A stretch of 47,932 nucleotides of DNA from a virus. The position numbers were made by a program, and so were the translations under genes. Under the pieces are notes generated by a model. The model saw only the letters and a program-made list of their open reading frames with translations, did not search any database and was not told the origin of the DNA. Positions 1 through 47,932 of this stretch are shown here, one piece after another; the stretch's first letter is position 1; each line of letters begins with the position of its first letter. The stretch covers positions 1 to 47,932 of the IMG/VR virus record IMGVR_UViG_3300048838_000562. One strand, 5' to 3'.

Positions 1-1222
1 GTGAATATTCTCCAGGAATAGACTTTCTCTTCTGTAGTCTATAATTGTTGTATTCGTATACTCTACCCCTATCACCTGCTATTGCTAATAATCCATTATC
101 AAGCTCTAGGAATGTATGAATAGATCTTTCTTTTACTGGGTCAATGAATATTGGTGCCTCAGAGAATGTATCCCATACCGCCACTTGTACCTCTTCTACT
201 CCGTTGTCTACATGAGTTCCTATTATTAAGTCTGTTCCAGGGGATTTACCTAAACATTTAATCCTATGAGGTTCTGTAAGGTCCAACGCCCAATTAGTGA
301 ATATATGTACTCCCTCATTCTCTCCCACTTGGTGAATGTAATGTCTATCTGCAAGGTATAGGGTTTGATTCTGTATCTTCATTTGATGATAATCGGGGTC
401 CCCTAATGTGAAAATCTTCACACTCCCTTGTGCTAAATCATTCCCTGTTAGTGTGTTCATTGTCCCATCCGCTACAGTTGAATGTATGTGTATGTGATAA
501 TTCAAACTTCTATCAACTGTTAGCTGAGTAGTCCAAAGTAAATAATTCCATCCATTAGCTAAACTAGCATTTGTAATTGTTTTAGAGGTGATAGAGTTGT
601 TATCTTCATCATGAAGTGTTATTGTCCAGTCTCCAGTACCTTTAGCCAATACCTGTATTCCAATCCCATATTGTATTCTTTCATGGAAATTAATAGGGAT
701 TTTATGTGTTTCTCCCTCATTAACAGATGTTTGAAGAGTGTATGACTGTCCAGTTCCTCCCATTTCTTCCTGGTCTAAATGTAACTCTCCCCAATTCTCC
801 TCCTTGTCTGTAGAGAATGTAGCTATCTTGTCTATTCTTATCCTATGAGTATAGTTTTGTGTAGCCCAATATAGATAACCATCGTACTCACAAGCTCCGC
901 TACATCCTGCACTACCATTTGTAGGGGCTGTTGTATCGAGTAGGGTATAAGGACTACCTTCTAACCATATCTTCCCTGATGAACTACTGAAGAACAATAC
1001 TTGTCCAGTTGATAGTGCAATTGACACTTTACAAAATTCTGTAACAACTGTACTACTTGCCTTAACTGGTGCTTGATTGACTCTAATTTCTCCAGGAACT
1101 GAATGAAGGTCTAGTCCAACTGCCTCAGCAACTGAATTAGGTGGTCCCTGAAAAATACTTTCTGCAATTCCTCCCGAATTGATATTCTTAACCTGAATGA
1201 AACTTGATTGTTTTTCTGCCAT
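1..1222 (-). CDS. Tail or virion structural protein, version A, 3' end cut off by the window
   Basis: The frame opens at the ATG at 1222 and runs without a stop to the window edge, giving 407 codons. It aligns residue by residue with the first two thirds of the complete 605-aa protein at 40672-42489, with few substitutions apart from the first seven residues. No domain is recognised by name. The sequence is rich in beta-strand-like stretches, glycine and aromatic residues. It lies directly downstream of the large tail protein gene (16 bases between), so a role in tail or receptor-binding structure is inferred from context. The missing C-terminal third is a window or assembly edge, not a mutation. 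Confidence 0.85.
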   Translation of the reverse strand, partial: MAEKQSSFIQVKNINSGGIAESIFQGPPNSVAEAVGLDLHSVPGEIRVNQAPVKASSTVVTEFCKVSIALSTGQVLFFSSSSGKIWLEGSPYTLLDTTAPTNGSAGCSGACEYDGYLYWATQNYTHRIRIDKIATFSTDKEENWGELHLDQEEMGGTGQSYTLQTSVNEGETHKIPINFHERIQYGIGIQVLAKGTGDWTITLHDEDNNSITSKTITNASLANGWNYLLWTTQLTVDRSLNYHIHIHSTVADGTMNTLTGNDLAQGSVKIFTLGDPDYHQMKIQNQTLYLADRHYIHQVGENEGVHIFTNWALDLTEPHRIKCLGKSPGTDLIIGTHVDNGVEEVQVAVWDTFSEAPIFIDPVKERSIHTFLELDNGLLAIAGDRGRVYEYNNYRLQKRKSIPGEYS

Positions 1223-1238
1223 TATTTTATTTTAAGAG

Positions 1239-4200
1239 CTAAATTTTGGTCCATAAAGACGATTCTTTCTCCGTCTTTGTATATATGCTAGGTGTTACAG
1301 ATTCTTCTCTTGTATAACTACTCGCTGTTACAGATTCAGTTTTAGTGTATGTGCTTGATACTCCTTCATCTTTTGTGAATGAGTCTGAACTTTCTGCAGG
1401 ATGTTTTATCCATATCCCTATTTTTTCGCCGATAGTATACATTAAATCCTTAGAAATGCTATGCGGTGCATCTACCCTATATCTCAACTCATATTGTTTT
1501 GTAGTCCTTTGTACGATGATATATTCAAGTGCTTTCTCTAGAGCTGATGGTGTGATGGCGATTGTATACTGAAGGGCTTGTTCAATTGATTGTGGTGCTA
1601 TGACTGTATACTCAATTCCTTTCGTTATTGCTGTACTACCCATAACCGAATAATCAGCATCTTTCTGAATTGTGCTTTCAAGCAGAATATTATAATCAAG
1701 GTCGGTTGTTGTGCTTGTTGTTGTTACTATTGCATAATCAAGGTCTTTCTGAACTATTATTGAAGGGACATCGATAGAGTAGGTAACTCCCTTCTGAATA
1801 GTTGTACTTACTTGCAAGTTATAATTGATATCTTTCTCTACGTTCGTGGTGATTGATATGTAGTAGTCTACATCCTTTTGTATATCACCCTCAGTTATGA
1901 CTCTATAATCTAATGCCTTGTCCTGGTCGATGGTAGTTATAACCGAATAATCAGCATCTTTCTGAATACCTGTAGAACCTTTTATAAAGTAAGTTACATC
2001 CTTCTGTATAAGTTTAGGAATTACTATATGATAATCAAGGTCTTTTGTAATATTCTGCTGAGATTCAACTGTATAAGTTAAATCTTTTGTTATGGCGGTA
2101 GAGGGCTGTACTGCATAGGTTAAGTCTTTTTGAATAGTCCCTTCTGTAACAATGAAATAATCCAGGTCCTTCTGTGCAACTATATTTGTGAGGATTGTAT
2201 AATCTAAGGTGGCTTGTACTTTTTCAACTCCAGTAACTACAACCTCATAAAGCATACTCTTCTGTATTAACCCTTCTGTAAGGATTGTATAGTCAAGGTC
2301 TTTGTTTGTACTATCAGTAATGATGATAATATACTCCAGGTCCTTTGCTACACTATCAGAGATGCGAACTGCATAATCTAGTTCCTTCTGTAATGCTGTT
2401 TCTGTTTTTATGAAATAATCTACATCCCTTTGTATTTGAACATCTGTTATAACTTGATATTCCAAACCTTTTTGAATAGCGGTATCTGTAACTATAGAAT
2501 AGTCTAGGTCCTTTTGGATTGTTTCGGTTGTTGTTACTATAACCTCATACACTAAACCTTTAGTGATTGTATTTTCATCTACTATGCTATATTCCAGGTT
2601 CTTTGTAATAGAAGAATCAGTCTTAATTCTATAGGCAATACTTTTGGTAATAGAAATTGATTGTTGTACCTTGTAGGCTAGATCCTTTGAAATTGAGATT
2701 GAGGATGTTGTACTAATCTCTTCTTGAGAACCAATAACAAAGAAGGTAGAAGGGGACGATTGATTATTGTATTCTGTTGAAATCCAGGTACTTGATAGCG
2801 CCTCCCATACTATCCTTACTTCGTCTATTATCCCATCGAAGGGAGCAAAAATTGAGGTATTATCATTTGCTGTATATGCTCCAACTCTAAATGGATTAGT
2901 AGATTGAAAATCTTTTCCATCCCAACTAGAAATACTTGCTGATGTAGCATCACCCGAATCGGTGTACAAAGTTAGGTTTGCACTCCTATCAAATACTGCA
3001 TGTACCAGATGAAAGCTCCCATCATTAACTGTTACTGTACCAGAAGGTATTACATCAGACCCTCCATCCCCCTGCATAAAGCCTGAGAATTTCCCTGTGC
3101 TAATTGTACGTATTCCGAACCTGTAATTCTGTGCAGCCGCTAATGCTTTTGATACAATAAATTGCGATGCTGGACTAGCGGTTGTTTTTATCCATGCTGA
3201 TATTGTTAAGTCGTTTGTTCCTAAATCTAATATATCTCCTCCAGATAAATAATCAGCACTACCATCAAACTCTTGAGCTTTACTCGGCAATTGTCCCGCC
3301 TGTTCGGTCATTGCCATACTAACCCCTGTTAAATCACTATCATTAGCTGTGCTATCTATATAGCCTCCTGAGGTAGTATTAACCGCCTCCCCTAAATGGT
3401 AGACTGCTTTATAGGCACTCTTCCATACATTTTCGGCTCCGTATGTACCATCGATAGCATAATCACTAGCAGAGGAGTTGCCATAATAGATATAGAAATC
3501 CGTATCAACTGTAGAGCTAATATCCCCCTTGAAGTGTAATTCTCCAGTATCAGTAGTGGAATTGTAGAAAACCACTTCACGTGGTACTTCAGTAGTACCA
3601 TCATCTTCAGTAACTCTAATATCCCCACCATCGGATTTAACGTTTGTATGAAATCCTGCGGGTAAGTCTGATAAATCTACATAGATAGGAAAGTCGGTTA
3701 AGTTAGCATCAACCTGGTCAGCATCTACTGTTATTTTAACTCTATAAATCCAGTTAGTATCGTACCATCCAGTTACCACATAAGATAAACCTTTAGTAAT
3801 TGCAGTCTCGGTTTTAACTAGATAATCTAAATCTTTATTAATAGCTGTAGTTGAGGTTCCTGCATCTACCTCATAGGCTAAACCTTTTTGTATTGTATAT
3901 AAATAACCCTGAAAGGATAATCTAGGATATCTAGCTCCATCTATAATATGCCATACTTCGGTAGTATGTGTTGCCTGTTCTTCTATATCCCATGCCGAAA
4001 ATGTAGTGATATCCTTCATCTCAGATGTAGTCTTTCCAGTACCCCCATCACTAGTGGCTTCTCCTGATGTTTGTGTATCCCAATAACAGTTTGTAATACC
4101 AACAGAACCTACACCCTCATTCTGTCCACAAAAACCCCCACTATTAGTAACACCTGTAACCGAACCAACGGAGTAGCAATTTTCTATTGTTGCCTCGCCA

Positions 4201-6299
4201 TTGTATCCAATAAAACCCCCTACAGAATCTGAACCTTCAACCGAACCAGTAGAATAACAGTTCGTAATTGTTGCGTTAATATCAGCACTAGGCGTAAATC
4301 CTCCAACAAAATTACCTCCAGAGACAACATTGCATGTTGAGAATGATTCAGATACATCTGTATAATCATTAATCGTTCCGCAAAATCCACCAACATTCGC
4401 TATTGTACCTTCAACCGAACCAGTAGAGTAACAATTTGCTATTGTTGAATAACCTGAATCGTATCCAAAAAGCGGACCAGTCCATTCACCGACTACTGTT
4501 ATATCACAATTGATTACCCCCAAATTCACTATAGTAGCCGAAGAAATATCTCCGAATAATCCCATTCCCTCCTCGTTTGTAACGTTGTTCCTATTTATAT
4601 AAATTCCACTTATGGTATGTCCTTGTCCATCAAAAACACCTGTAAAATATTCAGATTGCCAATCCCCTAGAGGGAGCCATCCACTACCACTATTGGCAGA
4701 ACTTGAGGCGTATGTATCATATCCAGTTGAGTTCTCATCTAAATCATTCATCAATCTGTAGTTACCAGTTAACTCGTTACGAATAGCATCTAGTTCAGCC
4801 CATGTTGTTATCTCTTTATAAATCGTGAAACTTCTCGTAGAACTCCATGAACCATATGTGTTACTTCCAGATGGGTCGATACCTTTAACTCGCCAATAAT
4901 ACGTATCAAGGTCTAATGCAGATTGAATAGTATAGGTTACTGCCTGTGCAGAGGAGAAAGGGTCCGTATTATCGGGGGAACCACTAAACCCGCTGTCGGT
5001 TCCAGATATTTTGTCTAATAAGGGTCTAGTTGTAAATACAAAAAAACCAAAATCCTGAGTAGGCTGTGCGTACCATCCACCATAATAATAATACTTATTA
5101 CCATCGTGAGTGGGAGAAGTACTATCAAAACTTACTGCTACTTTATTAGTGCTATCCCCATCATATGTTATTACTAAACAATAATATACTCCGTCCTCTA
5201 ATATAATTTTATTAGATCCACTAAAATTGAAACTTGTACCTGTTGATGATGTAGAAAGTGTACTTGCATCAACATTATCTGATGTGGCAATTGGAGTACC
5301 TGTGGGGACACTAGATGTTCCATATGTACCGCTGTGGTTATATATTTTTATAACGACATTTCCCGTAGGGGAACCCACCTTAAATATACTCATGTTGGCG
5401 GAACTTAATGTACCCCCATCTCCCGTAAAAGATTGTCCTAAAGCGGCTCCCGTTATATCAAGATAACCATAAGTGTTGTTATTTGTAAAATCGTAGCTAT
5501 CGCATGTAGCCACTTGTGAATCAAAGTTAACAGATGTATCTATCTGTATGTTATATCTAATATCATCACTCTCTGCATCGGTTCCTGTGAAAACTAAATC
5601 GGGAGTTGTGTCTGAGGTTGAAGATGCATCCGTTGGTGTATTAAGTTCTACTGTTGGAGAAACATTTGCTGTGAAGATAAGCCAAGACATAGCTCCGTCC
5701 TCCCCATTTAATATACCTGTACAAGTTCTTGTAGCTGTTCCTGCTGTTGTTGATTTTGCAGTTGTAAGTCTAAACACTCCTGCATCTTCATCGAGGTCTT
5801 CTGTTAGATTAGCCCATGTTTTAGCACCTGAATCTGATGCACCTACTGCAACTGCTATCATCCCCCCACCACTAGCTATAGTTGTAGAGCCTGTAGTAAG
5901 TGGAGCAGTAGCGTCCATATCGGTTGAATTATTACCTCCAGCTGATGAAAATACCCCACCCAATACGGTATATACTGCTATACGATTTTGTGTATTCGTA
6001 GGATTTGCCCCATAGGTTACTGCAATAGTTGCAGTTGTACCAGTTGGTACCGCTAAATAAAATGTTCTTGCATTTACTACTCCCTGGGTTGCTGAAGTAC
6101 CAGCAGTCATCGCAGTTGCTCCACTACCATAATTAATGGTACAAGAGTTGATGGTTCCACTAGTTACTTCACATCCCACCACTACAACCACAATCCTATT
6201 AGCGGCTGCATCTCCAATCGCTACACTAGAATAAGTAGCTACATTTGAAGATGAACTTACACCACTCGGATATGCTGTTCGTGTTATAACTACTGCCAT
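1239..6299 (-). CDS. Large adhesin-like tail/receptor-binding protein, version A (about 1686 aa)
   Basis: A long secreted-adhesin-like protein probably displayed on the virion. From the N-terminus: a beta-rich Ala/Thr/Gly region (about 1-220); a fibronectin-like stretch; a GLUG-type region (about 500-780) with repeated NCYSTGSVEG-like units; a DUF2341 domain followed by a LamG/concanavalin-like domain (about 840-1150, with AWIKT and DGIIDEVRI signatures); about 30 repeats of a 14-residue unit (xxxIxKDLxYxI); and five short YTKxE repeats at the end. The start at 6299 has an AAGGAGG five bases upstream; an in-frame ATG at 6320 would add seven residues. Its C-terminal repeats match the 871-aa protein at 42506-45121, while everything before them is different. 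Likely binds host surface glycans or proteins; that is inferred from domain types. Confidence 0.85.
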   Translation of the reverse strand: MAVVITRTAYPSGVSSSSNVATYSSVAIGDAAANRIVVVVVGCEVTSGTINSCTINYGSGATAMTAGTSATQGVVNARTFYLAVPTGTTATIAVTYGANPTNTQNRIAVYTVLGGVFSSAGGNNSTDMDATAPLTTGSTTIASGGGMIAVAVGASDSGAKTWANLTEDLDEDAGVFRLTTAKSTTAGTATRTCTGILNGEDGAMSWLIFTANVSPTVELNTPTDASSTSDTTPDLVFTGTDAESDDIRYNIQIDTSVNFDSQVATCDSYDFTNNNTYGYLDITGAALGQSFTGDGGTLSSANMSIFKVGSPTGNVVIKIYNHSGTYGTSSVPTGTPIATSDNVDASTLSTSSTGTSFNFSGSNKIILEDGVYYCLVITYDGDSTNKVAVSFDSTSPTHDGNKYYYYGGWYAQPTQDFGFFVFTTRPLLDKISGTDSGFSGSPDNTDPFSSAQAVTYTIQSALDLDTYYWRVKGIDPSGSNTYGSWSSTRSFTIYKEITTWAELDAIRNELTGNYRLMNDLDENSTGYDTYASSSANSGSGWLPLGDWQSEYFTGVFDGQGHTISGIYINRNNVTNEEGMGLFGDISSATIVNLGVINCDITVVGEWTGPLFGYDSGYSTIANCYSTGSVEGTIANVGGFCGTINDYTDVSESFSTCNVVSGGNFVGGFTPSADINATITNCYSTGSVEGSDSVGGFIGYNGEATIENCYSVGSVTGVTNSGGFCGQNEGVGSVGITNCYWDTQTSGEATSDGGTGKTTSEMKDITTFSAWDIEEQATHTTEVWHIIDGARYPRLSFQGYLYTIQKGLAYEVDAGTSTTAINKDLDYLVKTETAITKGLSYVVTGWYDTNWIYRVKITVDADQVDANLTDFPIYVDLSDLPAGFHTNVKSDGGDIRVTEDDGTTEVPREVVFYNSTTDTGELHFKGDISSTVDTDFYIYYGNSSASDYAIDGTYGAENVWKSAYKAVYHLGEAVNTTSGGYIDSTANDSDLTGVSMAMTEQAGQLPSKAQEFDGSADYLSGGDILDLGTNDLTISAWIKTTASPASQFIVSKALAAAQNYRFGIRTISTGKFSGFMQGDGGSDVIPSGTVTVNDGSFHLVHAVFDRSANLTLYTDSGDATSASISSWDGKDFQSTNPFRVGAYTANDNTSIFAPFDGIIDEVRIVWEALSSTWISTEYNNQSSPSTFFVIGSQEEISTTSSISISKDLAYKVQQSISITKSIAYRIKTDSSITKNLEYSIVDENTITKGLVYEVIVTTTETIQKDLDYSIVTDTAIQKGLEYQVITDVQIQRDVDYFIKTETALQKELDYAVRISDSVAKDLEYIIIITDSTNKDLDYTILTEGLIQKSMLYEVVVTGVEKVQATLDYTILTNIVAQKDLDYFIVTEGTIQKDLTYAVQPSTAITKDLTYTVESQQNITKDLDYHIVIPKLIQKDVTYFIKGSTGIQKDADYSVITTIDQDKALDYRVITEGDIQKDVDYYISITTNVEKDINYNLQVSTTIQKGVTYSIDVPSIIVQKDLDYAIVTTTSTTTDLDYNILLESTIQKDADYSVMGSTAITKGIEYTVIAPQSIEQALQYTIAITPSALEKALEYIIVQRTTKQYELRYRVDAPHSISKDLMYTIGEKIGIWIKHPAESSDSFTKDEGVSSTYTKTESVTASSYTREESVTPSIYTKTEKESSLWTKI

Positions 6300-6940
6300 G
6301 TTTCCCTCCTTCTTTGCCAACTATCGTTATTCGGGTAGATATTCCTTTCGGTTTCCTCATAAGATAGTCGGGAATATTTTCCTCTATCGCTAATGGTGTT
6401 ATCTAACGCTGGAGCTAATTTATCTGGTACTAGAATAGGCTTTAATCCATGATCGACTCCAAGCCTTACTAATTCATGATGATCACCAAGTAATTCATAA
6501 TTCTCGTTATAACCACCCATATTTATAAAGTCTGTTCTCTTTACAATAACTCTACCTCCAGCTCCATGAGAGGAGCCATGAGTTATAAAAGGCGGTTGTG
6601 TAGCGATTAATTCATCCATCCACTCCAAAAACTCTGTAGTGAGGATGTTATCTGCATCAAGGTTACAGATATAATCACCAGTAGCGTAGGAATGAGAGAG
6701 GTTTTTAGATTTAGCCATATTGAAGATTGGTAAATTCTGTTTCACTTCATATATCAATTTACCTGTTCTAATATAATCCCTTAACTCTGTTCTAACCCAT
6801 TGCTCCATATCATCGGGTGAATCGTAATTTAGTAGAACGAAATTGTATTTAGGATCATTCGCTACATCCAGGTTGTTCTTGTATACCTGTTTTAGATATT
6901 TTGTGTACCCTTTGTTTGCTGTACAGAATGTAATACTCAT
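6290..6940 (-). CDS. GT2-type glycosyltransferase (galactosyltransferase-like)
   Basis: A 216-aa GT-A fold glycosyltransferase. It begins with a short beta strand (MSITFCTANKGYTKYL) typical of family 2 enzymes, carries the metal- and nucleotide-binding DxD motif in CNLDADN (about residues 93-97), and has the acceptor-side motif GGYNENYELLGDHHELVRL common in galactosyltransferase-like C-terminal regions. The length suits a compact soluble enzyme with no membrane segment. The start codon directly follows the stop of the 130-aa gene, and the end overlaps the start of the tail protein gene. It may glycosylate the adjacent tail protein or modify host surface sugar; neither is shown. Version B of the locus keeps only the first five or so codons (46415-46456). 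Confidence 0.85.
   Translation of the reverse strand: MSITFCTANKGYTKYLKQVYKNNLDVANDPKYNFVLLNYDSPDDMEQWVRTELRDYIRTGKLIYEVKQNLPIFNMAKSKNLSHSYATGDYICNLDADNILTTEFLEWMDELIATQPPFITHGSSHGAGGRVIVKRTDFINMGGYNENYELLGDHHELVRLGVDHGLKPILVPDKLAPALDNTISDRGKYSRLSYEETERNIYPNNDSWQRRRETWQ
6305..6311 (-). promoter_or_regulatory. Strong ribosome binding site AAGGAGG
   Basis: AAGGAGG lies five bases before the ATG at 6299. It is one of very few good Shine-Dalgarno matches in the window. It also encodes Arg-Arg at the end of the glycosyltransferase gene, so the match could be coincidental. Confidence 0.5.
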
Positions 6941-7333
6941 CTACTCCAGCTGAAAATTAATATGAAAATCTTTATTACTAGTAGTGATTAACCTACCATC
7001 TGGAAGTAGTACGTTTATTACTACTCCTGTACTTGTTTCATATCCAAAGCATGTAATTCTAATGTGTGCGGTAGTTGCACCCTTAACTACTAACGTTCTA
7101 TAGAAATGAATTAACTTCATCGTTGCGGGGTCAAACTGAAGGTCATAGGTTTGATTAGTGGTGTTATCCAATATCCTAAATACCATAAGTTTAGATTGTT
7201 CAATCTCTTTGAAGTAATGATAGGATTGTGTATCTGTATCGAATTGGTTTAATGAGGTGTTGTCATCATAGAAGGCTATCCATACGAATCTTTCCAGGTC
7301 TATCTGTTTACCACTTGAGTTAGTAAATTCCAT
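6941..7333 (-). CDS. Conserved phage protein of unknown function, 130 aa (version A)
   Basis: No named family is recognised. The protein is mainly beta, with no signal peptide or membrane segment, and ends by describing a strand-rich fold (VVINVLLPDGRLITT). It is nearly identical to the product of 46457-46849, with about eight substitutions over 130 residues, so it is under constraint. It sits between terL and the variable receptor-binding genes and abuts the glycosyltransferase start without a gap. The strict position beside the tail block suggests a virion or assembly role, by inference only. Confidence 0.8.
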   Translation of the reverse strand: MEFTNSSGKQIDLERFVWIAFYDDNTSLNQFDTDTQSYHYFKEIEQSKLMVFRILDNTTNQTYDLQFDPATMKLIHFYRTLVVKGATTAHIRITCFGYETSTGVVINVLLPDGRLITTSNKDFHINFQLE

Positions 7334-7363
7334 TGTATTGTCTTAATAAATAAAATTGTATTT

Positions 7364-7588
7364 TTAGAGTATTTGTACATCTTCTGATTTAACCGCCTCA
7401 TCTATATTAAGGTTTTTGGATTGATTGAGATTTATTCTGAAAGGTTCCCCCATGTTTTTATATATAGTTACATTCCCAAAACTCAATTTTCTCAACTCTA
7501 GAATTAATGTAGCCTCATATATCGATACCTTCATAACACACTCTTTCTGACTCAATAGTTTCCTTTCAGGTGTTTTAGACTTTGGCAT
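7364..7588 (-). CDS. Small conserved protein, 74 aa (version A)
   Basis: The start MPKSKTPERKLL at 7588 is chosen because version B (46880-47104) can only start there; an upstream ATG at 7624 lies within terL. It overlaps the terL stop by 14 bases, which suggests translational coupling. The protein is short and basic at the N-terminus, then mixed alpha/beta, with no recognised domain. The two versions differ by a single residue near the N-terminus. Confidence 0.75.
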   Translation of the reverse strand: MPKSKTPERKLLSQKECVMKVSIYEATLILELRKLSFGNVTIYKNMGEPFRINLNQSKNLNIDEAVKSEDVQIL

Positions 7589-10022
7589 ATGGATCTGAAC
7601 TATAAGAATTAGAATTATTATCAATTGAAGATGGCTTTACGTATGGTGTGAATTGAACGTTCTCTAATAAAATTCTCCCTAAATCCTCTATTAGGTGGTC
7701 ATCTTTATCCATTGGTGTTTCCTTTTTGGACCTATATTCAGCAGACTTACCTCTCCACTCATCCCATAAATAGTGCATAATTTCATATTTTAATCTTGTA
7801 CAACTACTGAATATATAAAGCTGTGGTGAAGTGATAAACTGGTCCCCGATTTTTTGATAAGATAGATAATCACCTATTCTTTTGATAGCATCCAATCGCC
7901 TTTTACTACCTGCCTCAAAATCTAATCCATGCTCGTAGTACAATTCATCAGCTAAGGATGCATATTGTCCCTGTCTTAAATCTCTGTGTTGGTCCTGGTT
8001 AAAAGCGGCTGGTTCAATAAGTTTCTTTACCACTCTATAATTAGATCTCTTTTGTTTTATCTTGAAAGCAAGTTGAGATGTTGTGTTATTCTCGAAGGAT
8101 TCGTCTATAACAAAGTGTTGTCCTTGTTCGTTTATTGCTACATAGAGTAAAGCATCAGGAACTCTTGGATGTGTATCTAATGCCTCAACTACAACATAGT
8201 TATATATATCTATATCAAATGGTTCTATTACATGGATTTGTGGCTGGAATTGTTTGAATACTAAACCTGTTAAGTGCTGGAATTGTCCCTTCACTCTAGC
8301 TTGTTTATCTTCCTCGCTGAACTGATTTACTATTCTCTCAATGTCTTTGTGTTTAAGAAAACCCCTCACCCCATGTTCAATACAATTTCCTGCAATTACT
8401 GGAGTTTTAATTTGGGGATTTCTGACAATAATATAACCATCTTCAACTGTTACGCATCTTACTTCTTCTGGTTCTATGCTATATATTTCTGGTTTTTTCT
8501 CTACATATATCGTTTGTTTACCCTTTATAATCCTAACACTATAATAGCCACCAACTCCTCTCAATACTTTGTTTTTAATTTTTCGTGTTTTATTTAGACT
8601 ATAATGAATAGTGGTTTTATAACCTAAACTCATGCCTAGTCTTTGAACATCATCTGCAAGACGTATTGATGCAGTCCTATATCTAAATGCTTTTTCACTC
8701 TCATCCCCATCACCTAAAACTAAGGATTTTAGAAGGAGTTTTCTATATTTTTCATCAGAGTTGAAAACGTATTCTGGTAAATATTTTGTAGTCGCAGTTC
8801 CTAGTATTGATAATGAGTTATGTAGGTCTTTATCGCATATCCAATAATCGCCCGACTTCTTCTTCTTGAACTTAACTTGTAAATTACTTAAAAAATCCTC
8901 AAGTTCTATAACCTTTGTGGTTTGTGATATTATAACTTGATTGTGATTATTAGTTCCTGATTTTGATCCTTCCGTACACCCTTCAGATATAAACCAACCT
9001 AAGAACTCAGCCCATTCGTAAGGGGTAAATCTGTTATCTTGAGAAAGATTATTATATTCTCCACCTAAGTAAGTCCGATCTAATAATCTATTGCCCCGAT
9101 ATAATTGTTGTGCTTTCACTCGGTGTATTTTCCCATCATCTCTAATCGCTGGAAATTCGTGATCGGGAGTACAGACAATACCATTATTCAAATCTACAAA
9201 TTCTTGACGAGATTGTTCGACCAATCTTGTGGCGTACTTAAAACTATATTTGGAATTTTCAATGTCTACACTCGCAAATTTATCTGTTTCTATGTCAATA
9301 TTTTTGAAAGACTTCCAGCCTTTGTCTGTTAATATTTCCATCCACAAAGGGAAACATGCATCTTCCATCTCTGCTGTACTCCAGTATCTCTCTCCCTCAT
9401 CATTATTCTGATTAGCGATAATATCATCATAAATCCAGGCGGAACCAGCTAGAGGAGTCATGAATATACCAATAATACCCCCACGCCTCATACGTGATAC
9501 TGTGGCTTTATAGATTGGTTCTGGTGGTGGTTCGTCAAATAAACACCAACCTAATGTAATTGACTCAAACTCTTTAACTGCTTGATCGTAACTCATAATA
9601 TCGAAAGCCCATCCCCCCTCTATCTCCCAATGGTAGTAGTAATTCTTTCCCATTTTTTCACGCTTATAGGTACCAGGAATTAACCACTCCTCTAACATAG
9701 GTATTATTGTTTCTTTAATGGTCGTTGGTTCAGATACTATCCTTCCACGCTTTAATGAGTATGGATAATCTTGAAACAACTTTTGATGGAAATAAGAGTT
9801 TTTAGTGGGATAGAACAGATTTGCTAAGATATTACCTATGAGGGTAGTTTTCCCAACACCATTAGCGGCACTAAGAACTGAAACAAAAAAGTCGCATGAA
9901 CCAAAATTGTTTAAGAACTCTTCAACTTTACCAATAGGCTCATAAAATCTATATTTCTCCTCTTTTCTCCTGCGGATTGTTTCTATCATTAACTCTTTGT
10001 AAGTGTATGTATTTGATTTCAT
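7575..10022 (-). CDS. terL: Terminase large subunit interrupted by an intein
   Basis: DNA-packaging motor and nuclease, 815 codons including a 324-aa intein; the spliced protein is about 491 aa. N-extein ATPase: Walker A SAANGVGKTT at residues 51-60, Walker B GWCLFDEPP at 158-166, and coupling motif IFMTPL near 186-191. C-extein nuclease: first acidic motif in VEALDTHPR, and a last acidic site in DKDDHLIEDL. The intein sits just after the ATPase motor, before CIEHGVRGFL, in a conserved part of the terminase. The start at 10022 is six bases after a late promoter -10 box, so the mRNA may be leaderless. It heads the minus-strand late operon and works with terS (19138-19533) and the portal. Confidence 0.95.
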   Translation of the reverse strand: MKSNTYTYKELMIETIRRRKEEKYRFYEPIGKVEEFLNNFGSCDFFVSVLSAANGVGKTTLIGNILANLFYPTKNSYFHQKLFQDYPYSLKRGRIVSEPTTIKETIIPMLEEWLIPGTYKREKMGKNYYYHWEIEGGWAFDIMSYDQAVKEFESITLGWCLFDEPPPEPIYKATVSRMRRGGIIGIFMTPLAGSAWIYDDIIANQNNDEGERYWSTAEMEDACFPLWMEILTDKGWKSFKNIDIETDKFASVDIENSKYSFKYATRLVEQSRQEFVDLNNGIVCTPDHEFPAIRDDGKIHRVKAQQLYRGNRLLDRTYLGGEYNNLSQDNRFTPYEWAEFLGWFISEGCTEGSKSGTNNHNQVIISQTTKVIELEDFLSNLQVKFKKKKSGDYWICDKDLHNSLSILGTATTKYLPEYVFNSDEKYRKLLLKSLVLGDGDESEKAFRYRTASIRLADDVQRLGMSLGYKTTIHYSLNKTRKIKNKVLRGVGGYYSVRIIKGKQTIYVEKKPEIYSIEPEEVRCVTVEDGYIIVRNPQIKTPVIAGNCIEHGVRGFLKHKDIERIVNQFSEEDKQARVKGQFQHLTGLVFKQFQPQIHVIEPFDIDIYNYVVVEALDTHPRVPDALLYVAINEQGQHFVIDESFENNTTSQLAFKIKQKRSNYRVVKKLIEPAAFNQDQHRDLRQGQYASLADELYYEHGLDFEAGSKRRLDAIKRIGDYLSYQKIGDQFITSPQLYIFSSCTRLKYEIMHYLWDEWRGKSAEYRSKKETPMDKDDHLIEDLGRILLENVQFTPYVKPSSIDNNSNSYSSDPYAKV
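8385..9356 (-). other. Intein with LAGLIDADG homing endonuclease inside terL
   Basis: The element spans residues 223-546 of the TerL open frame. It starts with Cys1 in CFPLWMEILTDKGWKSF (block A) and has the block B motif TPDHEF. It contains two LAGLIDADG-like helices (LGWFISEG and KSLVLGDGDES), consistent with a DNA-cutting homing domain. It ends with VIAGN before the +1 residue Cys547. The penultimate residue is Gly, where most inteins have His. The terminal Asn and the +1 Cys needed for splicing are present. The version B terL also contains the last ten residues of the same element before the window ends. Confidence 0.92.
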
Positions 10023-10028
10023 GGGCGG

Positions 10029-10057
10029 AGTATTACTTTTTTCTTGACTTTTTGCAA
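10029..10057 (-). promoter_or_regulatory. Late-type promoter for terL
   Basis: On the minus strand TTGCAA (10057-10052), 17 bases, then AATACT (10034-10029). Six bases, CCGCCC, separate the -10 box from the terL ATG, so transcription would begin at or next to the start codon. The sequence AAAAGTAATACTCC is shared with three other promoters in this window. Confidence 0.7.
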
Positions 10058-10072
10058 CATAAAAGTAATACT
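10044..10072 (+). promoter_or_regulatory. Late-type promoter for the lysis cassette
   Basis: TTGACT, 17 bases, AATACT, with the extended block AAAAGTAATACTCCCG. It is divergent from and overlaps the terL promoter, so one 50-bp segment fires both operons. The first gene downstream starts at 10103, giving a leader of about 24 bases. Confidence 0.7.
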
Positions 10073-10102
10073 CCCGAAAGCAAAAATTAGTAATAAAACT
10101 AT

Positions 10103-10465
10103 ATGGACCATCAAGAAACTACTGATATTGCTGTAATCAAAAATGATGTTAGCTGGTTAAGACAAACAATGGTCGAGAAGTTTGCCGAAGTATCAGAGCA
10201 GATTCGAGTAATTCCAATAGCGATTGATACTATTACAAAAAGAACAGACACTTTAGAAAAGGAAGTAAATAGAGTACGTAACCAACTAAACAACCACCTG
10301 GACCTTACCGCAAATATGATTACAGAACATCAGATCAATACTAGATACAGAGAAAAGAATCAATGGATATTTCAAAACCTATGGTTAGTGATTTCATTCC
10401 TGGGATTGCCTGGAGTCATATTTTTTGTTCAGTTTATATTTAACTTGATTGCATCCCCTAAATGA
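10103..10465 (+). CDS. Coiled-coil protein with C-terminal membrane anchor (XhlA/holin-associated-like)
   Basis: A 120-aa protein with a long charged helical region (about 5-85, coiled-coil spacing) followed by one hydrophobic segment (about 92-115, LWLVISFLGLPGVIFFVQFIF). This layout is typical of XhlA-type proteins that work with holins and endolysins. It is the first gene after the late promoter and overlaps the RusA-like gene start in an ATGA junction. A lysis role is inferred from topology and position; a general membrane-anchored phage protein is the alternative. Confidence 0.65.
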   Translation: MDHQETTDIAVIKNDVSWLRQTMVEKFAEVSEQIRVIPIAIDTITKRTDTLEKEVNRVRNQLNNHLDLTANMITEHQINTRYREKNQWIFQNLWLVISFLGLPGVIFFVQFIFNLIASPK

Positions 10466-10860
10466 ATTTTATTCTGGAAGGGATAATCCCAAGTAAGAAG
10501 AACTCTAGAAGGATGATTATGAGAGGGGGTAAGAAGTTTAGTGTTCCATCTATTAAACATGAACAATGGGTAAATACGATGAGGTATGAAATTAACATTC
10601 AGAAAGCTATGTTCCGTTCAGAGGTGAATTTCCCAATAAAAGCTCCAGTTAAAATTGATGTTAGGTTTGGTTCTGCCACTAAAAGAAAATGGGACCTTTC
10701 CAACAAGTTTGAAAGCATTGCAGACTTATTAGTGGATACCGCTACCTTAAGCGATGATAACTATACAATCCTCCGCCAGGTAAACCTTTCTTTTGATCCC
10801 TCGCTAAAAGAGGATATCGCTTATGTAAACATTGAGTTATTAGATTCCAATAATGAGTAG
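10462..10860 (+). CDS. RusA-family Holliday-junction resolvase
   Basis: A 132-aa protein that matches the RusA pattern: an N-terminal strand with IPSKKNS, a basic central part, and KRKWDLSNKFESIADLLVD followed by LSDDNY. This mirrors the RusA R-DxDN...DxL...DD arrangement carrying the catalytic aspartates. RusA enzymes cut four-way DNA junctions; in phages they resolve replication and recombination intermediates before packaging. Its place in a late operon beside membrane proteins, rather than beside Bet, fits a role in clearing branched concatemers for the terminase. The start overlaps the upstream stop by four bases (ATGA). Confidence 0.85.
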   Translation: MNFILEGIIPSKKNSRRMIMRGGKKFSVPSIKHEQWVNTMRYEINIQKAMFRSEVNFPIKAPVKIDVRFGSATKRKWDLSNKFESIADLLVDTATLSDDNYTILRQVNLSFDPSLKEDIAYVNIELLDSNNE

Positions 10861-10960
10861 AGATATTAGGATAATTAAAATTCTACTTTCTATTGTAACT
10901 ATTACATCAATCTATTTATTTCTCGTGCAAATCTATTTCTTAATTAATGCCATCATATGA
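10853..10960 (+). CDS. Tiny single-pass membrane protein, 35 aa
   Basis: The frame ATG AGT AGA ... ATA TGA begins eight bases before the end of the rusA-like gene and ends in an ATGA overlap with the next gene. This is exactly the coupling seen elsewhere in the cassette. Product: short basic N-terminus (MSRDIRIIK), then about 26 hydrophobic residues (ILLSIVTITSIYLFLVQIYF). It could be a pinholin, antiholin or other lysis helper; no family is recognised. Support comes from the tight overlaps and the membrane segment. Confidence 0.55.
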   Translation: MSRDIRIIKILLSIVTITSIYLFLVQIYFLINAII

Positions 10961-12126
10961 GTTATTTAGGAAACAACTACTTAAAGGAATTTATAATAGG
11001 GGGCGGATTACAAACTGAAGAACATAAAAAGAGTGGAGGCTATCGCCTTGATATGGTCCATACTCAAGGACTTAATAGAGCATGGTATGACTATGAGAAG
11101 ATACTAGAGGCTCCTAACGGAGATGGTACCAATTATGCAGTATTCAAACTAACTGGGACAGATTACTATCTCTTTGCAGTACATGTGAGAAATGCAAGGT
11201 CCGCTAAAAGAGGAGAAATTGCATTTGATTTAGTGCCTTCAAAGTTCCTACATGTCCATATAAAGATTGGCGGATATGCTAGTACAGTTACTAAATATCT
11301 AAGGTATCTAGAACACCTGGACCCATCTATTCAAATATCAACCAGTTATGGTTCTAATGCCTATACGGGGCTAAACAAAGGCGTACACTTACCTATTTCT
11401 AATTCTAATCAACCTCCAATGAGTTTTAATTATGATCTTTATCTAAAAGGGTCCGATATGTATATGAGGGTTACAGAAGGTTCTATCAATGAGAACGCAA
11501 CTGTTAAGAATATTTCAAAGGGTACCTCCTGGACTGTGTTCTGTAATAAAAGTGTGGGGAATGATGGGGGACCAATCAATACTGGTATGTTAGAGGCGCT
11601 TTATGAAGTAACTGCAAAAGGGGTTACTAAGCAGTTTGATAATAGACCAGATCCTTGTGCAGGGGTTAAAGCTGAATTGACAAACGCAAATAAAGTAATT
11701 GCATCTAAAGATGGTGAAATAGCGAAACTAAATGCAAGGATTGGTGGTTTAACTACTGATAGGAATAAGTACAAAGCACAACTAGAAGAGGTTCAACCTA
11801 CTATAGACACTCTCAATGCTCAACTGGATACAGCCCATGTGGAATTGTTAGGCAAAAAAAAGGAACTGGAAGAGGCGAAACATCACATTTTAGTATTGGA
11901 AAATGAGGCTTTGAATTGGGAACCTCAAATTGTAGAACTAAAGAATACAGTTGCAGAGCAAAACTCTCAATTAATAACAAAGACCGCCCAATACAATGAG
12001 CTAGAGGAAAAGCATGAGAAACTCCTCCAGGAAACACAAGGGAGTGCAGATGATTACAGAAGATTATTAAAAGATGTTTATACCTTTATCAAAAATTTAT
12101 TCAATCGAAAACATGAGAAAAACTGA
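10957..12126 (+). CDS. Unknown protein with N-terminal globular domain and long C-terminal coiled coil, 389 aa
   Basis: Residues 1 to about 230 form a globular, mixed alpha/beta region rich in Tyr, Gly and His (VHIKIGGYASTVTKYLRYL and similar), with no recognised catalytic motif. From about 236 to 375 the sequence is a continuous coiled coil (AELTNANKVIASKDGEIAKL...), ending in a basic tail. It lies between two small membrane proteins in the lysis cassette, so a cell-wall-acting enzyme or virion-release factor is possible, but no lysozyme, amidase or M23 signature was found. If the phage has an endolysin, this is the best candidate by position only. Confidence 0.6.
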   Translation: MSYLGNNYLKEFIIGGGLQTEEHKKSGGYRLDMVHTQGLNRAWYDYEKILEAPNGDGTNYAVFKLTGTDYYLFAVHVRNARSAKRGEIAFDLVPSKFLHVHIKIGGYASTVTKYLRYLEHLDPSIQISTSYGSNAYTGLNKGVHLPISNSNQPPMSFNYDLYLKGSDMYMRVTEGSINENATVKNISKGTSWTVFCNKSVGNDGGPINTGMLEALYEVTAKGVTKQFDNRPDPCAGVKAELTNANKVIASKDGEIAKLNARIGGLTTDRNKYKAQLEEVQPTIDTLNAQLDTAHVELLGKKKELEEAKHHILVLENEALNWEPQIVELKNTVAEQNSQLITKTAQYNELEEKHEKLLQETQGSADDYRRLLKDVYTFIKNLFNRKHEKN

Positions 12127-12265
12127 TTCTATTATGTACACACTAGCAGTTGTTTTACTGCTGATATTAATACTCTTTTACCTACAAACATTTAATCGGG
12201 AATTGTTGAGTGCAGACATTAACGAACTAGCTCCAGTTCCTACACCTATTTTATCTATTAATTAA
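12113..12265 (+). CDS. Small single-pass membrane protein, 50 aa
   Basis: Starts at the ATG at 12113, overlapping the previous gene end by 14 bases. A short basic N-terminus (MRKTDS) precedes one strong membrane helix (MYTLAVVLLLILILFYL) and a 25-residue soluble tail ending in a proline-rich stretch. The layout would suit a spanin or a holin partner. No family assignment is possible. Confidence 0.6.
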   Translation: MRKTDSIMYTLAVVLLLILILFYLQTFNRELLSADINELAPVPTPILSIN

Positions 12266-12270
12266 TTGTA

Positions 12271-12483
12271 ATGAGATTACTCTACACAACAAGATCTAAA
12301 TTCGATAGTCTACCAACTCCAGTAAAGATTATTCTTTATGCTGGAATTGCTACCATGATTGCAATGGTGAGTGATGATGCAATAGCGGCAGGTGGGGCAA
12401 TAGGTAGATACATTCCTGTTGCATTAGGTATATTAGGAAATATTCTCGCATGGAAATTATTGGAACTGAAGAAGGTATCCTAA
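12271..12483 (+). CDS. Holin-like protein, two membrane segments, 70 aa
   Basis: The protein has two hydrophobic segments (about 17-40, VKIILYAGIATMIAMVSDDAIAA, and 46-63, YIPVALGILGNILAWKLL), short loops and a basic C-terminus. Size and topology match class II phage holins, which make the membrane lesion that ends infection. It sits within a run of small membrane proteins under a late promoter. Pore formation has not been shown; another small membrane protein is the alternative. Confidence 0.65.
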   Translation: MRLLYTTRSKFDSLPTPVKIILYAGIATMIAMVSDDAIAAGGAIGRYIPVALGILGNILAWKLLELKKVS

Positions 12484-12545
12484 CACAATCGCCTTTAATA
12501 CACTTTGAAAACACGCTACTAATAAGTGGGGGAAATATAATTAAC

Positions 12546-12668
12546 ATGGGGGGGCAGGGTAAACGTCCAACTCCTAGACCGAAAATAAGGGGCAGTCAAG
12601 ATAGGAATAGGAGAGAAAAACGAATAATCCCTCAGCCCCCTCAGCCTCCTAGACAACCAAAGAAATAA
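12546..12668 (+). CDS. Small Pro/Arg-rich protein, about 40 aa
   Basis: Starts at the ATG at 12546 (MGGQGKRPTPRPK). The same frame is open from 12450, which would give 72 aa but overlap the holin-like gene by 34 bases. The product is very basic and proline-rich, probably disordered, without a membrane segment. It is the last gene before the recombinase promoter. Function unknown; coding status is only moderately certain. Confidence 0.4.
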   Translation: MGGQGKRPTPRPKIRGSQDRNRREKRIIPQPPQPPRQPKK

Positions 12669-12697
12669 TTGACAAAATCCTCAATCTGTTATTCAAT
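12669..12697 (+). promoter_or_regulatory. Sigma70-like promoter for the serine recombinase
   Basis: TTGACA, 17 bases, TTCAAT. It lies directly after the Pro/Arg-rich gene and about 37 bases before the recombinase TTG start. It lacks the AATACTCC element of the late promoters, so the recombinase is likely controlled separately. Confidence 0.5.
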
Positions 12698-12733
12698 AAG
12701 ATTACTTCCCACGTTTAATTATTAATTCATAAC

Positions 12734-14260
12734 TTGAGGGCTTTCGTATTTACTAGAGTATCAACTCCAGACCAAAGCGATAATTTCTCCATCCCTTCAC
12801 AACTCAAAAGGGTATATTCCTACCTTGAAAAAAACGACCTCTTCATACAATCTCCTAAAGATATTTATCAAGTTGTAGAAACTGCAAGTAGAAGGCATGA
12901 ACGTAAAACCTTCAAAGAGATGTTGAAACGTGTTGATGAACTAAACTCCGTTGTAGCATTAGTGTTTGATACCATTGATAGAGGTATGCGTAACTTCGGA
13001 GATAGTGTAGCACTCGATGATTTACGAAAATCCAATAAAATAGAGGTCCATTTCATAGCAGAAAATCTAGTTATTAACCAGGACTCCAGGAGCCATGAAT
13101 TGTTAAGATGGGATATGGGAGTAATGTTTGCTAAAAGCTATGCACTATCCGTTTCTGATAACGTAAAGAAGGTTATTGGGGAAAGGATTTCTAAAGGCTT
13201 ATCACTTGGTAAAGCCCCCTACGGATACAAAAATGTACCCAATGATATTGTAGTAGATGATTTTGCATCTAAGGTGGTTCAGAAGATTTTTAATCTCTAT
13301 GCATATGATGGTATGTCCATTAGAGAGATTGTTCAGTCTCTTAAAGAAGATAATGTAAAGCTAGTGAGTAGTAAGATAGGTAGAATTTTAATGGATGACT
13401 TTTACATAGGAATTGCTACATATAAGAAAAAGAATATTAAATACAAGCATGTTTATCCTCAAATAATATCTGAAGAACTCTTCAGGAAAGCAGAGGATAT
13501 CAGGTCCAATAGATTAATTAATCCAGTTAAACTCATGGGTAAAATCAATTTCATATATCGGGGATTGATAAAATGCTCCATCTGTGGGTGTTCAATGGTC
13601 CCCGAAAGACATAAAGGCTTTCACTACTATAGCTGTAGTCAGGGCAGAAAAAAACACGCTGTAAGCTATGTCAGAGAGGAAATATTAACAGAGCAGATAG
13701 CAGAGGCACTCAAACAAATAAAGATTAAGCCTCAACTAGCATTGGAACTTAAAGAAACCATTAAGAAAACTAATAATGATAGAGCTGGTTATTCTGAAGA
13801 TCTAATTAAAGAACTCCAGGATAGAAAAATCAAACTAAGGAATAGACTTTCCAAAATGTATGATGAATATCTTGATGAGAAGATATCTAAAGACCTCTAC
13901 GATGTTAAGTATGCTGAATACTCTAATGAGATTAGAATGATTACTACAAAGCTAAAGAATATTGATTTAGCGGATAAGAATTTCTTTACAACTGCCAATA
14001 AAATTGTCGAACTTTCACAAGAGGCTCACGAACTATTTTTACAAGAAGGAGAAGAAAATAACGCCGATAAATCGAAAATTGTGAATCTTGTACTATCGAA
14101 CCCTAACTGGGATGGTGTAAAACTGCACTATGATTATAAAATACCCTTCTCTACATTAGTGGAAATGAACCAGCGTCCTACATGGGGTGCCTTATGGGAC
14201 GTGTTTAGAACTGGGATAATGAGCTTAAATCGGGACTTCACCTTCTTCTCTTTAACATAA
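12734..14260 (+). CDS. Large serine recombinase (integrase)
   Basis: A 508-aa recombinase. The start is TTG, chosen because it places the catalytic serine at residue 10 in TRVSTPDQ, the usual distance from the N-terminus, and no ATG is available there. Domains: resolvase catalytic domain (about 1-145), recombinase DNA-binding domain (about 160-265, GKAPYGYK), zinc ribbon (Cys281, Cys284 and later Cys near YYSCSQ) and a coiled coil (about 345-440). Large serine recombinases insert phage DNA at a specific attB site and need a separate directionality factor for excision. The attP site is usually next to the gene; candidate palindromes lie at its 3' end. The early operon downstream runs towards it. 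Confidence 0.92.
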   Translation: MRAFVFTRVSTPDQSDNFSIPSQLKRVYSYLEKNDLFIQSPKDIYQVVETASRRHERKTFKEMLKRVDELNSVVALVFDTIDRGMRNFGDSVALDDLRKSNKIEVHFIAENLVINQDSRSHELLRWDMGVMFAKSYALSVSDNVKKVIGERISKGLSLGKAPYGYKNVPNDIVVDDFASKVVQKIFNLYAYDGMSIREIVQSLKEDNVKLVSSKIGRILMDDFYIGIATYKKKNIKYKHVYPQIISEELFRKAEDIRSNRLINPVKLMGKINFIYRGLIKCSICGCSMVPERHKGFHYYSCSQGRKKHAVSYVREEILTEQIAEALKQIKIKPQLALELKETIKKTNNDRAGYSEDLIKELQDRKIKLRNRLSKMYDEYLDEKISKDLYDVKYAEYSNEIRMITTKLKNIDLADKNFFTTANKIVELSQEAHELFLQEGEENNADKSKIVNLVLSNPNWDGVKLHYDYKIPFSTLVEMNQRPTWGALWDVFRTGIMSLNRDFTFFSLT

Positions 14261-14272
14261 AGATAGTTACGA

Positions 14273-14288
14273 AAAGTTACGTAACTTT
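14273..14288. repeat. Perfect 16-bp palindrome next to the recombinase gene (copy 1)
   Basis: AAAGTTACGTAACTTT spans the 3' end of the 68-aa minus-strand gene, 12 bases beyond the recombinase stop. Its 14-bp core recurs at 14499-14512. It may be part of attP, a protein-binding site or a bidirectional terminator stem; the sequence does not decide. Confidence 0.5.
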
Positions 14289-14483
14289 CCATGACCCAAT
14301 ATAATCACCAGTATCTTCTTTTGCATAGTTTTCTATTTTGGTTATAAACTGGACAAGTAAAGATAAATCACATGGAATTGTTCCATCCTTCTCTAGGGCA
14401 TCATTGAATGCATCTTTCCATTTAAATAATTCCATGAGTAGATTGTGGTAAGCCAATTCATAATCAATCTTTTTATTTGTCAT
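14277..14483 (-). CDS. Small acidic early protein, 68 aa
   Basis: The last gene of the minus-strand early operon, meeting the recombinase end to end with 16 bases between. Its start overlaps the upstream 57-aa gene in an ATGA junction. The product is helical and charged, without a membrane segment, and not recognised. Its final codons lie inside a perfect palindrome. Confidence 0.6.
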   Translation of the reverse strand: MTNKKIDYELAYHNLLMELFKWKDAFNDALEKDGTIPCDLSLLVQFITKIENYAKEDTGDYIGSWKVT

Positions 14484-14653
14484 TTAGTTTCTGATAATAA
14501 GTTACGTAACTTTTCTTCAAACCATTCCCATATATCAAGTTTCTCTTCCTCATTTTCACTAATGTTGCCATACGCATCATATCCTAAATAGAGTTCCCAA
14601 TAATCATTTTTGATTTTTTGAATTTCTTTTTCGTTTGGAGTCATCTCAATCAT
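14480..14653 (-). CDS. Small acidic early protein, 57 aa
   Basis: The frame starts at the ATG at 14653 (MIEMTPNEKEIQKI) and ends overlapping the ATG of the 68-aa gene (ATGA). The product is helical and very acidic (NISENEEEKLDIWEW). It resembles its neighbours in composition, as if the operon holds several small DNA-mimic-like or regulatory proteins, though no homology is claimed. The palindrome at 14499-14512 lies inside it and encodes KLRNL. Confidence 0.6.
   Translation of the reverse strand: MIEMTPNEKEIQKIKNDYWELYLGYDAYGNISENEEEKLDIWEWFEEKLRNLLSETK
14499..14512. repeat. Palindrome AAGTTACGTAACTT (copy 2)
   Basis: Second copy of the palindromic core found at 14273-14288. It lies inside the 57-aa coding region, about 226 bases from the first copy. 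Confidence 0.5.
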
Positions 14654-14665
14654 TTAATAAGTTAG

Positions 14666-14863
14666 TTAATACAAAGCAGAGTGTCGTATACTTTCGCTCA
14701 TTTCATTCGCTCTTTTTTCATCTTCTCTGGTTTTCTTCTCAACTTCTTCTATAAGTTCCTCTATGAATTGCCATATTATCTTGGGTACTTCTGGGTCGTA
14801 AACACTCCACTTCCACTTGGTCATAAACTCCTTCTTCTTTTCCTCTATCTCTTTGTCTGTCAT
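14666..14863 (-). CDS. Small charged early protein, 65 aa
   Basis: Begins MTDKEIEEKKKEFM at 14863 and is almost wholly helical, with many Glu and Lys residues. It is followed by the 57-aa gene after 12 bases. No domain is recognised. The opening MTDKEI resembles MTNKKI of the 68-aa product, which may reflect duplication or chance. Confidence 0.6.
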   Translation of the reverse strand: MTDKEIEEKKKEFMTKWKWSVYDPEVPKIIWQFIEELIEEVEKKTREDEKRANEMSESIRHSALY

Positions 14864-14947
14864 ATGGATTAGTTAAAATGTAAATGATTTGTGATGGACA
14901 ACTTAAACATACCCCTATGCCCCGCATTGTCCACCACAATTCAATTA

Positions 14948-15049
14948 TTAACCTTCTGTAGTACGGTCCTTAATACTCTGTAAAGCCTGTAAATATTCTA
15001 CTATACTTTGCTTATCCTCTTCTGTTAACTGTATGCTAGTGTTATCCAT
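14948..15049 (-). CDS. Very small protein, 33 aa
   Basis: The frame ATG GAT AAC ACT ... GGT TAA overlaps the end of the 47-aa gene by 25 bases. The product (MDNTSIQLTEEDKQSIVEYL...) is acidic and amphipathic-helical. Support is the operon context and composition only. Confidence 0.4.
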   Translation of the reverse strand: MDNTSIQLTEEDKQSIVEYLQALQSIKDRTTEG

Positions 15050-15168
15050 AGTAGAAAACTAACTGTAAGTAAAACCATCAATACGGATACAACTGCTCCT
15101 GCTTTCGTTAACTTCGGATAATCATCATCACCATTAAATCCAAAATTAGTGCTTTTAATGTAGGGCAT
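15025..15168 (-). CDS. Small single-pass membrane protein, 47 aa
   Basis: The ATG at 15168 shares a base with the stop of the upstream 27-aa gene (TAATG), which favours this start over the in-frame ATG at 15210. The product has a soluble N-terminus (MPYIKSTNFGFNGDDDYPKL) and one membrane helix (AVVSVLMVLLTVSFLLWITL). Early membrane proteins often act in superinfection exclusion; that is speculation here. Confidence 0.5.
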   Translation of the reverse strand: MPYIKSTNFGFNGDDDYPKLTKAGAVVSVLMVLLTVSFLLWITLAYS

Positions 15169-15251
15169 TAAAGAAAAGTAATAACTAAAATAATCATTCC
15201 AATAGTCCAAAATAGGACATAATCTAATGTAGCTCTAGAACCATTACTCAT
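15168..15251 (-). CDS. Very small membrane protein, 27 aa
   Basis: The frame starts at 15251, eight bases inside the end of the 60-aa gene, and stops in a TAATG junction with the 47-aa gene. The product (MSNGSRATLDYV then FWTIGMIILVITFL) is almost entirely one membrane helix. Both junctions look like translational coupling, which is the main support for such a short gene. Confidence 0.45.
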   Translation of the reverse strand: MSNGSRATLDYVLFWTIGMIILVITFL

Positions 15252-15426
15252 AGCTGTATAATTGATAAAGTTTGTTATAGTAAATATCTATCCAGTCCCA
15301 TTGGCTCCTGGTAAGATATCCGTATCTCCTGTAAAACCTGAAAACACTCTCAATATATTTCTCTTCAAAAGTCTCTAAATCCTCTTTACAACTCATTATC
15401 TCTTTGAGTTTTGAGATTTGACTCAT
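15244..15426 (-). CDS. Small helical early protein, 60 aa
   Basis: A charged, aromatic-rich helical product (FRFYRRYGYLTRSQWDWIDIYY), 35 bases downstream of bet. No domain is recognised. It is part of the same minus-strand early operon and overlaps the next gene. Confidence 0.55.
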   Translation of the reverse strand: MSQISKLKEIMSCKEDLETFEEKYIESVFRFYRRYGYLTRSQWDWIDIYYNKLYQLYSYE

Positions 15427-15461
15427 GGGGGCAAGTTAAAAAATAAAAAGTAAAATAGTGC

Positions 15462-16358
15462 TTATTCGTCTATCTTGATTTCATCAGGATCTATTACATC
15501 TGATTCATTCTCTTCTTCGGGAACCTCTTCTTCATCCTCTTCACCTAATAGGTAAAACTCTCTTTCCTTGTATAATTTGCTCAATTCTGAAAGCTGGGAT
15601 ATATCAATCTTCATATCCTTTTTCAATGTCTTAATCATCTCTCCCACCTTCTCTAGGTCCGATTGTCTAACTGCTATCTTTATTCTTAGTCTCAATTTCT
15701 GCATCTCATCTTCGGGCAATGTCTCATAATCTTTTTTGTGTACTACTTCTCCTTCAGTAGCCTCTTCTTTCTTCTCTGTAGCCTTTCCGTTGTGCTTATG
15801 TATCATCTCTGATTGGTCCATCTCTTCACTTGTGTATAATCCTCCCAACTCTTGTGGAAATGCTTTTCTTAATGCTATTGCCTCTGCACACTTTCCTAAC
15901 ATTAGGAAGGGCATCTTATCCCATATAAAACCCTTGTTTGGTCCTGGATAATATGAATCCCATACTACAGTAGATGTGAAAGGTACTCTCTCTCCGTTCA
16001 CTAATCTATAGACTGTAGCTGTAGCGGTTAGGGGGCGTTTATCTCCACTCTTTAATACCTCATACTGAGATTTATTATCATTGAAACTATAATCATCATT
16101 CCCTGCATATTGTCCTGTTCTCTCCGCTATTAATCTGTACCCATCTATTGAGGTTATAAAGCTCACCTTCGGTCCTGATTTAGTGTTGTACTTAGTAAAG
16201 TGTAGCTGTCCTGCTAGTGGGTCTAACTGAGTCCTCTTAGCTTGATATAAAAACAACTTTAGTTCATTATCTGTAGAACCAGTTGCTATCGTGTTCTTAA
16301 TTAGTTCGACCTCTTGTGGTATGTATTCTTTAACTGTCGCTAATTGTTGGTTATCCAT
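15462..16358 (-). CDS. bet: Bet/RecT-family single-strand annealing protein
   Basis: About 298 aa; the ATG at 16358 is preferred, with an alternative two codons upstream at 16364. It shows the Bet family hallmarks in order: DPLAGQLHFTKYN, SFITSIDGYRLIAERTGQYAG, the YRLVNGERVPFTSTVVWDSYYP strand region, and MPFLMLGKCAEAIALRKAFPQELGGLYTSEEM (about residues 150-185). A flexible, strongly acidic C-terminal tail (about 265-298) is usual in annealing proteins. It pairs complementary single strands in phage recombination, normally with a 5'-3' exonuclease. No exonuclease is recognised in this window; the 94-aa gene upstream, which overlaps its start, is the nearest partner candidate. Confidence 0.93.
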   Translation of the reverse strand: MDNQQLATVKEYIPQEVELIKNTIATGSTDNELKLFLYQAKRTQLDPLAGQLHFTKYNTKSGPKVSFITSIDGYRLIAERTGQYAGNDDYSFNDNKSQYEVLKSGDKRPLTATATVYRLVNGERVPFTSTVVWDSYYPGPNKGFIWDKMPFLMLGKCAEAIALRKAFPQELGGLYTSEEMDQSEMIHKHNGKATEKKEEATEGEVVHKKDYETLPEDEMQKLRLRIKIAVRQSDLEKVGEMIKTLKKDMKIDISQLSELSKLYKEREFYLLGEEDEEEVPEEENESDVIDPDEIKIDE

Positions 16359-16635
16359 TGGCAATATTTTTGAATTTAAGTTTAATGTTTTGGTCCTCTA
16401 ACCATTGTTCTAATGAATCAGCATGTATACATCTCCTGTTGTAGGTATTATGGTTAACCTTTCCGAATTGGAATTGAAAAATCTTCCTCTTCTGCTTACC
16501 TACTATCCCTAATTGCTTTGTAGCTATCAGAAATAATAGTTGTTTAGCTAATTCAATTTGAGAAGATCTTATACTCTTCTTTCTTGATTTAGCCTCCCTT
16601 AACGTCATCTGTTGCCAGATATCTCTTATTCCCAT
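16351..16635 (-). CDS. Basic protein of unknown function upstream of bet, 94 aa
   Basis: Very rich in Lys, Arg and Gln, and mostly helical (SRKKSIRSSQIELAKQLLFLI), with a possible nucleic-acid-binding character. Its end overlaps the start of bet by about eight bases, so the two are probably translated together. It is much too short for a lambda-Exo-like exonuclease and shows no nuclease motif. Confidence 0.6.
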   Translation of the reverse strand: MGIRDIWQQMTLREAKSRKKSIRSSQIELAKQLLFLIATKQLGIVGKQKRKIFQFQFGKVNHNTYNRRCIHADSLEQWLEDQNIKLKFKNIANG

Positions 16636-16722
16636 AATTAGAAGTAATAAACTTAAATAGCGGGGGTCTTACGTATACCCGAACAACACCCAATTGTTCC
16701 ATAAAACCCCCTCTGATTAAGT

Positions 16723-16881
16723 TCAGAAGGTGAAGAGATACCAGAAGGGTACCCCTAACATGAAAGATAGAACTGTCGCTACTACCATTGCACTCTCAAG
16801 TACAAAGATAATTAACTCAGTTCTCTCCTCTTTCTTCTTACCCTCCACGTATTTTCTCGTGTTGTAAATTTGATTTGTCAT
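16723..16881 (-). CDS. Small membrane protein heading the early operon, 52 aa
   Basis: The frame starts at the ATG at 16881 (MTNQIYNTRKYVEGKKKEER) and contains one membrane segment (about 24-50, IIFVLESAMVVATVLSFMLGVPFWYLF). It is the first gene after the promoter at 16905-16933, with a leader of roughly 17 bases. An 87-base gap follows before the 94-aa gene. It has a basic cytoplasmic N-terminus. Function unknown. Confidence 0.55.
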   Translation of the reverse strand: MTNQIYNTRKYVEGKKKEERTELIIFVLESAMVVATVLSFMLGVPFWYLFTF

Positions 16882-16888
16882 TGATTTA

Positions 16889-16933
16889 ACTATACTACAT
16901 GTAAACTATAGTTATTTCTATACCACGTGTCAA
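16889..16933 (-). promoter_or_regulatory. Early leftward promoter with overlapping operator-like dyad
   Basis: On the minus strand CTTGACACGT carries the -35 (TTGACA, 16933-16928), then 17 bases, then TATAGT (16910-16905). The near-perfect dyad ACTATA-N12-TATAGT (16889-16912), centred on TACATGTA, covers the -10 and start site. A related TACATGTA dyad lies at the promoter of the replication gene (17892-17907). This is consistent with one repressor controlling both sides. Confidence 0.65.
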
Positions 16934-17002
16934 GAGATTTTACTACTTTTTTTGATTTTTTTTCCTAAACGTGCCATGATATTAGTAATTAACCTTCATA
17001 CC

Positions 17003-17176
17003 ATGCGTTATGCATATGGGGACCCCATAGAACCTGAGCCATCCAGGGCTAGAAAATTCATTACGAAAGTAGTGGAGACTGTATTGTTCCTAGTGGCATT
17101 GGTTCTGATAGGGGGCTTTTTTATCTTCAATAGGGGATTATCTGAGCATTGTTTCCTCTTCTTTTGCTCCTACTAA
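17003..17176 (+). CDS. Small single-pass membrane protein, 57 aa
   Basis: The frame opens at MRYAYGDPIEPEPSRARK; in-frame ATG codons also exist at 16976 and 16952. One clear membrane helix follows (VVETVLFLVALVLIGGFFIF), then a short Cys- and Phe-rich tail. It is alone between the leftward early promoter and the central regulator, facing rightward. No family is recognised; an exclusion or regulatory role is only a guess. Confidence 0.5.
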   Translation: MRYAYGDPIEPEPSRARKFITKVVETVLFLVALVLIGGFFIFNRGLSEHCFLFFCSY

Positions 17177-17244
17177 GTCAGGTCCAGGAGGGTAGGACAT
17201 TGAATTAACTGTGCCTTAACTCAAAACTTCTCCCTTCCTGGAAC

Positions 17245-17297
17245 TTGACATATAGTCTAGAAGATTATATTCTATTGTGTAATTGATTACGTGTCAA
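17245..17297. promoter_or_regulatory. Two opposed promoters sharing one -10 region
   Basis: Rightward: TTGACA (17245-17250), 17 bases, TATTCT (17268-17273), serving the helix-turn-helix gene. Leftward: TTGACA (17297-17292), 17 bases, TAGAAT (17274-17269), within the same CTTGACACGT block used at 16933 and 17859. The two -10 boxes lie on opposite strands of the same bases, so polymerase can use only one at a time. The perfect dyad GTAAT-TG-ATTAC (17279-17290) lies at the rightward start site. Confidence 0.6.
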
Positions 17298-17336
17298 GAT
17301 ATATTTCGCTTTATTTCTTATATTATTACTGATATA

Positions 17337-17663
17337 ATGTCATCAATTCCCAAGTTTAGACAAAACCTGGTTTTTCTTATTAACTCTCATAATAATTCTG
17401 TGCCAAGAGGTTATGATAAGAGGTCCGCTATTGAGAATCTTGAAAAATTAAGATTGATATTTCGTCTAGCCCAAGACCTTGAGTATCCTTCCGTAAGATC
17501 AATCGCTAAAGCCTTTAATACAACACCAACAACTTTATATGCCGAGTATGAACGTGTATTCGGGCATAAGTTTACTAAAGGATTAAGCAAGTATGAACTT
17601 GCTATTCGTAAAAGGTCCGAGTCTGGATTATCCCAAATTAACAAAAATTCCGAGAAAGTTTGA
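17337..17663 (+). CDS. Helix-turn-helix DNA-binding protein, likely phage regulator, 108 aa
   Basis: The start MSSIPKFRQNL at 17337 is chosen over the upstream in-frame ATG at 17283, which lies inside the promoter region. Residues about 55-82 (PSVRSIAKAFNTTPTTLYAEYERVFG) form a helix-turn-helix of the AraC/TetR-like or resolvase-like kind. The basic C-terminus (ELAIRKRSESG) could extend DNA contacts. Flanked by opposed promoters and operator-like dyads, it is the best candidate for the repressor or switch protein. No oligomerisation or peptidase domain of the LexA/CI type is present. Confidence 0.65.
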   Translation: MSSIPKFRQNLVFLINSHNNSVPRGYDKRSAIENLEKLRLIFRLAQDLEYPSVRSIAKAFNTTPTTLYAEYERVFGHKFTKGLSKYELAIRKRSESGLSQINKNSEKV

Positions 17664-17689
17664 CAGTAACAATGCTATAATGTTATATA
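17660..17689 (+). promoter_or_regulatory. Sigma70-like promoter overlapping the regulator stop codon
   Basis: TTGACA (17660-17665), whose TGA is also the stop of the regulator gene, 18 bases, then TATATA (17684-17689). The 48-aa gene starts 20 bases later. Confidence 0.5.
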
Positions 17690-17709
17690 GCCTATGGAGT
17701 TATATATTC

Positions 17710-17853
17710 ATGGACGAAAATTACCACAAAATAAAACGACTTCTAAAAGACCTAGAATCTAATCATTCCCCAAATAATTTTACAATGCATGTAACTACTC
17801 AAGTAGTAATACTTCTTGAGTCAGCTATCAAATTTTCCCAAAAAAAAGATTAA
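17710..17853 (+). CDS. Small protein after the regulator, 48 aa
   Basis: Starts MDENYHKIKRLLKD at 17710. The upstream part of this frame overlaps the regulator gene and the promoter and is not used. The product is helical and basic, without a membrane segment. By position it could be a Cro-like or antirepressor protein, but no helix-turn-helix is visible. Function unknown. Confidence 0.5.
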   Translation: MDENYHKIKRLLKDLESNHSPNNFTMHVTTQVVILLESAIKFSQKKD

Positions 17854-17859
17854 AAAAAC

Positions 17860-17910
17860 TTGACACGTAGACAAGTTGGCATTAAGCTATTAACTATACA
17901 TGTAGTTTAC
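17860..17910 (+). promoter_or_regulatory. Early rightward promoter and operator-like dyad for the replication gene
   Basis: CTTGACACGT with TTGACA at 17860-17865, 17 bases, TAAGCT at 17883-17888, followed by the dyad AACTA-TACATG-TAGTT (17892-17907) over the likely start site. The gene begins at 17921. The dyad core TACATGTA matches that of the leftward promoter. Confidence 0.6.
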
Positions 17911-17920
17911 TTAAAAATAC

Positions 17921-18748
17921 ATGACCTCAACTAGCCCACAAAATACCAGTTACACTAAAATTGAAAATGAAATACTAGACTTCTGTGCAAAAGCGAACCT
18001 AAGCGGTTCAGCTTATGCGGTCCTCTTCTTCCTCTTGAGAAAATTAAACGGATATCACAAAGACCAGGATGCAATCTCTAACTCTCAAATTGCTAAAGGA
18101 ATTAATAGAAGTATTAGAAGTGTAATTACTGGAACTAATGAACTCCAACTAGTGAAGATAATTTCACTAGTGAAGAAAGGTTCATCGGTAAATAGCCCTA
18201 ATGTATGGCGTATTGAGAAGAACCCTACTAAATGGGAACTAGTACAGAAAAGTTCACTAGTGAAGAAAACTACACTAGTGAAGAAAACTGCAACAACTAG
18301 TGAAGAAAACGGTAAAAAACTAGTGAAGATATCTTCAACCACAAAAGAAAGTATTACAAAAGAAATATATACAAAAGAAATGTTCAATGAGTTTTGGAAT
18401 TTATATCCAAGGAAACAAAGTAAAGTTGATGCAGAGAAGAAATATAAAATCCTAGTGAAGGATGGTTATCATGAAAAAATAATCCAGGGACTTCAACGCT
18501 ATCTCCGTTACTGGAAACAACACAAAACAGAACCCCGATATATTCCCCTCCCTACAAGTTGGCTCAATGCTCAGAGATGGAATGATGATTTAGATTTGAA
18601 ACCTGTATACCAGGAACGGAAACTAGATTTACCTCCTGGATGGGTACCACCCCCACCGCCTAAACGTGCGAGTTCGGACCTTCTCAAACTTAGTCGTAAA
18701 CGTTTTGAGGAGCTTAAACGTACTGGTTTATTTCTTAACACTACCTAA
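17921..18748 (+). CDS. Lambda-O-like replication initiation protein, 275 aa
   Basis: The N-terminal part (about 8-100) has a winged-helix replication-protein pattern: SYTKIENEILDFCAKANLSG, then ISNSQIAKGINRSIRSV as recognition helix and a beta wing ending NVWRIEKNP. A low-complexity linker (about 105-145) is encoded by the iterons. The C-terminal part (about 150-230) has FNEFWNLYPRKQSKVDAEKKY, common in phage O/DnaT-like helicase-recruiting proteins, and a proline-rich end. By family analogy it binds the origin and recruits a host helicase. It is controlled by the early rightward promoter just upstream. No helicase or polymerase gene is recognised here, so host machinery is probably used. Confidence 0.8.
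   Translation: MTSTSPQNTSYTKIENEILDFCAKANLSGSAYAVLFFLLRKLNGYHKDQDAISNSQIAKGINRSIRSVITGTNELQLVKIISLVKKGSSVNSPNVWRIEKNPTKWELVQKSSLVKKTTLVKKTATTSEENGKKLVKISSTTKESITKEIYTKEMFNEFWNLYPRKQSKVDAEKKYKILVKDGYHEKIIQGLQRYLRYWKQHKTEPRYIPLPTSWLNAQRWNDDLDLKPVYQERKLDLPPGWVPPPPPKRASSDLLKLSRKRFEELKRTGLFLNTT
18148..18329 (+). other. Probable replication origin: iterons inside the replication gene
   Basis: Six exact copies of ACTAGTGAAGA start at 18148, 18166, 18256, 18274, 18296 and 18319. A degenerate copy lies at 18238 and another near 18452. Several are spaced by 18 bases (six codons), giving the coded repeat SLVKKT. Direct iterons inside the initiator gene are the arrangement of the lambda origin in gene O. 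An AT-rich stretch follows near 18340-18380, suitable for strand opening. Confidence 0.75.
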
Positions 18749-18749
18749 C

Positions 18750-19067
18750 ATGGGAAACAACATATCACGTAAATACTACAGATTTAGCTCCACTAGAGCC
18801 GAGTCAATCGTAGATATAATTACTTTTGTTCGTCTCCGTTATCGTGTAGCTAATTCCTTTCACATCATCAGAGAAAACAAAAAGGTTAAAGTTAAAGAAG
18901 GGGCTATAGCCTACACAAAACATGGGGAAAATAGGGTAATTATCAACTTCAAAAAGGGTAGTTATTATTACGACTACCTTACAGAGGATGAAGAGATATC
19001 AGAACTTACTCGATATCTTCTAGGGATGAAACATTTATTCCTGGATAAAATCACACAAAATATTTGA
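18750..19067 (+). CDS. Small unknown protein, 105 aa
   Basis: The start MGNNISRKYYRF at 18750 follows the replication gene stop by one base; the same frame is open upstream but overlaps that gene. The product is basic and beta-rich in its middle (VKVKEGAIAYTKHGENRVIINF). No family is recognised. Its stop codon lies inside the -35 box of the next late promoter, marking it as the last early gene on this side. Confidence 0.6.
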   Translation: MGNNISRKYYRFSSTRAESIVDIITFVRLRYRVANSFHIIRENKKVKVKEGAIAYTKHGENRVIINFKKGSYYYDYLTEDEEISELTRYLLGMKHLFLDKITQNI

Positions 19068-19093
19068 CAATCGCCTCAAAAAAAAGTAATACT
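19064..19093 (+). promoter_or_regulatory. Late-type promoter for terS-portal
   Basis: TTGACA, 18 bases, AATACT, with AAAAAGTAATACTCCCACG. It shares the extended -10 block with the promoters at 10029, 10067 and 22282. The leader to the terS start at 19138 is about 38 bases. Confidence 0.7.
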
Positions 19094-19137
19094 CCCACGA
19101 AAATTGAGAATCAAACTCGTAACTCTAATTCTATGAG

Positions 19138-19533
19138 ATGGCTAGACCTACTAAATACAAAAAAGCCTATTGTAAGAAAGTCGTAGACTTGATGAGTAGG
19201 GGTTATTCTAAAGAGGCAGTTGCAGGTTCTTTACATATTACAGCAGATACTTTGTATAGATGGGTGAAAATTCATAGAGAGTTTTCAGATGCCATAAAAG
19301 AAGGGGAAGTGCAATGTAGGATGTTTTGGGAAGGATTAGGGATTGATTATATTCTAGGCGGACCACAAGATGTAAAACTAAATGCTACAGTTTGGATTTT
19401 CAATATGAAAAATAGATTTGGTTGGAGGGACCTACAAGAGATAAAGAGGGCGGACCCTACAGACGAATTAAAAACTATGACTGATAAAGAACTAGAAGAA
19501 TTATTAAAAGATCTAAAAAATGCCAAAAAATAA
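19138..19533 (+). CDS. terS: Terminase small subunit
   Basis: A 131-aa DNA-recognition subunit of the packaging motor. It has an N-terminal helix-turn-helix (YKKAYCKKVVDLMSRGYSKEAVAGSLHITADTLYRWVK, about 7-45), a central oligomerisation region (FSDAIKEGEVQCRMFWEGLGIDYILGG) and the common terS signature ATVWIFNMKNRFGWRD (about 82-97). The charged C-terminus may contact TerL. It overlaps the portal gene by 14 bases. Separation of terS from terL onto opposite strands, with only a shared promoter motif linking them, is unusual. Confidence 0.9.
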   Translation: MARPTKYKKAYCKKVVDLMSRGYSKEAVAGSLHITADTLYRWVKIHREFSDAIKEGEVQCRMFWEGLGIDYILGGPQDVKLNATVWIFNMKNRFGWRDLQEIKRADPTDELKTMTDKELEELLKDLKNAKK

Positions 19534-21448
19534 AATAACCAATGAGCAAGTGAAGGTAGAGTTCCAGGAACAAAACACAAGCGGAGGGGATATTCCTCTT
19601 ACTCCTGAAGAGACTAAGCGATTATTAAAACAAGTTGAGGCAGAATACGATACCTCTAGAAACTATTTACAGCATAAAAAAAAGGTATGGGGAATGAGAC
19701 TTTCCCTTTTCAATAACCAAAAGAGAGATGAAGATAAGTTCGGGGACCCTTTGCTATATACAATCTTCATGACTGTTATAGCTAGTTTGTATAACGACCA
19801 AATGCAAGTAGAGTTTTCAGGACATGAGACTGGAGATGATACACAAGCTGAGAACTTGAACCATATCGCCCGATATGATTTTGATGAAATGGGGATGGCT
19901 GAGATTAATTATGATTGGATATTTGATTCCCTTTTCTTTGGTAGAGGTATGGTTGAGTTTGTAGGATTCGATACCAAAACTAATACTCCTGAGGTCCAGG
20001 TAATAGACCCCCTTGTATTCTATAGGGACCCTAAAGCAAGTGCATTTAATGATAGTTCAACTTCACGTGGTTGTAGATTCTGGGGGCAGGATGTAGAAAT
20101 TACCAAAAGGGAATTAGAGAAGGACCGCTATGCATCCATTGATAGAATTATTCAAACATCAATCAAGCATGATTCAGGAATAGAAGAGGCTAGAAGGGCT
20201 AGAGCTGATGCTCAAAACACTCAGAATGATTCTAAAGAGGGTCCTGAATTTGGAGATAATGAATCGTTTCAACTTATCAAATGGCATACCCATTTCAAGG
20301 GAAAGAAATGCTTAGTTGTTACCACTAATGACTTTGCAGATGTTGTTAAGTATTCTGTAGCTAAGAACCAGGCTAGTTGGTTAGCAGTAGATCGTCCATC
20401 ATCTAAAATGAGTAGAGACTGGGATGGTGTATCTATTCCTGACTTGATTGAAGATAAACAAAGAGCTAAAGCAATTACACAAAATGCGACTCTAGATAGC
20501 ATACAGCACTCAATCTATCCTCATTACCTATACAATGAAACTAAGATAACTAATCCAAAAGAGTTAGATTTCGGCTTAAATAAAAAAACTGGAATAAAAC
20601 ACGACCCTGTAGGGGCTGTAGTAGCCCTTCCGAAGGATTACCCTAATGTAAATGTCGTTGAATATATCATGAATCAACTGGATGAGGCGGCTCAAAAAGC
20701 TACAGCCACGCCTGAAACACAACAAGGGGTAACTTCATCTCAAGATAAAACACTAGGTGAAATTAATCTTGTAGCCTCTAAAGTAGGAGTGAGATATTCT
20801 CTAACTGCTAAATTCTTTGAGATATCGGAAAAGAACTTCTGGAAAACATGGTACTTCATGTATCACAAGTACATGCCTGATACTTCTAAGAAGTTGGTAG
20901 AACTTAAATCGGCTTTTGGTTCTGACTGGAAAACATACAAGAAGAATGAACTTATAACTCCTAAGGCGGACCCGAATATTACAATCACTTCTAAAATACT
21001 TTCAGAGGCTATCAGAGATAAAGAACTAACTAGACTTGCTACAGTCTATAAAGCAACTGCAAACAATCCAGGAACTAATCACCGCTATATAGCTAAGAAG
21101 ATGTACAAGCTCATAGGGTACACCATTACTGAAATTAATAAACTACTCCCCCCATCTCCTGATGAGTTGATGGCAGAAGAGGAGAATCAACTTCTTGATA
21201 AGGATAAGAAAACTCCAGTTAAACCTAATGATGACCACATGGCTCACATAGAGATACACGAAAGAGCTAAAGCAACTAAAGCCACGTTTGCACATATTGA
21301 AACCCATAAGGCGGCAATGGCACTTCAGAAAGCTAAGCCTGAATTATTCCCTGAATTACAGAATCAACAACCAGGAGAACCTAATATAAATGCACAATTG
21401 AACCCTGATGCTCCATCTAATATAAGCCAAGCACTTATGATGCAATGA
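19520..21448 (+). CDS. Portal protein
   Basis: A 642-aa protein in the usual portal position between terS and scaffold/capsid genes. It has a long N-terminal arm, a wing region (VQVIDPLVFYRDPKA), a central clip and stem part (IPDLIEDKQRAKAITQNATLDS, TTSSQDKTLGEINLV-like) and a helical C-terminus rich in Ala, Gln and Asn that may form a barrel. The length suits podovirus-type portals. The dodecameric ring at one capsid vertex would hold the packaging motor and later the tail. The assignment rests on size, neighbours and general pattern. Confidence 0.8.
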   Translation: MPKNKITNEQVKVEFQEQNTSGGDIPLTPEETKRLLKQVEAEYDTSRNYLQHKKKVWGMRLSLFNNQKRDEDKFGDPLLYTIFMTVIASLYNDQMQVEFSGHETGDDTQAENLNHIARYDFDEMGMAEINYDWIFDSLFFGRGMVEFVGFDTKTNTPEVQVIDPLVFYRDPKASAFNDSSTSRGCRFWGQDVEITKRELEKDRYASIDRIIQTSIKHDSGIEEARRARADAQNTQNDSKEGPEFGDNESFQLIKWHTHFKGKKCLVVTTNDFADVVKYSVAKNQASWLAVDRPSSKMSRDWDGVSIPDLIEDKQRAKAITQNATLDSIQHSIYPHYLYNETKITNPKELDFGLNKKTGIKHDPVGAVVALPKDYPNVNVVEYIMNQLDEAAQKATATPETQQGVTSSQDKTLGEINLVASKVGVRYSLTAKFFEISEKNFWKTWYFMYHKYMPDTSKKLVELKSAFGSDWKTYKKNELITPKADPNITITSKILSEAIRDKELTRLATVYKATANNPGTNHRYIAKKMYKLIGYTITEINKLLPPSPDELMAEEENQLLDKDKKTPVKPNDDHMAHIEIHERAKATKATFAHIETHKAAMALQKAKPELFPELQNQQPGEPNINAQLNPDAPSNISQALMMQ

Positions 21449-21747
21449 TACATAAGGAACAAGAGGTAATTGTAGAAAACTTTGCTAATCTAATCTCAAC
21501 TGAGGGATGGAAATACCTTGTTTCCGTTATTGAGGATACGATTGAGGAACTCAAAAAGGATTTGTTAGTGATTCCAGAGTCTGTAGACTATCAGAAACTA
21601 GGAGAGGAGAGAGTAAGGACCGCTAAACTCATAGAGCAATTAACTAGGTTTATAAATCTACCTGAGCAAGTTGTAAGACTAGATAAACAATATAAGAAAA
21701 CATCTATTAAAAACTACCTGGACCCATATTATAACCTACCAGATTAA
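21445..21747 (+). CDS. Small helical protein between portal and scaffold, 100 aa
   Basis: Overlaps the portal stop by four bases (ATGA). The product is helical and acidic, then basic, with no recognised domain. Position suggests a head-assembly helper. Confidence 0.55.
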   Translation: MIHKEQEVIVENFANLISTEGWKYLVSVIEDTIEELKKDLLVIPESVDYQKLGEERVRTAKLIEQLTRFINLPEQVVRLDKQYKKTSIKNYLDPYYNLPD

Positions 21748-21776
21748 CTGGGTAATTTATTTTTTATATTCATACA

Positions 21777-22262
21777 ATGAATGAAGATTACAAAGATCCT
21801 TTTGATGACTTAGATGAAGAGGCAGAAGGAGAAGATAACAACGAACCTGAAGAGAAGAAGGCAGAAACCAAAGGGGATAAAACAAAGCCTGAAGGCAAGG
21901 ACAACCCCGATGATAGAGTTGAAAGGCTAGTAGCAAAGGATAAAGTTAGTGATTTCCTACTTGAGGATGGAAATGAAGTATACAAGAAACACGCTAATAA
22001 AATACTTGAAGAGGCTATGAAACCTGAGAACAGAACACTACCCATTGATAGAGTTCTAGCTATTGCATTGGGTCCATCTGAATTAGTAGAGATAGGTAAG
22101 CAGATGGCAGATACAAATCAATCCAATGTAGATAGGGACTTCTTCAAGGGGTCCAACTCTTCAAGCAAAGGAAATGAACTAGGCAATGCCTGGGACCTTT
22201 CAGAAGAGGATTTTGAAAAGGCAATTAATCAGATGAGAATAAAAAACGCTGGAAGATATTGA
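21777..22262 (+). CDS. Probable scaffolding protein, 161 aa
   Basis: The N-terminal half is extremely acidic and low in complexity (DDLDEEAEGEDNNEPEEKKAE), followed by a helical region (about 65-110) and a basic C-terminal end (INQMRIKNAGRY). This charge layout and the position directly before the capsid gene are typical of phage scaffolds, which guide shell assembly and then leave. The TGA stop falls in the -35 box of the capsid promoter. Confidence 0.65.
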   Translation: MNEDYKDPFDDLDEEAEGEDNNEPEEKKAETKGDKTKPEGKDNPDDRVERLVAKDKVSDFLLEDGNEVYKKHANKILEEAMKPENRTLPIDRVLAIALGPSELVEIGKQMADTNQSNVDRDFFKGSNSSSKGNELGNAWDLSEEDFEKAINQMRIKNAGRY

Positions 22263-22287
22263 CTTTTTATAACTAAAAAGTAATACT
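22259..22287 (+). promoter_or_regulatory. Late-type promoter for the capsid gene
   Basis: TTGACT, 17 bases, AATACT, with AAAAAGTAATACTCCGCCCG. The extended block is identical to the terL promoter through CCGCCC. It would give a leader of about 104 bases before the capsid start. Confidence 0.7.
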
Positions 22288-22325
22288 CCGCCCGATAAGT
22301 TGGGTACAGCTTAACCAGAAATACT

Positions 22326-22369
22326 GGGTACAGATAATTTAATCTCTAGGGAAGAGACTATTTGTACCC
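22326..22369 (+). promoter_or_regulatory. Nested hairpin in the capsid leader
   Basis: Outer arms GGGTACA (22326-22332) and TGTACCC (22363-22369) enclose an inner hairpin TCTCT/AGAGA (22343-22357). A T-rich run follows. GGGTACAG is also present at 22312, so the outer arm has an alternative partner. It may stabilise the capsid mRNA, or end upstream transcription. Confidence 0.5.
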
Positions 22370-22397
22370 TTTATTTTTTATTTATTACTTTAACCAA

Positions 22398-23372
22398 ATG
22401 GCATTAAACACCACAGCAAACATTCCCTACCCTGTAAATACATACTACGATAGACAACTATTGAGCAGGGCTTTACCTTTACTCTTACATGATAGATTTG
22501 CACAAGTAAGAGATTTACCAATGCATAATACTGATACTATCAAGTTCAGAAAATACAATGCATTATCAGCAAACACTACTCCTCTAACACCTGGAGTAAC
22601 TCCTGAAGGTAAACAACTATCAGTTACTGATGTAACCACTCAGATAAAACAATATGGTGATTACATAACTGTAGATGACTTCACGCGAGATACTTCAATA
22701 GACCCCGTTTTGATGGAGGCTGCAGAAGTATTAGGAGAACAAGCAGGACAATCACTCGATTTAATAATTAGAGAAGTATTACATGCTGGAACTAATATCC
22801 GCTATGCAGATGTTACAGCTCCTAAAGCTAATGACGAAAGAACAGACATTACAACGGGCGATAAACTACTTGCAGATGAAATAAGACTCGCTATTTGGAC
22901 CTTGAAGATGCAGAACGCAAAGAGGATTACTAAAATCGTTTCAGCAGATAGAGGTTATAACACTACTCCAGTAGCCTCAGCTTATGTTGCTATGGTACAT
23001 CCTACAACTACTCTAAACCTTAGAGGTGTATCAGGTTTTGAACCAGTAGAGAAATACTATCAGAACTCACAACCACTTCCAGGAGAAGTTGGAAAATTTG
23101 AAGAGGTTAGATTTGTAGAAACTACAAACGCTAAAGTATTTGAAGATGGAGGCAATAGTGTTGATGTTTACTCAACTCTATTCTTAGGTATGGATGCATA
23201 CGGAGTTTCGAGACTATCAGGTAGAGCAATGGAAAACATTGTCAAACCAGTAGGTTCAGGAGGTACAGAAGATCCTTTGAATCAAAGAGGTACATCAGGT
23301 TGGAAAGCAACTATGGGTGTAACTAGACTTCAAGAGATGTTTATGGTCCGAGTTGAACACTCTAACGAATAA
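22398..23372 (+). CDS. Major capsid protein, N4 gp56 type
   Basis: A 324-aa protein; the start MALNTTANIPYPVNTYYDRQ at 22398 is preferred over an in-frame ATG at 22362 that lies in the leader hairpin. It follows the N4-gp56 family pattern: MPMHNTDTIKFRKYNAL-like N-arm, PLTPGVTPEGKQLSVTDV, IKQYGDYITVDDFT, the SLDLIIREVLHAGTNIRYAD helix, and later VAMVHPTTTLNLR and GKFEEVRFVET. It builds the HK97-fold icosahedral shell. It has its own late promoter and leader hairpin, as expected for the most abundant structural product. A hairpin after the following gene may bound a short, stable capsid transcript. Confidence 0.92.
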   Translation: MALNTTANIPYPVNTYYDRQLLSRALPLLLHDRFAQVRDLPMHNTDTIKFRKYNALSANTTPLTPGVTPEGKQLSVTDVTTQIKQYGDYITVDDFTRDTSIDPVLMEAAEVLGEQAGQSLDLIIREVLHAGTNIRYADVTAPKANDERTDITTGDKLLADEIRLAIWTLKMQNAKRITKIVSADRGYNTTPVASAYVAMVHPTTTLNLRGVSGFEPVEKYYQNSQPLPGEVGKFEEVRFVETTNAKVFEDGGNSVDVYSTLFLGMDAYGVSRLSGRAMENIVKPVGSGGTEDPLNQRGTSGWKATMGVTRLQEMFMVRVEHSNE

Positions 23373-23400
23373 TACTTTATTAACTATTAATTAATTAACT

Positions 23401-23940
23401 ATGGAAATTAACTCAAACCACATAGTAGGGCATAAACAAGCCTTAATGAACTACATGGACCAACTCCATGATGCACTCAACTATCGAATGTTGGGAAATC
23501 CTACAGTTGCTATTGGAACTTCATCAAAGAAAACAATTAAGACTACTACAGCAGTTGCTTGTGTAAATGGTGTACTTGTATCCGTAACTGGAGCAGAGAC
23601 AGCTTTCACCGCAACGACTCATGATATAGCTGCTAACGCATCAAGCGTACAAGAGGCAGTATATCTTGTAGTTGCTGATAGTGCAGGAACTATCACTCTA
23701 GTAATGGGTGATATCGCTACAGGAGCTGGAAACGCATTAATACCAGAAGTACCTTCAGGAAAGGTAGCTTTAGGATATGCGAGAATTGCAATTGCCGCAG
23801 GGGCAACTGCTTTTGATGCCTCTTCAGATGACCTTGATGCAGCTCACATCACCGACACTTATGTAAGTTTCGGAGGTAATGCATCTCTATTAGGTAGATT
23901 TGATGATGCATGGGCGCCTGGAGACGTAACAGCAGAATAA
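23401..23940 (+). CDS. Probable capsid decoration or head-associated protein, 179 aa
   Basis: The gene is 28 bases after the capsid gene. The product has a short N-terminal helix (HKQALMNYMDQLHDALNYRM) and a beta-rich, Ala/Thr/Gly-rich body (about 40-160) with strand pairs such as TTAVACVNGVLVSVTG. Small beta proteins directly after the capsid gene are often decoration proteins or head fibres; no specific family is recognised. A strong hairpin follows, so it shares the capsid transcript. Confidence 0.6.
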   Translation: MEINSNHIVGHKQALMNYMDQLHDALNYRMLGNPTVAIGTSSKKTIKTTTAVACVNGVLVSVTGAETAFTATTHDIAANASSVQEAVYLVVADSAGTITLVMGDIATGAGNALIPEVPSGKVALGYARIAIAAGATAFDASSDDLDAAHITDTYVSFGGNASLLGRFDDAWAPGDVTAE

Positions 23941-23955
23941 TAACTATTAATTGAT

Positions 23956-23984
23956 GGTAGGGATGGGGTTATCTCGTCCCTACC
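23956..23984 (+). terminator. Strong hairpin after the capsid gene pair
   Basis: GGTAGGGA (23956-23963) pairs with TCCCTACC (23977-23984). With G-U pairs the stem extends to about 12 bp around a GUUAU loop. There is only a weak T run after it, so it may be a terminator or a 3' stabiliser that leaks into the connector genes. Confidence 0.55.
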
Positions 23985-24012
23985 CAATAGCTTATTTATT
24001 AACAAAAACAAA

Positions 24013-24387
24013 ATGTCTAAAGTCAAAGACGTAAATACAAAAGAGGTTGAATCCTCAGACGTAAAAGAAAATACAGTTAAATCACCAGTAGCTAGAAGTA
24101 AAGATATAGCAAGTTCTTTCAAGAAACAAAAAGAACAAATGGAGGAAAGACTCAGAGAACAACAAAAGGTTAGAGTCTTAGTACCTCTTGGACCTACAGA
24201 GAAGAGGGGTAAATCATTTCTAGAGATTGGATTAAATGGAGCTTTTTACAAGGTTCCTAAAGGTGAATATATAGATTTACCTCAAGCTATCGCTGATATC
24301 ATCATGAGGTCCCAACAGCAAACCGATGAAAGTTTAAGCATGTTTGCAGTAGAGAGAGCTGAAGATGTTAGGGATGCCCTATCATGA
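24013..24387 (+). CDS. Unknown head-region protein, 124 aa
   Basis: A lysine- and glutamate-rich N-terminal helical region (about 1-55) precedes a compact part with VRVLVPLGPTEKRGKSFLEIGLNGAFYKVPKGEYIDLP, a beta pattern common in short head-gene products. No membrane segment. It overlaps the next gene by four bases (ATGA). Likely a head-completion or assembly protein by position. Confidence 0.55.
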   Translation: MSKVKDVNTKEVESSDVKENTVKSPVARSKDIASSFKKQKEQMEERLREQQKVRVLVPLGPTEKRGKSFLEIGLNGAFYKVPKGEYIDLPQAIADIIMRSQQQTDESLSMFAVERAEDVRDALS

Positions 24388-24656
24388 TTGTAAACGAAAA
24401 ATTCAAACTAACTTATCTAGACGAACTTGAAACACAATCCAGGAAAAATCTCATACAGCTAGATTTAAGCATTAAACTAGCAAAGCTGAGACACAAAAAA
24501 AAGATAGATAAGTTAAAGAAAAGCAAAACATTTAAGAAACTAGGTAAGTTTGAAGAGGAACAATACGAGAAGAAGTTACAGGATTATAAAGAACTGATTG
24601 AAGTTAACAAGGATACCATTAAATTAGTATTAGAAGAGAAGGATGCTATTTACTGA
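24384..24656 (+). CDS. Coiled-coil protein, 90 aa
   Basis: Almost wholly helical and very rich in Lys, Glu and Leu (LRHKKKIDKLKKSKTFKKL). It overlaps both neighbours (4 and 14 bases), so translation is probably coupled. No family is recognised. Confidence 0.55.
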   Translation: MIVNEKFKLTYLDELETQSRKNLIQLDLSIKLAKLRHKKKIDKLKKSKTFKKLGKFEEEQYEKKLQDYKELIEVNKDTIKLVLEEKDAIY

Positions 24657-25398
24657 ATTTACAACTCTACTCAGATTTAGAACTGGTACGAATAGCACCA
24701 CTCTAACTGATGCAGAGATATTACCACTAATGAACTTCCACAAGGACCTACTTGCTCAGAAGGTAGTAGCAGAAGTATCTGAAAGTTATTTCGGAGCTAT
24801 CGCTACTACTAACTTGATTGAGGACCAAAGGGAATATTCATTAGTGATTGATGCAAGTACAGGGGATGAAGTTATTTCATTAGAGAAAGTTGAGGCTAAA
24901 TTAGATGGTAGTAACTGGATTGAATTAGAAGAGGTTCAACTCTCTTCAATAGATCGGGCTATTACAGAAGATATGATTATTTCTTTATTTGGAAACGAAC
25001 GTGGTAGAGCTAAGTATTACCAGTTCAGAGGGGCTATTTATCTACTTACTGGAGCTATTACTAACGTTACTAGTGGATTAAAAGTCTACTTTTCAACATA
25101 TCCCGACCCATGGGAGGCTACAGATTTGGACGATGCATTAGATTTATCAATAGCACCTTCAAGCACTACACGTGGGTTCCCTAAAGAGTTACATGCTCCA
25201 CTACTTTATTTATGTAGTAAAGATGTTAAGTCGAACAAGGATAAGCCATTACCATTGGATGAATATGAACAAAGCATAGAGAAATTCATTGATGATGCAC
25301 TTTTCCAAATGAGACGAAAAAATAAAGATAGGTCATATGAAATTACCACTCCTCTAAGCCGAGGAGAGGCGTATCCTAATCATGGCTTTGAACTTTAA
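24643..25398 (+). CDS. Probable head-tail connector/adaptor protein, 251 aa
   Basis: The N-terminal helices (FTTLLRFRTGTNSTTLTDAEILPLMNFHKDLLA) resemble gp6/gp4-like adaptor proteins that attach under the portal. A central beta part follows (REYSLVI...ISLEKVEAKLDGSNWIELEEV), then a helical part with LHAPLLYLCSKDV, the usual adaptor helix. Position after the capsid genes fits. The family is inferred from pattern, not from a search. Confidence 0.6.
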   Translation: MLFTEFTTLLRFRTGTNSTTLTDAEILPLMNFHKDLLAQKVVAEVSESYFGAIATTNLIEDQREYSLVIDASTGDEVISLEKVEAKLDGSNWIELEEVQLSSIDRAITEDMIISLFGNERGRAKYYQFRGAIYLLTGAITNVTSGLKVYFSTYPDPWEATDLDDALDLSIAPSSTTRGFPKELHAPLLYLCSKDVKSNKDKPLPLDEYEQSIEKFIDDALFQMRRKNKDRSYEITTPLSRGEAYPNHGFEL

Positions 25399-25416
25399 TT
25401 ATTATGTCTAATCAAA

Positions 25417-25920
25417 ATGGCAGCTACAGTACAAATAAACGAATTTAATACAGTATCGGAAACTAAAACCGCATCAATCACTAACTCAAACATGGGTAGT
25501 ACAGATGCAGTTAATCTAACTGCTGCATCATATCCAATTGTTCCAGGAGAAAACTCTTATGAGAAATGGCAGAAAATAGAAGTAACCAACATGGGAGGTT
25601 CTAGTGCTATTAAGAATCTTAAAGTATGGAGAACTGGAGCATTAGGGGGAAGTGCAACTCATGTAACAAATGCTAGAACATCTGCTTATGGTGGAGCTGA
25701 AACCTTTGCTACACCAGTAGCTACTTCATCTACAGTAGCGGACCAGGCAATGCCAACAAGTGAACCAGGAACAGCTAATCTAGGAATTGGAGGTTCATTG
25801 ACTGGAGAACTTACAGCAACTGGAGCAAGTGACTATCTTGTACATCAAATTCAAACTGATGCTGGAGATACAGCGGGTTCTAGTACAACTATGAATTATC
25901 AATATGATGAAATTGCTTAA
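25417..25920 (+). CDS. Unknown beta-rich virion protein, 167 aa
   Basis: A Thr/Ala/Gly-rich, strand-rich protein without charge clusters (AATVQINEFNTVSETKTASI, TNMGGSSAIKNLKVWRT). It resembles small tail or neck proteins in composition. No domain is recognised. It lies between the adaptor and the ejection-protein candidates. Confidence 0.6.
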   Translation: MAATVQINEFNTVSETKTASITNSNMGSTDAVNLTAASYPIVPGENSYEKWQKIEVTNMGGSSAIKNLKVWRTGALGGSATHVTNARTSAYGGAETFATPVATSSTVADQAMPTSEPGTANLGIGGSLTGELTATGASDYLVHQIQTDAGDTAGSSTTMNYQYDEIA

Positions 25921-25925
25921 TATAA

Positions 25926-27275
25926 ATGGCAACTGAACCACAAACAACAACAACGTCAACACCTAAGGTAACGAATTTACCTACTGAAGGTTCACAAACT
26001 TATGAAACTCAGCCAATAGCAACGCCCCCACCTGCACCGACTAATGCAGTTGAAGCCACCGAGATACTCCCTACTCCTGCCTCTCAGGATCAAGTACCTG
26101 GATATTTAGCAACAATTCAAAACTCTCTTTATGGAGAAGGTAACACTTCCCCACAATATGCAACTCCTTTTTTAGAAGGTTCCGCAGAGTCCGAATTAGC
26201 TAATCAGTTATCCCCAGGGAGTCGTCCAGGTCTACCAAACCTAACATCTCTATATGAACAAATAAGGATAGAGAAGGGTTTACCCGACCTTGAGAGGTCC
26301 CTAACGGACCTTGAGGCTCAAAAACAAGAGGTAGAGGCAAGGTTAAGGAATAGAACTCAACAACAAAGAGATAAATCAGGGGTTACATTAGGAGTGATAG
26401 AAGGGCGTACGGGTACTATAGAACGTCAAGAGAGAGAGAATATTGACTTTATCAATAGACAAATACAAACAAAGTCTATGCAGATTGGCATAGCAAACGA
26501 CATAATCTCAACGATTATGAATCTAACCTCTCAAGACTATACCAATGCAGTCAATGACTATAATGCAAGGTTCTCAGAGAACCTACAAGTCTATGAGATG
26601 GTAGAGGATAAGAGAAGGTTTGAAGAACAAATGAAATTTGAAAGAGAAAAGTTCGATGAGAATAAGAGGCAATTTGAACTTGAGTTCAATGAAAAACAAA
26701 AACGTGCTGATGAAAACATGGCAAGGGCTAACCTTCAAATATATATGGATATGATTACTAAAGGTTCTTTAACCTGGAATAACTTCTCAGATGCTCAGAG
26801 GTCCAAAATTAATACTCTTGAAGTGATGGCTGGATTACCAGTCGGTTTTGTTTCGAGTATGAAAGTACCTCCCGATGCTCAGATTAAACATATCTCTACA
26901 AGGGTTGATGCAAGTGGTACACAATGGACCGATATATTAATGCTTAATCAGGATGGTTCATTCTCAGTTAAGAGTGAACGAGTGGGTTCCACATATCAAG
27001 CTAGACCTTCTGGAGGTGGTGGGGGTGGTGATTCAAAAACAACTCCTAAAACACCTAAATACAATACAACACAATTCCAGGGCGGGTTATTAGCTACACA
27101 AAAACTAATTAGTCAATATGGGATTAAAGATAAAAAGTTAACACAAGCTCAATTTAGAGGATTGGTCCAGTTCACGAAACTAAATGCAGCTCAAAAGAAA
27201 GACCCAATCAATGATGACCAGGCAATCGCAATTCTAACAGCAGTATTTAATAAGTTAAATCTAAGAATTGTTTAA
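25926..27275 (+). CDS. Probable internal/ejection protein with long coiled coil, 449 aa
   Basis: A proline- and threonine-rich disordered N-terminus (about 1-95), a helical region (about 100-200; ERSLTDLEAQKQEVEARLRN), a highly charged coiled coil (about 225-275; KFEREKFDENKRQFELEF), a small beta domain (about 305-345), a GGGGGG linker and a helical C-terminus. The gene is two bases before the giant protein gene. In podoviruses such coiled-coil proteins upstream of a giant internal protein are ejected with the DNA. This is inferred from layout. Confidence 0.55.
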   Translation: MATEPQTTTTSTPKVTNLPTEGSQTYETQPIATPPPAPTNAVEATEILPTPASQDQVPGYLATIQNSLYGEGNTSPQYATPFLEGSAESELANQLSPGSRPGLPNLTSLYEQIRIEKGLPDLERSLTDLEAQKQEVEARLRNRTQQQRDKSGVTLGVIEGRTGTIERQERENIDFINRQIQTKSMQIGIANDIISTIMNLTSQDYTNAVNDYNARFSENLQVYEMVEDKRRFEEQMKFEREKFDENKRQFELEFNEKQKRADENMARANLQIYMDMITKGSLTWNNFSDAQRSKINTLEVMAGLPVGFVSSMKVPPDAQIKHISTRVDASGTQWTDILMLNQDGSFSVKSERVGSTYQARPSGGGGGGDSKTTPKTPKYNTTQFQGGLLATQKLISQYGIKDKKLTQAQFRGLVQFTKLNAAQKKDPINDDQAIAILTAVFNKLNLRIV

Positions 27276-27277
27276 CT

Positions 27278-30200
27278 ATGGCTTATTCTTACAAAGACCT
27301 TTATGACTTATACAAAGACGATAAGAAAGTCGATAACGTTCCTCAATCTGGAGGGGCTTATACTTTTGATGTATTATCAGACATATATGGGGCTGGAGTA
27401 ACAGATGATAATGAAGATTATGCATCTCAGCTTTTCGACCCTAAGAATGTAGAGAACTATAAGGCGAAACAGATTGAGTCTGATGCTATTAATCAGAAAA
27501 CTACTCCTAAAGATGAATCAATCCAGGACTATGAGGAAAACCAAGAGAATAGCGGTATCTTCGGTAAAATAAAAAATCTCTTCTCTAAATCAAAAAAAAA
27601 ATATGAGGACCTGAAAGAGCCTGAAATTAATATCTCCGAACAAGAATACACCTATTACACACCTCTTGTATTAGAGAGATTGAACAATATCAATAAAGAG
27701 CTATCAGAATATGAGAAGAGATTACAAGAGAGGTCCCCTGGATTAAAACTACTAGATTTTCTATCGGGCAAAGGTAAATACAATCCTGATGCATGGGGCG
27801 AGAAGGGAGAGAAAAAAGACTTCAAAACAATATTGAAGGAGTCGAAAGAAGATAGTGAAAACTTCAAGAAGGAAATCAAAACCAAAACTCAAGAGTATAA
27901 AGAAAAAGACAAAACCTTCAAAGGTGAAGTAAAGAATATTCTAGGTAACTTGAATGAGAATAAGTATTCACAAGGGTTAATTGTACCTCAAGATCAAGCA
28001 GAGGAGACAGCACTAATTTCAGAGAAGATGAAATACGCTGAAGAAGTATCCAATTTTCTAGCTAGAGAGGATGTAAAAACTGGTTTTTGGGATGGGTTAA
28101 AACATTCTATACAAGAGGGTAGGTTTGTACCCTTTGCATACAATGTAGGTCAAAATGCAAGGATGGGTAATATGCAAGAGGTATTAGGGAAACTAACGGA
28201 TGAAGAGAGAGAAGTATTAGACATTAGGGCAATTAGAGAGAAGTATCAAGGGACTGACGAACTAAGCGAGTATGAATTGAGTCTACTTGAGAATATGCAG
28301 ATAGATTTAATCAACTCCAGGGTAGATAAAGGTATCCCATACGGATTAGGTGAATCATTAGTAGATATGGGTAGATATGGACTTGAGTTCGCTATGTTAG
28401 GAGGTGTAGCTAAAGGAATTACTACTGGAGCAAAAGCTATTAAACCTATAGCTAAGATTCTACCTAAGAGCAGGGCTAATAGCTTTGTCTCTAAGTTAGC
28501 AGGTGAAATGACTCAAACGCTTGTACAAACTGGAATAAACGTACCCGCAGTTGAAAATAAGACATTAGAATACACACTACCACAACACGACTTAGTTGCA
28601 GGTGAAAACGGAGATATGTTATTAAAGCAAGTATCAGAAGGGGATGACTTACTAACAGCGTTTACTAAAGGTTTTGCATCCGTTTATGTTGAAACATTTA
28701 GTGAGAAGGTTGGAGGGTTAATTACCCGTAGAGAGGCAGGACAAGTTTATAGGACCATTACTAAACGCTTGGGGCTAGTAGTGAAAAATCCTGAGAATTT
28801 TATTCAGAAATCAGTAATAGGGAGGGTTTTATCTAAGCGTAATGATAAAACACTAACTGTTTTTGGAGAGTATCTGAAGAAATCGGGGTTCAATGGAGTA
28901 TTACAAGAAATCTTTGAAGAAGAGTTCAACGAACCATTCCAGGCTATGTTGGATAGTAGGGAATATAACGACCCTATTACAACTCCTGAAGGTAGAACCA
29001 GGCTTATTATGGAGGCTATAGGTATTGGTATGTATGGAGGGTTACTCAAAATTCCAGATAAAACTGTTAATCAAATCTATAAATGGAGAGATAAAAGACA
29101 GCCTAAGCCTATTGATATCCCCATAGAAGAGGATGAAAAGATCCCTGAAGAGAATTTACCAGAAGTAATTAAAGAGGAACTACAGAACTTACAACAAGAA
29201 GAGAACGTTCCAGATGAATTAGCAGGGATTGAAGATATTATCGCAACTGATGGAGTTACAGAAGGGGTTGAAGATGGTGAGTTTGATGTTAATGAATTGA
29301 ATGAGTTAGAGGGTGGTCCAGTCGAGAATGACGTACAAGAGGTAACAGAGAGTTTGAGAAATGATGTTACCCCTGAATCAGATATATTCCAGGAATACAA
29401 TGATACTGAATCGGGTTATTTTGAGGATGAGTTTATAGGCAAAGGAACTTTCAAAGAGGCGATTGATAACATAGGCGGACCAGATAATGTTGAAAGGCGA
29501 ACAATAGATAGAACACAAATAAAATCAAGTGAAAATGTATCTCTTGATACCGAAAGGGGGCAAAGGGCGCTTGAGGAGATTAAAAGCGGTAAAAGAGTAC
29601 CAATTGTAGCTAGACCTACAGGACCGAATACCTTTGAGGTAGAAGATGGAAATCATCGCTTAAAAGCATATGCAGAATTAAGGATAAATGATATCCCTAT
29701 AATCACCACTAAAATAAGAGAGGACCAGGCAGAAGTACCAGAAGGGATAGCAGTTGAAACAAAAGAAGAGGAAACAACCAAAAAAACTGCTGAACAAGTA
29801 GCTACAGAATTAATAGAGAACTATGTTAAAAGGGGTGATGATATGAGTAGCCTACATTCACTAGGTAAAGCAGGACCTGGGTATAGGGCTGAAGTAAAGA
29901 AGGATATGATACTTATACAAGAACTAAATGGTGAAGAAGTTGATATAAGATTCCCATTGAAAAAGATCTATAACAGTATTAAGCAAAACGAAGAGACAAG
30001 CCAGGAGTCGAAAAAAGAACCAGTTAAAGAGAAACAAAAGAAACCAGCTAAAAAGAAAAACTATTTTGGAGATAACTCCTTCAAGGGGCAGAAAGATTAT
30101 CCAACGTTTGATAAACCACCTCTCCTGGATAGAGAGAACCAATCATTTTATGAAGAAGGGTCCAAATCTAATAAGCCCGATATTATGGAGATGGGCGAGA

Positions 30201-33200
30201 AGAGTAGTAATAAGTCTAGTGATTTTGTAAAAGGGGAAATGAATAAGCTCAAGGCATTGCGTAAAGAACAATTAGACCTAAGGAAACTAAAGGCTGAAGG
30301 GAAGATAGATGATGCCCAATTATTAACTAGATGGAGAGAAATTGACAAGGAGGTCCAGGAAGGTTTGGATTATATGGAACAAATGGAGATGGGCGAGAAG
30401 ATATGGAAAGGACATGAGGACTCATACAAACTTACTAGAGATGAGTTTGTGGATATAGGTTTAGAGTATTATAAGAAAACTGATAAGGAGTACAAAGAGA
30501 CTAAAGATAAGGGCTGGTTTGAAAGGACCACCAGAAACGATTTAATAGCAAGTTATAATCAGCTTGTATTAAAGGATAAGGCAGGTACTTATAGAGATAA
30601 AGCCAAATTATTAGATATTGATTTACCAGAAACATTCTCCTCTAAACTTCAAGAGCAGAGCTTACTAGAACTAGTAAATAACTCTGAAAAGTTGATAAAT
30701 GAGTATATTGAGAAGTTTACTAAACCTAGTGGAAACATACATGTCAACGGAGATAATGCTAAAACTCTATTTACGGGATATACTAAAACTGGTGATACAC
30801 ACTTTGACATTGCAGGAGGCAATTTAGCTAAACTAGTTTATAGAAAAGCCCTAGAACTTCAGAAGGATGATATACGAAACATCTTGTTTTCTTCAGGTGG
30901 TCCAGGTTCGGGCAAGTCTAGTGTAACTGATGACATCCAGGACCTATATTCAATCTACTTTGATTCCAATTTAGGGAATATGGAAAGGGGGTTACAGAGG
31001 ATTGATGAGGCATTAGCATATAAGAAAAGAATTGATATAATGCATATTAATAGAGATGCTACAGATGCATTTGTAGATGGTGTATTAAAGAGATTCAAAA
31101 ATGGAGATAAGAGAACAGTTCCAGTAACAACTCATGTTAACCAACATATAGTTGCTATTGATGTAATGAAGGAGCTGGTCAAACGTTTTAATAAGTCCAG
31201 GGAAGTTAAAACAATAGTATTTAATAACAACCTTGGATATAAAAAACATGAAGAAGTCGACCCCTCTTATCTCGATAACATCCAGTACGATAAAGATAGT
31301 TTAATTAATAAGTTAAATGATCATGTCAGACAAAAATATAACGAAGGAGAACTTACAAAAGATGAGGCAATACCCCTCTTGGGAGGAGAGGAAAATCTTA
31401 CTCAAGGAGGCATTGAGCAAGGGGCTAGAGAGAGAGGAAGAGAAGATAAGACAGTACCAATTGAACAAGAAAAAGAACAACCAGAACCAGTAGACCAGCT
31501 CCAACTCAAAAAGGATATTATGGGAGAACTCTTGTTTGAGTTATCTCATGGTCTTGAGGCTAATCCAGGTAAAATGAGAACAGGCAATGGCGATACCATC
31601 GATTATAAATGGTATGGTGCAAGGTCCTTCTATCCTTCATGGGTTCCAGAACATCTTCACGATAAGAAGGTAACTGAGGCTGTTCTTGATAAACTAAATA
31701 GCGATAATCCTAAACTCATTAAACTCCGCAAAGACTCTAAAGCAGAGGAGATGTTAAACCTATATAAAGCAGAGGCAAGGAGAAGATATAGAGAGAAGAT
31801 GTATCAGCTTGGGTATGGTGCAGAAGAACCTACATCTACAAACCCGCTTGAAGGTATTGAAGATGACATCCCCCTAGATTTAGCTATTAGGGCGCATGAG
31901 GGTACTAGTTATTCTCCTGAAAAGAGAGGGCAGAGTAGAGTTGATGAATACATTGATATTATGAAGTCTGATTATGAACTACTCAAAAAATATGCTGATA
32001 CTAAAGAAAAGGTTAATCAACTAAATGAAATGTTTGAAAGATACAGAGAAGGGTATAAGAAGAGAACTCTTGATATGTTAAGTTCACACTCTAGGATAGT
32101 ATCCTCTATGATATCTGGTCCTGCTAGATTCCCCACAAGTACAATGAGGAAACGAAATGATTCTTATGATAATAAGGTTAGAGAGTCGATAGAGTATAGG
32201 GATAAGGTATTAGCAAAGATTAAAAACACGCTTAATCCAACTACCTCGGCTGTTATTAGTCAATCTGATCCTGATGCACTTGTGAAATTAAAAGAGAGAT
32301 TGAAAGCATTAGAGGGTTGGCATGAGAAGATGGTCCAAATTAATAAGATAGTTAGAAGTGGTAAGGATATTGAACAGAAACTTGAGAAGTTGGAATTGTC
32401 TGAGAAGATTAAGGACCAGATATTAATCAAGGGAGGGGAATTAAACAATGGGATACCCGCATATGTACTCAGAAACAATAAGGGAAAAATCAAACAAGTT
32501 AGGGACCGCATAACTAGATTAGAGAAGATTAAAAGTATTGAACCGACTGAAACCCCTTTTGATGGAGGTAAAATCTTCATGAATACAGAAGAGGCAAGGT
32601 TACAAATACTCTTTGATAGCAAACCTGATTCTACTACTAGGGATAAACTCAAGAAAAACGCTTTCAGATGGAGTCCAAAGAATCAAGCATGGCAAAGACA
32701 ATTAACCATGAACGCTATTAGGGCTACAGAACAATTATTCAATATTCAGATTAAGAGAGGTAAAGTTAAACCTATATCATCATCTGTAGATGCTAGTATT
32801 GGTATGTATGCTAAAGATGAGGATATTCCTCTCAATTTCACACCTGAGGAGATAACAAACAAGATGCTGGACCACGTACCACCATCAATACAAATGCCTG
32901 AGATGGCTAATATCTTCCGACAATTAACAAATGGTAACTTCATTGAAATCAGAAATAAAATGGGTCGTAAGCTAGGTTTTCACCGAACAGGAACTATCAA
33001 AATGTTAGGGAAACTATTCATTGACGAAAGACAAGCCACTAAAATACTTGCTCATGAAATTGGACATTTAATAGACTACCTTCCAACTAAAACAATGAAG
33101 AGGGGTAATTTATTAGGTAGACTAGCTACATTGAGTAGATATATGAAGGGTAAATTAATCAATGAAGAGAAACAAAAGAAAGTGGAATCACTTGTTGATG

Positions 33201-36200
33201 AGAGAATAAAATTCCAGGAGAAGAGAAGAGATATAAAAGAACTTAGAAAGAAAACTAACGCTGGTCCGAGAGCATATAAGGCTGAAGATACACAATCCCT
33301 TAAAGAGATTAAAAGGATTAATAAGGAGATTAAAGAACTTCAGAAAGATGCTGTATACAATAAAACAGTAACTGCAGAACTAAAAAACCTAACTGTGTTA
33401 TGGAGACCTTTCGATATTGATGCAGACGAAAGTTACACTAACTACAGATTTTCCGCTAAAGAACTATATGCAGATGCAATAAGTGTTTTGTTTGTACGTC
33501 CAGACATACTAAAGGCAAAGGCTCCTACATTCTTAAAAACATTCCTTGCCTTTGCATATAAGAAACCTAATGTGTTTAATGCATTGCTTGAAACATATGA
33601 CGTACTTTATAAAGGTCCTGAGGCAATAGGGAGCCAAAGAAATAAGAAGTTTATGGAAATGATAGCATCGGGAGAGGATATATTCACCGCTAAGATAGCA
33701 GAGGTCCAAGATTCAAGAACTGGATTAAAGTTCTTAACGAAGTATTTGTTACTAGATGAAAATCAAGCTGTAATAGATAAAGTTAACGAATTGAAAAAGA
33801 AAGGAGTAAACCTATCAGCAGATGAAAATCCAATTCATGCACTTGAGAGTAATAACTATGTAGATGCGAAAATCAAGGCATTTCTTGAGAAGTTTATATT
33901 ACCAATTGAGAAGAGGTTAACAAAAGCTGATGTTACATGGGAGCAATTAGGAGAAATATTATTCCTGGAACGTGTTAGAGATGAGAGGGGGGGATTAGTT
34001 ACTCTTATAGATCTAATAGAAGAGCAGAAACCACAAATAGCGGACCTTATAATAGAAACACTATCTCATATACAAGATATGACTGTGTTTGAACAATATA
34101 CCTATTTAGAGAATCATCTACCTGCTGAGCATTGGGCTGAGATTAAAAGTATTCTACCTGCTGGTATTGCTAATCCATTAGGATATACAACCACAAGTGC
34201 AAAAGAGCAATTGAAGTATCTCAAAGGATTTTATTCTGCTGAGAAGTGGGACCAACTAACAAAAGCTAAAGAAGAGTTTAGACTAGCTAATAAAGAGATA
34301 ATCAGAAGAGCTAAAGATGTTGGATATTACACTCCTGAATTAATAGAGAAGATGGAATCGAATGATTCATACGCTACATTCCAGGTGATTGAGTATTTAG
34401 ATTTATACGTATCTCCTGCTGTACGTGGTCAAAAGGGGACTTTCAAAGATATTGCTAATCCTGCAATATCTACAATCATGAAAAATGTATCAATCATAAC
34501 TGCAATCGAGAGGAACGAAACGAAGAAAAAGATTATAGGGATGCTATCAAAGCACTTTCCAAAAGACATTGAAAAGGCTAGAACTAAATGGATTGGAAAG
34601 GGGCATATGATACTAGATACTAAAGAAGTGGGTAAGGGGACAATTAAGTTAGTTGTTAATGGTAAGTTAGAAGGTTTTAACGTTGATAAATACATAGCTA
34701 ATACAGTAAACATAATGAACAATGATACCCTAGTAAAGATGGGGGCATTGTTGAGTATTCCTAATAAGTTCTATCGTCCAGTTTTCACCTCGTTAAATCT
34801 TGGTTTTCAATCTTTCAACTTTGTAAGAGACTTCACTAGATATTGGAAAAATGTTCCCGATGATACATTAGCTGGAGCTTTAACCTCGTTACCTAGAGCT
34901 TTCTATAGATATGCACAAGCGGCTCCTTCTGCATGGGGTAGAGCCTCAAATAAGCCCGATAAACTAATTGCTGAAATGGATGAGTTGGGAATACTTGGTG
35001 TAACCTGGAATGATATGTTTAACAATCCTGATAAAGCTGACGTACAGATAGATAGAATACTAGTTAAAGCGGACCTGAAGGCTATTAGTCCTAGAAAGAA
35101 ACAAAAACTTTTCATTCGTCCGTTTGCAAAAGTATTAAACGCAGTTGAAACTCTTGGTAACTTTATTGAAACATTACCTAAAGTTGCAGGATATATTGAG
35201 CTTAAAGGGAAGATGCCCGATGCTGAATTAGCAAGGTTCCTTAGAACTCGTGTAGGTTCTCCTGATTTTAGACGTAAGGGGGCGGCTACTCCTGTAACTA
35301 ACAATCTTTTCTTATTCAGTAATGCTATTAAAGAAGGATGGAGGGCTGATTTAGCCTCTGCTACAGACCCTAAAACCAGGGCAGGTTGGGCTTGGAAAAC
35401 TATGCTTGTTAGTCTAATGCCTAAACTATTGATGTTCTTAATTGCTAAGGGCTGGTTAGGTGAAGAGTTGGAGAAGATGATGAATGATGCTAGTGAATAT
35501 GATAAAACAAACTATGTAATGGTCCCTATTGGACGTGCTAAAAATGGTAAAACTGAATTTTTGAGAATACCTCAAGACGAAACTGGTAGGTTCTTAGGGG
35601 GCTTATTCTGGAAAGGACTTAACTTTGCAAGTGATGATGATGTAAATCTTCAAGATCTATTCAATATACTTGATTATGGAGCAGGACAATTCCCTTCAGT
35701 ATCTCCAATATTTACTGGAGCAGGGGCTACAATAAGTTACTTGAGTGGTAGAAATCCATATGATAGTTTTAGAGGTAGGAATGTAATTCCTGATGATGAG
35801 TTTAATGCAGGACCTAAATATTCGGCTCCAATATTCCTAGAGTGGTTAATACAAAATCAAGGGGCTGGAATGATTCTCCCTAATATAAATGCACTTAGAG
35901 ACGTAGAGATAACCAATCTTGAAAAGGTTATCAATGCTCCAATACTTGCTAATACACTTGGTAGATGGATTAAAGTAACAGACCAGGGCAGAAGAGAGGC
36001 AGAATATGAACCTGTACTGGATGAGAGACAATCCAAAGCTGTTGAGAAATTAGAGAAGGAGAAGAGCCTGGAAGGATACGTTGCTCAATTCTTAGAGACT
36101 GATAGAAGTGAAAGCGAGATGAACTATTATATTAGGTTATTTACTGAAGAGGAATTAGGTCCAGGACCATATAAAGGAACTGTTAAAGCACAAGCAACTA

Positions 36201-36406
36201 ACCTGAAGAAGAGTTTCATGAAAGAATATTTCTATCGAACTGGAGAGAAACAATTATCTACCCTAAAATCTCTTGGAAGTAATGCAGAGAAGAGGGCATA
36301 TATCAATTCAGTTAAATACAATATGACTGAAGAAGAGTTTGAAGTATTCCTAAATGAGGCATTGAAGGCTAAATTCATCAGCGAGAATGTATACAACGAG
36401 TTTTGA
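27278..36406 (+). CDS. Giant polyvalent virion/ejected protein with ParB-like, zeta-kinase-like and zincin-like domains, 3042 aa
   Basis: About 19% of the window in one gene. Visible parts: acidic N-terminus; helical region; Glu-rich linker (about 605-700); ParB/sulfiredoxin-like domain with GNHRLKAY (791-798); zeta-toxin-like P-loop kinase with GGPGSGKS (1207-1214) and a downstream INRDATDAFVDGVLKRF stretch; a module ending AFRWSPKNQAWQRQLT (about 1795-1810) known from polyvalent proteins; a zincin-type metalloprotease motif HEIGH (1926-1930); and long helical C-terminal regions with an amphipathic segment (TMLVSLMPKLLMFLIAKG, about 2710). Polyvalent proteins are packed in the virion and enter the cell with the DNA, where domains may counter host defence. 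Position at the end of the head operon fits this. Individual activities are inferred from motifs. Confidence 0.8.
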   Translation: MAYSYKDLYDLYKDDKKVDNVPQSGGAYTFDVLSDIYGAGVTDDNEDYASQLFDPKNVENYKAKQIESDAINQKTTPKDESIQDYEENQENSGIFGKIKNLFSKSKKKYEDLKEPEINISEQEYTYYTPLVLERLNNINKELSEYEKRLQERSPGLKLLDFLSGKGKYNPDAWGEKGEKKDFKTILKESKEDSENFKKEIKTKTQEYKEKDKTFKGEVKNILGNLNENKYSQGLIVPQDQAEETALISEKMKYAEEVSNFLAREDVKTGFWDGLKHSIQEGRFVPFAYNVGQNARMGNMQEVLGKLTDEEREVLDIRAIREKYQGTDELSEYELSLLENMQIDLINSRVDKGIPYGLGESLVDMGRYGLEFAMLGGVAKGITTGAKAIKPIAKILPKSRANSFVSKLAGEMTQTLVQTGINVPAVENKTLEYTLPQHDLVAGENGDMLLKQVSEGDDLLTAFTKGFASVYVETFSEKVGGLITRREAGQVYRTITKRLGLVVKNPENFIQKSVIGRVLSKRNDKTLTVFGEYLKKSGFNGVLQEIFEEEFNEPFQAMLDSREYNDPITTPEGRTRLIMEAIGIGMYGGLLKIPDKTVNQIYKWRDKRQPKPIDIPIEEDEKIPEENLPEVIKEELQNLQQEENVPDELAGIEDIIATDGVTEGVEDGEFDVNELNELEGGPVENDVQEVTESLRNDVTPESDIFQEYNDTESGYFEDEFIGKGTFKEAIDNIGGPDNVERRTIDRTQIKSSENVSLDTERGQRALEEIKSGKRVPIVARPTGPNTFEVEDGNHRLKAYAELRINDIPIITTKIREDQAEVPEGIAVETKEEETTKKTAEQVATELIENYVKRGDDMSSLHSLGKAGPGYRAEVKKDMILIQELNGEEVDIRFPLKKIYNSIKQNEETSQESKKEPVKEKQKKPAKKKNYFGDNSFKGQKDYPTFDKPPLLDRENQSFYEEGSKSNKPDIMEMGEKSSNKSSDFVKGEMNKLKALRKEQLDLRKLKAEGKIDDAQLLTRWREIDKEVQEGLDYMEQMEMGEKIWKGHEDSYKLTRDEFVDIGLEYYKKTDKEYKETKDKGWFERTTRNDLIASYNQLVLKDKAGTYRDKAKLLDIDLPETFSSKLQEQSLLELVNNSEKLINEYIEKFTKPSGNIHVNGDNAKTLFTGYTKTGDTHFDIAGGNLAKLVYRKALELQKDDIRNILFSSGGPGSGKSSVTDDIQDLYSIYFDSNLGNMERGLQRIDEALAYKKRIDIMHINRDATDAFVDGVLKRFKNGDKRTVPVTTHVNQHIVAIDVMKELVKRFNKSREVKTIVFNNNLGYKKHEEVDPSYLDNIQYDKDSLINKLNDHVRQKYNEGELTKDEAIPLLGGEENLTQGGIEQGARERGREDKTVPIEQEKEQPEPVDQLQLKKDIMGELLFELSHGLEANPGKMRTGNGDTIDYKWYGARSFYPSWVPEHLHDKKVTEAVLDKLNSDNPKLIKLRKDSKAEEMLNLYKAEARRRYREKMYQLGYGAEEPTSTNPLEGIEDDIPLDLAIRAHEGTSYSPEKRGQSRVDEYIDIMKSDYELLKKYADTKEKVNQLNEMFERYREGYKKRTLDMLSSHSRIVSSMISGPARFPTSTMRKRNDSYDNKVRESIEYRDKVLAKIKNTLNPTTSAVISQSDPDALVKLKERLKALEGWHEKMVQINKIVRSGKDIEQKLEKLELSEKIKDQILIKGGELNNGIPAYVLRNNKGKIKQVRDRITRLEKIKSIEPTETPFDGGKIFMNTEEARLQILFDSKPDSTTRDKLKKNAFRWSPKNQAWQRQLTMNAIRATEQLFNIQIKRGKVKPISSSVDASIGMYAKDEDIPLNFTPEEITNKMLDHVPPSIQMPEMANIFRQLTNGNFIEIRNKMGRKLGFHRTGTIKMLGKLFIDERQATKILAHEIGHLIDYLPTKTMKRGNLLGRLATLSRYMKGKLINEEKQKKVESLVDERIKFQEKRRDIKELRKKTNAGPRAYKAEDTQSLKEIKRINKEIKELQKDAVYNKTVTAELKNLTVLWRPFDIDADESYTNYRFSAKELYADAISVLFVRPDILKAKAPTFLKTFLAFAYKKPNVFNALLETYDVLYKGPEAIGSQRNKKFMEMIASGEDIFTAKIAEVQDSRTGLKFLTKYLLLDENQAVIDKVNELKKKGVNLSADENPIHALESNNYVDAKIKAFLEKFILPIEKRLTKADVTWEQLGEILFLERVRDERGGLVTLIDLIEEQKPQIADLIIETLSHIQDMTVFEQYTYLENHLPAEHWAEIKSILPAGIANPLGYTTTSAKEQLKYLKGFYSAEKWDQLTKAKEEFRLANKEIIRRAKDVGYYTPELIEKMESNDSYATFQVIEYLDLYVSPAVRGQKGTFKDIANPAISTIMKNVSIITAIERNETKKKIIGMLSKHFPKDIEKARTKWIGKGHMILDTKEVGKGTIKLVVNGKLEGFNVDKYIANTVNIMNNDTLVKMGALLSIPNKFYRPVFTSLNLGFQSFNFVRDFTRYWKNVPDDTLAGALTSLPRAFYRYAQAAPSAWGRASNKPDKLIAEMDELGILGVTWNDMFNNPDKADVQIDRILVKADLKAISPRKKQKLFIRPFAKVLNAVETLGNFIETLPKVAGYIELKGKMPDAELARFLRTRVGSPDFRRKGAATPVTNNLFLFSNAIKEGWRADLASATDPKTRAGWAWKTMLVSLMPKLLMFLIAKGWLGEELEKMMNDASEYDKTNYVMVPIGRAKNGKTEFLRIPQDETGRFLGGLFWKGLNFASDDDVNLQDLFNILDYGAGQFPSVSPIFTGAGATISYLSGRNPYDSFRGRNVIPDDEFNAGPKYSAPIFLEWLIQNQGAGMILPNINALRDVEITNLEKVINAPILANTLGRWIKVTDQGRREAEYEPVLDERQSKAVEKLEKEKSLEGYVAQFLETDRSESEMNYYIRLFTEEELGPGPYKGTVKAQATNLKKSFMKEYFYRTGEKQLSTLKSLGSNAEKRAYINSVKYNMTEEEFEVFLNEALKAKFISENVYNEF

Positions 36407-36479
36407 AGTAGGTATAAAGTATCATCTAAGATAAGTAAACCGCTTTTAGGGCTAAATAAACTCCCCACAATGCGTTCAG

Positions 36480-36502
36480 AGGGTAAAAAATAAGGGTACC
36501 CT
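36480..36502. terminator. Weak hairpin between convergent operons
   Basis: AGGGTA (36480-36485) pairs with TACCCT (36497-36502) in the 116-base gap between the giant gene and the minus-strand tail genes. It lies beside the palindrome AGGGTACCCT. There is no clear T run on either strand. Position is the main support. Confidence 0.3.
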
Positions 36503-36522
36503 AATTGGACTCGTTGCTAAAC

Positions 36523-36993
36523 CTAACTAACCTCCTCCATTGAAAGTATCAAATCAAACATATAATCGTGGATGATGAATTCATCTATTGGTGTTTCATC
36601 CCATACCATAGTATCCCAATTAAATTCACGTGATAATCCTAATCTATGAACTCTAGCCTCTATGTATACCGCTACAGAATCTGCAAAACAATTGAAACTC
36701 TCTTCAGTAGATACAATTACTAACCCTTCTGGATCATTGTAATATTCTCCCCATGTTGAAGGTATGTTGATATACTTATCTGACATGGTATGAGTGAATA
36801 CCATCACGTTAGGTATATATCCGTAATTGTGTGTATAAACAATCTGAGCATAGTTTCCAGTATCGTAAGTAGTAAGTGGTATAGAGATTTTACCTCTAAT
36901 AAGAAATGATGGTTTGATTGATGAGAATACCTTGTCCTGATAATTATCATCGTTTACGTTACTATTCAGTTGTGATATGTTGGCTCCAAACAT
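36523..36993 (-). CDS. Tail-region structural protein, 156 aa
   Basis: The last gene of the minus-strand tail operon. A beta-rich central part (IPLTTYDTGNYAQIVYTHNYGYIPNVMVFTH) resembles one found in the 182-aa product at 37627-38175 (YAQVKIPHNVGKTPMFIAYTQH), which suggests a shared domain. No signal peptide. Probably a virion-surface or distal tail component. Confidence 0.6.
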   Translation of the reverse strand: MFGANISQLNSNVNDDNYQDKVFSSIKPSFLIRGKISIPLTTYDTGNYAQIVYTHNYGYIPNVMVFTHTMSDKYINIPSTWGEYYNDPEGLVIVSTEESFNCFADSVAVYIEARVHRLGLSREFNWDTMVWDETPIDEFIIHDYMFDLILSMEEVS

Positions 36994-36999
36994 AGTGTA

Positions 37000-37617
37000 T
37001 TAAATAAACCATGAAATAAATCCTCTCGGTGTTGACATTCCTGTTGGGTGCCATAGGAGAACATAACCATCTGTGTGTCTAACGCTGATTTGAAACCACC
37101 CAGCTGTACCCGCTGTACCTGCTGTATACAATGTATATGTCGGTAGATAATTGGAATCTATTGTACAAATATGAGTGTGAGTAGCTCCACTAAAAGTTCC
37201 AGAAATATCAAAATGAAGCATTACTAATCTAGCTGTACTCATGTATGAAAGGACTGCATTTCCTGTGAATCCTCCGTTGAGTGTATTGCTTATATTTGTA
37301 ATTCCTGGGACGAATTGGTTTATATGATCATCTACAAAAAAATCTCTCACATTAGAATTAGCTGGATGGTCCTGTGCGTTTGTACCATATAAACCCCTCC
37401 CATCATCCGCAATTGTTAGCGTATTGCCTGATTTTGACAGTACATATAGAACCTCTCTCTTATGAGGAATATCATATTCTACCTCCAATAATCCCCCTTC
37501 ACTTTCAATTTTTGTGGGGTCATAAACATCAAAAGCTAAATCGTTACTATCGAAAGGTGTAGTTGTAGAGGTTCTAATATAGTTTCCTGCTACTCTAATT
37601 TGGTCTGGTATATTCAT
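37000..37617 (-). CDS. Tail-region structural protein, 205 aa
   Basis: A beta-rich protein with an N-terminal part typical of short tail proteins (VLSKSGNTLTIADDGRGLYGTNA) and a C-terminal part rich in Thr, His and Gly (FDISGTFSGATHTHICTID). The gap to the next gene is six bases. Likely a spike or fibre component by context. Confidence 0.6.
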   Translation of the reverse strand: MNIPDQIRVAGNYIRTSTTTPFDSNDLAFDVYDPTKIESEGGLLEVEYDIPHKREVLYVLSKSGNTLTIADDGRGLYGTNAQDHPANSNVRDFFVDDHINQFVPGITNISNTLNGGFTGNAVLSYMSTARLVMLHFDISGTFSGATHTHICTIDSNYLPTYTLYTAGTAGTAGWFQISVRHTDGYVLLWHPTGMSTPRGFISWFI

Positions 37618-37626
37618 TTTTACATA

Positions 37627-38175
37627 TTAAGAATTAAAAGGTTTTGCTACTATGCTTTGTCCAACTATTGAGTTTCCTGCGAATCCATCCCCAACTACAT
37701 TGTATTCATTCTGTGTTTGAGGTTCATCAAAGATGAAGTAAAAGAAATCCAATCTTTCGTATAAATCAGTCGGTGAAGTAATAGTCCAGGTGAAGTAGAT
37801 ATACTTATCATCGGTGTATGCTTTGTACTCGTTTGTAATTTCAATATAATCATATGTTGCATCAATGCTTAGTATATCGGTCCAGCTGAACTGCTTGAAA
37901 CTCTCAACTTTTGTAGATGTTTCCGCTATAGTGTGATGTTGTGTATATGCTATGAACATGGGTGTTTTTCCCACGTTATGAGGGATTTTCACTTGAGCAT
38001 ATAAAACTGGGGTGTACTGTATAGTAGGGTCTATTTGTCTAGCAAGTAATACTTGATGATATCCAGTTTGCCCCACCTTCAAAGCAGGAAATTCAGAAGT
38101 GAAACGTAACTCGTTATAGTCTGCAAGGTGTATGTCTTTTCCCTGTTGTGATATCTTTATTGCATAATTACTCAT
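37627..38175 (-). CDS. Tail-region structural protein, 182 aa
   Basis: Overlaps the 707-aa gene end by four bases (ATGA) and so is probably translated with it. A beta-rich body contains KIPHNVGKTPMFIAYTQHHT, similar to the 156-aa protein. The N-terminal MSNYAIKISQQGKDIH opening also matches DYTIKISLEGNAVN near the C-terminus of the 707-aa protein, so a shared attachment module is likely. Confidence 0.6.
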   Translation of the reverse strand: MSNYAIKISQQGKDIHLADYNELRFTSEFPALKVGQTGYHQVLLARQIDPTIQYTPVLYAQVKIPHNVGKTPMFIAYTQHHTIAETSTKVESFKQFSWTDILSIDATYDYIEITNEYKAYTDDKYIYFTWTITSPTDLYERLDFFYFIFDEPQTQNEYNVVGDGFAGNSIVGQSIVAKPFNS

Positions 38176-40295
38176 CCTGTCTTTGTATTATTGTAAAATA
38201 TTCTATAGAACCCTTCAGAAGGGCTTAGGTGTTCAGACATATCCAGTTCTGTACCCACTAACCCGAATCTGTAGTTCCCTGAACGTGTAAAGGACATGGC
38301 AAGGGGCATCCCTAATGAATAACCTATGTCAATATCTTGGTCTGATAACCCTGAACTAATCTCTTTTAGTGATTGTCTATTGTCGATAATCGCATGAGCA
38401 TACTCTGGTAAATTCTCGTTGTTGACTGCATTACCTTCCAGGGATATCTTAATCGTATAATCTAATGAAGGTGTTACAGTTTCCTCTGTAAGATCTAGAC
38501 TAAATGCAGACTCAAAAACAACAAAAGAGAAAGTCTCGCTAGTATGCGCTCTTTCGCTATCTGATATTTGGTCCTCTTCTGAATATATGCCGAATTGTGT
38601 TGTTGAGTTTGTACCCGAACCTCTAGCCCACCCACCATCAGACCCATTTCCAGTATTTTGAGATGCAATAACTATAGGAGCCACGCTATAGGTATTAGCG
38701 TAATTGATAACATAAGCAGTATCATCTACACCGCAATTCACACCTGGTGAACCCTTCTTTGTTTCCATTAATAAATCAATAGAATCGTGTAGTGTAAATG
38801 AACCATTTGCATCATCAATAGCTATCCAATTCATATAACAAGGAACATCTGAATATCCGTTTGATGTTGTTAAACCAGCCTTCTCAATTACACACTTGAA
38901 GTCTGTAGTAGTTACTCCAAAACCTAATACAGTTCCGCTTGTGTGCCAACTAGCACCGCAACTATGTAATAGAATAGGGGTAGAACTGAAGGCGCTATAA
39001 AATGGTATTGTAGTTCCAGTATAAGCCTCTACTGTTTCATGGTATTCTAAACTGGATGCTTTTCCAGCTTGGATATGTAACCCATTGGGTAATGTCCAAT
39101 CTCCAGCCTCTACCACTATGTAGGATATCTTCTCTGCATTTGCTCCTAGAGATGAACTAGCATTTTGTATATTAATAATAAATCCTTTACTCAATCCCTC
39201 CACGTCTCTCATATTGATAAGATACGATGAGGCGAACTGATAGCCCTCTAAACTATCATCTATCAATGTTTGAACTATCATTGAACCTGTATTATTCCTG
39301 GTCTGTATAAATGCTACAACTACTGGATTTATATAGTTATTCTGAAATTCTACAAACACCGAGTGGTCATATATTGAACCTTCGCTATTTACTTGTCCTA
39401 CCTCCATCTTAAACCCATTGGTTGTATGGCAATCTCTCCATGCAATGTGTTTAGAGAAAACAACAAACCCGAAACTTTCGTCATTATGGCTCCTCTCACT
39501 ATCTCCCACCTGGTCCTCTTCAGCATAGACTCTTGTTCTTGTTGTGTTGGTTGCTGTAGCTGAGGCTCTACTCCATGCTCCATCTGTATCATTAGAACTA
39601 TTCATCTTAGCTATTACATAGGGAGTAGAAGAATAGGTGTTTGAGAAGGTATATTCATGATAAGTATTATCTACACCATCAGATGCTCCGTTATTTTCTA
39701 CATCTACTTCCATTTTTACAGTTTGTCCATGATCAAACACAAAATTTCCTCCTGTATTCTCAAATGCAATCCAATTTATTGTTTCTACTGAAAGGTCGGT
39801 AGCTGTACCGCCTTTTTCTTGTGTTATTTCAAAACCAGTTGATGCAATACTCAATATGGCACTACTACAGAAATTAGGGCTATTCTGGCCCGAAATTTGG
39901 TGTATTACTACTGGAGCTGTTGAAAATGCATCTGAAAATGTAATTTTATCCCCTAAATAAGAATTTCCTGAGTAATGTTGATGTTGTGTAGATGTTTTTC
40001 CAGCTTTAATTTTCTTGCCTGAAGGTAGTGTCCACTCTCCAGCCTCTACAATCATATAATTAATATCTTCAGTTCCATGTGTACCGAGGCTAGGTTCTTG
40101 TGTAAAGATTTTACAACTGTTACTTGTTACATCATGAACTCTAACATCAATAGATTCTCCATTATTTCTAGTAGCGATATATGCCACTATGATAGGGTCT
40201 ACGTAATGGAATTTGAACGTAATAGTTTGCTCCACTCCGTTATCGATGGTATCTGATATTGTGATTGTGCCTGTCTCTATTTTGAATTCATTCAT
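38172..40295 (-). CDS. Tail fibre/spike protein with internally repeated beta domains (H-type-lectin-like), 707 aa
   Basis: The protein has two tandem halves of about 290 residues. Each has PVVxAxI.TRNN, then SYIVVEAGDWTLPxGxxIxAGK, SxAFSxxPxxxH, and SEEDQxxDSERxHxxExFxFVVF. The strand pattern, with PVV and A-I-TRN motifs, resembles H-type lectin-like and tail-spike beta sandwiches that bind sugars. The C-terminal part (about 600-707) differs and contains DYTIKISLEGN, shared with the next gene. Probably a host-binding or adaptor fibre. It lies outside the part of the locus that differs between versions A and B. Confidence 0.65.
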   Translation of the reverse strand: MNEFKIETGTITISDTIDNGVEQTITFKFHYVDPIIVAYIATRNNGESIDVRVHDVTSNSCKIFTQEPSLGTHGTEDINYMIVEAGEWTLPSGKKIKAGKTSTQHQHYSGNSYLGDKITFSDAFSTAPVVIHQISGQNSPNFCSSAILSIASTGFEITQEKGGTATDLSVETINWIAFENTGGNFVFDHGQTVKMEVDVENNGASDGVDNTYHEYTFSNTYSSTPYVIAKMNSSNDTDGAWSRASATATNTTRTRVYAEEDQVGDSERSHNDESFGFVVFSKHIAWRDCHTTNGFKMEVGQVNSEGSIYDHSVFVEFQNNYINPVVVAFIQTRNNTGSMIVQTLIDDSLEGYQFASSYLINMRDVEGLSKGFIINIQNASSSLGANAEKISYIVVEAGDWTLPNGLHIQAGKASSLEYHETVEAYTGTTIPFYSAFSSTPILLHSCGASWHTSGTVLGFGVTTTDFKCVIEKAGLTTSNGYSDVPCYMNWIAIDDANGSFTLHDSIDLLMETKKGSPGVNCGVDDTAYVINYANTYSVAPIVIASQNTGNGSDGGWARGSGTNSTTQFGIYSEEDQISDSERAHTSETFSFVVFESAFSLDLTEETVTPSLDYTIKISLEGNAVNNENLPEYAHAIIDNRQSLKEISSGLSDQDIDIGYSLGMPLAMSFTRSGNYRFGLVGTELDMSEHLSPSEGFYRIFYNNTKTG

Positions 40296-40308
40296 TTTAT
40301 AAATTTTA

Positions 40309-40342
40309 GGGTAACACTAACTTAGTGAAACATATGTTACCC
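40309..40342. promoter_or_regulatory. Mutually exclusive hairpins between tail genes
   Basis: GGGTAACA (40309-40316) pairs with TGTTACCC (40335-40342). The inner perfect hairpin CACTAA-C-TTAGTG (40315-40327) competes for two bases of the first arm. A further TGTTACC (40351-40357) can also pair with the first arm. The 107-base gap lies just before the 707-aa gene start on the minus strand, so it may modulate its expression. Confidence 0.4.
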
Positions 40343-40402
40343 TCATCGAATGTTACCTAGATATATTAAATTGTCCTTAACAGTCCTAAAACTTGACATT
40401 TA

Positions 40403-40675
40403 TTAAACTTTCCCAATATACATCCTATCTGTAGTACCATCATTCCAGGTCATGTTTCCGTTTATATCCATCCTGAATGGTGCTGTAATAAACGTTCTAC
40501 TACCACTCCATAAACCCTCTTTTCCCATTTTAATACTTGCTGAACCCTCTCCAATTGTTAGCTTTCTTGTGTTTGAAAGAAAATTGTTCTGGTCCCCTGA
40601 CTGAATGTCCTGGTCCCTCTCCATCGGATTAAAATCTCCAATATCAGTAAACACTTTGTTATTAATTATTTTCAT
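40403..40675 (-). CDS. Small tail-region protein, 90 aa
   Basis: A short, mostly beta protein (MGKEGLWSGSRTFITAPFRMDINGNMTW). The ...ITAPFRMDINGNMTWNDGT ending is typical of phage structural modules at the tips of fibres. It overlaps the 605-aa gene end by four bases. Function is inferred only from position. Confidence 0.6.
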   Translation of the reverse strand: MKIINNKVFTDIGDFNPMERDQDIQSGDQNNFLSNTRKLTIGEGSASIKMGKEGLWSGSRTFITAPFRMDINGNMTWNDGTTDRMYIGKV

Positions 40676-42489
40676 GCTATTTCAACTAATAATTCTTCAA
40701 GTATGGGGGCATTGTTCCCACTTGTTGTAAATGAAACTTTAATCTGCATAATATTAGCCTTCTCTTCGTTGTGGCTAACCATCATGTAATTGTCGGTGTC
40801 GTTACGAACATCATTCCAGCTAGAATATGAACCATATCGGATACTCTTCTGTACTCCTATGTTTGTATTAGCGGGTAGTGATTTGTAGGGTAGATATATA
40901 TTTTTGAATACGTCTCTATAGATTCTACTAATGAATAATGCTCGTGTAGTAAAATAGGCTCCGTTGAGTTTAGTATTATAATCTAACTTGTCTACACCAT
41001 AAGAGGAGCCATTTTTCCATGTTATATACAAGTCGTTACCTTTAGCAAGTAAACTTCCTATCTCTATATTACTAGTAACAAAATCACTTCCACTTCTTTC
41101 AGATATTACAAACTCAAGGTTTAGTATGAATGGATAGGCTGGATTTTTACTTCCATAACTGTAAACTCCTTGTTTGCATGGATTACCTGTCCCATTAGAT
41201 ACTCCCCATATTGGCAAACCATCTAATACTGTACCTGCCTCAGGATGAACTGTTACATACTTTGATGGTGAATATTCTCCAGGAATTGACTTTCTCTTCT
41301 GTAGTCTATAATTGCTGTACTCGTATACTCTACCTCTATCACCTGCTATTGCTAGTAATCCATTATCAAGCTCAAGGAATGTATGAATAGATCTTTCTTT
41401 TACTGGGTCAATGAATATTGGTGCCTCAGAGAATGTATCCCATACCGCCACTTGTACCTCTTCTACTCCGTTGTCTACATGAGTTCCTATTACTAAATCT
41501 GTTCCAGGGGATTTACCTAAACATTTAATCCTATGGGGTTCTGTAAGGTCCAACGCCCAATTAGTGAATATATGTACTCCCTCATTCTCTCCCACTTGGT
41601 GAATGTAATGTCTATCTGCAAGATAAAGAGTTTGGTTCTGTATCTTCATTTGATGATAATCAGGGTCCCCTAATGTGTAAATCTTTATACTACCTTGTGC
41701 TAAATCATTCCCTGTTAACGTATTCATTGTTCCATCTGCTACAGTTGAGTGAATGTGAATGTGATAATTCAAACTCCTATCAACTGTTAATTGAGTGGTC
41801 CAAAGTAGATAATTCCATCCGTTTGCTAAATTAGCGTTAGTAACTGTTTTAGAGGTGATAGAGTTGTTATCCTCATCATGAAGAGTGATAGTCCAATCTC
41901 CAGTACCTTTAGCTAAGACTTGTATACCAATTCCATACTGTATTCTTTCATGGAAATTAATCGGTATTTTATGAGTTGCTCCTTCGTTGATTGATGTTTG
42001 TAGTGTGTAGGATTGTCCAGTACCTCCTATTTCTTCTTGGTCAAGGTGTAGTTCTCCCCAGTTCTCCTCTTTATCTGTAGAGAATGTTGCTATTTTGTCA
42101 ATCCTGATTCTATGTATATAGTTCTGTGTAGCCCAATATAGATAACCATCATACTCACACGCTCCGCTACATCCTGCACTTCCGTTAGTGGGGGCTGTTG
42201 TATCAAGAAGTGTGTAAGGACTTCCTTCTAACCATATTTTGCCCGATGAACTACTGAAGAATAATACTTGTCCAGTTGATAGTGCTATTGCCACTTTGCA
42301 GAACTCAGTAACAACTGTGCCACTTGCTTTAACTGGTGCTTGGTTTACTCTAATTTCTCCAGGTACAGAATGAAGGTCCAATCCAACTGCCTCAGCAACT
42401 GAATTAGGTGGTCCTTGAAATATGCTTTCTGCAATACCCCCTGAATTAATATTTTTTACCTGTATGAATTTTGGTTCATTTGTTGCCAT
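40672..42489 (-). CDS. Tail or virion structural protein, 605 aa (version B, complete)
   Basis: Complete counterpart of the partial gene at 1-1222. It is beta-rich throughout, with Trp- and Gly-rich repeats (GYLYWATQNYIHRIRIDKI, LADRHYIHQVGENEGVHIFTNW) that suggest a beta-propeller-like fold of the type seen in phage tail-tip proteins. No signal peptide. It is separated from the 871-aa tail protein by 16 bases. It is the first gene outside the swapped segment on this side and so may be the constant partner onto which variable tail proteins dock. Confidence 0.7.
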   Translation of the reverse strand: MATNEPKFIQVKNINSGGIAESIFQGPPNSVAEAVGLDLHSVPGEIRVNQAPVKASGTVVTEFCKVAIALSTGQVLFFSSSSGKIWLEGSPYTLLDTTAPTNGSAGCSGACEYDGYLYWATQNYIHRIRIDKIATFSTDKEENWGELHLDQEEIGGTGQSYTLQTSINEGATHKIPINFHERIQYGIGIQVLAKGTGDWTITLHDEDNNSITSKTVTNANLANGWNYLLWTTQLTVDRSLNYHIHIHSTVADGTMNTLTGNDLAQGSIKIYTLGDPDYHQMKIQNQTLYLADRHYIHQVGENEGVHIFTNWALDLTEPHRIKCLGKSPGTDLVIGTHVDNGVEEVQVAVWDTFSEAPIFIDPVKERSIHTFLELDNGLLAIAGDRGRVYEYSNYRLQKRKSIPGEYSPSKYVTVHPEAGTVLDGLPIWGVSNGTGNPCKQGVYSYGSKNPAYPFILNLEFVISERSGSDFVTSNIEIGSLLAKGNDLYITWKNGSSYGVDKLDYNTKLNGAYFTTRALFISRIYRDVFKNIYLPYKSLPANTNIGVQKSIRYGSYSSWNDVRNDTDNYMMVSHNEEKANIMQIKVSFTTSGNNAPILEELLVEIA

Positions 42490-42505
42490 TAATTTATTTT
42501 AAGAG

Positions 42506-45121
42506 TTAAATTTTGGTCCATGAAGACGATGTTTTTTCAGTCTTCGTATATGTGCTAGGTGATACAGACTCTTGTTTTGTATAACTACTCGCTGTTACTG
42601 ATTCTTCTTTTGTGTATACACTTGATACTCCCCCTTCTTTTGTAAATGAATCAGATCTTTCTCCAGGATGTTTTATCCATATCCCTATTTTTTCGCCGAT
42701 AGTATACAATAATTCCTTAGAAATGCTATGAGGTGCATCTACTCTATATCTCAACTCATATTGCTTTGTGGTTCTTTGTACAATGATATATTCGAGTGCT
42801 TTCTCTAGAGCGGATGGAGTGATTGTTACAGTATATTGAAGGTCCTGTTCAATTGATTGTGGAGATATGATTGTATATTCAATCCCTTTAGTTACTGCTA
42901 GATTTCCCCTAATTGAATAATCTAAATCTTTCTGTATCGTATCTTGAAGTACAATATTATAATCTAGATCGTTGGTTATACTTGATGTTGTGATTACTAC
43001 ATAATCTAAATCCTTTTGAATTATTATTGAAGGTACATCAATAGAGTATGTAATTCCTTTTTGTATCGTGGTACTAACTTGAAGGTTATAGCCTAAATCT
43101 TTCTCTGTATTTGTTGTTATTGATATATAGTAGTCTAAATCTTTTTGGGTATCATTCTCGTTTATAACCCGATATTCTAGAGTTTTGGTGTTATCGTTGG
43201 ATGTTAAGATTGAATAACTTAAATCTTTTTGCGTATCTGTGGTAACTCTCGTGAAGTAGGCAAGGTCTTTTTGTATGAGATCGGGAATCACTACTCTATA
43301 ATCCAGGTCCTTTGTATTATCGTTTTGAGATTGAACTGTATAGGTAGAATCTTTTGTAATTGTTGTAGAGGGCAGTACTGCATATGCCAAACCCTTTTGA
43401 ATTATCCCTTCCGTAACTATGAAATAGTCTAGATCTTTCTGTGCTGATACACTTGTGAGGATTGTATAATCTAAAGCGGCTTGAATTTTTTCAACTCCAG
43501 TAACCACGACTTCATACAATATACCCTTCTGAATCAAGCCTTCTGTAATAACAGTATAATCAAGGTCTTTATTTGTACTATCCGTTGTGATGACAGTATA
43601 ATCTAAATCCTTAACTACACTATTGGAAGTGAGAACTGCATAATCTAAATCCTTTTGTGTGGATGTACCTGTCTTAATGAAATAATCGAGATCCTTTTGT
43701 ATTGTCTCCGTTGTGGTCGCCATTACCTCATATGCCAAACCTTTTTGGATCCCTAACTCGTTTCTAATTCTATACTCAAGATCTTTTAGTATTATTCCTG
43801 AAAATACAAAGTATTCTAATAGTCTTGTACCACCATCTTCTAACAATCTGCGATCAGAGTCCTCAAGAAGCCTGTATCCACTAGCGTTCTTTGGCTGAAT
43901 ATCATAATTTAAAGACTTGGTTATCCCAATCTTTCTATTTATTGAATACTCCAAATCTTTTGTTATACCTATATGACTTGTTGAGTCTACAAGTACAACT
44001 GCTGTTCTACACTTACTTGATGCGGGAGTACTACTAGAGGAAATTGACATAGTAGCAATATCTCCCAATGTAAAGACCGTTCCAGGACTATCTATTTCCG
44101 CATCCGTATTGGTGCCAGTAATACTTACATAGGTATCAGTATCTACTCCATTCTTCCTTATTCTGAAGGTCCTACTTTTAGAGGTTCCTGGGGCAGTTGT
44201 TAACTGCACCATAAATCGCTTTACTATAAGATCTCCCGAATAATTACCGTTGTCACTTTCGTCTGCATCTCCTTGATACAAAAATGTGAACCCCTCATTA
44301 TACTGTATCCCCGAATTTGACAATGAATTTATACTTCGTCCCATATAAATAGACTCTCCAGAGACAGAAGGTGTAAAGCCAATACTAATTGAATAACCAT
44401 TGGTAAGAGAAGAAGGGGTATTTGTTGGTGAAATAGCTATGAAGGCGGTATCTCCTTTTGAAAACAAGACACTATGAGTAGTGTCATTACCTGTAAGTTG
44501 AGAACCAGTTATTGTACAAGACAAATCTGTAGCACTACCATTTTTGTATAATGTAAATGTATAGGACTTATTAGTACCAAGAGTTCTTCCACGCAAATCA
44601 ACATACATATCTGTAAATGTACCTGCCGTAGGAATAATAGCTACTACTTCCGTAGAAGAGGCACTATCACTTCCTGAGTGAAGATCCATATAAGTAGTAG
44701 TGCTCGTACTAGGTGCATAATTATGGCTCGTAATTAGTGTTTGAGTTTCGGATTCTTGAACGAGAAGGAATTTAACCTTGGAATCAAGAGTTGCTCCCGT
44801 TTTCTCCAAAAGAAGGGCAAGTGTATCCCCTGCACTTACTAATACCGAGTGAGCAGAATCGGAAGAGCTGGTAGCACTATCCGATATGGTACAAGACAAA
44901 TCTGTAGCACTACCATTTTTGTATAATGTAAATGTCTTACTTGTTCCACTTCCTGGTGCTTCATCTAACTTTACATGAAGGCTTTCGATTATTCCTGAGT
45001 TTGTAACCGTCGATCTTTTTTCAGCTATATATGGAGAAGAATTGTTATATTCGTATATAGAGATAAAATCACCATTTGTGTAGGCACCATTATTTCCTCC
45101 AAAATAATATGACTTTCCCAT
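42506..45121 (-). CDS. Tail/receptor-binding protein with three beta domains and 14-residue repeats, version B, 871 aa
   Basis: Residues about 1-375 form three tandem domains of about 125 residues, each carrying FTLYKNGSATDLSCTI or a variant followed by HSVLxSxGDT. They are unrelated to the N-terminal half of the 1686-aa version A protein. Residues about 380-820 hold about 27 copies of the 14-residue xxxIxKDLxYxI unit, clearly homologous to version A, but with two fewer units at one place. The end has the same YTKxE repeats. The start codon shares a base with the stop of a 41-aa gene (TAATG). Probably the exchangeable host-binding tail protein. Confidence 0.85.
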   Translation of the reverse strand: MGKSYYFGGNNGAYTNGDFISIYEYNNSSPYIAEKRSTVTNSGIIESLHVKLDEAPGSGTSKTFTLYKNGSATDLSCTISDSATSSSDSAHSVLVSAGDTLALLLEKTGATLDSKVKFLLVQESETQTLITSHNYAPSTSTTTYMDLHSGSDSASSTEVVAIIPTAGTFTDMYVDLRGRTLGTNKSYTFTLYKNGSATDLSCTITGSQLTGNDTTHSVLFSKGDTAFIAISPTNTPSSLTNGYSISIGFTPSVSGESIYMGRSINSLSNSGIQYNEGFTFLYQGDADESDNGNYSGDLIVKRFMVQLTTAPGTSKSRTFRIRKNGVDTDTYVSITGTNTDAEIDSPGTVFTLGDIATMSISSSSTPASSKCRTAVVLVDSTSHIGITKDLEYSINRKIGITKSLNYDIQPKNASGYRLLEDSDRRLLEDGGTRLLEYFVFSGIILKDLEYRIRNELGIQKGLAYEVMATTTETIQKDLDYFIKTGTSTQKDLDYAVLTSNSVVKDLDYTVITTDSTNKDLDYTVITEGLIQKGILYEVVVTGVEKIQAALDYTILTSVSAQKDLDYFIVTEGIIQKGLAYAVLPSTTITKDSTYTVQSQNDNTKDLDYRVVIPDLIQKDLAYFTRVTTDTQKDLSYSILTSNDNTKTLEYRVINENDTQKDLDYYISITTNTEKDLGYNLQVSTTIQKGITYSIDVPSIIIQKDLDYVVITTSSITNDLDYNIVLQDTIQKDLDYSIRGNLAVTKGIEYTIISPQSIEQDLQYTVTITPSALEKALEYIIVQRTTKQYELRYRVDAPHSISKELLYTIGEKIGIWIKHPGERSDSFTKEGGVSSVYTKEESVTASSYTKQESVSPSTYTKTEKTSSSWTKI
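44514..44560. repeat. 47-base exact duplication inside the version B tail gene (copy 1)
   Basis: Identical to 44889-44935. It encodes the YTFTLYKNGSATDLSCTI part of the second beta domain, so domain duplication was recent or is maintained by gene conversion. Confidence 0.8.
44889..44935. repeat. 47-base exact duplication inside the version B tail gene (copy 2)
   Basis: Identical to 44514-44560, in the first beta domain of the 871-aa protein; 375 bases separate the two. Confidence 0.8.
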
Positions 45122-45246
45122 TATATAGCCAAATAGATATAAAATGATTGAGCAAGGCTTATCGTTACCCCTCCCCTTGCGGCACTAGCGGCAACATTGC
45201 TTATTGCTGAACTTTCATGTACTACTCTTTTAAGTGTTGTCGTCAT
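45121..45246 (-). CDS. Very small protein before the version B tail gene, 41 aa
   Basis: The frame ATG ACG ACA ACA ... GCT ATA TAA ends in a TAATG junction with the 871-aa gene. The product (MTTTLKRVVHESSAISNVAAS) has no membrane segment. It resembles the 31-aa product at 46319-46414 in size and place before a tail gene. A structural or leader-peptide role is possible. Confidence 0.45.
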   Translation of the reverse strand: MTTTLKRVVHESSAISNVAASAARGGVTISLAQSFYIYLAI

Positions 45247-45306
45247 TTTTTATTATTAATTAACTTACGCCACTTGTAAGGCGGGTGTGGTTTCTAGTTT
45301 TAGGTC

Positions 45307-46302
45307 TTACAGATATGCACACTCCGCCCATATTAGAGCGGGGTCATAATTGTTCTGTAATCCGATAGCGGTCATAGAGTTGTTGACCGCCCTTACGTTT
45401 AAATATCGAGTTTGTGCTGTGGTTACATCTATGGTGAAAAGTTTGTAAAAAGGACCGCGAATTTGTAAATTACCAGTAGCACCCCCAGTATTTAAATATG
45501 TGCTGTAATTTTTGTCGGTTTCTGAATTGTTTGCGGTCGAGAGTGTGACACTCATATCGCAAAATGTACTTGCGTTCCTCGTGACATAGGCAGAGCCTTT
45601 GCACCCAATCCTCCACGAACCAATCGGGATTGCGAGTGAAAGACTACCAAGGTTGTACCATGTCCCGCCTGTTGGACTAGCCTGACTTCTGTCTGTTGTG
45701 TCAGTAGCAGAGGTTGTCCACTTAGTTGGCGACATTGGGAATCCGAAAGGTGTTCTGTCTAGTGAAAAATACGGAGAGGTAATCGCAGCATTCGCTAATG
45801 TATAGTCCGTACCCCCATATATCGTTATGGTTGTATTGGGGCTAGAGTAGGCGACTTTTGTTACGATGAAATATTTTACGGTAGTCTGTGTCAGCTTTAT
45901 CTTCATTCCCTCCATATACTTGGTTGTTAGGTCACCTGATATTGTGAACGTTATTGCACTTGCGTATGTCCAGGTCTCGCCAGCATCAAACCAACCCAAA
46001 GATGCTGTACTTATTGAGATCTTGGTGTCTGCATAAGCCTTAATAGATTGCTGTGTAGCGAGCTTGGTCGCACTATTGCTAGCCATATCATCCTCGTCTA
46101 CCACAAAATTCATTGAGGCGGTTGAGGTGTCTGCCTCTAATACTACCCCATCATTTATTGCTGGCTTCAAATTACTGAAGGCAATCTTTTTATTTGTCCC
46201 AGAAGCTGCCATTGTAGTGTCGCTTACGTCTACCATTTCTAATAAATCCCCGCCTACTGGCGTTGTGAGTTCTGTAAGCTCCGTTATTTTTAAGTTAGCC
46301 AT
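45307..46302 (-). CDS. Tail fibre protein, 331 aa
   Basis: The N-terminus (MANLKITELTELTTPVGGDLLEMVDVSDTTMAASGTNKKIAFSNLK) is a common fibre-attachment opening, and ATQQSIKAYAD (about 80-92) is a frequent phage fibre motif. The body is beta-rich (about 110-190), and the C-terminal domain (about 195-331) is a beta sandwich with GSWRIGCKGSAYVTR. The sequence looks richer in GC than its neighbours, a sign of separate origin. It exists only in version B. Confidence 0.75.
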   Translation of the reverse strand: MANLKITELTELTTPVGGDLLEMVDVSDTTMAASGTNKKIAFSNLKPAINDGVVLEADTSTASMNFVVDEDDMASNSATKLATQQSIKAYADTKISISTASLGWFDAGETWTYASAITFTISGDLTTKYMEGMKIKLTQTTVKYFIVTKVAYSSPNTTITIYGGTDYTLANAAITSPYFSLDRTPFGFPMSPTKWTTSATDTTDRSQASPTGGTWYNLGSLSLAIPIGSWRIGCKGSAYVTRNASTFCDMSVTLSTANNSETDKNYSTYLNTGGATGNLQIRGPFYKLFTIDVTTAQTRYLNVRAVNNSMTAIGLQNNYDPALIWAECAYL

Positions 46303-46318
46303 CTTTTTTTGTTAATAG

Positions 46319-46414
46319 TTAAAAGTTATATAGTTTCGATAGCACCGCAATCGACAATGGTGTTTGTCTGATATTGTTACCAGCCGTTCTAAGAATTGTT
46401 GGTTTGTTTGCCAT
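46319..46414 (-). CDS. Very small protein, 31 aa
   Basis: The frame starts at 46414 directly after the stop of the glycosyltransferase remnant and ends 17 bases before the fibre gene start. The product (MANKPTILRTAGNNIRQTPL) is basic. Low support. Confidence 0.35.
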   Translation of the reverse strand: MANKPTILRTAGNNIRQTPLSIAVLSKLYNF

Positions 46415-46456
46415 TTATTTAATTTTTAAATCTAAAATTAAAAATGTAATACTCAT
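46415..46456 (-). pseudogene. Remnant of the glycosyltransferase start in version B
   Basis: ATGAGTATTACATT is shared with the glycosyltransferase gene of version A (6940 downwards). The reading frame then diverges and stops after 13 codons (MSITFLILDLKIK). The exchange breakpoint lies at about the fifth or sixth codon, so version B lost the enzyme by replacement. Confidence 0.75.
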
Positions 46457-46849
46457 CTACTCCAATTGAAAATTAATATAAAAATCTTTATTACTAGTAG
46501 TGATTAACCTACCATCTGGCAGAATTACATTTATTACTACTCCTGTACTTGTTTCATATCCAAAACATGTAATTCTAATGTGTGCGGTTGTTGCACCTTT
46601 GACGACTAAAGTTCTATAAAAGTGAATTAACTTCATTGTAGAAGGATCAAACTGAAGGTCATATGTTAGGTTCGTGGTATTGTCCAGTAACCTAAATACC
46701 ATAAGTTTGGATTGTTCAATCTCTCTGAAATAATGATAGGATTGTGTGTCTGTGTCGAATTGACTTAATGAGGTGTTGTCATTATAGAAGGCTATCCATA
46801 CGAATCTTTCCAGGTCTATTTGTTTACCACTTGAGTTAGTAAATTCCAT
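46457..46849 (-). CDS. Conserved phage protein of unknown function, 130 aa (version B)
   Basis: Counterpart of 6941-7333, with about eight substitutions such as Asp to Asn and Ile to Leu. Its stop adjoins the glycosyltransferase remnant. Beta-rich, no named family. Strong conservation next to a swapped block suggests a function independent of which tail protein is present. Confidence 0.8.
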   Translation of the reverse strand: MEFTNSSGKQIDLERFVWIAFYNDNTSLSQFDTDTQSYHYFREIEQSKLMVFRLLDNTTNLTYDLQFDPSTMKLIHFYRTLVVKGATTAHIRITCFGYETSTGVVINVILPDGRLITTSNKDFYINFQLE

Positions 46850-46879
46850 TGTATTGTCTTAATAAATAAAATTGTATTT

Positions 46880-47104
46880 TTAGAGTATTTGTACATCTTC
46901 TGATTTAACCGCCTCGTCTATATTGAGGTTTTTAGATTGATTAAGATTTATTCTGAAAGGTTCTCCCATATTTTTATATATAGTTACATTGCCAAAGCTT
47001 AATTTCCTTAACTCTAGGATTAATGTAGCCTCATATATAGATACTTTCATTACACACTCTTTCTGACTCAATAGTTTCCTTTCGGGTGATTTAGACTTTG
47101 GCAT
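46880..47104 (-). CDS. Small conserved protein, 74 aa (version B)
   Basis: Counterpart of 7364-7588, differing by one residue (Thr to Ser in MPKSKSPERK). It overlaps the terL stop by 14 bases, as in version A. Confidence 0.75.
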   Translation of the reverse strand: MPKSKSPERKLLSQKECVMKVSIYEATLILELRKLSFGNVTIYKNMGEPFRINLNQSKNLNIDEAVKSEDVQIL

Positions 47105-47932
47105 ATGGATCTGAATTATAAGAAATAGAATTATTGTCCATTGAAGATGGCTTGACGTAAGGTGTGAATTGCACGTTCTCTAATAGAACTCTACCTAAGT
47201 CCTCTATCAAGTGGTCATCCTTGTCCATTGGTGTTTCTTTTTTAGATCTATATTCTGCTGATTTACCTCTCCACTCGTCCCATAAGTAGTGCTGAATTTC
47301 ATACTTCAATCTCGTACAACTACTAAAGATATATAGATTAGGGGATGTAATGAACTGGTCCCCTACTTTCTGATAGGATAAATAGTCTCCAATCCTTTTA
47401 ATAGCATCTAGTCTCCTTTTACTACCTGCCTCGAAGTCTAAACCATGTTCGTAATACAACTCATCTGCTAAGGATGCATATTGTCCTTGTCTTAAATCTC
47501 TATGCTGGTCCTGGTTAAAAGCGGCTGGTTCAATAAGTTTCTTAACCACCCTATAATTAGACCTCTTCTGTTTTATCTTGAAGGCAAGTTGAGATGTTGT
47601 GTTGTTCTCAAAAGATTCATCTATAACAAAGTGTTGTCCTTGTTCGTTTATTGCTACATAGAGTAAAGCATCGGGAACTCTTGGATGTGTATCAAGAGCC
47701 TCAACTACAACATAATTATATATATCTATATCGAATGGTTCTATTACATGGATTTGTGGCTGGAATTGTTTGAATACTAAACCTGTTAAATGTTGGAATT
47801 TTCCTTTCACTCTAGCTTGTTTATCTTCCTCGCTGAACTGATTTACTATTCTCTCAATGTCTTTGTGTTTAAGAAAACCCCTCACCCCATGTTCAATACA
47901 ATTTCCTGCAATTACTGGAGTTTTAATTTGGG
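47091..47932 (-). CDS. terL: Terminase large subunit, version B, 5' part beyond the window
   Basis: The frame runs unbroken to the window edge. It holds the whole C-extein nuclease domain from CIEHGVRGFL (VEALDTHPR acidic motif, DKDDHLIEDL) and the last ten residues of the intein (QIKTPVIAGN) before the junction. It differs from the version A protein by few residues. The missing ATPase and most of the intein are probably the same sequence as 8417-10022, if the genome is circular. Confidence 0.9.
   Translation of the reverse strand, partial: QIKTPVIAGNCIEHGVRGFLKHKDIERIVNQFSEEDKQARVKGKFQHLTGLVFKQFQPQIHVIEPFDIDIYNYVVVEALDTHPRVPDALLYVAINEQGQHFVIDESFENNTTSQLAFKIKQKRSNYRVVKKLIEPAAFNQDQHRDLRQGQYASLADELYYEHGLDFEAGSKRRLDAIKRIGDYLSYQKVGDQFITSPNLYIFSSCTRLKYEIQHYLWDEWRGKSAEYRSKKETPMDKDDHLIEDLGRVLLENVQFTPYVKPSSMDNNSISYNSDPYAKV
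47806..47932. repeat. 127-base exact end match to 8290-8416
   Basis: The last 127 bases are identical to 8290-8416. The base before them differs (t at 47805, c at 8289). The distance between copies is 39516 bases, the implied length of the version B circle. Confidence 0.9.

Follow-up and report, generated by a model that had tools for sequence, protein, structure and literature searches.

Two allelic adhesin cassettes beside the tail nozzle gene on one assembled podovirus record

The window, i.e. the whole stretch of DNA analysed here, is a complete IMG/VR virus record of 47,932 bp, which is classed as linear. Comparison of this sequence with itself by BLAST disclosed just two pairs of long repeats, which both lie on the plus strand: positions 1-2436 match 41268-43703 with 84% identity, and positions 6927-8416 match 46443-47932 with 91% identity. 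Between the pairs lie 4.35-4.49 kb in one version (A) and 2.69-2.74 kb in the other (B), without mutual similarity. The proposal of a first-pass annotation, that shared flanks surround an exchange of about 4.35 for 2.69 kb, was confirmed by these two pairs and their unrelated interiors. The features of both versions are listed in Table 1.

The same annotation had assigned to version A a GLUG/DUF2341/LamG adhesin and a glycosyltransferase. GLUG is above the Pfam cut-off in this adhesin, and the glycosyltransferase is recognised by Pfam too (PF10111). DUF2341 and LamG are slightly under the cut-off and are backed by alignment to proteins found at the equivalent place in relatives. For version B, a fibre and 'three other beta domains' had been announced. 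A fibre-like protein of 331 residues is indeed present, but the three domains are diverged copies of a single one, with pairwise scores of 154, 102 and 106 (shuffled versions of one pair reached at most 59). The structure prediction for the 331-aa protein was of low confidence (pLDDT 47) and was left unused.

The 605-aa protein encoded beside the adhesin gene had no match in Pfam or PHROG. Its AlphaFold model, made with 17 relatives, had a mean pLDDT of 78, and the best Foldseek matches of this model were the tails of HRP29 (7e-11) and T7 (6e-10), further nozzle or hub matches being with Pa223, Kp7, E1004, P22, Sf6 gp8, the PhiM1 nozzle and the SU10 tail. The protein is thus predicted to fold like the tail nozzles of podoviruses (T7, P22, Sf6, SU10), though its sequence identity to solved nozzles is only about 9%, and a search of PDB sequences with nozzle and adaptor profiles gave nothing credible. 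The window shares with SU10-like and T7/P22 podovirus tails, besides this nozzle fold, the portal and adaptor families of SU10: its portal matches SU10_portal (PF23899), and SU10_adaptor (PF24175) was found on 5 of 15 homologues of its adaptor (best 8e-10), not on the window's own adaptor. The nozzle of the window also has an extra domain of ~130 residues (about 140-275), which is absent from its nearest relatives.

Elsewhere the window encodes a RecT single-strand annealing protein and a large serine recombinase. The latter being an integrase, the phage is probably temperate and would, equipped with both proteins, meet prophages of its own kind. About one fifth of the record (27278-36406) is taken up by a 3042-aa protein with almost no Pfam match, a P-loop (GGPGSGKSS) and a peptidase-like AHEIGH motif, which is probably a polyvalent internal virion protein. 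A 707-aa protein (38172-40295) contains an H-type lectin domain (PF09458) and, encoded outside the exchanged cassette, is a further candidate for an attachment protein. Tandem repeats of 18 bp (ACTAGTGAAGAAAA) are found at 18148-18381, within a replication protein O-like gene.

Table 1. Positions of the cassette, flank and other phage features in the window.
Feature	Position	Strand	Remarks
Tail nozzle gene, version A copy	2..1222	-	cut by contig start; 84% nucleotide identity to 41268 onward; dN/dS 0.04
Version A adhesin, 1693 aa	1239..6320	-	GLUG, DUF2341 and LamG-like N-terminal part; repeat stalk; C-terminal tail
Version A C-terminal tail	1239..1415	-	[WFY]-T-[KR] repeats; candidate docking motif
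Version A stalk	1415..2675	-	repeats of about 14 residues; A/B homology fades within it
GT2 glycosyltransferase, 216 aa	6290..6940	-	PF10111, 5e-10; version A only
14-nt stretch ATGAGTATTACATT, version A	6927..6940	-	true glycosyltransferase start
130-aa conserved flank gene, A copy	6941..7333	-	dN/dS 0.05
Large terminase with LAGLIDADG intein	7575..10022	-	PF14528, PF14890; phrog_5653
127-bp stretch	8290..8416		exactly equal to last 127 bp of contig; graph rejoin point; first mismatch at 8289
Large serine recombinase/integrase	12734..14260	+	PF07508, PF00239, PF13408; phrog_95, 4e-59
RecT single-strand annealing protein	15462..16364	-	PF03837, 1.2e-28
Tail adaptor gene, 251 aa	24643..25398	+	directly before variable slot in relatives; family matches PF24175
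Tail nozzle, 605 aa, complete version B copy	40672..42489	-	fold predicted by AlphaFold and Foldseek
Version B adhesin, 871 aa	42506..45121	-	three copies of a beta-rich domain, then stalk and tail as in A
Version B C-terminal tail	42506..42682	-	used in tail motif comparison
Version B stalk	42683..43924	-	same as that of A; used in A/B comparison
Fibre-like protein, 331 aa	45307..46302	-	phrog_1197 tail protein; similar to cyanophage fibre chain 8i4m_e; version B only
14-nt remnant ATGAGTATTACATT, version B	46443..46456	-	identical to glycosyltransferase start; right edge of exchange in B
130-aa conserved flank gene, B copy	46457..46849	-	used in A/B dN/dS comparison
Large terminase, B copy	47091..47930	-	cut by contig end within intein
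Contig end	47806..47932		identical to 8290-8416; closes circle 8417-47932 (39,516 bp)

Both alleles were found on one assembled record, and the contig ends were compared with their second copies. The last 127 bp are repeated exactly inside the contig; at the local mismatch rate, a run of this length has a probability of ~4e-6. The graph rejoins cleanly at this end only: the first 127 bp of the contig differ from the other copy at positions 20, 48 and 53, indicating that A differs from the trunk beyond position 1 too. A k of 127 is used in JGI assemblies; a literature search for their k list found none. The assembler metaSPAdes breaks contigs at points with several paths and leaves end overlaps equal to the maximal k, and k=127 is in use (PMC10914622). 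With the exact 127-bp overlap, the record is best understood as a walk round the graph of a circular or circularly permuted phage genome of ~39.5 kb. The closed unit has the size of its relatives (39.6, 39.0, 39.2, 39.8 and 39.9 kb), most of the complete or near-complete ones measuring 38.9-40.8 kb. The walk would start on the branch of strain A (1-8289), proceed along a trunk common to the strains (8290-41267) and return by the branch of strain B (41268-47805), to stop where B rejoins the trunk at 8290. In this podovirus population, B would then form a closed unit of 39,516 bp, to which A offers an alternative allele over at least 8.3 kb. The allele of the second strain would be an extra start of the walk. 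This points, with good confidence, to variation between co-occurring phages of the same sample as the source of both versions, rather than to tandem duplication or switching. The identical stretch covers the C-terminal splice site of the terminase intein, and intein homing may have contributed to the identity of the strains in this part. In contig L005, the terminase match is split at the same region as the intein of the window.

We considered the possibility that the two cassettes lie on one molecule as a stable tandem duplication, for instance two lineages joined in a concatemer or a tandem pair of related prophages. Such an arrangement would account for a single contig in which the two versions recur about 41 kb apart, and the serine integrase suggests a temperate phage. 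Yet the exact end overlap is the mark of a graph rejoin, every core gene is single-copy, genes of the duplicated region are cut at both contig ends, and the unit is as long as in the relatives (39-40 kb), which makes this explanation very unlikely.

The genes for the nozzle, the 130-aa protein and the terminase differ between A and B by a dS of 0.50-0.60 and a dN of 0.02 (dN/dS 0.03-0.05), the ratio for the stalk being 0.17. Such low ratios at a dS of ~0.5-0.6 exclude chance as the source of the homologous flanks, and the dS and dN values rule out sequencing error and recent duplication. Both alleles are old and functional, and they have diverged under purifying selection. These findings also bear on the possibility that unrelated phages were joined by mis-assembly and that the exchange itself is not real. 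Chimeras do occur among contigs from short-read metagenomes, and the trunk may be a mixture of the two strains. However, the genes are intact and under strong purifying selection in both alleles, those for the nozzle, the 130-aa protein and the terminase are collinear in both, and a like swap was observed between independent contigs (L084/L085 and L068/L069, see below). We consider a mis-assembly of this type unlikely.

Identity of the flanks rises outward from the cassette, up to 95-99% on the left and 100% on the right. The boundaries had been described as sharp. This held for the right edge, at 6927/46443, but not for the left one, where the position given, 2575/43755, is an approximate border: identity falls gradually, from ~80% to background, between 2436/43703 and about 2590/43860, in the region encoding the protein repeats. 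Homology at the right edge extends 14 nt beyond the stop codon of the 130-aa gene. In B, these 14 nt (ATGAGTATTACATT) open into a dead frame of 13 codons, so that either the glycosyltransferase was replaced in B or the gene of A was joined at this edge. The right edge is a non-homologous joint and bears no mark of a recombinase site. Thus, the site-specific recombination sites that had been suggested at the edges were not borne out, the left edge fading in a repeat array and the right one lying 14 nt inside a gene.

A programmed switch between A and B in one genome, through an invertible segment, a shufflon or a diversity-generating retroelement, was also considered. Serine recombinases drive tail-fibre inversion in some phages, and this phage encodes a serine recombinase. 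The latter, however, matches integrases best (phrog_95), and a flank dS of ~0.5 is beyond what a local switch would cause. Unlike in an invertible or shufflon tail-fibre switch, neither inverted repeats flanking the cassettes nor alternative ends were found in the window, which also contains no inverted copy of any cassette part and no second copy of either cassette, and none of the annotated ORFs was recognised as a reverse transcriptase. A programmed switch is therefore extremely unlikely. DNA inversion, a retroelement and tandem duplication were set aside by self-BLAST and the search for inverted repeats.

To see what occupies this place in other phages, relatives were collected from IMG/VR, 16 through alignment of the nozzle protein and 262 through alignment of the capsid, of which 80 were kept. 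Their gene order is portal, capsid, adaptor, slot, nozzle, p90, p449. The interval between adaptor and nozzle, fully visible in 26 loci (23 distinct contigs), is a hypervariable slot: its length ranges from 8 to 6796 bp (median 3.7 kb), and its gene content differs in nearly every locus. Nine of its 77 proteins have LamG-like lectin domains, others being collagen-repeat or DUF2341 proteins, glycosyltransferases, methyltransferases or HNH endonucleases. DUF2341 and LamG resembling those of version A occur in the slots of L033, L028, L064, L101 and L007, and L025 and L081 share its layout, with a glycosyltransferase and a LamG adhesin immediately preceding the nozzle. The fibre family of version B was found in L006, L085, L029, L094 and L062, homologues of the 331-aa protein sitting in the slot of the first four. 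Two close pairs differ by a swap: L084/L085 exchange about 1.6 kb for 0.75 kb between flanks that are mostly 78-92% identical, and L068/L069 exchange 2.2 for 2.0 kb between flanks of 90 and 75%, ending at the nozzle start. Other cassettes, which the first-pass annotation had advised seeking in related contigs, are thus present as different genes between adaptor and nozzle in 23 contigs, and these slots and the two pairs support its idea of a natural exchange of host-recognition genes between conserved flanks. Glycosyltransferases or methyltransferases lie in or beside the slot of L025, L081, L094, L101, L012, L020, L008 and L015; their recurrence suggests self-encoded glycosylation of tail proteins in these phages.

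In the window, the block formed by slot, nozzle and p90 with its neighbours (36523-46849) is on the strand opposite to the adaptor, beside the terminase. Its location away from the adaptor indicates that a rearrangement moved and inverted the cassette module. Scans of viral contigs, a set that may lack the records nearest to the window, with the nozzle, 130-aa, portal and terminase proteins gave no close relative of the window, nor did a degenerate DNA pattern at the intein junction; the searched collection consequently offers no third allele of exactly this locus. A DNA search of phage records with the window found no match, and a prophage search in genome contigs returned only two MAG-binned contigs of ~39.8 kb. 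The Bacillus podophages Page, Pony and Pascal (about 40 kb) have the same genome size and a capsid 36-37% identical, but in the phage records that include them neither the portal nor the adaptor nor the version B adhesin of the window had a match, and the nozzle had two, both in other phages.

For the adhesin before the nozzle, A/B and L068/L069 agree: the C-terminus is retained and the N-terminus replaced. At the end of this adhesin is found a short, repeated motif, W-[TS]-[KR]-x-x-[KR], as in VWTKVAKQTASWVKTAKTTDTWTKVAKSVSSIWTKTEKPY of L084 and VWSRSGRNNTGDWTRSSRNDA of L033. The tail of the window reads IWIKH..FTK..YTK..YTR..YTK..LWTKI; only one unit of the window's tails fits the narrower form used below as a hold-out, and they are included through the looser pattern [WFY]-T-[KR]. 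The strict rule, which was defined after looking at the slot proteins, is matched by 17 of 1,223 complete ORFs in all loci, 16 of them between adaptor and nozzle; the 17th, in L048, follows the adaptor at a contig end, the nozzle being at the other end of that contig. In the full-slot loci, 16 of 400 ORFs have the strict tail, all of them belonging to the 77 slot ORFs (p 9e-13). For a hold-out test, the largest cluster of protein bodies supplied a narrower form, which found L027, L033, L038 and L081. Apart from duplicate copies of L005, its sole further match in 1,391 other ORFs was a protein of L025, and this protein proved to lie directly before the nozzle. Of the 23 slots, 14 have the Trp/Lys repeat, on proteins that otherwise differ; the tail-bearing bodies form six unrelated clusters. 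The tail is both recurrent and specific for the slot. A search of phage records with this short tail gave no match.

With one member of each close pair removed, tail similarity tracked capsid similarity (r 0.59, p <0.0005), whereas similarity of the first 200 residues did not (r 0.20, p 0.10). The contrast is in keeping with co-inheritance of the attachment end and the core, the end that faces the cell being exchangeable. In Mantel tests, the tail followed capsid, adaptor and nozzle together, and in partial correlations the nozzle did not stand out as its partner. Part of the association between tail and core could be due to linkage, as the tail adjoins the nozzle gene. We tentatively propose that the Trp/Thr/Lys tail serves as a common plug by which unrelated, exchanged adhesins are attached C-terminus first to the adaptor-nozzle region, a reverse-polarity mode of receptor binding that would accept almost any domain. 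We know of no earlier C-terminal dock of this kind, and regard it as a possibility that is on balance doubtful. Also somewhat short of an even chance is the alternative that the candidate tail serves in trimerisation or folding, is glycosylated by the glycosyltransferases of the slot or passively hitchhikes with the nozzle gene, which would affect docking and leave the cassette exchange intact. The tail is indeed short and rich in Ser/Thr and Lys, glycosyltransferases recur in the slot, and the nozzle gene is adjacent. Yet hitchhiking alone would not keep the motif on several unrelated bodies, and the tail is also found in slots without a detected glycosyltransferase, e.g. L005 and L084.

Taken as a whole, from the assembly walk and the allelic slot to the exchange, its mechanism and its function, the following explanation is in our opinion likely. 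The allelic region would be a host-recognition slot adjoining the tail nozzle gene, in which each cassette comprises an adhesin and an accessory gene (the glycosyltransferase in A, the fibre in B). Cassettes would be swapped between co-infecting phages or prophages by homology-driven recombination in the flanks, with the nozzle gene and adhesin stalk on one side and the 130-aa and terminase genes on the other, the original junctions having presumably arisen by illegitimate joining. Exchange through conserved flanks would swap whole cassettes, which is consistent with the decay of flank identity toward the cassette. The phage's own RecT might assist this recombination and is a plausible agent of exchange between diverged flanks. 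RecT/Rad52-like proteins recombine diverged DNA and make mosaics of temperate phages (PMC3945230). The present case resembles theirs in the phage-encoded RecT and the diverged homologous DNA flanking the exchange; it differs in that the original edges are non-homologous, the part of RecT being deduced. The N-terminal part of the adhesin would touch the cell while the stalk and the Trp/Lys-rich tail would fix it to the virion, so that any N-terminal domain could be exchanged as long as the attachment end stays. The lectin-like and fibre domains beside the nozzle suggest that cassette exchange changes host range.

Swapping of host-recognition cassettes is already known, and the window is a case with a variant polarity and a candidate C-terminal dock. 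In the metaviromic islands of marine phages (PMC3909814) and the flexible modules of cryoconite phages (PMC7468147), near-identical cores carry interchangeable host-recognition genes, several variants coexist in one place, and terminases vary too. The window similarly has a common core with non-homologous recognition genes at one locus. What differs is that one podovirus lineage here has a fixed position for the slot, between the genes for adaptor and nozzle (in the window this position is displaced), and that the exchange affects the N-terminus of the adhesin. T7-like and Klebsiella phages have modular receptor-binding proteins that are attached by the N-terminus and vary by exchange of the C-terminus (PMC8262889). 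One structural end is likewise conserved here and the specificity end exchanged, but the polarity is reversed in the adhesin before the nozzle (A/B, L068/L069), which lacks a conserved N-terminal anchor of the T7 type; the T7-type polarity does hold for other slot fibres (L084/L085, the 331-aa family).

A puzzling contig thus becomes a clean case of natural variation, and an exact overlap of length k between a contig end and an internal point provides a sequence test for unrolled circular contigs. For a large lineage of uncultured podoviruses, the adaptor-nozzle interval is the place to seek host-recognition genes. If the dock is real, it would explain how attachment proteins of any fold can be exchanged without loss of assembly, and a short motif adjoining the nozzle gene would predict such proteins.
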